The translations under genes and the position numbers were made by a program. From a virus: 39,531 nt of DNA. The notes below the pieces were generated by a model. The model saw only the letters and a list, made by a program, of their open reading frames with translations, ran no database searches and had not been told where the DNA came from. Location of the stretch: IMG/VR virus record IMGVR_UViG_3300030419_004201, positions 1 through 39,531 of that record; one strand, given 5' to 3'. Of the stretch, positions 1 to 39,531 are shown one piece after another (positions within the stretch are counted from its first letter, which is position 1; each line of letters opens with the position of its first letter).

Positions 1-566
1 TTACGAAACATGAGTGGTACTGTACCCACATAGTCAGTGTAATACCTTCTCCTGTAAGGTTTGTATGTATCGAATGTAAGATATTCTGCTGTTTGCAACA
101 TTGGTCTCCATGAATTATTACAGAGGTTATCTATTCTATCTTGCATGCGTAGAATCATAGTCTCCACAGCAGAGCGAGTCACCCCTCTCCGCTTACCATT
201 AGTGAATGATTGTAAATTCTGAATGGTAGCATTATCAGCCGTATCATAGTCTCCTGATACTCCACCACTCCAAGAAAGAACTACATCAGTGCCATCTCGA
301 GCAACTCCAGTAAGAGTGACAGTCTCACCTAATTCTACATCACTGGCTATCTCTACACTGTCACCTACCTCAAAGCCAACTATACGATGGTCAGCAGGAG
401 ATATCTTAGCAGAAGTGGCCCCAGTGTTAGAATCTGCTGTGAGATATACTGGGTCAGGTAATGGAATCTGTAGAATGTCTGCTACTTTCTGAGCAGTGGT
501 GTACACCAAATCATCTGGGAATAAAGGTCTAGGTTCACGCTCACCTGTCTGGAATACTACTGGCAT
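1..566 (-). CDS. Head-tail connector/adaptor protein, C-terminus missing
   Basis: The gene starts at ATG 566 and stays open for 188 residues to the left edge, so it is cut off by the window. Its start has one of the strongest ribosome binding sites here, GAGGTGAT placed 5 nt before ATG. Residues 19-35 (DDLVYTTAQKVADILQI) look like the first helices of gp6-like head-tail connectors, and a helical stretch around residues 134-150 (VETMILRMQDRIDNLC) would fit the second half of that fold. Between them lies a beta-rich insert of roughly 80 residues. The position, last in the head block downstream of the capsid gene, fits an adaptor that docks on the portal. The family call rests on pattern and position, not on a match I could run. 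Confidence 0.6.
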   Translation of the reverse strand, partial: MPVVFQTGEREPRPLFPDDLVYTTAQKVADILQIPLPDPVYLTADSNTGATSAKISPADHRIVGFEVGDSVEIASDVELGETVTLTGVARDGTDVVLSWSGGVSGDYDTADNATIQNLQSFTNGKRRGVTRSAVETMILRMQDRIDNLCNNSWRPMLQTAEYLTFDTYKPYRRRYYTDYVGTVPLMFR

Positions 567-580
567 ATCATATCACCTCA
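567..580 (-). promoter_or_regulatory. Strong ribosome binding site, identical to the one at 3184-3195
   Basis: On the minus strand the leader reads GAGGTGATATGAT and then ATG. The 15 nt from AGGTGAT through the ATG are identical to the leader of the 135-residue gene at 3183. The element overlaps the stop codon (578-580) of the upstream gene, which suggests coupled translation. It complements the ATCACCTC end of 16S rRNA. Confidence 0.7.
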
Positions 581-1288
581 GGTGGTACCATCATTCTCTG
601 GATATAGTCTAGCCGCCATTTCTCTGTCTGCAACATTTGCTCGTTGTCGGTTCCTAACAAAATTAGGTACAGTGCCTCGAGGGCTCAAATTAGCCCCCGG
701 TGGTAACGGATTACCTTCATCATCGAATGGCATAGCCATACCCTTACCTCCATGGCCAAATCTCTTGAACCTATCTCTAACTCTATTTACTATACCTGTA
801 AGCCCTACCCCATGTCTGTAGTCAGGGCTTAGTGGGTCTCTTTCAGAGCCCTGTGGGGCATACTCCCCAGTCCCCAATAGCCTATTGATTGGGGTCATCC
901 CTTGAGAAGAAGCAAGATGGGAAGAGACCACCTCACTAGGATTGTGTAGTTTATCATCCCACTCATTCAATTTACTAGAAACTGCACCTGGGGCACTCTG
1001 GACAAACCCAGAAGTAGTGTCATCCATCATAGTACCAAAATCCTTGACTCTACTCATAGCATTACCCATAGCCCCTTGTATCTTGTCCCATGTTTGACCT
1101 TTAAGCATAGCAAATGAAAGGTCTATAGGGTCTAGGCTCATTTTGAAATCAGTTGTAGGTGCCCCACCACCTTGAAACTGTGGCCCACAACGGTCTTCAT
1201 GACGAAGCCTTTGAGTTGGATTATTGAAAATTGCCCCACACCAATGGCATTTATTGGGATTACTACCACCTACAATACTAATAGGCAT
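578..1288 (-). CDS. Uncharacterised virion-region protein with N-terminal C2HC zinc finger
   Basis: This is a 236-residue protein. I choose ATG 1288 over the GTG at 1297 because AGGTGT lies 5 nt before it. It overlaps the end of the upstream gene by 11 nt. Residues C14, C17, H30 and C34 form a compact C2HC finger (CHWCGAIF...RLRHEDRC). The rest is hydrophilic and Gly/Pro/Asp-rich. Its C-terminal part contains basic stretches such as NFVRNRQRANVADREMAARL, and there are no membrane segments. It lies between the Arg/Ala-rich 142-residue gene and the head-tail connector, so a head-completion or neck role is possible. I do not recognise the family. Confidence 0.7.
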   Translation of the reverse strand: MPISIVGGSNPNKCHWCGAIFNNPTQRLRHEDRCGPQFQGGGAPTTDFKMSLDPIDLSFAMLKGQTWDKIQGAMGNAMSRVKDFGTMMDDTTSGFVQSAPGAVSSKLNEWDDKLHNPSEVVSSHLASSQGMTPINRLLGTGEYAPQGSERDPLSPDYRHGVGLTGIVNRVRDRFKRFGHGGKGMAMPFDDEGNPLPPGANLSPRGTVPNFVRNRQRANVADREMAARLYPENDGTT

Positions 1289-1706
1289 TATTGACACCTA
1301 CTTGATTTAGGTGGTCATCTCTTGGTGTGTACCACCCTTGCCTGGCCGCTTGTTGATATTCGGGGGACCTGTTATCATGCTGATATTGTGTGCCTGAGAG
1401 TTCGTCTCCTATTGCTCTCACCGCTCTTCCGGGCGCTCCTAGTACTTGACTAACACCTCTACCAACGGCTTGAGCACCTCTACCAGCGGCTCTAACACCA
1501 GTTCTACCGGCGTTTGCTATAGCAGCAGGAGTGCGTCTAACAGCATCCTTACCTGCTTTCCACCTCGCCTGGTTTCGTCGCTGTAAATCGCTACCCTGGT
1601 ACTGTTGATAGAGGCTCTCCCCAACCAGACCCGCCATCATCGCCGCCATAGGGAGGTGTGCAACTGGGTCACCCTTCCTAATCACACCGACTTTACCTGT
1701 GCTCAT
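1278..1706 (-). CDS. Small basic Ala/Arg/Gly-rich protein
   Basis: This 142-residue protein overlaps its upstream neighbour by 4 nt (ATGA), a translational-coupling arrangement. A mildly hydrophobic helix lies near residues 17-35 (HLPMAAMMAGLVGESLYQQY). The centre, about residues 55-105, is dominated by Ala, Arg and Gly (for example GRTGVRAAGRGAQAVGRG), like a DNA- or membrane-contacting basic helix. The context is head completion, downstream of the capsid gene. I do not recognise the function. Nucleic-acid binding inside the capsid is possible but rests only on composition. Confidence 0.65.
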   Translation of the reverse strand: MSTGKVGVIRKGDPVAHLPMAAMMAGLVGESLYQQYQGSDLQRRNQARWKAGKDAVRRTPAAIANAGRTGVRAAGRGAQAVGRGVSQVLGAPGRAVRAIGDELSGTQYQHDNRSPEYQQAARQGWYTPRDDHLNQVGVNNAY

Positions 1707-1975
1707 ACTTTCACATCCACCTTTCCTAGGTTGTATTCCATTGGTTTACTACAAGCACCACAGCGCTCCAGATAACAGAAATGGAGCATACCGCAGTGTT
1801 TACAGCGGGTTCCACTGCCGATGTCTATGACATCCCTTACATTTCGTGAGCGCAGATTTTGCTCACTGATTTGGCCGACGAGCCGCTCATGGGACCCTGC
1901 TTCCACATGAACGGTCTCGCCGGTTGCGTAATTCCACCCTTGTTTGGACAAGCGTCGGAGGTCTTCAGCATCCAT
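1703..1975 (-). CDS. Small zinc-ribbon protein
   Basis: The protein has 90 residues. ATG 1975 is preferred to an upstream TTG because GAGGTGA lies 5 nt before it, just after the stop of the 57-residue gene. The C-terminal third carries two CxxC knuckles (RCKHCG and RCGACS, 13 residues apart), a zinc-ribbon arrangement. The N-terminal half includes LRRLSKQGWNYATGE, which would fit a short helix and turn. Zinc-ribbon proteins of this size can bind nucleic acid or stabilise protein contacts. The sequence does not distinguish between these roles. Confidence 0.7.
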   Translation of the reverse strand: MDAEDLRRLSKQGWNYATGETVHVEAGSHERLVGQISEQNLRSRNVRDVIDIGSGTRCKHCGMLHFCYLERCGACSKPMEYNLGKVDVKV

Positions 1976-1985
1976 AGTCGTCACC

Positions 1986-2159
1986 TCAAGCGGTGACAAC
2001 TACAACATAGAGATTTCCCAGCATTAAGTAACTGGTAATCCCCTCTACTGTCTTACCGTTGGTATAGTCGTCCAAGACCTTCTGTATGCCTCCGGCCACA
2101 GAAGCACCAGTCTCTACCGCCTCTTCAGGCGTGAACTGGAATATCTTAGTGTCCGTCAT
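1986..2159 (-). CDS. 57-residue hypothetical protein
   Basis: This small open frame fills what would otherwise be a 176-nt hole in a gapless block. It starts at ATG 2159 and ends with TGA at 1986-1988, which fits exactly between the 80-residue and 90-residue genes. The translation begins MTDTKIFQFTPEEA and ends in a hydrophobic run, LYVVVVTA. GGGGGT lies upstream of the ATG as a possible but imperfect ribosome binding site. The support is tight packing, a clean start and stop, and unbroken coding in the direction of its neighbours. Function unknown. Confidence 0.6.
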   Translation of the reverse strand: MTDTKIFQFTPEEAVETGASVAGGIQKVLDDYTNGKTVEGITSYLMLGNLYVVVVTA

Positions 2160-2172
2160 GGGGTTTTACCCC
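2160..2172 (-). promoter_or_regulatory. Short inverted repeat next to a start codon
   Basis: The 13 bases are a GGGGT/ACCCC inverted repeat with a 3-nt loop, immediately upstream of ATG 2159. In RNA it would place the ribosome binding site of the 57-residue gene in a small hairpin. Regulation by this hairpin is only a possibility. Confidence 0.25.
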
Positions 2173-2175
2173 CAA

Positions 2176-2418
2176 TCAGCGTCGACCCAGTATAATGAAC
2201 CTGCCACCAACTGAAGCATTTTCTGTGAAATGCCCAGTAGTAGTAACATATCCAGTTGGGTTTGCTTGTTCAGTAGCACTGTTCGCAGTGACATCGAAGT
2301 GTAGAATCTCGGACAAATAAGCCGAGGCGTCTACGCTAGTATCACCGTTTTCCCAGGTCCCGGTCAGTAGCAATATGCTGCCTATTGTGATAGGTCTTTG
2401 GTCAAATGTAATTGCCAT
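2176..2418 (-). CDS. Small beta-rich protein, possible capsid or neck accessory
   Basis: This 80-residue protein starts 3 nt after the stop of the 112-residue gene and has a strong GAGGAGG site 8 nt before ATG. The sequence alternates short hydrophobic strands with polar turns (ITIGSILLLTGTW, EILHFDVTAN, GRFIILGRR), which suggests an all-beta fold. There is no signal peptide or membrane segment. It lies two genes downstream of the decoration-like gene in the head block, so a structural role is likely. The family is not recognised. Confidence 0.65.
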   Translation of the reverse strand: MAITFDQRPITIGSILLLTGTWENGDTSVDASAYLSEILHFDVTANSATEQANPTGYVTTTGHFTENASVGGRFIILGRR

Positions 2419-2421
2419 CTA

Positions 2422-2760
2422 TCATTCCTCCTCTGTAGTAACCCCGCCCGCTAAGACTTCAGCGACCATTTCGAGCATTGTCTTCTTCGTAGTACGAATA
2501 GACGAGACTTCCACCCCATTGCCCTCTAGCCAGAGTTTGATGTCAGCCTTCAACCAGTCTTCGTCTGGTAAGCCGTCACCATCATCCTGTACAAAGAGAA
2601 CGCCGGGGTAGTCGTCTTCAATCTCCCAATGGTCACCTGAAAAGGCTCCGCGTCGCTCATCCAACCATGCTTGGTCGACATACACTGGTGTGTGCCTGTC
2701 ATAATATCCGTACTTAGTACGAACAGCCCTCTTAGGGCCTTTCCAAAGCAGTGTTGGCAT
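2422..2760 (-). CDS. Head-block protein with C-terminal HeH/SAP-like helix-extension-helix
   Basis: The protein has 112 residues, and GAGGTGA precedes its ATG by 8 nt. Residues 65-105 (DEDWLKADIKLWLEGNGVEV followed by TKKTMLEMVAEV) match the helix-extension-helix pattern of HeH, SAP and LEM domains. These often close small phage head proteins between the capsid and connector genes, where they can bind nucleic acid. The N-terminal half is unassigned and rich in aromatics and acids (KYGYYDRHTPVYVD, HWEIEDDYPGVLFVQDD). The domain call is by eye and is fairly convincing. The role of the whole protein is inferred from position. Confidence 0.65.
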   Translation of the reverse strand: MPTLLWKGPKRAVRTKYGYYDRHTPVYVDQAWLDERRGAFSGDHWEIEDDYPGVLFVQDDGDGLPDEDWLKADIKLWLEGNGVEVSSIRTTKKTMLEMVAEVLAGGVTTEEE

Positions 2761-2775
2761 ATAGGGTCACCTCAA

Positions 2776-3183
2776 TCAGGCCACCAATAGCCAAATAGTT
2801 GCGTTTGCCGTATCGTCGGTAGTCCCATCAGCCGTTGCTTCACAGTCTGCAGTCAATACTAGACCGCTGAAACTTACAGCGAGGTTCGCTGTAGCATCTT
2901 TACTGTGGGCAAGACAAGACAAGATAACATTCGCGCCACCGCTTAGTGTGACGGTCTCTGCCTCTGCCAATGCTCCAAGGGTTAGACACACCAGTCTTGG
3001 TTGCATTCGGTTAGTCCCATCAGTCTGGCGGGCTGCGAAGTCCGTCAGTGCTCCTGGGTAAGCCGAAATCCATGTGGTGTCGTCTTGGTCCACTCCCGCC
3101 TGAAGCGGAAGGTCTAGGTCCACTGCTATCGTAGCGGACGCACTAGTTGTGTAAGTTATTCCTCTGTGTGTAGTTGCTGCCAT
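2776..3183 (-). CDS. Putative capsid decoration or cement protein
   Basis: This 135-residue protein directly follows the major capsid gene. It is rich in Thr, Ala, Ser and Val, with alternating hydrophobic strands (TIAVDLDLPLQAG, VTLSGGANVILSCL, ATIWLLVA). That composition is typical of all-beta decoration proteins found at this position in many HK97-type head clusters. Its start has the duplicated leader AGGTGATATGAT-ATG, which suggests high expression. It has no membrane segments. The assignment is by position and composition only. It could instead be a short head fibre or a neck protein. Confidence 0.5.
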   Translation of the reverse strand: MAATTHRGITYTTSASATIAVDLDLPLQAGVDQDDTTWISAYPGALTDFAARQTDGTNRMQPRLVCLTLGALAEAETVTLSGGANVILSCLAHSKDATANLAVSFSGLVLTADCEATADGTTDDTANATIWLLVA

Positions 3184-3195
3184 ATCATATCACCT
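3184..3195 (-). promoter_or_regulatory. Strong ribosome binding site of the decoration-like gene
   Basis: The minus-strand AGGTGATATGAT before ATG 3183 is an exact copy of the leader at 567-578. It lies in a 32-nt gap after the capsid gene. A strong site is expected for an abundant structural protein. Confidence 0.7.
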
Positions 3196-3215
3196 CTGTT
3201 ATCTCTCCGCTAACC

Positions 3216-4361
3216 TCATTGAAGGTCACGGATAGAACCTCCTGCACCGAAGAAAGAGTCCCATACCTCACCCATGGTTCGGTAGAGTCCCTCTTGGCCT
3301 AGTCTGTTGATAGCGAACGGGTCGCCGGTTTCGATACCCGACTCGAAGTATTGGGTCGGGATAGCAGTCTGGAACCACAGATAGTCTGTATCGAAGTAGT
3401 AAATCCTCGAGATTCCACTCGTGTCAGTCACTACATCCTTGGACGGAATTAGTGGTACACCATTGTAGGTAGCCACAATGAATCCGGCCTCGATACCAGG
3501 CACACCCTTCACACCGTTGTAGGTAGGAGTGACCCTCTTCGATTCCATGAATCTCTGCTGGCTCTGCAATAGTTGTTGTACACGCATTAGGGTATCGTAC
3601 CCAGTCAGCATGACCTTGGGGTTACCACCACGAACCCAAATCTGCTGGAACAGTCCGTCCAGTTGATTCAGGCTTAGGTTCCTGTTAGTGTTAGCCGCAC
3701 TCGATACATCTACCTCAGCACTGTGGAAGTCGGAACTTCCATCTCTTGTGATAGAGTATATGTCGTGGTCTGTAGTAGCACTCACATGCCCTGTACTAGT
3801 GGTCATGGAATCTGGGTCCGAGGTTAGTCGGTCCAGAGACTCGAAGTCGTTAGCCGCTGGGGTCTCAACATCTACCAATAGCATCCTGTTAATGTGGTCA
3901 GCGTGATGCTTACCCATTTCCTCCTTTAGCACTTGGCGCACATCTCCAAGACCATCGTCCTTATCAGAAAGGAACATGGAAACTTCGCTCAGGTCGAACG
4001 AGTGACCAATAGTCTTAGGCTTTGCAGCCACATGCAGGAAGTCAGGCTTTGTGGTGTCGGGCAGTGTGGCGTTCTCAGCCAGACCTCCGCCAACATCAAA
4101 CGAAGGCTTGGCGGTAATGATTCGCCATCCACTTCGCTCCCACGGCTTCTTTGGTAGAATACTGAACGCATTGAACTCTTGGTTCAATTGCGACCAAACC
4201 TTCCTACCATAGATTGCCTGGTAAGTACCAGCCGTAGTGCTCAGAAGCGGGGCATCCGCCTTGAGTATATCACCACTGCTGTATGTGTACCCGGTCAATG
4301 CGGTACCACCGTAGTAGTATCGCTCCATATCCTGTATTGTTCTTACATATTCACGCGCCAT
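3216..4361 (-). CDS. Major capsid protein, HK97 fold
   Basis: This 381-residue protein would form the icosahedral shell. It lies directly after the protease-scaffold gene, with a 1-nt TGATG overlap and a strong GAGGTGAT site. Matches to the fold by eye are an N-terminal arm (residues 1-50), then NAFSILPKKPWERSGWRI, an E-loop/P-domain-like section with ENATLPDTTKPDFLHV, a long helix around VRQVLKEEMGKHHADHINRML, and an A-domain-like section NPKVMLTGYDTLMRVQQLL with GIEAGFIVATYNGVPLIPS. No long delta scaffold domain precedes the shell sequence. This agrees with the scaffold being part of the protease gene. Whether the N-terminus is trimmed (for example near DILKADAPLL, residues 32-41) is unknown. 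Confidence 0.9.
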   Translation of the reverse strand: MAREYVRTIQDMERYYYGGTALTGYTYSSGDILKADAPLLSTTAGTYQAIYGRKVWSQLNQEFNAFSILPKKPWERSGWRIITAKPSFDVGGGLAENATLPDTTKPDFLHVAAKPKTIGHSFDLSEVSMFLSDKDDGLGDVRQVLKEEMGKHHADHINRMLLVDVETPAANDFESLDRLTSDPDSMTTSTGHVSATTDHDIYSITRDGSSDFHSAEVDVSSAANTNRNLSLNQLDGLFQQIWVRGGNPKVMLTGYDTLMRVQQLLQSQQRFMESKRVTPTYNGVKGVPGIEAGFIVATYNGVPLIPSKDVVTDTSGISRIYYFDTDYLWFQTAIPTQYFESGIETGDPFAINRLGQEGLYRTMGEVWDSFFGAGGSIRDLQ

Positions 4362-5752
4362 CAGTTATCACCTCTTAGTGCTGAGGAAGCCAATCGGTGG
4401 ACATCGTCCCACGATAGTGCGGCCATCTCAGTAGTCTCGGGAATGTCCACTGTTGAAATATCTGCCGATTTAACAATAGTCTCACTCGACTCAGTAGTGA
4501 TATTTTCAATTCTATCACTCAGAGCGAGAACTGCCTTCTGCAGGTCTTCCAGAGGACCACGAGCATCGAATGCGGACCTGTTAGTCTCATCACTCTCTGC
4601 TGCTATTTCCTTCTGCAGTCTCAAGGAGAACTCATTACCTAGGTCTGTCTTAAACTGCTGCTCTAGAGCAGCGGCCTTGTAAACCTCGTAAGCCTCCTCT
4701 ATCTGGGATTGAGTAACCATGTCACGGTTGATGAACTCGTCGGTTTTGATAACCGTCTTGTTACCACTAGGAGCAGCACCCATATTCATCTTGGGGCGCT
4801 TACCCGAATCATCCTCTCCAGCACCCTCAATACTGCCTTGACCTCTGTGGTCGTAGCCGTGGGCACCTTCTTGGAGGTATGCTTTCTCGACACCTTCTTT
4901 ATTCTCAAAGTGACCACGAGCAGCCGATGGGTCATACCCAGCGGATTTCACAGTCGACTCGAGCCACTGAAGGTAATCTGTGGTAATCACATCATCCATT
5001 TTCTCAGTTTTCTCAGAATCCTCAGACTTTTCGTCGTCTTTGTCTTTCGCTACATCTGCCTTTTCTTTGTCTTCCTTGTCTGCATCTTCTGAAGCCTTCT
5101 CAGCCTTCTCATCTGCAGCCTTTAGAGCGGCTTCTGTCTCATCGACATCATCCAGTCTCTTGGACAACCTTTCCAAAACATCTTGTAGTTCTGTCATTGC
5201 GTCTGTCATTTTTTCACCTTTATCTATATTTTCAGTTTTGTCCTCTTTGAGGATTCGGAATTGGGCTTCAGGATTGATGCCCTTCTCGCAGATGGTCACT
5301 TCATGCAGTTCCATTCTGCGTATTTCTCGGTAATCTCCCTTCTCGGAGTTACTCTTGTTAACGCGCTCAAAAGCCTGACCGCCTATGGAGAATGACTTCA
5401 ACTTCCCCTTACGGATTTCAGCAGCAACTTCTCGCGCCTTTTCGATATCATCACGAAGTTGGATGACCACAAACATACCAGTGTCATCTACTTCCGACTT
5501 CCAGACTCTCCCACTAGAGTCAGTATAGTCTGGGATTACTTCCCCAACTTGAATATTAGAATGTGCTAGTTGTACATTCCTAAAACCTGGAGAACCCATA
5601 AACTTCTTGAATGCTTCACGAAGTGCCTCTTTAGTAATCAAATCGCCTTGTTTGTCCACCATTTCAACTGAAGCATAGCCTGCAACAACTAAATCACCAC
5701 TTCTACCTTTGATGAGAATAGGACTCTCTAGCGGTGCTTCCATCATGAGCAT
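4361..5752 (-). CDS. Prohead protease fused to scaffold-like C-terminal region
   Basis: This 463-residue protein should assemble inside the prohead, guide shell formation and digest internal proteins. Residues 18-165 are a serine protease of the HK97 gp4/XkdF type. The likely catalytic residues are H64 in VQLAHSNIQVGEV, S122 in LKSFSIGGQA and E151 in MELHEVTIC. Residues 180-255 are a highly charged Lys/Glu/Asp coiled-coil-like tract typical of scaffolds. The remaining C-terminal region to 463 is helical and ends with AALSWDDVHRLASSAL. That tail resembles the W-containing terminal motif of other proteins in this window. Protease-scaffold fusions are known in several phage groups. No good ribosome binding site is seen, and ATG 5746 or 5743 could also be the start. 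Confidence 0.85.
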   Translation of the reverse strand: MLMMEAPLESPILIKGRSGDLVVAGYASVEMVDKQGDLITKEALREAFKKFMGSPGFRNVQLAHSNIQVGEVIPDYTDSSGRVWKSEVDDTGMFVVIQLRDDIEKAREVAAEIRKGKLKSFSIGGQAFERVNKSNSEKGDYREIRRMELHEVTICEKGINPEAQFRILKEDKTENIDKGEKMTDAMTELQDVLERLSKRLDDVDETEAALKAADEKAEKASEDADKEDKEKADVAKDKDDEKSEDSEKTEKMDDVITTDYLQWLESTVKSAGYDPSAARGHFENKEGVEKAYLQEGAHGYDHRGQGSIEGAGEDDSGKRPKMNMGAAPSGNKTVIKTDEFINRDMVTQSQIEEAYEVYKAAALEQQFKTDLGNEFSLRLQKEIAAESDETNRSAFDARGPLEDLQKAVLALSDRIENITTESSETIVKSADISTVDIPETTEMAALSWDDVHRLASSALRGDN

Positions 5753-5784
5753 TAACCGAGTCAGATATTCTTATGGTATATCAA

Positions 5785-8700
5785 TCACACGGAAGAATCG
5801 GCAGAAGAATTGTGAGAAACTTCGAGATGGTCAGGGAGTTCCTCTTCCTTGGGAGGGTGTGCCCTAGGGCAGTCTTCCATGTTATGTCCCATACCTTGCA
5901 TGCATTCATCTCCCTTCTTTGCTCCACACCAACAATCCCCCTTTTTCGATTGACGATGGCCTGAATCATGGTCTGGTAAATTATGAGGTTCTGTGACCTC
6001 AGTGGGCCCACGAGGTGATTCCACAGGGGTAGCGTAATCTATACCCAACCCTTTAGGGCCAGTCCAAGTGATTTTTTCTTTCAACATATTCTCAACTGCC
6101 TCGAGAGCGACAACAACAGTCTTAAGCACTTCAGGGTCTTTCAACAACCTGTCTCTCTTGGGGATGACTTTCTTTGGTTTCTTGTCATGATTAGCAGGGG
6201 GCTCTGGCTCTATATCTTCTTTTTCACCTTCTCTTTCTGAGCGTAGCAAAACAGCAGCCAATGGTGACCAATAATCAATTTGACTCTCTACTACCCTCAA
6301 GGTATAATCGTCTGGAGCATCTACCTGCTTGAGCATGAAAGCATTTCCATAGGGTTTAGTGTCGTACACTACATGCCCACTAGGCACTTCGATATGGATT
6401 GACCCTTTCTTAATCCTCAACTTGTGAGGCACATTCCCTTCTTGCCTGTTGCGAAGAATCTCCAAAGTCTCTACACTATCGGTAGCACCACCCTCACACT
6501 CTTTCACATATCTTGGTGCATTAAGGCGATAAACAGAGTAACCCTTACGCATGGAATGAGAAATGCCTGAAGTTTTCACAGTGACATACATCCCTTCTTC
6601 CAAACCGGAACGGGATATAGTACCAACATCCATGTAATATTCCCCATCATATTTGACCCCCCTATTACCAATGGCTTTAGCATCCTCATCATACAAAGGC
6701 CCTATACCAATCAAGTGGCTATTATCACTAGAAGATGAAATTATCAAGACATCGACATGCTGGTCAGGAGTAAGCATAATCCACTTAGGATGCCTAGTTT
6801 CACCACGCATATAGGTAGATTCAGCATCTCTAAGAAGAACCTGGTTTACTTTCGGTTCATTAAACAAATCCTTAGTAGCCCTCTCTAACCCTTCACCATC
6901 TACCCTCTTAGTGTTAACAGGGGCTGGTGTCAATACCTTCTCAGTAGATTCAAAATGAGCACGAAGATGTCTCACTCTATCTTTGGTAGGACGATTGCAT
7001 AGGTCATCATCTTCACACTCTAGTAAATCAACAATATACAAAATATCTTCATCCCAAATACCATCCACAAGGAAGTCCTTATCATGGGCATCTACAACCC
7101 CCCTCTTCACTACATTGGGTATGGACACAGCCTTCCCTTCAGCGTTCCTAGCCTTTACCTTCTCCCCTTTCTTTTCTACAATGACTCTAATCCCAGCAGG
7201 CCAAGATGTGACCACCCAATCGTCCGAGAACCCTCTAAGATATTCTAAATCATTCAAGTCAAAAATGCGGTGCATAGCCTTAACTGGGACTGGCTTACCC
7301 TTGTCCCTATCCTCCTCTTTCAGGAGGAGGTCTATATCGGTGAGGACATCAAGAGAGGTTAGCACACCATCACCATCGGCAAAGGCTTGCTCAGCCTGTA
7401 TATGTGGGTTTCCCTGTGTAGAGGCATAGTTAGCCCCAAACGCTGAGTTTAGTATACCAACACCATAATTACGATAACTAGTGTGAAACACATTACCAGT
7501 ATTGCTGGCCTTATCTTCATCCCACTCACTCTGTGTAGGATAACCTCTAGAAGGGTCATCCCATGCTCCCCCCACCCCTCTATCTAATGCTTTATCCTCT
7601 TGGTTAACCAAGAGTTCTGGGGACTTAATATCACTCATATTTACTCTGAACGGTAATGGTTTAGAATCACCATAGTAATGGAGGCCATTGACATCATTCA
7701 GGTTTGGTGTCCAAATACCAAAATAATCCTCGTCGTTAGGTCGAGAACCATCTTTCTCTCTTTCAATAGTGTCCCCAACATGACTTGTCCTCTGATGCCG
7801 TGTAGGGTGAGGTTTAACCTCATATTTGTCATTGATAGGTGCTCTTAAGAAAAGCAGTCTAGTATATTCCCGAAGTAAATGCTCTCTATTTTCTGAATCA
7901 AAACTCCCATGGTGCCTATGCTCAGGTGCAAAATCATCTCTACCTAAATCACTAACAAGTCTCTTAAGAACAGGCTCAAGACCAGTCAGTACATGATTCA
8001 AGTCAATAGCCCCTTGAGGATATCGACTAGATTCCATTAAGTAATCTCGTAGCCCTAATGTCATCTTAGCCCTAGAACCTCTTCTAGCCCTCTCGATATT
8101 CCTAGCCTCTCTTGACTGTTTAGAGAATTTATTATCGCCTGGGGTGATATAGTGAATAGGCTCCCAATCTGAGTCTTCTGAATCCTGAGTGTTCAAAAAA
8201 TGTTGAGCACTTCTAATATTGTCCATATGTTCTTTCGGTTTACCAGAAGCCATGAGTTCTTTCGGGGAAGAGTCTACAGGAACACCGGCGTAATTTAATT
8301 CACCAAATAAAGAAAAATGACCATCTACAATCTTGTTTAACAGTTCAACGGTTTCTGGTCTTTTTGAGTATATCTTATTAATGTAGGAACGAAGGAGTTC
8401 CAATCCTTCTATGTCTCTAGTCTTACCTCCACGATAGGCTTCAAAAAATGGGTGTGTACTATTCAGCCCCTTAGGTAATGTCCAATTACCAAAATCCCAT
8501 TGGATATCACTATTGAAAGTCTCACTTAGGAAATCCTCTTTCTGCTTATCATTAAATTTGAAGCCACTCTTCTCAAGACTACTCAGTAAATGAGACCTAT
8601 CATCTGAGTGAGAAAGGTCAGCATACTTTGCAGCCATATCATACAGATGGCACATAGTAGCATATTTGGTAGCGTCAATATCTCCTTCTCTAGGGCCACC

Positions 8701-11700
8701 TCTTTGTTTGAGGTATTTAGAAACAAAATCCTTCAACCTATACTCAGCCCTATCTTCATCAGTGAAATCACCCTCTTCATATTGGTCAAAATCGTCAGGT
8801 ACATGTGAAGATGCTAATTGAGCCAGCAAGATTGGCATTACAGTTTTAGCCCTATGGTGCCTTTCACTAATCCCTCTAACTAATAACTCATAACCTCTCT
8901 TTGCACTCTCTGAGTTTTTCTCAGATTCAAGCCCTAAATCAGATTTAGGGGCCATTTCACCAGCCTGACGGCGTAGTTCTAACACTGCTCTCGGGTCATA
9001 TTTGTGGGGCTCTAATGCCAAAAGTGTAGCGAAATCATCTCTCAATTTAGCAGGATGGTCCCCAATGAAATAATAGCGACCCCCCTCTTCTATGATATGA
9101 TTTGTTCCTCCCTCCTCCCCTGGTTTCTTTGAAGGTACAACTACCCAAGGTTTACTGTCATCTAGTGGTCGCTGCTGTTCCAGAGAATCATCCTGTTGAA
9201 GTATACTGAAAGGTGTCTTCCATTCAGCAGTCTCTTCATATTTCTCCGGGCAAGGGGTTGGTGTCTTAGATAACCCCAGAGTCTTAAGCCCAAGTTCTTC
9301 GTCTTCTTTCAAAGGTATTCTGTACTCATCTTCGCCTTTGTCATTGGTGGATTTTTCGACACGATACAAATACCTACCATCACTAACCTCAGGTTGGTTA
9401 CGCCAATTAACATCACCGCTGTAAAGGCCCAAGTGCCCTAGCATTGTCTCACCAGGAATGTGAGGGTGAGGCTGGTCCTCTAACCAGTCTTTATGTCTAG
9501 CCATCCATTCCCTGGCCCACTCCATTGGTTTATCTACGACAAGGTGGTTTCTATCTTCTAGTTCAAAATTCCAAGCGGGTTCAGTGCCATGTCCCAAAAG
9601 CGCAGATATTAACAAACTCCTCATACCATCTTCTTCACTCTTACTTGTACTCACACCACTGCGACCTTCAGGTAATCTAGCCAACCCTGCACCTCTTGCC
9701 ATGTTTACCTTGTCATGCATAGCATCACCAAGACCCAGCCTAGCAATTTTCCCACCATGAGCATGATTCAAACTAGTATTCCTGACAGTGCGGCTCGGCA
9801 CAACTGAGCCGGAAACATGGTGGTCAAATACCATCCCATCACTACTACCTCGGAATAGAGTAGCCATATTCACCAAATGCCGAAACATATCATTTCGCCG
9901 ACTTTCCATTTCACCATGGTTAAATATAGCATCTTGAGTGTCATCCTTGACCCTTTGCCCTTTCTTATCTAAAGCCTGCACTAGTGCTAAAGGTGGCGGG
10001 GTGATTCCTATCTCTTCCTGGCGGAAAAGGGATATGGCATCCTTCTCTCCCAATATAGGTAATATTGACCTAGCAATTCTTTCGTTAAATGGTCTACTAC
10101 CATGAGGCCGCTCTTCTTCTGCAAATGTTCGGCCCCGGTAAAGAGAAGATTTTTCATCATCTGCAGCCACCTCTAGTGAGTCCCCAGCCTCTGGTGAATC
10201 TGTTAAGTTCTTATTCTCTTCTTCACGCAGCAATTCACCAGCCCTCAAAATTAGAACTCTACTTACTAGGGCCTCAGGTGGTAAGTCTAAATTATCTATC
10301 TTAGCATACATCTCATTGTAAACCTTCTCCAAAATTTTGCCCGCTTGCATTTTACCAGTTCTGAGATAATTATCGACCTCAAGCATTAATGCAGACATCC
10401 CCCCTCTATCTCGAAAATCCTTATCCCTATTCCACTTACCAGGAGCGTCTTTACTCCCAAACTCTTTGAGCCATTCATAATATTCTGGAGTATCTATTGG
10501 TGGGGGCTTTGTATTGTAACTATCGAATAATATAATATCTTCATTTTTCACTCCCACCCCCATCCAAGGTGCTAAACAATACAACAATTCACTTATATCA
10601 GGCCCATATAGATTATAACCAGTTGTGGGCAAACTACTATGCCATAAGTAAGAAAGGCTTCTAGGATGTTGTTCGATATCATCATGTGGTAAATGCTCCC
10701 CACCTTCTACTATAGGCTCTACTGGGAAATATTCATGTGCAGCATTGAGCATGTAACTAAGTGAATCGCCTCTAATAGACCCTCTAGGGTCTTCAAGTAA
10801 CCATTGCTTGAATCTCTTAGCAGCACTCTTTTGGTATGCAGTCGGAATTGATGTAAGATACCTATCAAACTCTTCAAAGGTGTCTTTATCAAAATCCCAA
10901 TCTGCGGGTACCCCATTCCTATCATCCCATTCAACCCCAGCCGATTTTAGATGGCCTTTGATACTCTTCACTTTTGCCCTTAGAGAACCCATTAATGACA
11001 TCTTATCATAGCCAGTCATCTCACCTTTAGGCATATCTTTCAAAGCAGCAGGGTCTATCGGAATAAGATGTGCCTTATCAAGAGCCTCAGAAATAATGCT
11101 TTTCCTAGTGTTAGCCTCTGATGTAAAATTAGGTGGGAGGAACTTACCACTATCGTTGTTAGATTTCATTAGATTCTGAGCAATAGCGGACCAATTTCTA
11201 ATTGATGATGTGTGCATGTGGTCTAACAACTCATCAATTCTCAGACCCCCCATGTTCTCATGTCTGTTTTCGTGCCTCTCTCGAGCACTATCTTCTATAG
11301 AGTGCTCATGGTCTTTAACCATGTAACCTAAGTAGTCAGCCATAGCATACTGCCTTGCTTCAGAGTCACCAAATTGCAGACCTAAAAGATAAGGAAACAG
11401 CCCTACACGGTCATGTGCTTCTTCTCGCATATCACGAAAATGTGGGTCCATCAATAGTTGTGACCTAGAATACCTCTCATTGATAGTACCGTCTGGGTTC
11501 AGCAACTGACTCACTATGTAATTATCATTTTCCTCCCCTATATCAAATCGTAAATCAAACCAGTCACGAAACAATCTTCTCTTATCTTTCTCACTCAATT
11601 CATCACTGAGGTGAGAAGACATTTTCTCTAACCACTTTTCATATGAGCCTTCTACCAATCTACTGTAAGTATCAGAAGAAGGTAAAACCTCTCCAACTAC

Positions 11701-12648
11701 ATCTCCATCTCTATTAATCGCTCTTGCTGATTCTAAATGGTTAGATGTGGAACTACCCTCACGGAACTTCAAACTTCTATCTAGGGCTTCCTCATTTTTC
11801 CGTTTGGTTCTATTATCAATTTTCTTTACGAAATGATGAGAGTCTGGGTCTAAGAATTCAGAATGGAATATGTGAGCAGAGTTGGCAATCCTATCAGAAG
11901 GCGCAGAATCACTGAAAATACCCAAAGATTGTATCGGGTTAGGTGGAGGGCCTCTCTCATGAAGCGCTGGCCTTTCATAAGGTGCCGGCCTACCTGTCAT
12001 AATCCTAAGATAATCACCATAGGTAATCCCACCACCATCAGGAATTAATTCTCTCTCTTTCTCTTTCAATTGAGCAGGTGTGTTTTCATACAATACCCAA
12101 TATGTGTTCTTAATCTGCCGAGGAGTCATTTGGTATGTTTTACCATCTGACCCAACATAATGAAACAGAGACTGTATGTCGAATTTTCTACTAGGGACTA
12201 TGGAGCGATTATATTGTGTTGCCTCCCTAGAACCAGGCATTCTAAGAGTAGTAATCTTAAACTCTTCACCTGGCGTAGGCCTACCTTCAGAATCTTTGCC
12301 CCCTGGCCTAGTCCTCGTTTTTATCCGAGTGAGTTTAGGTGTTATCCGAACTCTAGTTTCCGGCGCCCTTTTTGGGCCAGAACCAAAGAGTCTCTCTCTC
12401 CTCTTTTCCTCGGCAGTAGGCTCAACAAATGTAGGTACCTCTACATCTCCAGGGTCACTTACAGGGGCCCCTACTTCCCCCCTTACTTTTTCCATAGCCT
12501 TTTCAAGAATACCATCCCATTCAACTTCCAAGCCATGATTGGCCATATTGCGAATAGCGAAGTATAACTCTGCCGCATCTTCTTCATCTTGGGTGTTCTG
12601 AAAGCGGGCTTTGCTATTCAGAAAGAAATCCTCAGGACTCTCTTGCAC
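5785..12648 (-). CDS. Giant 2287-residue virion-region protein with degenerate DNA-ligase-like domain
   Basis: The gene starts at GTG 12648, supported by GGTGGTGAT 3 nt upstream. Most of the protein is hydrophilic, His/Arg/Glu/Asp-rich and predicted helical, with no membrane segments. Residues about 1785-2050 resemble an ATP-dependent DNA ligase. Where the KxDGxR nucleotidyl-lysine motif belongs there is W1816-P-A1818-G-I-R1821. A motif III-like ILYIVDLLECEDDDL follows near 1870. A motif IV-like LRDAESTYMRG follows near 1940. Motif V reads W1956-I-M-L-T-P without its lysines. An OB-fold-like section follows to about 2050. The essential lysines are gone, so adenylation is unlikely. A Cys/His cluster (CWCGAKKGDEC...MEDCPRAH) lies at about 2234-2260. 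An AW-like motif, EWDGILEKAM, is near residue 43. Lying between portal and protease, it may be an internal or ejected head protein. Confidence 0.8.
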   Translation of the reverse strand: MQESPEDFFLNSKARFQNTQDEEDAAELYFAIRNMANHGLEVEWDGILEKAMEKVRGEVGAPVSDPGDVEVPTFVEPTAEEKRRERLFGSGPKRAPETRVRITPKLTRIKTRTRPGGKDSEGRPTPGEEFKITTLRMPGSREATQYNRSIVPSRKFDIQSLFHYVGSDGKTYQMTPRQIKNTYWVLYENTPAQLKEKERELIPDGGGITYGDYLRIMTGRPAPYERPALHERGPPPNPIQSLGIFSDSAPSDRIANSAHIFHSEFLDPDSHHFVKKIDNRTKRKNEEALDRSLKFREGSSTSNHLESARAINRDGDVVGEVLPSSDTYSRLVEGSYEKWLEKMSSHLSDELSEKDKRRLFRDWFDLRFDIGEENDNYIVSQLLNPDGTINERYSRSQLLMDPHFRDMREEAHDRVGLFPYLLGLQFGDSEARQYAMADYLGYMVKDHEHSIEDSARERHENRHENMGGLRIDELLDHMHTSSIRNWSAIAQNLMKSNNDSGKFLPPNFTSEANTRKSIISEALDKAHLIPIDPAALKDMPKGEMTGYDKMSLMGSLRAKVKSIKGHLKSAGVEWDDRNGVPADWDFDKDTFEEFDRYLTSIPTAYQKSAAKRFKQWLLEDPRGSIRGDSLSYMLNAAHEYFPVEPIVEGGEHLPHDDIEQHPRSLSYLWHSSLPTTGYNLYGPDISELLYCLAPWMGVGVKNEDIILFDSYNTKPPPIDTPEYYEWLKEFGSKDAPGKWNRDKDFRDRGGMSALMLEVDNYLRTGKMQAGKILEKVYNEMYAKIDNLDLPPEALVSRVLILRAGELLREEENKNLTDSPEAGDSLEVAADDEKSSLYRGRTFAEEERPHGSRPFNERIARSILPILGEKDAISLFRQEEIGITPPPLALVQALDKKGQRVKDDTQDAIFNHGEMESRRNDMFRHLVNMATLFRGSSDGMVFDHHVSGSVVPSRTVRNTSLNHAHGGKIARLGLGDAMHDKVNMARGAGLARLPEGRSGVSTSKSEEDGMRSLLISALLGHGTEPAWNFELEDRNHLVVDKPMEWAREWMARHKDWLEDQPHPHIPGETMLGHLGLYSGDVNWRNQPEVSDGRYLYRVEKSTNDKGEDEYRIPLKEDEELGLKTLGLSKTPTPCPEKYEETAEWKTPFSILQQDDSLEQQRPLDDSKPWVVVPSKKPGEEGGTNHIIEEGGRYYFIGDHPAKLRDDFATLLALEPHKYDPRAVLELRRQAGEMAPKSDLGLESEKNSESAKRGYELLVRGISERHHRAKTVMPILLAQLASSHVPDDFDQYEEGDFTDEDRAEYRLKDFVSKYLKQRGGPREGDIDATKYATMCHLYDMAAKYADLSHSDDRSHLLSSLEKSGFKFNDKQKEDFLSETFNSDIQWDFGNWTLPKGLNSTHPFFEAYRGGKTRDIEGLELLRSYINKIYSKRPETVELLNKIVDGHFSLFGELNYAGVPVDSSPKELMASGKPKEHMDNIRSAQHFLNTQDSEDSDWEPIHYITPGDNKFSKQSREARNIERARRGSRAKMTLGLRDYLMESSRYPQGAIDLNHVLTGLEPVLKRLVSDLGRDDFAPEHRHHGSFDSENREHLLREYTRLLFLRAPINDKYEVKPHPTRHQRTSHVGDTIEREKDGSRPNDEDYFGIWTPNLNDVNGLHYYGDSKPLPFRVNMSDIKSPELLVNQEDKALDRGVGGAWDDPSRGYPTQSEWDEDKASNTGNVFHTSYRNYGVGILNSAFGANYASTQGNPHIQAEQAFADGDGVLTSLDVLTDIDLLLKEEDRDKGKPVPVKAMHRIFDLNDLEYLRGFSDDWVVTSWPAGIRVIVEKKGEKVKARNAEGKAVSIPNVVKRGVVDAHDKDFLVDGIWDEDILYIVDLLECEDDDLCNRPTKDRVRHLRAHFESTEKVLTPAPVNTKRVDGEGLERATKDLFNEPKVNQVLLRDAESTYMRGETRHPKWIMLTPDQHVDVLIISSSSDNSHLIGIGPLYDEDAKAIGNRGVKYDGEYYMDVGTISRSGLEEGMYVTVKTSGISHSMRKGYSVYRLNAPRYVKECEGGATDSVETLEILRNRQEGNVPHKLRIKKGSIHIEVPSGHVVYDTKPYGNAFMLKQVDAPDDYTLRVVESQIDYWSPLAAVLLRSEREGEKEDIEPEPPANHDKKPKKVIPKRDRLLKDPEVLKTVVVALEAVENMLKEKITWTGPKGLGIDYATPVESPRGPTEVTEPHNLPDHDSGHRQSKKGDCWCGAKKGDECMQGMGHNMEDCPRAHPPKEEELPDHLEVSHNSSADSSV

Positions 12649-12660
12649 ACCATCACCACC
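12649..12660 (-). promoter_or_regulatory. Ribosome binding site that decides a GTG start
   Basis: On the minus strand GGTGGTGAT ends 3 nt before GTG 12648, and the GGTGG core is 7 nt away. This matches 8 of 9 bases of GGAGGTGAT. The nearby ATG lies in another frame, so GTG is the start of the giant gene. Confidence 0.6.
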
Positions 12661-12666
12661 GCCTTA

Positions 12667-13374
12667 TCACATAGGACCAGGCGGCATTGGTGGAGTGCCA
12701 GTAGGTCCAGCAGTCATTTCATCACCCATTGGTGGTTTATCATCGCCCATACCAGCCTTGTCTTTCAATTCGTCAACCAAATCATGTATCTTAGCAGCAA
12801 GACTTTCTGGGTCAGAAGGTTCGTCATCACCTAGAGGCATGTCATCAGGCCCACCTTCTGGTGGGGGCATATCAGGACCACCTTTATCACCACCACCAAG
12901 TAAAGCCTCCAAAGGATTACCAGCCTTCTCAACACTACATGCTACATTCTTGCATACACCACTACTGCACTCAGTACCACAACTAGGGCAACTCCTCTTT
13001 AGAATTGCCTCAATTTGTTTCTTAACATCAGACGGGGGTTTACCTACACTAGAATGAGTGTATGAAGAAGGGGGGTGAGGGTCTCCACCTGAAGGATTCT
13101 CATGTGAATCTAAAGTAGAGCCTGTCTGATGTGGGTTAGCGTTGATGAAAGAGACATTCTCACTAGAGGCCCCTTTATTGGTTACCTCCTCAGGGCTAGA
13201 CTCTGGTAATTGTTGATTAGTGTAGTAATGGTTCATTGGGGCTTCTTCAACCCCGGTGATATTACGAATCTGAGAATTATCCATCTCTAATTTCTCAATC
13301 ATACTACCTGCTTTCTCTACTAGTTCATCTACATCTGGGGCGTATTGCCCTGCATCTACCTGCATTGGTTTCAT
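12667..13374 (-). CDS. Pro/Gly/Asp-rich protein with Cys cluster
   Basis: The protein has 235 residues and overlaps the previous gene by 4 nt. The N-terminus is helical (VDELVEKAGSMIEKLEMDN). A disordered Ser/Pro/His section follows. Then comes a Cys cluster (SCPSCGTECSSGVCKNVAC, about residues 128-146) with five cysteines that could bind zinc. A Gly/Pro/Asp-rich tail ends PTGTPPMPPGPM. Two copies of EKAG occur, at about residues 20-23 and 149-152. The gene lies between portal and the giant ligase-like protein. Composition suggests a flexible internal or linker protein. No family is recognised. Confidence 0.65.
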   Translation of the reverse strand: MKPMQVDAGQYAPDVDELVEKAGSMIEKLEMDNSQIRNITGVEEAPMNHYYTNQQLPESSPEEVTNKGASSENVSFINANPHQTGSTLDSHENPSGGDPHPPSSYTHSSVGKPPSDVKKQIEAILKRSCPSCGTECSSGVCKNVACSVEKAGNPLEALLGGGDKGGPDMPPPEGGPDDMPLGDDEPSDPESLAAKIHDLVDELKDKAGMGDDKPPMGDEMTAGPTGTPPMPPGPM

Positions 13375-13730
13375 TGGTCCACCGGCCTTCCTTCTGCTAC
13401 TGCGGCCTGTTCAGCCATAGCGTGAATCTCGTCCCAACCCATATCATGCCAATCTTGGTTATTGGTAGGAGGCTCTACCATAATCCCATCAACCATAATC
13501 GCTGCCTTCTCAATGACTTCATTCCTATCGCCACGAAGTGGGTCACCCCACACATCTTCAGTTTCAGGGGTTGAAGCCTTCACATAACCAGCCTTTTGCA
13601 AAAGCATGCCCGGATTAGAAACCATCTTTCGCAGTTCTATATTCTGTTCTTTGAGTACACCAATGTCACCATCCATACGCTCCATTTTAGTGATAAGAGC
13701 GTCCACTAGAGTAGTGACTTCTTCACTCAT
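13371..13730 (-). CDS. Small coiled-coil protein upstream of the giant protein
   Basis: This 119-residue protein is joined to both neighbours by 4-nt overlaps. Residues 1-40 form a likely coiled coil (LVDALITKMERMDGDIGVLK, then EQNIELRKMV). LLQKAGYVKA follows at about residue 43. The C-terminus carries MGWDEIHAMAEQA, a degenerate form of the W-x-x-[LI] terminal motif seen in other proteins here. There are no cysteines or membrane segments. A small scaffold-like or adaptor role during head assembly is plausible from coiled coil and position, but the function is not known. Confidence 0.65.
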   Translation of the reverse strand: MSEEVTTLVDALITKMERMDGDIGVLKEQNIELRKMVSNPGMLLQKAGYVKASTPETEDVWGDPLRGDRNEVIEKAAIMVDGIMVEPPTNNQDWHDMGWDEIHAMAEQAAVAEGRPVDQ

Positions 13731-14086
13731 TGACCATCAACCCTCTGCCCAAACCCGTGTTGTGGTTGCCAATTACTCTGGATTCCATCAGGTCCAATAT
13801 AGCCTAGAGGTCGGTCCCCCTTGATTAGAGAGCCTTGGTCTTTGAACTCCATTACAGGGGCCCCTCCGGCATAGATATCATTTACACCAAGAGTAGATTC
13901 CCCATCAGTCTGTGATTTGTAAATTGATGTGACATCCTCTGCTAGGTAATCACTAGTTTGACTTAGTGCTCTAAGCAATTGTTGTGCTGACACTAGGTCA
14001 TCATTCTTCAGAGCCATTTTGAACTCTGCCATTGTTGTTTCTAACTTTCTGACCATTGGGTCCAACTTGATAATCGGCTCAGTCAT
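13727..14086 (-). CDS. Small hypothetical protein downstream of portal
   Basis: This 119-residue protein follows portal after a 30-nt gap. Its N-terminal half is helical (MVRKLETTMAEFKMALKND, then LVSAQQLLRALSQTSDYL), and its C-terminal half is Gly/Asp/Gln-rich. It contains GSLIKGDRPLGY, one of several hydrophobic-K-G strings in this cluster. It overlaps the next gene by 4 nt. No domain is recognised. Its place directly after portal suggests a head-assembly partner. Confidence 0.6.
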   Translation of the reverse strand: MTEPIIKLDPMVRKLETTMAEFKMALKNDDLVSAQQLLRALSQTSDYLAEDVTSIYKSQTDGESTLGVNDIYAGGAPVMEFKDQGSLIKGDRPLGYIGPDGIQSNWQPQHGFGQRVDGQ

Positions 14087-14116
14087 GACGCTCGCATACC
14101 CCCTCTACACTTCAAT

Positions 14117-16066
14117 CTATCGCGGCAACCCACCTTTATTCTTGTCTCCTAAAGGATTGGCCCCCGCCTCTTTAGCATCCTGTATTGCATCAAGAGCCTG
14201 CTCCATAGGGGTTTTCTTACTACCCCTCTGTTGAGTTTTAGTTGCTCCGGTAGTTGTACCTGATTTCGCATCTACTCGCTTGACAGGGGCTATTCGACCA
14301 TGTCTTAGACCTTGACCTTCAGAGTCTGACCCAGCACCTAGGCTTTTCCTAGTAATTGTGGCTGGCATTCTACGAGCATCACCTGGGTGGAAAATATGTT
14401 GACCTGGTGGTCTGACAGGGGGAGTTTGGCCCGCAGGTGGTGGTGGTGGTTGACCTCCACCTGCTGGCATGGTCATAGGGCCTCCCCCTGCCATTGGAGA
14501 TATCGGTGGTGGAGGCATAGCACCTCCCCCTTGAGGTGGAGCCATTCCAGGTGGCATTCCTCCTGCATCAGGAGGTGGCATACCACCCCCACCACCTTGT
14601 TGCATGGCCGCTTGTTGTTGAGCAGCCAATTCTTGTGGGTCAGGCTTCTTGTAAACGAATCTAATATCCCTACCTGCATCTTCTGTAAGTTCAGGCTGGA
14701 ATCCTAATTGGGCCATTCTTTGAGCAATATTGACCTCTTGCTCATCTCTCCTTAGACGAGTAACTTCATCTTCTTCCTCATTCGGATAGAGAGTCATTTC
14801 CCAATCTGTCACCCCCATCTCACTGAAGAGCCTCGGGAAAATATCACGAGAGTATAATTTCTGACCAAACTCTACAGCCCTATTGGTCACCAGAATCTGA
14901 AGACCCTCATTATTCAGGCCCCCACCCTTACCAGAGTCCATCATGAAGATATTAGAAACACCATAGAATGCTGCTATGCGCATGCGTAGTTCATCTCGAA
15001 CTGCACCATATTGCATTTCGTCAAGGGTGTCCATGAATCTGACGAACTCAACACGACCCCTCCCTGTGGCAGACTCTACCCCCACCTTAGGGATGTAGTT
15101 CGGGTCACGCTCCATCTTTTCCTCAGCACCTTTCCAAAATGCTGCAGTGGACTGAATATTATCAGTAGTAATAGATAGCACACCTCTTGGGATTCTACGC
15201 TTCTGATAAGCGAGATACATATAATTGTCCATAGCCGTGAGAGTCATGGCTTGTCTCCACATCGTGGCTACCGGACTACGACCATAGAGTTTGGAAGGGC
15301 TGAATTTTGAAATATGTACAATCTCACCCTCGATATAATATTGGGTCTTACCAGAACCAGCGGTATTGATGAAATGCACATCTTGTAATGCTAATTTGCA
15401 TATCTCACATTCTTTCTCCTCATCTGAGAATGGGTAGGTCTTATCTCTATGGACTGGGCAAATTAGATACCTGCCCCCTCTAGTACCTCTCTTATCTGCT
15501 ACAATTCTCATGAAGGTGGGGTCACCACGCATCATTTCCTTCACCCTATAGAAGTCAATCTTACCAGTATCTGCATCTAGGAAATACTCTTTAATGAGAA
15601 CTATAAAACCATCATCGACAATATCCAAATCCCATTCAACTTCTCTTAACACATCAGTAAAGGATTGGTCCATCCCATTTCTCTGTTTGACAAACCACCT
15701 AGGGTACAAGATTTGGTCAGGGTTGGGAGACGAGAACTCAACACCACCGCATATCCTACATTCAGACACAGTGTCGTGCTGATACTCTTCCTCGCACTGG
15801 ACACACTTCTTGTGGAACTTCTTCTTCCAATAATGGCCCCTCCTGAATATCTCCTGACAAAGAGTATTAATTGTAGTTCTGAGGATGATACTCTCCTGCA
15901 CTGTGGCATATAGAGCAGGGATGCTAACACCCTGAACTAGGACAGGCTCCTGTATGCCAGCCTTCCAAAGAGGCATTATCGGCTCGGGGGTGGTTTTCTT
16001 CCTACGATTACCAGTTAGCCTATCAATGAACCTAGCGACCATGCCCTTGTCATCCTCACCAGCCAT
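14117..16066 (-). CDS. Portal protein with two inserted zinc knuckle pairs
   Basis: The 649-residue portal forms the ring through which DNA enters and leaves. Portal features include the stem and wing region from SIPALYATVQESIILRTTIN, IVHISKFSPSKLYGRSPVA, and RMRIAAFYGVSNIFMMDSGK with a following LNNEGLQILVTNRAVEFGQK. Two metal-binding insertions are unusual: C88/C91 with C103/C106, and C203/H206 with C220/C223. The tail from about residue 470 is very rich in Pro, Gly, Met and Gln and then becomes basic. MPLWKAGIQEP near residue 31 may be a processing or docking site. The start overlaps the previous stop (TAATG), and GGTGGTGA precedes it. The portal call is firm. Confidence 0.9.
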   Translation of the reverse strand: MAGEDDKGMVARFIDRLTGNRRKKTTPEPIMPLWKAGIQEPVLVQGVSIPALYATVQESIILRTTINTLCQEIFRRGHYWKKKFHKKCVQCEEEYQHDTVSECRICGGVEFSSPNPDQILYPRWFVKQRNGMDQSFTDVLREVEWDLDIVDDGFIVLIKEYFLDADTGKIDFYRVKEMMRGDPTFMRIVADKRGTRGGRYLICPVHRDKTYPFSDEEKECEICKLALQDVHFINTAGSGKTQYYIEGEIVHISKFSPSKLYGRSPVATMWRQAMTLTAMDNYMYLAYQKRRIPRGVLSITTDNIQSTAAFWKGAEEKMERDPNYIPKVGVESATGRGRVEFVRFMDTLDEMQYGAVRDELRMRIAAFYGVSNIFMMDSGKGGGLNNEGLQILVTNRAVEFGQKLYSRDIFPRLFSEMGVTDWEMTLYPNEEEDEVTRLRRDEQEVNIAQRMAQLGFQPELTEDAGRDIRFVYKKPDPQELAAQQQAAMQQGGGGGMPPPDAGGMPPGMAPPQGGGAMPPPPISPMAGGGPMTMPAGGGQPPPPPAGQTPPVRPPGQHIFHPGDARRMPATITRKSLGAGSDSEGQGLRHGRIAPVKRVDAKSGTTTGATKTQQRGSKKTPMEQALDAIQDAKEAGANPLGDKNKGGLPR

Positions 16067-16410
16067 TATTCACCACCATGTTCCATATCCTTAGGCCCTG
16101 CAAGTATTTCTGCAATAGCCTGTTCAACCTTCTGTCTCTGAAGTTCCTTTGCTTCTTCTATAGTCATTGGACCTGTATATTTAGGATTTGGTTTCTTTGT
16201 ACCAGTTTCAGGGTCGAAAATGTATTCATCAGGTCTCCCCCACTCATCTTCATCTGTGAACATAGCGTTTTCTCTCGCATTCCATTGCTCTATCCAACTT
16301 TCAAAATTGTCTTTATCGTATACCTCACCAGCGTGGAATCTCTCATCCCATTCTGGAGAGCCTACTTCTATGTCACCTTTGAGAAATGACCAAGCCTGCT
16401 CTAATGCCAT
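16066..16410 (-). CDS. Small acidic protein with N-terminal AW-x-x-LK motif
   Basis: This 114-residue protein begins MALEQAWSFLKGDIE. That is nearly the same as the N-terminus of the 451-residue protein at 19254-20609 (MSELDQAWQFLKDYR). The rest is acidic, with Trp and Tyr (FESWIEQWNARENAMF, EWGRPDEYIFDPETG). It ends in a charged helix, IEEAKELQRQKVEQAIAEIL. It overlaps both neighbours by 1 nt, and a GGTGAT site precedes ATG. Its function is unknown. The shared N-terminal motif suggests it belongs to the same group of proteins loaded into or bound to the prohead. Confidence 0.7.
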   Translation of the reverse strand: MALEQAWSFLKGDIEVGSPEWDERFHAGEVYDKDNFESWIEQWNARENAMFTDEDEWGRPDEYIFDPETGTKKPNPKYTGPMTIEEAKELQRQKVEQAIAEILAGPKDMEHGGE

Positions 16411-17855
16411 CAGATATCACCTACTAAACCACTCATATCGTCAACAAGCCTGATGACCTCGGGGTCACTCTCACCCCACGAGAGGACCTCTTGTTCATCA
16501 ACATTCCACTCATTTAGGAGTTCTTCAGCCTTAACATCCTTCCAATTCTCCCATTTGACCAACTTGAATAGTTCATCCCTGCGCTTGACAATCATGTCCC
16601 CATCCCTTCCTCGCAAATCAAGAAGTTCCAAGACACAGCCAGCCTGCCTCTTCTTCAACCTAAGATGAGGTTTAATCCCAACCAACAACTTCCTCAAATC
16701 ATCAGCACTGTAGAACTGTAAACGATGCTGACTTCTCTTACTATTCTTATGGACTTTGAGGTCTAACTGTAAGACACCACAGCCCAATAAATCATGTATC
16801 TGTTCACAATGGGCTCTACCTCTCTCCCCAGTGGCAATTATTCCAGCCCTAGGTTCACCGCGCTTTGAGATGGTGATATACCCATCAGCGTCAAGGAAAC
16901 CAGCAGTATAAGCCCAAGGGTCTTTGATAACATCAGAAGAATCTGTAGGTAATAATTCCCACTCACTATGGTTTTTGACAATATTATATTCAAGCCCATA
17001 GGTTTTGAGTAAAGCGCCTAACTTCTGCACTGAAAATGACTTATTCCTACCATCTAAATGGGACATATTTTCCAAAAGGACTCTAGAATCCATAGGACCT
17101 TCACGAGATAGGATGTCTGCAGCAGTGTTAAGGTAAGCAGCCTCAGATTTAGTGAGGCTGTCTACTTGGTGCAAAGTCCCTCTCCACATTTGTTTAGATT
17201 CCTTTCGCTTACTGATTGATTCTACCCACAACTGCCTTTGCTCAGCGTCCCAAGCACCTTCTACCTGTGAAAGCCTCTTGATAATGTCATTAGCATTGTC
17301 CCATTGTAGACAGGCTTGCCTAAGTGATATCTCACGGTTGTTACCATACTTTCTCAATGCTTTGAGGTCTCGCTCAGTAATACCGAAACCCTTGATGGCA
17401 TCTAAATGGCCTGAAGCCCAAGATAAATTATCTAACACTGTTTCGATTTCAGCCTTTTTGGCTTTTCTAACAGCGTCTATCAATTCATCAATGTCTGTAG
17501 AATATTGTTTGTGTACTCTTCTTTTAGCACGAAGGTCTTTGATGAGTTCAGATGCAGTCTTTCCGAATTGGTCCTCGAACCAACCTTCTACTACCTTATC
17601 CTCACTAAGTTGTAGGAGTTTTTTGCGCCGTTCCTCTTCTTCTTTTGGGTTCTTTATTGGTGGTTGGGCAGGGGTCAGTTTCCCACCCCCAGCCTTAGGT
17701 GTAACAGGGGCATCCCCAAACGCTGGTTGCTCTATAGTACCATCTTTGAATAAGGGGTGTTGCATGAGTTGTTTGATAACCCAGGCTTTATCGACATCAA
17801 CCTCATCAGTATCAGCGTCATAATCGTCGCCGATTAGCGTAGTGGCCCAAGTCAA
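16410..17855 (-). CDS. LAGLIDADG-domain protein with long N-terminal extension
   Basis: In this 481-residue protein, residues about 310-425 are a single-motif LAGLIDADG endonuclease domain. The motif AGFLDADGYITI keeps the acidic residues. It is followed by the typical GERGRAHCEQIHDLLGCG and LRLKKRQAGCVLELL sections. The first 300 residues are not usual for a homing endonuclease. They contain AWVIKQL near residue 23, a Pro/Lys-rich linker, charged helices, and a winged-helix-like section just before the nuclease domain (SVQKLGALLKTYGLEYNIV). It overlaps terL by 4 nt and sits between terL and portal. A free-standing homing endonuclease fused to a virion protein, or a domesticated DNA-binding domain, are both possible. 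Single-motif enzymes act as dimers. Confidence 0.75.
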   Translation of the reverse strand: MTWATTLIGDDYDADTDEVDVDKAWVIKQLMQHPLFKDGTIEQPAFGDAPVTPKAGGGKLTPAQPPIKNPKEEEERRKKLLQLSEDKVVEGWFEDQFGKTASELIKDLRAKRRVHKQYSTDIDELIDAVRKAKKAEIETVLDNLSWASGHLDAIKGFGITERDLKALRKYGNNREISLRQACLQWDNANDIIKRLSQVEGAWDAEQRQLWVESISKRKESKQMWRGTLHQVDSLTKSEAAYLNTAADILSREGPMDSRVLLENMSHLDGRNKSFSVQKLGALLKTYGLEYNIVKNHSEWELLPTDSSDVIKDPWAYTAGFLDADGYITISKRGEPRAGIIATGERGRAHCEQIHDLLGCGVLQLDLKVHKNSKRSQHRLQFYSADDLRKLLVGIKPHLRLKKRQAGCVLELLDLRGRDGDMIVKRRDELFKLVKWENWKDVKAEELLNEWNVDEQEVLSWGESDPEVIRLVDDMSGLVGDI

Positions 17856-19249
17856 TCTATCAACCCCGCCATCAAATCATCCAAGTCTATTATCCTCTCA
17901 CGGAACTCAGTAGTAGCCCACACCCCCAAAGCGAGTGCTATAGCAAAGTCGTCATGGCGAGCAATACTCTCCAACTTACCTTCTTTGCTCATACCAAACA
18001 TAATGAGTTCATGCTCCAATTGGCTGATAAGGTCCCGAGACCTCTCATCTCCCCATGGTAAGCGAATCTGCTCTCGCTCAAAGCGTAGAACTAATCCCAT
18101 AAGAAGGCTCTCCCTCCTCTGCTTCGTACTGATGAATGTCTTGATAGGAAGGTCAGTGTCAGCCCTCAGTTCTGTGGCGAATACACGCTGAAAATGGTTA
18201 GCCTCAAGTTCTATTACTTCAGGCCTAAATCTACTGTTGAGTCTAGTGATTTCAAAAATCTGAGTACGGAAATCCATACCTTTCTTTCTCACTACATGTA
18301 CTACTTCTAACAGTTCAGGGTTATCAGCAGGCCTTCTCATTACAGCCATCACAGTATAGTCAGCCTGACGGTCAGAAGATATAGCGGGGTCCCAACCAAT
18401 GAAATACTGGTCATCACTGTCTGGGTCTCTCTTGTCAATGAGACTAAGATAAGGGTCCTTACAAGCATTGATGATAGTAGAAGGGAACAGGCTGGACATG
18501 TCATCCATAGGCTCACACAAATACTCACGAGTGAATGCTATGGCAGGCATATCCATCCTACGAGCATCGAGTGCTTCTAGAGACCAACGCCATGGCCAAA
18601 GAGGTTCTCCGTCTTCATTTATTGCAGGGTATGTTTCTACTTTGTACCCATCTCTCCTCTCAAGTTCAGTGTACAAATCAGTAGGCGTAAACGGAGTTCC
18701 AACTATACACAACTGGGAAGTGTGGTGAACTGTAGGTACCAGTACCTCATAAAACCAAGAAGCCACTCTCTGCAGTTCAGTCTCCGTAGTCCCCCACAAT
18801 ATGTCATCCAATAGAACTAGGTCAGGGTGAGCACCACGAACACCACCACCCACAGATTTAGCATTGATACGGGAACCATTAGTAAAGCCAAAGAAGGTCT
18901 TAGACCAAGCATCCTTGTCTTTCATTTTAGCCAACATGGGACTAGAATCTATCAGGTCATTAAGATTCCTCATATGGCGGATAGATTGGTCTAGGCTATG
19001 GCTGAAAATCATGGTGTCAAGTTTTGGGGTGAATATGACCTTCCATAGCAAATAGCCTAGGAACAAAGTAGATTTCCCGTGGTCACGAGCCGCTTTAACA
19101 CAATACCTGTTATGTGTGTCTAAATTATGGAACCATTGAGCATGGTGGTCAGCCAACTGCCAACCTAGTATTTCCTCAAAGAAGAACTTGAAATCTCTTT
19201 TAGCCATCTCCCAGTCAATGTCCTCTATGACATCTTTCACTTCTGCCAT
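17852..19249 (-). CDS. terL: Terminase large subunit (packaging ATPase and nuclease)
   Basis: This 465-residue motor pumps DNA into the prohead through the portal and cuts concatemers. The ATPase has a Walker A-like ARDHGKST at 54-61, a Walker B LVLLDD at 144-149 and a coupling-type IVGTPFTPTDLY further on. The nuclease has FIGWDPAISSDRQADYTVMAV, an acidic ELEANHF and a C-terminal ARHDDFAIALALG, all consistent with an RNase H-type fold. I start at ATG 19249 because GGTGAG lies 7 nt before it, 5 nt after the stop of the previous gene. The frame stays open upstream for 13 more codons but lacks a site. Length is normal for the family. Confidence 0.93.
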   Translation of the reverse strand: MAEVKDVIEDIDWEMAKRDFKFFFEEILGWQLADHHAQWFHNLDTHNRYCVKAARDHGKSTLFLGYLLWKVIFTPKLDTMIFSHSLDQSIRHMRNLNDLIDSSPMLAKMKDKDAWSKTFFGFTNGSRINAKSVGGGVRGAHPDLVLLDDILWGTTETELQRVASWFYEVLVPTVHHTSQLCIVGTPFTPTDLYTELERRDGYKVETYPAINEDGEPLWPWRWSLEALDARRMDMPAIAFTREYLCEPMDDMSSLFPSTIINACKDPYLSLIDKRDPDSDDQYFIGWDPAISSDRQADYTVMAVMRRPADNPELLEVVHVVRKKGMDFRTQIFEITRLNSRFRPEVIELEANHFQRVFATELRADTDLPIKTFISTKQRRESLLMGLVLRFEREQIRLPWGDERSRDLISQLEHELIMFGMSKEGKLESIARHDDFAIALALGVWATTEFRERIIDLDDLMAGLID

Positions 19250-19253
19250 ATTT

Positions 19254-20609
19254 TCACTCACCAATCTTGAGTAATGCCCAAGCAGCATCCAATGGCGGGA
19301 TTTGATGGACGGATGCTTTTCCTGTGTTTGAGAACCCGGTTGGGGTCACCTCGTCATCATCAGTACCACCACTAGATGCAGACGCAGGGCCCAAATCCTT
19401 CTTCTTCTTACGGGTTCTCGCACCACCTTGCTTGTCTGCGAGGAACTTAAAATCATCTGGGACTTTGTCTTCCCAACCAGGATGGGCTTTCAACCATTCT
19501 CTTACTTGCCCAGGAGACATAGCGTCTAACGCTCTGCCTACAAATTTTTCTGCATAACTAGAGTGCTTACCTTGGTAGAGTTCTTGGTCAACGAAATCTC
19601 TATGGGTCATTTGGGCAGCGTCTTCTGGGTTAAACTCTGCACCAAACGAATCACCCCAAACATCTTTTAATTTCTTATCGTGCTGTTTAGCATGTTTCAC
19701 TGCTCCCGTATTGAAAACATCTGAGCCTGTAGTGGGCTCAATACCTTCAGCAATTGTTGAGGTAACCTTCCTCTTCTTCCTTTCATCACTGCTAGCATCT
19801 TCAGCCCCTTCTCCTTCATCAGTGTCACTCCCTCCTTCATCAGTGTCACTCCCTCCTTCATCAGTGTCACTCTCTCCCAGTTCTCCATCTGGCTCACTCT
19901 CTTTTTCACCCGCTTTCTTTGGTTTTCTTCTGAGTAAACCTGCTCTAACAGCAGCATCGTGTAAGAGTTTGGGCTCGAGGTCAGCATAATGCTGTACGAG
20001 TTTTTGATATTCATCTGGGCTAAGATGACCTTCTCTTGCTAACTTATCTCTGAGGAATGCTGCTTCACCAACACGCGTAGTCTTGCCAGTAGAAGGTGAG
20101 GTGACATCCCTACCCCAATTAACTAGGTCTCGCCAGTAACTACCATGTTGACCAAAGAATGGTTTTCTAACTTGTTCAGTCCCAGCGATTAAATGCTCTG
20201 GTCTTGTTATGTTCTTCCTTTTCTGGTCAGCAGCACTCAACTCTTTCTTTCTAGCAGTATAAAGTTCTGGAGCAGAACCCGGTTGAGTCAGTACTTGCCT
20301 AGGGTCAACCGCCCCTACTCCACCTACACCCAGTGTTGGGGGTTGAGGTTGAGGCCCTCCGAATCTAAACTCACGAACTTGTCGTAAATAGTCATCCCAA
20401 GCAGCCTGAGCAGCCTTCTGTTGTTGTTTATATGCCCGCTGCCTCTGTTTAGTACCTTCATCAAAGAACCTATCCCTAAATCTCTGTTGCCCTAAAGTCG
20501 GCTGGTCAACAATAGTCTGCATTGACTGTGGTCCTTCGTCTCCCGGTACACCTGGGATAAACGCTCGATAATCCTTGAGAAATTGCCAAGCCTGGTCTAA
20601 TTCACTCAT
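19254..20609 (-). CDS. Uncharacterised protein with AW-x-x-LK motif at both ends and acidic repeats
   Basis: The 451-residue protein starts MSELDQAWQFLKDYR and ends LDAAWALLKIGE, so the same short motif caps both termini. The interior is hydrophilic, with a Gln/Arg-rich helix (TKQRQRAYKQQQKAAQAAWD). An acidic section at about 230-275 contains three copies of GGSDTDE, encoded by a 21-bp tandem repeat. Basic stretches KKRKV and RTRKKKKD follow. It overlaps the upstream gene by 4 nt and lies directly before terL. No enzymatic motif is seen. Its likely role is structural or internal to the head, by the shared tags and location. Confidence 0.7.
   Translation of the reverse strand: MSELDQAWQFLKDYRAFIPGVPGDEGPQSMQTIVDQPTLGQQRFRDRFFDEGTKQRQRAYKQQQKAAQAAWDDYLRQVREFRFGGPQPQPPTLGVGGVGAVDPRQVLTQPGSAPELYTARKKELSAADQKRKNITRPEHLIAGTEQVRKPFFGQHGSYWRDLVNWGRDVTSPSTGKTTRVGEAAFLRDKLAREGHLSPDEYQKLVQHYADLEPKLLHDAAVRAGLLRRKPKKAGEKESEPDGELGESDTDEGGSDTDEGGSDTDEGEGAEDASSDERKKRKVTSTIAEGIEPTTGSDVFNTGAVKHAKQHDKKLKDVWGDSFGAEFNPEDAAQMTHRDFVDQELYQGKHSSYAEKFVGRALDAMSPGQVREWLKAHPGWEDKVPDDFKFLADKQGGARTRKKKKDLGPASASSGGTDDDEVTPTGFSNTGKASVHQIPPLDAAWALLKIGE
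19257..19262 (-). promoter_or_regulatory. Ribosome binding site deciding the terL start
   Basis: Minus-strand GGTGAG overlaps the stop codon of the upstream gene and lies 7 nt before ATG 19249. It supports the shorter terminase reading and stop-start coupling. Confidence 0.6.
19811..19873 (-). repeat. Three tandem 21-bp repeats in frame
   Basis: Plus-strand unit CTCCTTCATCAGTGTCACTC plus one C is present three times. The third copy differs at its last base. It encodes repeated GGSDTDE in the acidic section of the 451-residue protein. Copy number should vary among relatives without breaking the frame. Confidence 0.9.
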
Positions 20610-22183
20610 CTCTCAGACCTCCTGAAAAGACCTTGGTTGGTTATGGGCTGTATAGAAGGCGCTACCCCTACAAGACTTGGTCCACCAGCATTGACTTCAC
20701 CACCAGGGGACACACCACCAGCGGGGCCTTCTGCAAATGGCGCTCTTGCTGGGGTAGTACTAGGCATCTGCCTAAACTTAGCACCCATGTCATCAGTAAG
20801 TGGTATATCTTTGATTTCATTAGGGTGAATGGAAGGCCAGTTCGTGAAATGTGAAAACACCTCCCTTTTCAAAGGGTGGTTCATATCATCCCCCTTTCTA
20901 GCAGCAAGTAGGCTAGCAAAAAGCGCTTTGGATAAAGCCCTTCTAGACTCACCATGGCCAGCCATATCAAGTAGTATATTTTCAGAGTTCACATCAAACC
21001 AATCCCTTCTCTTAGATTCAGGACTACCAACAGGTACTTGCCCCACAGGTATGTCAAGAGTAGAAAGTAATGTATTGGTCCTAGTTAGCAAACCACTGCC
21101 TCGAGACCTAGCAGGCCTGGAATCACGACTAGATGTATCAGCGAAACCTCTAAACTCTTCAGCCAATAATTCACCAACAGCAGTTTTGGATAGGTCATAA
21201 AGAACTTTAGGGTTGACAGTCGGGTTACCCATGCTGTCTGCAAAAATATCCATGAGAATATTGTATCTCTCATTAGTAGCCCTCTCTTGGAATCTACCTT
21301 TATCGAAAAACACAGGGTGTAAAGACGCCACGGCTCTCATGATATGATAACCGTTACCATCCAAACCACGATGCATCTTAGAATCTCTATGAATCCCCCC
21401 TCCATGTAAGACGCTTGTGGGGTCTTCACTAGAATGTGCCCTAGTAAGAGGGAAACGAGGCCCCTCACCACTTACATCTTCTACCTTCACGAACGGATTA
21501 ATAATTCCGCCTCGCAAGGCACGGTGGGGACGATGTATTCCATTTTCTTTCAATACTTCCTCAAACTCAAAATGAGGGTGGAATTCATCACCTTCAATTA
21601 TTTCACCAATATCAGCATTATCTCTATTGCTCAAACTCTTAGTAGCAAGAACCCACTTTCCACTGGCCCTATCAAACACCTTAGTTAACCTATGAGCAGG
21701 ATGAACCCGCTGTGCCCCTTTACCAGGCGCTACATTTAGAACCATATTACCATTAGCATCTCTCTTAGGGTGTTTCTGAAAGTGCTCGCTGTAGTGTGAC
21801 TGCTTATATTCTGGGTTCAAACCAGGTCTACCATCTGGGTGATAAGGCATGGGTAAACGGTGAGGGTCTCCAGGGGCCTTCTTATCATTGAATCGTTTAG
21901 TGGCCTCGTTTAACAATTTTCGAGCCATCATCTGGGCTTCTCCGTCATCGTTAGTTAGATTAGGGTTCTTCTTTATCTCTCGAGCCAACTCGCGCATGAG
22001 GCCATCGTAAGCAGAATATGTCTTGTATCTAGTAGGGTCAAATTCCTTTCTAGTCCGAGGGTCTATATGATGAGGGTCTATATCTGGAGTATCGAGACCT
22101 AAGTCTTCTAACTCTTGGCGACTGAGCATGTGATGGCCATCAATCCATACACCCCTGCCTTTGAGAATTGGAATTGCTAACAT
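20606..22183 (-). CDS. Uncharacterised 525-residue protein upstream of terL
   Basis: I take ATG 22183, which overlaps the upstream stop as TGATG. GTG 22186 is an alternative and adds one residue. The N-terminus reads MLAIPILKGRGVWIDGHHML. The protein is His/Pro/Arg-rich, with strings such as DPHHIDPRTRKEFDPTRY and HRPHRALRGGIINPFVKV. It has helical segments (YNILMDIFADSM, RALSKALFASLLAARKG) and a disordered Pro/Gly tail from about 475. No catalytic motif or membrane segment is recognisable. It lies in a tightly overlapping set between TerS and TerL, together with other unknowns. It has the same hydrophilic, His-rich style as the two giant proteins, so an internal virion protein is possible. 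Confidence 0.65.
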   Translation of the reverse strand: MLAIPILKGRGVWIDGHHMLSRQELEDLGLDTPDIDPHHIDPRTRKEFDPTRYKTYSAYDGLMRELAREIKKNPNLTNDDGEAQMMARKLLNEATKRFNDKKAPGDPHRLPMPYHPDGRPGLNPEYKQSHYSEHFQKHPKRDANGNMVLNVAPGKGAQRVHPAHRLTKVFDRASGKWVLATKSLSNRDNADIGEIIEGDEFHPHFEFEEVLKENGIHRPHRALRGGIINPFVKVEDVSGEGPRFPLTRAHSSEDPTSVLHGGGIHRDSKMHRGLDGNGYHIMRAVASLHPVFFDKGRFQERATNERYNILMDIFADSMGNPTVNPKVLYDLSKTAVGELLAEEFRGFADTSSRDSRPARSRGSGLLTRTNTLLSTLDIPVGQVPVGSPESKRRDWFDVNSENILLDMAGHGESRRALSKALFASLLAARKGDDMNHPLKREVFSHFTNWPSIHPNEIKDIPLTDDMGAKFRQMPSTTPARAPFAEGPAGGVSPGGEVNAGGPSLVGVAPSIQPITNQGLFRRSER

Positions 22184-23496
22184 CACATATGCCCCCTTCT
22201 AGGAGCCAGTAGGCCAATTGGGTGAGCCCCCCAGAAACGAGGGTCTTCATCAGGGTCTACTTCAGTAGCCCCAGTAGGAGAAGATGTTGTTAATTTATGA
22301 GCATTAGGTGTCGGCCTTTCATCATCATGCTCTGAGTCCTCAAGGCCTGATTTCCTTAAACCACCTGAACGCAAAAGCCTCCTGAGTTCTCTGATGAGCA
22401 TTTTCAATTCAGTCACATCGGCCCCAGACAAAGGACCTTTCAGCATAACGCCTTCCAAATAGGGTGAAATGTCATCATATGATTGTGCAATTGGAGATGC
22501 AATTGGAGATGCAGTTGCAATTGGTGATGTAGTAGTTTGTGCTGGAGCAGTTAATTGCTGCATACCACCTTTTACTTGAGGTTGTTTTGGCCCTCTAAGG
22601 ATAGTAGGACCATGGAGGGCAGGGTTGCGCTTACTAGCCTTATTGAGAGTAGCAAAAGTATTACCAGAGCCTGTACCTAAACTGCCCCCAGCACCATATG
22701 GAGTTGGGATAGTATAGGGGAGCGAAGTCACTCCCATTCTAGATGCTTGGCTTCGGTGAGTTTTCAGAAGTCTCTTTTGGGGGTTAGCCTGCATCCAAAG
22801 TAGATTCTTACCAGAACGATGCCTACTTCTAGTCAAAGTTGGGTTTTTGGGTAGGCCTTTACTGGTACGAGTTCTTTTACTGATACCAAACCTATACCTA
22901 GTAGCCCTCTCAGGATGCCTGGTACCATGTACATTCAATGCAGTCTTAGAATTATTACGAGCCTGGATAACATCTAACCCCTTCGTTTTTCTATGTTTAG
23001 TAGTCTTCTTGTGCCTATCTGACTGTAATTTATGTTCAATGGTTTTTATACCACTCCTGGCTCGAGATAATTCCCTCTTCTGTATCGTATCTCCTGATAT
23101 ATCGAGAACAGGTCCTGTCATGATATTGGGCCCACCCATAGCAGAGCCGCCACCAGTCTTAGCACCACTAGCGACATCAAGAGGATATCCAGTACTACTT
23201 GCCGGGCCAGTCATTTCTGAGAGTTCCCCATCATTCCTTTGATTATCCCCTTGAGCACTTCTACGCTTAGGGATTTTCAAATTAAGGTGATGTAGGCCAT
23301 GAATCTTCTTTTCACGAATCTCTTTCTCTTTGCGTTTCTTCTCATCATGGCGCTCTTTACTTTCAGGGTCATCTCGCCCCATGTTTCGGTCTTCCTCTGT
23401 AAACTCAGGGGCTTCTCTAGGATTAAATCTCAATCCACTAGTGGAGCCTCTTAGGCCACCCCCAACATTTTTCAGAACTCTTATCCTACCACCCAT
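22183..23496 (-). CDS. Strongly basic 437-residue protein, possible DNA-condensing virion protein
   Basis: The protein is very rich in Lys, Arg, His, Ser and Gly. Examples are KKRKEKEIREKKIHGLHHLN, KLQSDRHKKTTKHRKTKG and RTRTSKGLPKNPTLTRSRHR. Near residues 320-335 is a short SPIA repeat, then EGVMLKGPLSGADVTELKML with a Leu/Arg helix (LIRELRRLLRSG). The C-terminus is acidic then Pro/Gly-rich. It overlaps the upstream gene by 11 nt and the downstream gene by 1 nt. Charge and low complexity suggest contact with packaged DNA, like internal head proteins of other phages. There is no recognised domain. Confidence 0.65.
   Translation of the reverse strand: MGGRIRVLKNVGGGLRGSTSGLRFNPREAPEFTEEDRNMGRDDPESKERHDEKKRKEKEIREKKIHGLHHLNLKIPKRRSAQGDNQRNDGELSEMTGPASSTGYPLDVASGAKTGGGSAMGGPNIMTGPVLDISGDTIQKRELSRARSGIKTIEHKLQSDRHKKTTKHRKTKGLDVIQARNNSKTALNVHGTRHPERATRYRFGISKRTRTSKGLPKNPTLTRSRHRSGKNLLWMQANPQKRLLKTHRSQASRMGVTSLPYTIPTPYGAGGSLGTGSGNTFATLNKASKRNPALHGPTILRGPKQPQVKGGMQQLTAPAQTTTSPIATASPIASPIAQSYDDISPYLEGVMLKGPLSGADVTELKMLIRELRRLLRSGGLRKSGLEDSEHDDERPTPNAHKLTTSSPTGATEVDPDEDPRFWGAHPIGLLAPRRGHM
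22487..22528 (-). repeat. Short 12-bp repeat encoding SPIA
   Basis: GCAATTGGAGAT occurs twice in tandem, then after 6 nt once more with one change. It encodes Ser-Pro-Ile-Ala repeats in the basic 437-residue protein, just before its C-terminal helix. Confidence 0.75.
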
Positions 23497-23932
23497 TAGT
23501 ACCCTCCATGATACACTCTGCTGTAAGCCTCAACCTACTACTGATATTGAAATAGAACTCTCGCAATTCCCGAGGCCCCATGAAAGCGGCGGCTAGAGAG
23601 TTCATTAAGTCATCAAACTCTTCAATAGCATCACCTAAAATAACTCTAGATTGGAATGTCGACGCTTCATCATTCTCAGATACTTCTTTGAAAGCCTCTT
23701 GTAAAGTCTTAATAGTATCTACATTTCTTTTGTAAGTCTCATAAATTGCTGGATTCATACTACCTATAGCATCATACCATCGGTCAATTACATCATCTAA
23801 TAGACTAAGGAAGAGTGGCAATTCTCTTCTATGTACAGGGCGTGTTTCAAAAAGAAGTGATGACATCCTAACATCCCCACACATCAGTTTGGCAACAGGG
23901 ACTTGTGTATTACCACCTAACTCAACGCTCAT
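23486..23932 (-). CDS. Helical hypothetical protein next to terminase small-subunit candidate
   Basis: This 148-residue protein overlaps its neighbours by 11 nt on both sides. It is mostly helical and without Cys pairs. Examples are LPLFLSLLDDVIDRWYDAIG, YKRNVDTIKTLQEAFKEVSE and AIEEFDDLMNSLAAAF. No zinc, membrane or nucleotide-binding motif is present. Close coupling to the zinc-HTH gene suggests that the two act together, perhaps in DNA recognition for packaging. That is an inference. The family is not recognised. Confidence 0.65.
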   Translation of the reverse strand: MSVELGGNTQVPVAKLMCGDVRMSSLLFETRPVHRRELPLFLSLLDDVIDRWYDAIGSMNPAIYETYKRNVDTIKTLQEAFKEVSENDEASTFQSRVILGDAIEEFDDLMNSLAAAFMGPRELREFYFNISSRLRLTAECIMEGTNGW

Positions 23933-24611
23933 CTATATCCACCACCTCATCCTCTTGGAGTAATTTATTGCGAATCCTCTTCCAAACTTCTGGCGACTCT
24001 TTAGCAAGTTCCACCTTGAGTATGTTGACAGTATCTGCTTGAATATTCTGCTGCATCTCACCAACAGTCTTCTCCTGTAGTTTCATCATAAGACCTAATG
24101 TCTCTCTAACTTCCCTGTGTAGGGCAGTGATGTTCTTGACATATGCTGGGTCATTTCGGTCAGCATCATCCAAGAAAACCCCAAGTTCCCCATTCAATCT
24201 CTCCACATTCGACCTAAGACTATCCATCTCTTCCCCTGTTCGGATTGCTATGAGAGGGGCCGCTGTTTTCTGAACTAAAGGTTTGAGATGGTGACGAATA
24301 TGATGGTATACTGTAGACTCACTGCAACCAACTAAATCTGCTATAGCATCACTAGTCATACCACCTTGGAAATAAGCCCCCTCAAACTCATGCCTTTCAG
24401 GATGAGTACAGACTATACAATCACTATTGGACCCCATATGAAACTCTCCCATATGATTCCTAAAATGGCGGTCTGTTGTACCTTCACGCCAGTTCTTATC
24501 CTTGTCCAATTGCTTGGGAATTATACTCCCTTGGAGTAGACCTTCCTCTAACAAATCCCGGTCACCATCTTGGCAGAGGCGGCAGGACGACCTAGTAATG
24601 CGTTCGCCCAT
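23922..24611 (-). CDS. Putative terminase small subunit with tandem zinc-HTH modules
   Basis: In this 229-residue protein two related modules follow each other. The first has C10/C13 and H49/H53. The second has C65/C68 and H103-H108 and encloses a clear helix-turn-helix (MTSDAIADLVGCSESTVYHH). This CxxC-HTH-HxxxH design is common in phage-encoded DNA-binding proteins. A long helical C-terminal half (120-229) could drive oligomerisation. Position upstream of terL, HTH and coiled-coil tail fit a terminase small subunit that recognises viral DNA. A transcription regulator is the main alternative. GGTGA lies 5 nt before ATG. The gene is divergent from the plus-strand zinc protein across a 38-bp gap. 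Confidence 0.6.
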   Translation of the reverse strand: MGERITRSSCRLCQDGDRDLLEEGLLQGSIIPKQLDKDKNWREGTTDRHFRNHMGEFHMGSNSDCIVCTHPERHEFEGAYFQGGMTSDAIADLVGCSESTVYHHIRHHLKPLVQKTAAPLIAIRTGEEMDSLRSNVERLNGELGVFLDDADRNDPAYVKNITALHREVRETLGLMMKLQEKTVGEMQQNIQADTVNILKVELAKESPEVWKRIRNKLLQEDEVVDIDER

Positions 24612-24649
24612 CTAGTCACCGGATAGGGCGAAGCCTCTAAGCCCTTTCT
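24612..24649. promoter_or_regulatory. Divergent intergenic region, probable promoter pair
   Basis: These 38 bp separate the minus-strand TerS candidate from the only plus-strand gene. The minus side has a GGTGA site. The plus side has no ribosome binding site, and its frame is closed by TAA at 24638-24640, so a nearly leaderless transcript is likely. No convincing TATA box is seen. Confidence 0.4.
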
Positions 24650-24994
24650 ATGACTCCACACCTCGTGCGAGGTCTAAAGAGGGCTCCTAGAGCCGCGACA
24701 AACAAGGCTGCAACCGAGTCGCCAACCGCCCCCCAGCAGAACTCTTTAGCCTCCACAATTTCAGATTTGAGAAAGGCTGCTAAGGATATCATAAGTGCCA
24801 ATCATGTGACCCGAGAAGAACAAGACAGAAGACTAGCCATTTGTGACCCTTGTGAACATAAGATAGGGTCTCGTTGTGACCTATGCCGCTGTTTCCTTAA
24901 CTACAAAACAAAACTCACCAATAGTGAGTGCCCAATAGGGAAGTGGTCAGCCTCTATCCGAAAGTCTGCGATAGACAGCCCCAGTCATCAGTAG
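24650..24994 (+). CDS. Small zinc-finger protein, the only plus-strand gene
   Basis: This is a 114-residue protein. A basic, Ala-rich N-terminus (1-35) is followed by helix 36-62 (STISDLRKAAKDIISANHVT). Then comes a Cys cluster with C65/C68, C76/C79/C81 and C94, which ends NSECPIGKW. The order RLAIC-x2-C, RC-x2-C-x-CF, then CPIGKW is a pattern I know from small zinc proteins in marine phages, where function is not established. No frame on the other strand across this stretch looks better. Its last 48 nt overlap the minus-strand 88-residue gene tail to tail. The lone orientation suggests separate regulation, perhaps as an early or control gene. Confidence 0.75.
   Translation: MTPHLVRGLKRAPRAATNKAATESPTAPQQNSLASTISDLRKAAKDIISANHVTREEQDRRLAICDPCEHKIGSRCDLCRCFLNYKTKLTNSECPIGKWSASIRKSAIDSPSHQ
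24661..24672. promoter_or_regulatory. Short inverted repeat, possible operator
   Basis: CCTCGTGCGAGG has 5-bp arms and a 2-bp centre, just inside the plus-strand gene and 50 bp upstream of the TerS candidate start. It could be a site for the HTH protein, but a chance palindrome of this size is possible. Confidence 0.25.
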
Positions 24995-25213
24995 GCTGAT
25001 GAACAGAATCGCCATCGAATAAGTGAGTTCAGTCTGCTTCATTTGATTAGCATTAAATGCTATCATCAGGAATGCACCTAGAGTGATACTGATGACTTGT
25101 ACCATTATCATGTCAATCAAGGACGATTTCTTCACATTGGTCATATCATAGATTCCCAACACTAAGGAATCAGAAGGCAGATATTGCATGGGGTTCATAC
25201 TTTGAGGTTTCAT
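24947..25213 (-). CDS. Small membrane protein, two predicted transmembrane segments
   Basis: This 88-residue protein has two hydrophobic segments, at about residues 36-53 (MVQVISITLGAFLMIAF) and 65-80 (YSMAILFISLLMTGAVY). They are joined by a short polar loop, NANQMKQTEL. The N-terminal 30 residues are soluble. It is last in a block of six genes that includes the small GTPase and two other membrane proteins. It starts 3 nt after the previous stop with GGTGGTG before it. Its function is unknown. A holin cannot be excluded from size and topology, but the context does not favour lysis. Confidence 0.7.
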   Translation of the reverse strand: MKPQSMNPMQYLPSDSLVLGIYDMTNVKKSSLIDMIMVQVISITLGAFLMIAFNANQMKQTELTYSMAILFISLLMTGAVYRRLSDRG

Positions 25214-25216
25214 TTA

Positions 25217-25855
25217 TCACACCACCGGAGGAACTGGAGTTTGTGTTGGTAGTCCTAGCGCTCCTCTGAATACATTGCCGACAGTACTGCCTACACTCTG
25301 CATAAAGCCAGGGTTGGCCATAGCAGCACCAAGAGCATCACTCATTAGATTCTGTTGAACCATATTCAGTATAGCCTGTTGTTGTTGCTGAGCCGCTGTT
25401 ATGGAAGTTTGAGCAGCAGTGGCTAGAGTGTTGTTCTCCATAGTCACGCTATCAGGAGTGGGGAGAAGTGTAGCATCAACAAATTCAAATTTCAATTTAC
25501 CGTCATCAGTCTCCACAAGATTGGTATTCTTCAGAGTCTCTACAGTAGCAAGAGCGCTGATTTTGTACATTAGTGAAACAAGTACCTGTAAATTAGGGCC
25601 AGCAAACCATCTGTCAACTGGTACACTAGTCTGTATAAGAGCAGCCATTACTTCCAAATCGCTCGGTGGAGCCAAAGGTGGTGGCTGTTGATATTGATAT
25701 CCCATCCCCCCCATTATCCCTGCGCCCATTGCACCATATGGATTAACATGAGGGTCAGCCCCCATAGCACCATTATATGTCGGGAGAGTTTGTTGATTGT
25801 TAGGTAAACCTAGAGGTGCTGGGTTTTGTGATTGTGAACTACCAAACCAACTCAT
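25217..25855 (-). CDS. Gly/Gln/Met-rich protein in GTPase block
   Basis: This 212-residue protein overlaps the upstream gene by 4 nt. The N-terminal 60 residues are low-complexity (GAMGAGIMGGMGYQYQQPPP). A helical core follows (LEVMAALIQTSVPVDRWFAG, LQVLVSLMYKISALATVETL). The last third is Ala/Gln-rich with QQQQQ. It ends in a weakly hydrophobic section with VGSTVGNVFRGALGLPTQ and PVPPVV. No domain is recognised. Composition suggests an oligomerising structural protein, possibly membrane-associated through its Ala/Gly segments. Confidence 0.65.
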   Translation of the reverse strand: MSWFGSSQSQNPAPLGLPNNQQTLPTYNGAMGADPHVNPYGAMGAGIMGGMGYQYQQPPPLAPPSDLEVMAALIQTSVPVDRWFAGPNLQVLVSLMYKISALATVETLKNTNLVETDDGKLKFEFVDATLLPTPDSVTMENNTLATAAQTSITAAQQQQQAILNMVQQNLMSDALGAAMANPGFMQSVGSTVGNVFRGALGLPTQTPVPPVV

Positions 25856-26874
25856 TCAACCACCCCTTGCATAGCCTCTGCCGCAGCATCTACTACCTCT
25901 TGCGTGGGAGGTGGAGCACTTGGAGTTTCCGCCTGTGGTGAAGTTTGTGCTAACAGTTCTTGTAGACCCATTGTTGGAGTATTAGATGGTTGGCCCGTAG
26001 AACTCATAATCGCTTCATTAATGACTCTAGAATTGACCCCAGTATCAAACTGTCTCATGTCAAACAATACCATTGTAATATCGTTATTACCGTCTGCATT
26101 CTGTAGTCTCACTACAGGGATATTGTCTTGTTTTAACATATTGAAGAATGGTTGATATCTCTGTAGTGGTAAAGGGGTATTATCCTTACCTACTAATCCA
26201 CCAGTCATACCTGCTACTGGAACAGTGACCATTGAGACCCCCTTATTCAGCCTAGATTTGAGAGTACTCGTAGTGCCATCTTCTTCGGCCTGTTCAGCAG
26301 TTTCCCATTTCAAAAGTAAATGATAGAGATGGAGATGTTCAGGACAATATGTACCTCTAATGATTCTACCACTGGTTACACCTTCACGAGCCTGAAACCC
26401 TCTAGATTCCCCGGTAACTGGGTCTGTAAAGTAGAGTTCCCACAGAGATTTCCCTGTTTCCTCATCTTTAATCATATCATACACATTACCAGCAGCCCTC
26501 ATTAAGTTATCAACATCACACCCGTCGATACAACAATGGGTAGCATCTCCAGCATACTGGTATTTCCCACCAAACCACCACCTACGCGGAGAGAATAAAC
26601 TTCTCTTAGTAGGAGTGAGTAATCTGTAGGCTTGCCGAATATCGGCCCTCCGAGCCTTCTTAGCGTTACCATGGGTAGAAGGATAGAAGTTGACCTTCGG
26701 TATTTCGATATGGGTTTGCATAGCCGCTTCCTGCATATAGGTCTGGGCTTGCGCCATCTCTCTCAATTGGGCCAAAGGTACCTGAGAGTTACCGGCTATC
26801 TGTAGCATTTGTTGGCTGTTATAAGACCCCAGTGGGGGTACTTCTGCGGGCTGTCCGAATGGGTTCATTACCAT
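25852..26874 (-). CDS. Zinc-binding protein next to the small GTPase
   Basis: The 340-residue protein starts at ATG 26874. Its GGTGAT site is formed by the stop region of the GTPase gene, so the two are translationally linked. The N-terminal part is helical and Met/Gln/Ala-rich (AQLREMAQAQTYMQEAAM-like). A Cys/His group lies at about 112-118 (HCCIDGCD) with a partner at 174-182 (YCPEHLHLYH), likely one metal site. A second domain follows around residues 210-280 (MVTVPVAGMTGGLVG, FFNMLKQDNIPVVRLQ, MVLFDMRQFDTGV). The C-terminus is Pro/Ala-rich. Translational linkage suggests it is a partner of the GTPase. The family is not recognised. Confidence 0.7.
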   Translation of the reverse strand: MVMNPFGQPAEVPPLGSYNSQQMLQIAGNSQVPLAQLREMAQAQTYMQEAAMQTHIEIPKVNFYPSTHGNAKKARRADIRQAYRLLTPTKRSLFSPRRWWFGGKYQYAGDATHCCIDGCDVDNLMRAAGNVYDMIKDEETGKSLWELYFTDPVTGESRGFQAREGVTSGRIIRGTYCPEHLHLYHLLLKWETAEQAEEDGTTSTLKSRLNKGVSMVTVPVAGMTGGLVGKDNTPLPLQRYQPFFNMLKQDNIPVVRLQNADGNNDITMVLFDMRQFDTGVNSRVINEAIMSSTGQPSNTPTMGLQELLAQTSPQAETPSAPPPTQEVVDAAAEAMQGVVE

Positions 26875-26878
26875 ATTA

Positions 26879-27595
26879 TCACCATGTTAGCATATCTATC
26901 AGAGTTTGTTCTACATTCCACCCTATCTTGGTGGCCATCATGCTTACTCTGCAAGGAATCCCTGCCTTTTGCAATTTCACCATTGCTGGCCGATATGGGT
27001 TGAATATAGGATGTTCCCTCAGCCTTTGAGATTGCCAGAGAATGTTCGCCTTCTGGTCCCACCATATGTCTGCCTTGTTTGCTACAATCCAGATTTGTTT
27101 GGGGGCGTATTTTTGCCCTTTCCAACGACTCTTGAGACTTCGATACTTCCATCTTCTCTCGATTAAGGCGTCTACGAGATACTCCAAACCTCCCACTGCG
27201 TCGATGGTATCTGCCCCGTTCCCATTCTGAGCCCTGTCGTCTATCATGAAGATGACCATCTCGACTTGCCGTTCTACCATGTCGTCTATCCAAAGATTCC
27301 AGAACCTCTGTTGACCCCCTAGGTCTGATGAGTGTACAACACGCTTCTCTCCCTTGTAGCGTATTCTTTTCCTGCTCGGATGAGGTAGAACATGGCCTGA
27401 CCCAATTAGTCTCTCTGGGTGGTCTGTCCTGTCCTCGACTTCCGCCATTTCGCCAGGAGTCGTCATGAACATGTCCAAGGTAGTCTTCCCTACCATTGTA
27501 GGGCCGTATATCCCTAACCTCCGAGGTTTCATGTAATTGTAGAGGTCTCTCCCGAATACTATTGCGCCCATTAGTAAAGAGCCGCCGAACGCCAT
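26879..27595 (-). CDS. Arf/SR-beta-like small GTPase with hydrophobic N-terminus
   Basis: This 238-residue protein shows the GTPase motifs in order. G1 is G31-P-T-M-V-G-K37-T38-T. G3 is D91-L-G-G-Q95, followed by RFWNLW, which recalls the WDxGGQ-x-x-x-R-x-x-W of the Arf family. G4 is N173-K-A-D176, and a possible G5 is MMATK at 219-223. Residues 2-15 (AFGGSLLMGAIVFG) are hydrophobic and could anchor the protein in a membrane, as in SR-beta. About 45 residues, basic in part, lie between strand beta-4 and G4. Arf-like GTPases occur in archaea, and a copy in a head-gene cluster of a virus is unusual. It lies 6 nt after a small membrane-protein gene. I am confident of the GTPase fold and less so of the subfamily. 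Confidence 0.8.
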   Translation of the reverse strand: MAFGGSLLMGAIVFGRDLYNYMKPRRLGIYGPTMVGKTTLDMFMTTPGEMAEVEDRTDHPERLIGSGHVLPHPSRKRIRYKGEKRVVHSSDLGGQQRFWNLWIDDMVERQVEMVIFMIDDRAQNGNGADTIDAVGGLEYLVDALIERRWKYRSLKSRWKGQKYAPKQIWIVANKADIWWDQKANILWQSQRLREHPIFNPYRPAMVKLQKAGIPCRVSMMATKIGWNVEQTLIDMLTW

Positions 27596-27601
27596 TCACG
27601 C

Positions 27602-27847
27602 TTACACCCAACCGCCGACTGTGTCCTGAGCCCATGCAATAAAGGAGTCTACTGTATTTTCCCATAGACTCATATCAGCATTGCTCTCTACAGCCGAAGT
27701 GATAAACACTGCTCCCGTAGTGAAAACAATAGTTCTGAACCAACCCCAACTATACTCATAATAGTTATCGAGTGTATTCTGCCAATGAAGAGCCTTCAGG
27801 GTCGCTTCAGTGGCATCATCACTAGGGGTCTTGAAAAGCCATCCCAT
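27602..27847 (-). CDS. Small one-pass membrane protein
   Basis: In this 81-residue protein a single hydrophobic segment lies at about residues 36-53 (WFRTIVFTTGAVFITSAV). Trp-rich flanks suit a membrane interface (HWQNTLDNYYEYSWGW and FIAWAQDTVGGWV). It lies between the coiled-coil membrane protein and the GTPase with gaps of 4 and 6 nt, so it should be co-expressed with both. No known family is recognised. Confidence 0.65.
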   Translation of the reverse strand: MGWLFKTPSDDATEATLKALHWQNTLDNYYEYSWGWFRTIVFTTGAVFITSAVESNADMSLWENTVDSFIAWAQDTVGGWV

Positions 27848-27851
27848 TCAA

Positions 27852-28409
27852 CTACACCTTCTTGGAAGCAAACCGACCACCAGGCCCTCTTGGTTGCTTA
27901 TCGGAAGGACCCAAGTCAATAGAACCTTTCTCCTCTGCGCTATGCTGAGGAGGGGCAGGGGGCTGAGGTACAAGCATGTCACCCATGTTCATAAGGTCGG
28001 CCTCAGTACTTTGAAGTGTTTGTTGGTGTTCCATCATCTCCATTTGTCGAGCAAATTGCGCTTCCTGCATTCTCATCTCGAGTTCCATCTGCCTGTTAGC
28101 CATCTGTTGTTGCATCTGTTGCATTCTGCGAGTCCTTTCCCTGTCCATGCGTGCGAAGCCCGCCTTATGGTCCATGGAATCCTGCATCAATAACTTGTAT
28201 AGAACAAAGGACATCCCTTGTAAAGTGAAGGCGGCCATCGCGTATGTGTAAGCGTTTGTCTGAGTATCACTGGCTTTGAGCCAGAGACCAGAATCAAACA
28301 CAGCGATAGTTGCCCCCACGAGTAGGGACACAAAGGTGATTAGACCCAGAACCCTCAATTCATCTGCAGTTGTTTCACTAGGTTGTAGGGGTAGATTAGG
28401 CGATGCCAT
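27852..28409 (-). CDS. Two-pass membrane protein with Met/Gln coiled coil
   Basis: This 185-residue protein is first in the GTPase block. Segments at about 19-39 (LRVLGLITFVSLLVGATIAV) and 53-75 (YAMAAFTLQGMSFVLYKLLM) are transmembrane. Residues 85-135 form a long charged and Met/Gln-rich coiled coil (RTRRMQQMQQQMANRQMELE). The tail is Pro-rich and ends RGPGGRFASKKV, a short basic Gly-rich motif. GAGGAAG precedes ATG, and an A/T-rich TATA-like box lies 40 bp upstream. The design suits a membrane-anchored scaffold that reaches into the cytoplasm or capsid. Its function is unknown. Confidence 0.7.
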   Translation of the reverse strand: MASPNLPLQPSETTADELRVLGLITFVSLLVGATIAVFDSGLWLKASDTQTNAYTYAMAAFTLQGMSFVLYKLLMQDSMDHKAGFARMDRERTRRMQQMQQQMANRQMELEMRMQEAQFARQMEMMEHQQTLQSTEADLMNMGDMLVPQPPAPPQHSAEEKGSIDLGPSDKQPRGPGGRFASKKV

Positions 28410-28483
28410 AGTTCTTCCTCAGCGGTGCGATAGGCTAGGACCTCATATATTCTCCGGTTGGAAGGTTGACCGAGTTATCGTTT
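28410..28483 (-). promoter_or_regulatory. Largest intergenic gap, probable promoter for the GTPase block
   Basis: This 74-bp gap follows the giant 2907-residue gene. On the minus strand, CGGAGAATATATGAG at about 28443-28457 resembles an archaeal BRE-TATA element. A start site about 25 nt downstream would leave a 15-nt leader holding the GAGGAAG site. A CGGT/ACCG inverted repeat lies upstream. A bacterial -10/-35 pair is not apparent. Confidence 0.4.
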
Positions 28484-31400
28484 TTATCTGATAATTTCAA
28501 TATTCTTAAGAATCTCATCCCAAGCAAGTGACATCGGTTCACCTGTTTGGACTTCATCATCATCATCCCATACTGCTGGTGGAGGAGTTGGTAATGATGG
28601 ACCTGTTATCTGACCAGCCTCTTCTGTACTCAAAATGCCCCTGTCATCTCCTCTTTCTGGGAGTGTAGGTAAGTCGATTCCTAGACCTCCCAAAGTTTGG
28701 TGTAACCTCTGATTATAACTCTCAGCATGGTCTAATCTACCTTCATTATGGGCTCTAATAGTCTCATCATGGAAAGCCGCAGGTGTGAATAACACATCTT
28801 TACTAGCCATGTCCAAAGGCTCTTCTATCCCAAATGTGCCTTCTTCTTTACCACCAGAAGAATATTTGAAATGGCCATCAGCACGCTTGTCCAGGTTATC
28901 CATTTGGGCAGCGAAAATCTCACCAGCGGTTCCCATCACACCATCTTTTACTGCCATATGGCCGTGCTTAGGGCCCAAATTCCCATCTAGTATTCTCTGA
29001 GCCCGCTCTCGACCATCTCCAACACTACTAGTCAAGAAAGAGCCGTGCCCCATAGTCAAAGGTATATCACGAATCATTCCAGGCTGAGAAGGGTCGGCAA
29101 TCTCTAATCTGTAAACTTTATTGCCTGTTTGCTGCTTGTTCAAGAGAGCGATAGGCTCCCCCTCATCTGTTATAGTATCAAAAGATAGAAGCATACGAGC
29201 GTCTCTTAATCTTGTTTTATCATTATCATTCAATTGTCTTTTCTTACCTAACCTATCAATAGTCTTCTTAGCGCTCGCAAATCTCTTCTTCAAAAATGGA
29301 GATGGTTTCCAATCAGGGAGACGACCTTTACTCTCAGCAGGGCCTGGGCTACCTAAATCAGCAAACGACCTAGCACCAGTTATTCTAAACAATTCTCTGA
29401 TTTGACCCCCACCCGTACCAGCAGCCAATAACGAAGTAATATCTTGAGCCATTTTCTGTGCAGAACGATAACCTTTGAATCTCGCCTTTTTGAATGTGGG
29501 GTGTTTCCAATGATTACCAGAGAAGAAACCAGAGTTCATAGTAGGCACTAGAGTGTTTGGGTCCAACAATGCTCTCAATTGATGTTCAGCCTTATCTGCC
29601 AATTTCTTGTTTTGAACACTGGTCATATTGCTTATCTCTGGTGCCTCCCCCTCTCCTCCTGAAAACCCAGACATCCCAGCAGCCGCAAGCATGGATAAAG
29701 AGAACCCAGACCCTCCTGCAGATAGCCTCAAAGCATGGACTGCTTTCTCAAGAGCATCACCTTTGATGGGTTTGAATGACGAATCATCTCCTTCAAAGCC
29801 TTCTACAATATGATAGTTAGGCCTGTGATATTGTACTATAGCATACTTATCCCAACCAGCATCTATAGTCCCCTCTCCACCCCCATAAAGCCTCTCTTTC
29901 GTGGAATCACCTAAACAATAATGACCATCATCTAGTGCGACACAATTATTGCATTGGACAGGATTGTTTTCCCGGTCTAAATAAACACCTTCACCCTGAC
30001 ACTGTGGACACTTAATCAGAGCGGGGTCATGACCACCCATTTTGGCGACTGATTCTGCTCTAGCCCTCAAAGAACCTCTATTGTCTAAGGCTGAGGCAAT
30101 CCAATTAAGGCCGTCCATATTAAGTAAACCACCCCAATTTTGGCTTGGGTTGATATAATCCCGATTAGGTTCACTAAAACTAGCAAAGCAAGATGGGCAG
30201 CGACCTTCTTCTACATCATCTCTACTGAGTTTCATAAAACACTGTGGGCACACTGATTGTGGGTAAACACCTTTCAAGTAAAGATTAGTTTCACCGACAC
30301 TCACCTTGGTACCATGCTGAGGGTTGGTAGGGTCAAAACCATGTGGGATATACATCAAAGTGGAGATGTCATGTGGAATGGCCCCAGTGTGTGTGCCTAA
30401 ATCCATTGGTGTATGAGGTATTTCTTGACCACTGTGCTCATCAACAATATCAGGGTGGGTGAAATAAGGGATGTGCATATCTAACTGTGGGAAGGAGTCC
30501 ATATATTCCTGAACACCCTCGTTAAGTATTTCGTCCCATTCTTCTTCTAATTCTTCTCTCTTCTTCTCTAGACCATCTTCATCAAGCCTTGTTTTCATTA
30601 AGTGTTCATACTCTTTCTTGTTTATATCCCCGTTCTTAAGTCTCTTTCTCAATACATCTGGCTGTTCTTCTTGATATTGTCGCTTAAGCCTTCTGAGTTC
30701 GATAAACTTCTCTGCCGTTAAACCTCTCATCTTATCTCGAAAAGCCACTCTATGTGTGTCCTTTTCATTTTCAGGTATGCTATGAGGGACAGTACCATAA
30801 GGTATAGTGCCCACCATATTGAAACCTAAGGCGAGCATTCTCTGAACCCCTTCCATACCTCCATAATACTGTCTAGAGGGTATTTCATACCCTAAAGCCT
30901 CTTGCATACGCGGACTCTTCATTAATTCAGCGTGGTTTGGGGCTTCATTATCAGTCTCCTGTAATTCTAGCCTTTGCTTACCTCCCCCGACATGAAGAGT
31001 ATGTTCACGAAGTCTAGTAGCACCACAGTATTTCTGGTCTGTCGGGATAATCTGGGAACAACCGGGGTACCCACATTCCCCAAATACAGGTTTCTTACCA
31101 CCTTCCCACTCAGTGGGTTTAGGTTTCTCCCCTTCTTCCAATAATGGGGGTTCAGGTTCAGAAGTTCCATACCTCCCCCATTCGTCCATTGAGTCTTTCA
31201 AACCCTCGAGTTTTCTGTCTTGAGCCTCAGAACCAGCAGGGACTCCCCAACCCTCCTGTGGTGGAGGCCCAATCTGACTCTTCTCTCTTCCTCCCGCGCC
31301 CCAGAACTCATTTGCTGTCATCTTCTCTAATCGCTTGTCAAAAGGGGTAGTACTTCCCATACCACCAGTCTCACTATACCAAGGGTCACGGATGGAGTAT

Positions 31401-34400
31401 ACCATCCCAGTCAGATTGCCTTCGTCATCACGCTCTTCAAAGTAAAGTCTACCAGTGGACCGAGGGCGGGTTTCACTTAACAATGAGTTATTATCAACAT
31501 AATCACCAGTAATTTCTTCTGGCATCTGGTTAATCTTAGCATTAGCGGGATTCACTATCAATTCTGTAGGCTCAAAAGGTTTAGTAGGCAACTTTGTCTC
31601 TATGCCCCAACATTCCATAGATTGCCCAGCGAGGAACTGTTTACCCATATGCAACTTTTCCGCTTCTCGCTCAGAAAGGCTTACCCCACCATGCCCATCA
31701 CAACCTGAACAAACATGAGTCCCTTCACAGGCTGGACATTGTAATTTCATATGCTCATCATCTACAAACCAAGTAGGATTATCAGCATCGAAATTAGGAT
31801 GGTCTTCCCAATTCTTATGAGTGTGGGGTCTAGCATTATCTCTGAAGAATTGAAGCACTCTAGGGTCACCATAATGAATCTCACCATTACTAATGATAGG
31901 CCTACCTGCACTATCTAACGCTAAATATGAGCGCTCTCCTTCCGATGTCCTGAAATCAATGAAAGCAGGGGCGAAATGAACAAAGTCTTCAACATTCATA
32001 TGACCAATCCCGTCACAAGCATTACAAGCAGTAGCATAGCCCCATGGATTTAGATTAGACCTATTTCTAATGGGCATGTTTGCTCTAAGCGCCCGTTTAG
32101 AACCTTCAGGGTCTGTAGAGCGTCTCATCAGCATATCATGCACGCGTTCCCACGCATCTTCCATAGCATGTTCAACACTTTCCCCATCTCCATAAGATTT
32201 CACTAAATCTTCAAGGGACAAAGGAAAAATATCTTTGTCTCCTAATTCCCACATTCGCCCTGTAAGTTTTCCAAAAATAGAGTTAGCAAGCCACCGCATT
32301 TCCTCTAATGTCTTACCCTTTGTGGCCATCAAACCATTAGTTTTCTGGTATAATTCATGTTCAGGGTCATCAAGACCAGGGTGGTGGTCAATCCAAGCCT
32401 GTGCAATATCTACAGGCATATTCCGGTTGTTCAAGAAAAGGGCCATATCGGGGAAATGTTCAGTAGTTGGCATAAACCCATGGTGGTCTGGAGAATAATG
32501 GCCATACATCAAACTGTCCTGACAATCTCGATAGTGACCTTTGAGTTCCCCAAATACCCTTTCTATATTTTCAGGGATTATGAAAGGCTCACTCGAGTCA
32601 CTAATATTGAATATAGATTCTGGCCAACCATGTTCTTCAGCCCATTCTGCTCTGGGACCTAGATAATGATACTTCCATTCTTTCTCTGCTACCAGTAAAG
32701 GCGCTATAAGATGTAAACCAGTTTTCAACTCATTTCTGTGCACAGAATTAATTTTCTCCCCTTTATCTAAACCTAGGGTCTTTCTAGCCCAATCTTGCAT
32801 ACTCTTCTCATCACCCATTCTCAAACCAGGGGGTAATTCCTCAATATTTGTTTCACCTGCCGTAAGATAAAGTGGGTTACCATGTGTACCGACAAGATAG
32901 TCGGGGGCAAGAATATGTATAGCGTACAACCTTCTCAATTCATCATCATTCTCAGGCTCGAGAATGTCTTCCCTCTCAATTTTATCTAAGAAGGCTTCAC
33001 CGTCGGTATAATTCTCTCTATCATATTCACTCATACCCGGAAGAGTGTCTCTATGAGCATTAGAGTCAAAATATCTACTATGGAACTTGTGAGTGAATAG
33101 TTCTTGAGGAGTAGGTCTTTGGCTTCTCCTTCTTAATGCAGCATACTTAGCAAAATCAAGGTCACCAACATGTTGACGGCGCCTAGGGCCTTGAAGTTTC
33201 TCACGCCTTCTCCCTTGTCTCATCTTACGATACTCCTCAATAAAATCCTTACCTTCTGCCTCCCATTCCGCCTTTTGCTCTGGGCTAATACTCATAATAG
33301 TGTCAAAGTTTTCATCCTTATCCTGAATCTCATCCAAAAATGGGCCTCGGGCCCAACTGGCATCTTGTATTTTCTGCAATTCAGGGGGTAGCATCTCATA
33401 TTCTACCAATTGTTGGTAGATAGTCTGACCATCTTCATTTTGGGGGTCATTAGGACAACCTTGACCTCTCCTACCAATTCCAGAAGCGTTGTGATATCCG
33501 TCCTCGTCACCAAGATAAGGGACATCTAAGGATGTAGAGCCAGTAACTAACATTGGGGGGTCGAGCGACTTTGCAGCATTCATACAAAAGGGGCAATGTG
33601 TGTTTTCAGGTGTCATCTCATCGTCAGTACCCATGCTTTCCTCTATTGCTTTACCAGTGCCAAAGTCTGAGAACCCTTCTCGCCTATGCTTATCTAAAGC
33701 CTCTCCATAGTCTGAACCAAGAGCAGCATTGAACTCATTACTTTCCCTCATCACTAAATCTTCTAAATTAAGATTAAGCATCTCTATTTGAGATTTTAAG
33801 TCTTCAGTGGGATTTTCCAAATACATATGCATTTTCGCTACTATATCATCGTGTAGACGCCTGTATTCATGTGCCAGAATTAAAGCCTCAGAGTTTATAT
33901 CTGACGGATTATGGAATACTTTAGATTTAATCCCTAGGCCTTGACTCACCCTCTGATTATGACCATTACCGCAACAATGACAAGCGGGGGTCCCATCTCT
34001 CATTAGGTGATTATCTGTGACTGCTGGTACCATAGTCTGTTTACTATATCTTTGAATACCAGTACTTCTCTCTAAGTATTGACCATCACCTAAATACTCC
34101 CTTTCAACACAAGCGGGGCAATTAACTCCTTCTTTATAGTTACCCGTCCCCTTCTCTCTAGCCCAGCCCTTACCATGGCACACACCACAAGGTATAGCAC
34201 TAGACCGAGTATCAAATCTACCTGGATTGTTAATTTTACCTAAATGGTTCTTCACTCTCTGCTCAATAGCCTCAGGGTAATCAGGTAAGTGTTTATCGTA
34301 AGATAACATCTCACATAACTCTTCAAACCATGGGGAATGGACAGCATCTCTCAAAAAGAATCCTAGATGGCCATGGTTCTCGTCTGCTTTATTGAAAGCC

Positions 34401-37207
34401 GCACTCAAAGATTGACCAATCTTATCACGAATCTCATTTCCTTTAGCGTCTGGGTTTTCTAAGATAATCCTCCTCCTCAAATCCATAAGATTCTTCTTTC
34501 TGAGCATCCCCCCTCTCACTTGACCATCCTTACCCATGAACTCTGTATGCAAATCGTTCTTATGCAATAAGATATGAGTACCATTAGGTAATATCCCATA
34601 TTCTACAAACATGGCTAAATCTCTAGCGTGTTGCTCTTTCCTTTGGGCGTTACGAATCGTGGAATGATACCTTTCTAACGATTTAGCCATACCATCTAAG
34701 ACTTCTTTAGTTGACTGACCTTCTACATTAATACCATGTAGGACTTTATTGATGAAACGCTTTTCGTTAAAGTACTCACCTTCACCATCACACATCATAC
34801 AATCTACCCCGAGATACTGGTCTTTACCTGTAGGCTGCCCAGTTTTATCATCAATACAATCAGTGCAAGGAGTAGTGAAACCTGCCCTTCTAGCCTCTCC
34901 AGTGATATTTCTCCTAAGGTTATCTTGTAACTGCTCATATTCCTTATCGAACCCTTGAATAATCTCAACCTTCTTCTTATCAGAAAGGGGGGCTTTTATA
35001 TCTGCACCGGGAATTTGCTTACGCCCTTTACATCTTCTACATTGGACCATGCGCTTACTCCGAGGGTGTTTCTTAACTTCACCCGTAGCACCACACGCAG
35101 GGCAATCAACTATCGAAGGGGCTAAAATTTCTGTTTTATCTCTACCTCTATAGTCTCTCCTAGTACCTAAGCGCTCTGCTATTGCTTTCTTCCCTGCAGC
35201 GCTTTCTAGAATGAAATTGTCATCCCTTCTATTATTATAACTGTCAAAGAGAGCCCTTCTTAATTCATAAAATCTCTTGCCCTCAGGGGTACCATCGTAA
35301 GCCATCTGTTTCTGCGCGAACAACAATAACGCAGGAGATATCCCGGTGCTTCTAGCACTTTCATCATACAACCTCGATTTATCTTCTCTCTTTTTGCTAA
35401 ATTCTTCTTGAGACTGTTTGAATATATGTTCTTGAGTACCCTTGGTAAATGGGACGAAGAGACTATTGACAAACGAATGTTCTGCCAGTTTTCTTTCCAT
35501 ACCATCCTTAGTGAGATATCTAGGGTTGCTTGGCGATAAAGCATTTTTACCAGTGGAGTCATCAACCCTTTGGTGCAAATCCTCTACCCAACTGTCGTAC
35601 CTATCCTTATTCTCAATAACCTCGCTTCGTATAGTGTGGGTTGGAAAAGGTGGTTTACCCGAAACAGTTCTTCTAGGTCTAGGGTCGAATGCCCCATCAT
35701 CAGGACCACCTTCAGCAGGCCCCTCAAAATAATCTTCAGCCTCAAGCGAATCAGGTTCTATATCGTCTCTTTCTTCTTTATCAGGCTCTCCGGCGTAGAC
35801 GCCTTGCCCCCCAGTAGACGCCTGACCCCCTTCTGCAACCTCCAAAGAGTCGAAGTCACCAATTTCTTGAGAAGGAGGGGCCGAAGGGCGAGTCTCTTCA
35901 GTAAGATAGCGATACAACTCCCGAGAGCCCCACCTCCCAATAATTGAAGGGTCTTTCATATCCCCTAAGCCTCTGCTAGCAAGAGCAGACTTCTCCCCCT
36001 CAAAACGGGCAATCTCTCCCATAAGGTCCTCTCTTTCTGATTTACCTACCTTCCAATTATGAAGGAATATAGGAAGGAGAGGCTGCACTGTACTACCAAA
36101 ATCAATTTGACAGCCCAATATTGTCATTCTAACCTCAGGTTCCAAGGACTTCCAATAATTGGTTAAACGATGGTATCTACTATCTAACTTACCATCTATC
36201 TCTTGTGGAACCTGTGGACTAGACATGATAATGCCGGTAATGTCCCTCATAGCATTATGAACATTATCAGCGTGTTCGAGATTTCCATACCCACTCATGT
36301 CACTCCTATCACCCATTCTACTATCGGCACTCGTTGTTGTTGAACCATCATAGCCCAAAAGGTATGGGCAATCACAATCGGCAACATGTCGGTAAGTTGA
36401 ACCACCCTTATTGGGACACTCTTCGTCGTGTAACTTGAAATTGCTCATATCTCTGATTATGTCAGCACAAGCATGGTCATGGTAATACTGTTTCAGAACC
36501 TTCAACTCATTTTGTCTGTAGACTTCCCTCTCAATATTCTCTCTATCCTCTTCTGGTCTCTTACGCATCCTAAGTTCGATAGCCCGCTGAGTGCGCCAAT
36601 GGTTATTCTTAGCATCAATTGAGCGTTGAAGAGTCTTTACTTCAGCCGCTTTACTGTCATCAAACTGGTGAGGGTGTATCTCAGCCAACTCTTTGGCTCT
36701 CTGCGCCCAAGCACTTTTCACTCCTGGTTTTTGTTGCGATTTTAGAGCCAACCAATTTTTGGAAGTCTCATAGGCATTAGTTTTCTCATATCTCTTGTAA
36801 TGCTCTTCCCCTAATCTGGTATGAAGGCGCTCTATCTCATTCCAGACTCTAGGGTTAAGGAAAGCGGTGTTATCCTCTTTCACTGCACTTATGATAGGCT
36901 CCTCTTCATATTCTATCTTGTCACCAACATACTTGAACCCAGACTTACTAGCCAGTTCCCAATTAGGAGTATAATTACGAATAATTTCGTACAGCCTAAG
37001 GAACATATGTTCATCGTGACGATGGGCATTTAGAATGTGTTCAGCCTCTAACCCATTTTCACATCTTAGTAAGTCGGCAATGAGTTCCTTCTCATTCTCA
37101 TCAGGCGCTTTACCTAAAGCGGCTTTGAGCATTGAACTCTTCAGAATCTCCCAAGAAGACTCTACAGGGTCAATCAACACATGCCATCGCAAGAGGGCCC
37201 ATCGCAT
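28484..37207 (-). CDS. Giant 2907-residue protein with multiple DnaJ-like zinc knuckles
   Basis: I use ATG 37207. TTG 37210 would add one residue. The interior is hydrophilic and Asp/Glu/Arg/His-rich without membrane segments. At least nine Cys clusters occur, near residues 700-735, 780-810, 1003-1035, 1078, 1206-1252, 1730-1838, 2047, 2320-2340 and 2400-2425. Several are of the CxxCxGxG type found in DnaJ (CMMCDGEGEY, CGVCHGKGW, CNACDGIGH, CSGCDGHGG, CPQCQGEG). There is no J domain. SSWEILKSSMLK near residue 20, NWLALKSQQK near 150 and SLAWDEILKNIE at the C-terminus carry the shared W-motif. The first 260 residues are Lys/Glu/Arg helices. The size, tags and head-cluster setting suggest an internal virion protein. 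A tape measure is less likely because it lacks hydrophobic segments. Confidence 0.8.
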   Translation of the reverse strand: MRWALLRWHVLIDPVESSWEILKSSMLKAALGKAPDENEKELIADLLRCENGLEAEHILNAHRHDEHMFLRLYEIIRNYTPNWELASKSGFKYVGDKIEYEEEPIISAVKEDNTAFLNPRVWNEIERLHTRLGEEHYKRYEKTNAYETSKNWLALKSQQKPGVKSAWAQRAKELAEIHPHQFDDSKAAEVKTLQRSIDAKNNHWRTQRAIELRMRKRPEEDRENIEREVYRQNELKVLKQYYHDHACADIIRDMSNFKLHDEECPNKGGSTYRHVADCDCPYLLGYDGSTTTSADSRMGDRSDMSGYGNLEHADNVHNAMRDITGIIMSSPQVPQEIDGKLDSRYHRLTNYWKSLEPEVRMTILGCQIDFGSTVQPLLPIFLHNWKVGKSEREDLMGEIARFEGEKSALASRGLGDMKDPSIIGRWGSRELYRYLTEETRPSAPPSQEIGDFDSLEVAEGGQASTGGQGVYAGEPDKEERDDIEPDSLEAEDYFEGPAEGGPDDGAFDPRPRRTVSGKPPFPTHTIRSEVIENKDRYDSWVEDLHQRVDDSTGKNALSPSNPRYLTKDGMERKLAEHSFVNSLFVPFTKGTQEHIFKQSQEEFSKKREDKSRLYDESARSTGISPALLLFAQKQMAYDGTPEGKRFYELRRALFDSYNNRRDDNFILESAAGKKAIAERLGTRRDYRGRDKTEILAPSIVDCPACGATGEVKKHPRSKRMVQCRRCKGRKQIPGADIKAPLSDKKKVEIIQGFDKEYEQLQDNLRRNITGEARRAGFTTPCTDCIDDKTGQPTGKDQYLGVDCMMCDGEGEYFNEKRFINKVLHGINVEGQSTKEVLDGMAKSLERYHSTIRNAQRKEQHARDLAMFVEYGILPNGTHILLHKNDLHTEFMGKDGQVRGGMLRKKNLMDLRRRIILENPDAKGNEIRDKIGQSLSAAFNKADENHGHLGFFLRDAVHSPWFEELCEMLSYDKHLPDYPEAIEQRVKNHLGKINNPGRFDTRSSAIPCGVCHGKGWAREKGTGNYKEGVNCPACVEREYLGDGQYLERSTGIQRYSKQTMVPAVTDNHLMRDGTPACHCCGNGHNQRVSQGLGIKSKVFHNPSDINSEALILAHEYRRLHDDIVAKMHMYLENPTEDLKSQIEMLNLNLEDLVMRESNEFNAALGSDYGEALDKHRREGFSDFGTGKAIEESMGTDDEMTPENTHCPFCMNAAKSLDPPMLVTGSTSLDVPYLGDEDGYHNASGIGRRGQGCPNDPQNEDGQTIYQQLVEYEMLPPELQKIQDASWARGPFLDEIQDKDENFDTIMSISPEQKAEWEAEGKDFIEEYRKMRQGRRREKLQGPRRRQHVGDLDFAKYAALRRRSQRPTPQELFTHKFHSRYFDSNAHRDTLPGMSEYDRENYTDGEAFLDKIEREDILEPENDDELRRLYAIHILAPDYLVGTHGNPLYLTAGETNIEELPPGLRMGDEKSMQDWARKTLGLDKGEKINSVHRNELKTGLHLIAPLLVAEKEWKYHYLGPRAEWAEEHGWPESIFNISDSSEPFIIPENIERVFGELKGHYRDCQDSLMYGHYSPDHHGFMPTTEHFPDMALFLNNRNMPVDIAQAWIDHHPGLDDPEHELYQKTNGLMATKGKTLEEMRWLANSIFGKLTGRMWELGDKDIFPLSLEDLVKSYGDGESVEHAMEDAWERVHDMLMRRSTDPEGSKRALRANMPIRNRSNLNPWGYATACNACDGIGHMNVEDFVHFAPAFIDFRTSEGERSYLALDSAGRPIISNGEIHYGDPRVLQFFRDNARPHTHKNWEDHPNFDADNPTWFVDDEHMKLQCPACEGTHVCSGCDGHGGVSLSEREAEKLHMGKQFLAGQSMECWGIETKLPTKPFEPTELIVNPANAKINQMPEEITGDYVDNNSLLSETRPRSTGRLYFEERDDEGNLTGMVYSIRDPWYSETGGMGSTTPFDKRLEKMTANEFWGAGGREKSQIGPPPQEGWGVPAGSEAQDRKLEGLKDSMDEWGRYGTSEPEPPLLEEGEKPKPTEWEGGKKPVFGECGYPGCSQIIPTDQKYCGATRLREHTLHVGGGKQRLELQETDNEAPNHAELMKSPRMQEALGYEIPSRQYYGGMEGVQRMLALGFNMVGTIPYGTVPHSIPENEKDTHRVAFRDKMRGLTAEKFIELRRLKRQYQEEQPDVLRKRLKNGDINKKEYEHLMKTRLDEDGLEKKREELEEEWDEILNEGVQEYMDSFPQLDMHIPYFTHPDIVDEHSGQEIPHTPMDLGTHTGAIPHDISTLMYIPHGFDPTNPQHGTKVSVGETNLYLKGVYPQSVCPQCFMKLSRDDVEEGRCPSCFASFSEPNRDYINPSQNWGGLLNMDGLNWIASALDNRGSLRARAESVAKMGGHDPALIKCPQCQGEGVYLDRENNPVQCNNCVALDDGHYCLGDSTKERLYGGGEGTIDAGWDKYAIVQYHRPNYHIVEGFEGDDSSFKPIKGDALEKAVHALRLSAGGSGFSLSMLAAAGMSGFSGGEGEAPEISNMTSVQNKKLADKAEHQLRALLDPNTLVPTMNSGFFSGNHWKHPTFKKARFKGYRSAQKMAQDITSLLAAGTGGGQIRELFRITGARSFADLGSPGPAESKGRLPDWKPSPFLKKRFASAKKTIDRLGKKRQLNDNDKTRLRDARMLLSFDTITDEGEPIALLNKQQTGNKVYRLEIADPSQPGMIRDIPLTMGHGSFLTSSVGDGRERAQRILDGNLGPKHGHMAVKDGVMGTAGEIFAAQMDNLDKRADGHFKYSSGGKEEGTFGIEEPLDMASKDVLFTPAAFHDETIRAHNEGRLDHAESYNQRLHQTLGGLGIDLPTLPERGDDRGILSTEEAGQITGPSLPTPPPAVWDDDDEVQTGEPMSLAWDEILKNIEIIR

Positions 37208-37216
37208 CAATCTATC

Positions 37217-37402
37217 TCAAGGTTTGAGAGATTTCCAAGCCACATCAAAAGCCTTCCTGGTAATACCATGGCTTGGGTAGTCTTTCCTATGGAACTCTAG
37301 AGCCACTCTCTTGCTAGGTAGTTTCTTGCGGGCCTTTTTGGGCTTCCATCCATGGGCGATAGCAGCCATCATGGTCTTTTGTTTAGGACTTACCGAACCC
37401 AT
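37217..37402 (-). CDS. Small basic protein ending in AW-x-x-LK
   Basis: This 61-residue protein begins MGSVSPKQKTMMAAIAHGWK and contains a Lys/Arg-rich centre (KKARKKLPSKRV). It ends DVAWKSLKP. Short basic proteins that open with a PKQ-x-x-MMAA-x-AHG-like pattern are frequent in phage genomes, usually near structural genes, with no assigned role. It overlaps the upstream stop as TAATG and stops just before the giant gene. The C-terminal motif is the same as the tag seen on its neighbours, so a packaged DNA-binding peptide is a reasonable guess. Confidence 0.7.
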   Translation of the reverse strand: MGSVSPKQKTMMAAIAHGWKPKKARKKLPSKRVALEFHRKDYPSHGITRKAFDVAWKSLKP

Positions 37403-38475
37403 TAGATATCGCCATCATTCTCACCAGAGACTATTGATGGGATGCCACTATTACCCCGACCATGCCCAGGAGTGTCAGTCTTATGCGAAGTGATATGAGC
37501 AATCATCTCATCTAGTTTCTCACCAGCCCTCATCATAGGCTTGATGTTTTTACTGTGATTAGGGTCATGAATAGCGACCCCTGGTGTTTGGACTGCTGCT
37601 GCTAATTTACTCCTGAACTCTAAAGCGTCTGGTAATATTGAATCAAACCACTGCTGAGTAGACTGGTTATTCACACTCAGACTATGGTCCATCTCAGCCT
37701 TACGCCTTTTGGATTCAGGGTCATCAGTTTGAGGCCCATCACCACCCGATGTGTTTTGAGAACTGTCAGGCATGAATGAAGTGCCAGAGGAACCTTGCTC
37801 ATTCCATTGCGCGGTAGTCAGCGCTTGATTCTTAACCAGAGACCACCAATTATCATGTGAAGTCTTTATCTCTTGTTGACTAGACACTAACCCTTTTTGG
37901 TCGTCAATTATGTCTTGCCTCCTTAGTCGAGCAATTTCTTCTCTCCTATCCTTTTCTTGATTATAAGTGCTTATTAGTGACTTCAACTTACCCGCAATCT
38001 CTGCTGTCTCAGGACTATCTGGGTCTAGATTTCCAAAGCCACCAGCAGTTAAAGTCGGGAAGCCACCAGGGCCACCCGTCTCCATAAGAGGTTCACCTTC
38101 TACGAACTTTTTACGGTCTGCATCCAATCTCTCGAATCGCTCATCTTCTAACTTACCACGAGTCTTTTTACCCATTCGGAGTTTGTCGTCCTCATCCCGA
38201 TGAGGAGGGGCATGTTCCAACCATTCTTTGAGGTCTAAATCACTATGTAACCTCACTAGAGTTTCCAACTCTGATTCATTTAAGTCACCTTTCCGCGCTT
38301 TCCTCTGTAGTGCGAAATATTGTTCGGCACGAGATTGCATCTCTCGCATCTCATCTTTGAGATTTCTACGAAACTCAGAGGGTTCACTTGGGAATTCATT
38401 CCAGTCCGCGGTCTTAGCCCTCTCATGAAGACGCCTTAAGTCCTTGAGAATGTCGTCAGTAGTAACTCCAAACAT
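37402..38475 (-). CDS. Hydrophilic coiled-coil protein with W-motifs
   Basis: This 357-residue protein is almost wholly charged helix in its first half (EFRRNLKDEMREMQSRAEQY, then LHSDLDLKEWLEHAPPH). Around residues 205-225 is DNWWSLVKNQAL, a form of the shared motif, and near 275 is QQWFDSILPDAL. Gly/Ser/Asp-rich linkers separate these parts. No cysteines, membrane segments or catalytic motifs are visible. It precedes the 61-residue gene with a 1-nt overlap. A structural, possibly scaffold-interacting role is inferred only from helices and motif copies. Confidence 0.65.
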   Translation of the reverse strand: MFGVTTDDILKDLRRLHERAKTADWNEFPSEPSEFRRNLKDEMREMQSRAEQYFALQRKARKGDLNESELETLVRLHSDLDLKEWLEHAPPHRDEDDKLRMGKKTRGKLEDERFERLDADRKKFVEGEPLMETGGPGGFPTLTAGGFGNLDPDSPETAEIAGKLKSLISTYNQEKDRREEIARLRRQDIIDDQKGLVSSQQEIKTSHDNWWSLVKNQALTTAQWNEQGSSGTSFMPDSSQNTSGGDGPQTDDPESKRRKAEMDHSLSVNNQSTQQWFDSILPDALEFRSKLAAAVQTPGVAIHDPNHSKNIKPMMRAGEKLDEMIAHITSHKTDTPGHGRGNSGIPSIVSGENDGDI

Positions 38476-38515
38476 GGTGACCTACACCCCCCGGAAAGGG
38501 TATGACTCTATGAGA

Positions 38516-38908
38516 CTATTGTTCAACCTCATGGTGACCTACATATCTATGCTCAGGGGGTGGAAGGTCTTCGACACGGGTCACACGGACCCCAGTTTTC
38601 TTTCTTCCATAAGGTTTCTTACCTCTTAACCCTACAACAGTGAATTTACCCTCTCTACCCCTATTCCTCCCAAATTGTTGGACAAGTCTCGAATCTGGTC
38701 CTTCTGGCTCGTTTGCAACAGACCATTGTTTGTTTTTGGGGAGTTTTATGTCGTCTGCTAACCATTTTTCCCTATCATCCGGTGGATATGCAGTCCAATT
38801 GACTACTGGGGGCACTCCGGGCCACCCTGTCTCTTCAGAAAGTCGCCAATCGTGCTCTGGAAGAGTAGTTTGGCGCTTGAGGACAGCCCACCAACCAAAC
38901 ATGTTCAT
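38516..38908 (-). CDS. Trp-rich small protein with N-terminal W-motif
   Basis: This 130-residue protein begins MNMFGWWAVLKRQTTLPEHD, so the W-x-x-L-K motif is at its extreme N-terminus. Trp and Pro are frequent in the first half (EETGWPGVPPVVNWTAYPPD). The second half is basic (RNRGREGKFTVVGLRGKKPY). There is no Cys pair or membrane segment. TGAGGG lies before ATG. The function is unknown, and nearby proteins with the same motif suggest a common localisation. Confidence 0.65.
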   Translation of the reverse strand: MNMFGWWAVLKRQTTLPEHDWRLSEETGWPGVPPVVNWTAYPPDDREKWLADDIKLPKNKQWSVANEPEGPDSRLVQQFGRNRGREGKFTVVGLRGKKPYGRKKTGVRVTRVEDLPPPEHRYVGHHEVEQ

Positions 38909-38924
38909 TTGGCCCTCAGGTTAG

Positions 38925-39383
38925 TCATGCCCTCTTCGGAAACTCTCTACACTTAGGGCAAGAGCCTTCTTCCATAGGGTGGCTTCTAACTAATTCATGA
39001 ACTTTCCCACCCCATCCACAAGAAGGGGCACAAGCGATATCAGTCTCACCTTCAGTGAGATGGTTCATGAAGTCCTCATATTCTTGCTGCCAGTTATTTT
39101 TGTACGCACCTGCCCTGTTAGCAAATTCTGTTCTCTCTAAAGCCAGTTTCACTGAATTGGGGTGGATTTCTTGCCCCAAAATTCTTGATAACCATGCAGC
39201 CCCTTTTTCAGGCCCGGATTGTTCAGCCCTGCCGATAGGGTCAATCTCTACATTACCAAAATCCTCAAACTCAGGTTTATCATCTGGTTGTGCATTTTTC
39301 AATAACTCCCAGGCCTCACCCAATGCATCTCTGCTTTGTAGCAAAGTAAATCCTTTGAGGTAGTCGCTATCTGACTGTTCCAT
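38925..39383 (-). CDS. Small protein with W-motif and C-terminal zinc knuckles
   Basis: This 152-residue protein contains DALGEAWELLKNAQ at residues about 19-32. The C-terminal 35 residues hold ACAPSCGW and SCPKCREF, a C-x3-C and C-x2-C pair about 20 residues apart, likely one zinc site. The middle is a helical acidic section (KLALERTEFANRAGAYKNNW). The start overlaps the previous stop as TAATG. The function is not recognised. It combines two recurrent features of this cluster, the W-motif and a zinc knuckle. Confidence 0.65.
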   Translation of the reverse strand: MEQSDSDYLKGFTLLQSRDALGEAWELLKNAQPDDKPEFEDFGNVEIDPIGRAEQSGPEKGAAWLSRILGQEIHPNSVKLALERTEFANRAGAYKNNWQQEYEDFMNHLTEGETDIACAPSCGWGGKVHELVRSHPMEEGSCPKCREFPKRA

Positions 39384-39531
39384 TAGTAATCCTCCCCAGT
39401 ATTATTCATCCCAGCATCTCTACGCCTAGCATCTACTGATTCTTGCGGTTCTTCTGGGTGGTTCATACGGAACATGGATGGTATGGCCCCTCTTACCCTA
39501 TTTTTGAGATTTTGCCAATAAGAGTTTCTTA
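39383..39531 (-). CDS. C-terminal end of a gene cut by the window edge
   Basis: An open frame enters from the right edge and ends with TAA at 39383-39385, overlapping the next ATG. The 48 visible residues include YWQNLKNRVRGAIPSMF, again with W-x-x-L-K, and a hydrophilic tail rich in Glu, Asp, Arg and Asn. The packing and the shared motif support a real coding end. Nothing can be said about the rest of the protein. Confidence 0.55.
   Translation of the reverse strand, partial: RNSYWQNLKNRVRGAIPSMFRMNHPEEPQESVDARRRDAGMNNTGEDY

What the first reader, a model, noticed from the sequence alone, without database searches (positions are those of the whole stretch)
4361..39531. A short W-x-x-[LV]-K tag recurs at the termini of many virion-region proteins
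Seen directly: AWQFLK (N-terminus) and AWALLK (C-terminus) of the 451-residue protein, AWSFLK (N) of the 114-residue protein, SWEILK (N) and AWDEILK (C) of the 2907-residue giant, AWKSLK at the extreme C-terminus of the 61-residue protein, GWWAVLK (N) of the 130-residue protein, AWELLK of the 152-residue protein, WWSLVK in the 357-residue protein and YWQNLK in the partial gene at the right edge. Degenerate forms appear in the 481-residue (AWVIKQL), 2287-residue (EWDGILEK), 119-residue (GWDEIHAM) and protease-scaffold (SWDDVHRL) proteins. These proteins are otherwise unrelated. T4 internal proteins share a short N-terminal capsid-targeting sequence. By analogy this could be a modular tag that docks cargo on the scaffold or shell, placed at either end, and so a virus-encoded cargo-loading system.
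Basis: partly seen in the sequence, partly recalled or inferred. Interest (0 to 1): 0.85.

Follow-up and report, generated by a model that had tools for sequence, protein, structure and literature searches.

The report
Archaeal virus head-cargo address tag
Viruses of abundant marine archaea carry the same roughly ten-residue label, about P-[FMLI]-x-x-A-W-x-[LVF]-L-K, on many otherwise unrelated head-region proteins, most likely an address-and-trim tag that sends proteins into the forming virus head, which would make virus-borne cargo readable from sequence alone.

Summary
In the window, eight [ASG]W..(.)[LIVMF]K matches exist and all lie within 30 residues of a terminus (shuffles give 0.2). 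Changing K to R, or reversing the motif, removes most or all of the excess. A refined ten-residue tag occurs about 270 times in 32 contigs (1.8 in shuffles), on about 130 unrelated protein bodies: mostly at the exact N-terminus, sometimes at the exact C-terminus, and inside multi-unit proteins at fusion junctions. The strict N-terminal form is in 93 viral stretches (all 43 further contigs checked belong to this magrovirus-like lineage) and in none of 84,980 cellular species. Bodies resemble injected effectors (GNAT, SLOG, HD, ParB-like). A shorter relative of the tag's end, hydrophobic-hydrophobic-Lys, is enriched about sixfold at N-termini of untagged head-region proteins, not clearly in tail or early ones; invariant Lys sites of this kind sit in the capsid protein and prohead protease. 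Best reading: a T4-CTS-like capsid-targeting tag, probably trimmed after Lys by the S78 prohead protease. Loading and cleavage are inferred, not shown.

The parts
16378..16407 (-). N-terminal tag ALEQAWSFLK of the 114-aa protein (residues 2-11)
   Evidence: (29.4 bits)
20574..20603 (-). N-terminal tag ELDQAWQFLK of the 451-aa protein just upstream of TerL
   Evidence: kept in orthologs with 33-37% identical bodies
19266..19295 (-). C-terminal tag PLDAAWALLK of the 451-aa protein
   Evidence: the gene just upstream of TerL ends in a tag in many relatives
37139..37168 (-). N-terminal tag PVESSWEILK of the 2908-aa giant protein
28505..28537 (-). C-terminal tag PMSLAWDEILK (one residue longer between W and K) of the giant protein
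37223..37252 (-). C-terminal tag AFDVAWKSLK of the 61-aa protein
38876..38902 (-). N-terminal WW-variant MFGWWAVLK of the 130-aa protein
   Evidence: similar MNWWxxLK N-termini in relatives
39297..39326 (-). near-N-terminal tag ALGEAWELLK of the 152-aa protein
1100..1129 (-). tag PIDLSFAMLK in the 239-aa protein (not in the finding)
   Evidence: (19.4 bits)
37831..37860 (-). internal SHDNWWSLVK of the 357-aa protein, a possible variant tag
3216..4361 (-). major capsid protein; conserved DILK|ADAP at residues 31-38 (4248-4271), proposed maturation site at Lys34
   Evidence: L33, K34, D36, P38 invariant in 31 sequences; Lys-Ala-Asp kept in haloviruses HVTV-1 and HCTV-1
4361..5752 (-). S78 prohead protease fused to scaffold-like tail; invariant Lys15 (5699-5719), Lys290 and Lys428 in variable or low-confidence linkers
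4388..4417 (-). C-terminal LSWDDVHRLA motif of the scaffold tail (separate from the tag)
13413..13442 (-). MGWDEIHAMA near the C-terminus of the 119-aa protein, same motif as the scaffold C-terminus
22157..22174 (-). N-terminal IPILK|G of the 526-aa protein (short hydrophobic-hydrophobic-Lys site)
23467..23481 (-). N-terminal RVLK|N of the 437-aa protein (short site)
14057..14077 (-). N-terminal PIIK|LDP of the second 119-aa protein (short site)
14117..16066 (-). portal protein (context)
17852..19288 (-). terminase large subunit (context)

Best explanation
The motif is a short amphipathic capsid-targeting tag of a magrovirus-like lineage of archaeal tailed viruses. It marks proteins made with the head module so that they are built into the prohead, like the capsid targeting sequence (CTS) of T4 internal proteins. 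Its last residues, LLK, match a hydrophobic-hydrophobic-Lys signature at conserved sites in the capsid protein, the prohead protease and other head proteins, so the virus's own S78 prohead protease probably cuts after the Lys: it frees N-terminally tagged cargo and splits multi-tag polypeptides into units. Most bodies look like proteins that would act in the host after injection. Shown here: existence, Lys strictness, terminal and fusion-junction placement, restriction to late/head-region genes of this lineage, diversity of bodies, shared Lys signature. Inferred: loading into the head, the binding partner, cleavage, injection.
For: Enrichment: 156 against 11.7 out of sample; position matrix of at least 13 bits gives 273 hits against 1.8 in shuffles over 32 contigs; 276 hits on the MCP strand against 14 on the other, 45.9 against 7.1 per 100,000 aa. 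Bodies: 230 tagged proteins fall into 130 body clusters once tags are masked. Conservation: both end tags kept in orthologs with 33-40% identical bodies; the gene just upstream of TerL ends in a tag in many relatives. Modularity: segments between internal tags are homologous, often from the first residues after the tag, to stand-alone N-tagged proteins, e.g. 94% over 127 aa. Lineage-specific: 93 viral stretches, 0 in 84,980 cellular species; 37 of 43 contigs carry the lineage's MCP and the other 6 encode proteins of the same lineage. Head link: short hydrophobic-hydrophobic-Lys within 20 aa of the N-terminus of untagged proteins is x5.6 upstream of TerL and x6.1 from TerL to MCP, but x1.3 in tail genes and x0.94 in opposite-strand genes. 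Invariant Lys: MCP K34 in 31 of 31, protease K15, K290 and K428 in 28 of 28; K15 lies just before the first strand of the predicted protease domain, which resembles HCMV assemblin. Precedent: T4 CTS and SPN3US propeptides, removed by the prohead protease at its own motif (PMC3012670, PMC5694885, PMC10052503).
Against: No virion proteomics, N-terminal sequencing or interaction data were available for these uncultured viruses. The MCP model failed (pLDDT 38.5), so no docking site could be examined. C-terminal tags also keep the Lys although cutting there would remove only a few residues, which fits docking better than cleavage. Hydrophobic-hydrophobic-Arg is also moderately raised in head-region N-termini (x3.0-3.8). 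One opposite-strand, kinase-like family carries a tag-like N-terminus. Most bodies have no database match; effector identities rest on few hits.
Confidence: 0.62

Rival explanations
1. Docking tag only: the peptide binds the shell or scaffold inside the prohead and is not cut, like encapsulin cargo-loading peptides. The Lys makes a specific contact.
For: C-terminal tags keep the full motif including Lys. W and the hydrophobic positions carry as much information as Lys, more than a protease P1 site needs. The stretch reads as an amphipathic helix (inspection).
Against: The same hydrophobic-hydrophobic-Lys occurs, without the W part, at N-termini of head-region proteins, in MCP and in the protease itself, which docking alone does not predict.
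Confidence: 0.22
2. Cleavage site only: the motif is simply a strong substrate site for the prohead protease, used for polyprotein processing and propeptide removal, with no targeting role.
For: Strict Lys (K to R gives 11 against 11.5 expected); internal tags at unit junctions; short sites in MCP, protease and scaffold.
Against: N-terminal tags leave only about 11 residues to remove from small enzyme-like proteins, a pointless cut unless the removed peptide did something; C-terminal copies; conserved P, F/M and W positions upstream.
Confidence: 0.1
3. The tag binds a host or non-head partner (membrane, host translation or DNA-packaging factor) needed by late proteins in general.
For: Partner not identified; one opposite-strand, kinase-like family has a tag-like N-terminus.
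Against: Short Lys sites follow head-region genes and not tail genes; the strict N-terminal form is absent from all cellular genomes searched.
Confidence: 0.06
4. A DNA-level element (recombination or regulatory sequence) that happens to be translated at gene ends and promotes shuffling of small genes.
For: Units are shuffled and fused at the tag.
Against: Synonymous codons vary freely between copies; conservation follows amino-acid classes, with K but not R tolerated.
Confidence: 0.02

Closest known systems
Capsid targeting sequence (CTS) of phage T4 internal proteins and Alt
   Same: Short N-terminal peptide shared by otherwise unrelated, fast-evolving effector proteins; tailed virus whose prohead protease removes the peptide (PMC3012670, PMC5694885).
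   Different: Motif unrelated in sequence (the T4 protease cuts after Glu, here Lys is predicted); here it also sits at C-termini and repeatedly inside fused proteins; archaeal virus with an S78-type protease; targeting not yet demonstrated.
Propeptides of giant-phage (SPN3US, phiKZ) ejection proteins
   Same: Head proteins of unrelated function carry N-terminal propeptides removed by the prohead protease; two diverged paralogs have identical N-termini (PMC5694885, PMC10052503).
   Different: Those are mostly long (over 100 aa) and end in AxE or SxE; here about 11 aa ending in Lys.
Encapsulin cargo-loading (targeting) peptides
   Same: Short terminal peptide on unrelated enzymes destined for the inside of an HK97-fold shell (PMC8346489, PMC10960027).
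   Different: Cellular compartments, no proteolysis, different motif; binding to the shell not tested here.
Polyvalent proteins of phages (e.g. P1 DdrB)
   Same: Effector-type domains (GNAT, ParB-like, ART, peptidase) fused in series and predicted to be packaged in the head (PMC5512222).
   Different: Here the units are separated by a repeated tag and also exist as separate tagged genes.

Membership tests
T4-type capsid targeting sequence (functional class) | Short shared terminal peptide on otherwise unrelated proteins | tested here: met
T4-type capsid targeting sequence (functional class) | Carriers encoded with head genes of a tailed virus that has a prohead protease | tested here: met
   some carriers lie outside the core head cluster
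T4-type capsid targeting sequence (functional class) | Peptide directs proteins into the prohead | not testable with these tools
   needs virion or prohead analysis
T4-type capsid targeting sequence (functional class) | Peptide removed by the prohead protease | tested here: inconclusive
   shared invariant Lys sites and head-specific enrichment are suggestive only
T4-type capsid targeting sequence (functional class) | Sequence homology to the T4 CTS, or cleavage after Glu | tested here: not met
   the motif ends in an invariant Lys; therefore not a member by descent, only a functional analogue
Encapsulin cargo-loading system | Cargo peptide of an encapsulin shell encoded in a cellular genome | tested here: not met
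   strict tag pattern absent from 84,980 cellular species; the shell is a viral MCP with portal and terminase
Magrovirus-like archaeal Caudoviricetes (window and relatives) | MCP, portal, TerL and prohead protease of the lineage, PolB on the opposite strand | tested here: met
   (PolB seen in three longer relatives; the window itself is a fragment); nearest named isolates are haloviruses (33% MCP identity). Host Poseidoniales not tested
Polyvalent proteins | Several effector-type domains fused in one polypeptide, predicted to be packaged | tested here: inconclusive
   multi-unit proteins shown; few domains identified with confidence

The most novel reading that the evidence does not exclude
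A modular cargo polyprotein system: one ten-residue element is at once loading signal and protease site, so the virus can add any gene or fused gene series to its injected payload by attaching the element at either end or between units, and the prohead protease then releases the separate effectors inside the head.
Probability: 0.38. Interest if true: 0.88.

Novelty: new variant of a known kind. Interest (0 to 1): 0.74.

Why it matters
If right, the contents of virions of uncultured, very abundant marine archaeal viruses become readable from sequence: every tagged ORF is a predicted head-packaged, probably injected protein, giving about 130 candidate effector families, most with no known domain. 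It would be a capsid-targeting system in archaeal viruses (a search of the held open-access library for 'archaeal virus' with 'capsid targeting sequence' found no paper), independent of T4's, and it gives a concrete prediction for the cleavage specificity of a group of S78 prohead proteases.

Tried and rejected
Chance or composition: rejected by shuffles, reversed motif and K-to-R controls. Inheritance from one common protein: rejected, because tag-masked bodies fall into 130 clusters. DNA element: rejected, codons vary. Host-shared motif: 0 matches of the strict pattern in cellular genomes. Scaffold and 119-aa C-termini as degenerate tags: rejected, separate conserved motif. Portal N-terminal PLWK as a further site: rejected, the Lys is not conserved (PLYT, PLWT in relatives). 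MCP structure from 31 sequences: failed. PDB sequence matches for ART-like and ParB-like bodies: none significant, so the ART reading is only a motif impression. HVTV-1 MCP maturation site from PDB or papers: not available. Whether six tag contigs without head genes are another lineage: no, their proteins match this lineage. 'C-terminal enrichment' as a class is not supported; only the exact-end clustering is.
Full report
WHAT THE WINDOW IS. The 39.5-kb window is a virus record (IMG/VR fragment) with nearly all genes on the minus strand: MCP (3216-4361), S78 prohead protease fused to a scaffold-like tail (4361-5752), portal (14117-16066), TerL (17852-19288). Relatives of 80-118 kb have the same TerL-portal-protease-MCP order, and the three tested carry DNA polymerase B on the opposite strand. 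Nearest named relatives are the haloviruses HCTV-1 and HVTV-1 (33% MCP identity). This fits the magroviruses of marine group II archaea as described in PMC10160649; the host itself was not tested.

THE OBSERVATION. All peptides in the finding exist. In the window, 8 of 8 [ASG]W..[LIVMF]K matches are terminal, against about 0.2 expected. Controls on the MCP strand: K to R 11 against 11.5, reversed motif 13 against 8.5, W to F 71 against 27.7, W to Y 41 against 21.1. Trp is therefore preferred and Lys is strict; the F and Y forms have a weaker excess.

THE TAG. A position matrix trained on the set gives x-P/A-[FMIL]-[DEN]-x-A-W-x-[LVF]-L-K-x: 273 hits of at least 13 bits against 1.8 in shuffles, 182 effective sequences after weighting. 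At 11 bits or more, 290 hits lie on 230 proteins; 131 start within 15 residues of the N-terminus (23.8 expected), most often directly as M-N-P-F/M..., and 19 of 25 C-terminal ones end 1-4 residues before the stop. A second spacing with one more residue (AWDSLLK) is used at some C-termini, including the giant protein and the gene just upstream of TerL. Codons differ freely, so selection acts on the peptide. After masking tags, the proteins form 130 clusters. Orthologs with 33-40% identical bodies keep tags at both ends (451-aa protein and the giant).

INTERNAL COPIES ARE FUSION JUNCTIONS. 39 proteins have two or more tags. Of their 99 segments, 42 are homologous to segments of single-tag proteins, often from the first residues after the tag; for example segment 2 of G063_6 matches the stand-alone G060_12 at 94% over 127 aa. 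Tag plus body therefore behaves as an exchangeable unit, present as separate genes or fused in series.

WHERE IT OCCURS. The strict DNA pattern for M-N-P-[LIMVF]-[DENK..]-x-A-W-x-x-L-K is found in 93 stretches of viral contigs and in none of 84,980 cellular species. Of 43 of these contigs not already in hand, 37 contain the lineage's MCP and the other 6 encode proteins matching the same lineage. The head-region proteins of the haloviruses lack the tag.

BODIES. Among 97 tagged proteins, database matches are few but point one way: GNAT acetyltransferase, SLOG (YspA-like), HD phosphohydrolase, ParB-like, zinc finger, DUF5872. By eye some look like ADP-ribosyltransferases, HipA-like kinases and metallopeptidases; profile searches of PDB did not confirm the ART-like or ParB-like ones. 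This is the domain range described for polyvalent proteins that phages package and inject (PMC5512222).

LINK TO HEAD MATURATION. The end of the tag, hydrophobic-hydrophobic-Lys, is also enriched in the first 20 residues of untagged proteins of the head region (x5.6 upstream of TerL, x6.1 from TerL to MCP), but not clearly 4-9 kb past the MCP (x1.5), in tail genes (x1.3) or in opposite-strand genes (x0.94). The MCP has an invariant Leu33-Lys34 before Ala-Asp (31 of 31), with Lys-Ala-Asp kept in haloviruses. In the protease-scaffold, Lys15, Lys290 and Lys428 are invariant although their neighbourhoods vary (28 of 28); Lys15 lies just before the first strand of the predicted protease domain and Lys428 in a low-confidence linker. 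The protease domain resembles HCMV assemblin (E 3e-3). Such Lys sites are what conserved prohead-protease cleavage sites would look like. In T4 and SPN3US the head-targeting propeptides are likewise removed at the protease's own motif.

MECHANISM (inferred). Late in infection, tagged proteins are drawn into the growing head through the amphipathic tag, which binds the inner shell or scaffold. The activated protease then cuts after hydrophobic-hydrophobic-Lys in the MCP, itself, the scaffold and the tags; N-tagged cargo and fused units are released, DNA enters, and the cargo leaves with the DNA into the next host. Docking without cleavage is the main rival, because C-terminal tags keep the Lys although a cut there would remove only a few residues.

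The scaffold and 119-aa C-termini share their own motif, [ED]MSW[DE][DE][VI]HxxA, in almost all relatives. It resembles the tag core ([AS]W..[VL]) but has His where the tag has Lys; common origin cannot be decided here. It may be the scaffold's own contact to the shell (inference).

LIMITS. Gene starts come from a simple ORF caller; some 'internal' tags preceded by Met may be true N-termini. Contigs are metagenomic and partly redundant (near-identical partners G001, G018 and G020 were left out of the 28-contig test; the tag counts are not dereplicated). The matrix was trained on the same set it was scored on; one search is the independent test. No experiment supports loading or cleavage yet.

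Noticed in passing
window 4388-4417 and 13413-13442; same families in relatives: Protease-scaffold and a 119-aa protein encoded between portal and protease share a conserved C-terminal motif [ED]MSW[DE][DE][VI]HxxA, a candidate shell- or core-binding element distinct from the tag.
   Followed up: partly
gene just upstream of TerL (window 19254-20609 and relatives): Bodies of this gene differ between subclades, but its C-terminus ends in a tag (AWALLKIGE, AWDSLLKGLNIR, AWDALLKGL) in most contigs of one large subgroup.
   Followed up: partly
L235:8473-8946, L251:771-1229, L306:3838-4770: Tagged proteins with a YHGT motif that look like ADP-ribosyltransferases; PDB profile search gave no significant match.
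   Followed up: partly
G028 19748-20416, L273:7082-7759, L301:9286-9945: A kinase-like (HipA-like by eye) family on the opposite strand carries a tag-like N-terminus such as MTIHDAWAFLKEEVRL, the main exception to the late-strand rule.
   Followed up: no
C-terminal units of several multi-tag proteins, e.g. L235:11813-14695: An 80-residue basic unit SPEAKRHKLEYDKKYE...RARHFKxKGTLR, perhaps the DUF5872 hits, is repeatedly the last unit after an internal tag and also occurs without a tag.
   Followed up: partly
window 5785-12648 and G039 90766-96435: A giant protein between portal and protease; the G039 counterpart looks by eye like it holds a DNA-ligase adenylation domain near its C-terminus. 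Not tested.
   Followed up: no
L309 8080-16868 and L310 7583-17313 (HVTV-1, HCTV-1): Haloviruses lack the tag, but several head-region proteins share a different module, about V-Y-[VI]-x-S-P-x-E-A-P-E-x-x-x-V...GG.Y, perhaps an analogous shared element.
   Followed up: no
window 16410-17855: The 481-aa protein between TerL and portal matches an HNH-endonuclease family at residues 314-415 (E 5e-9), possibly an inserted selfish gene or fusion.
   Followed up: no
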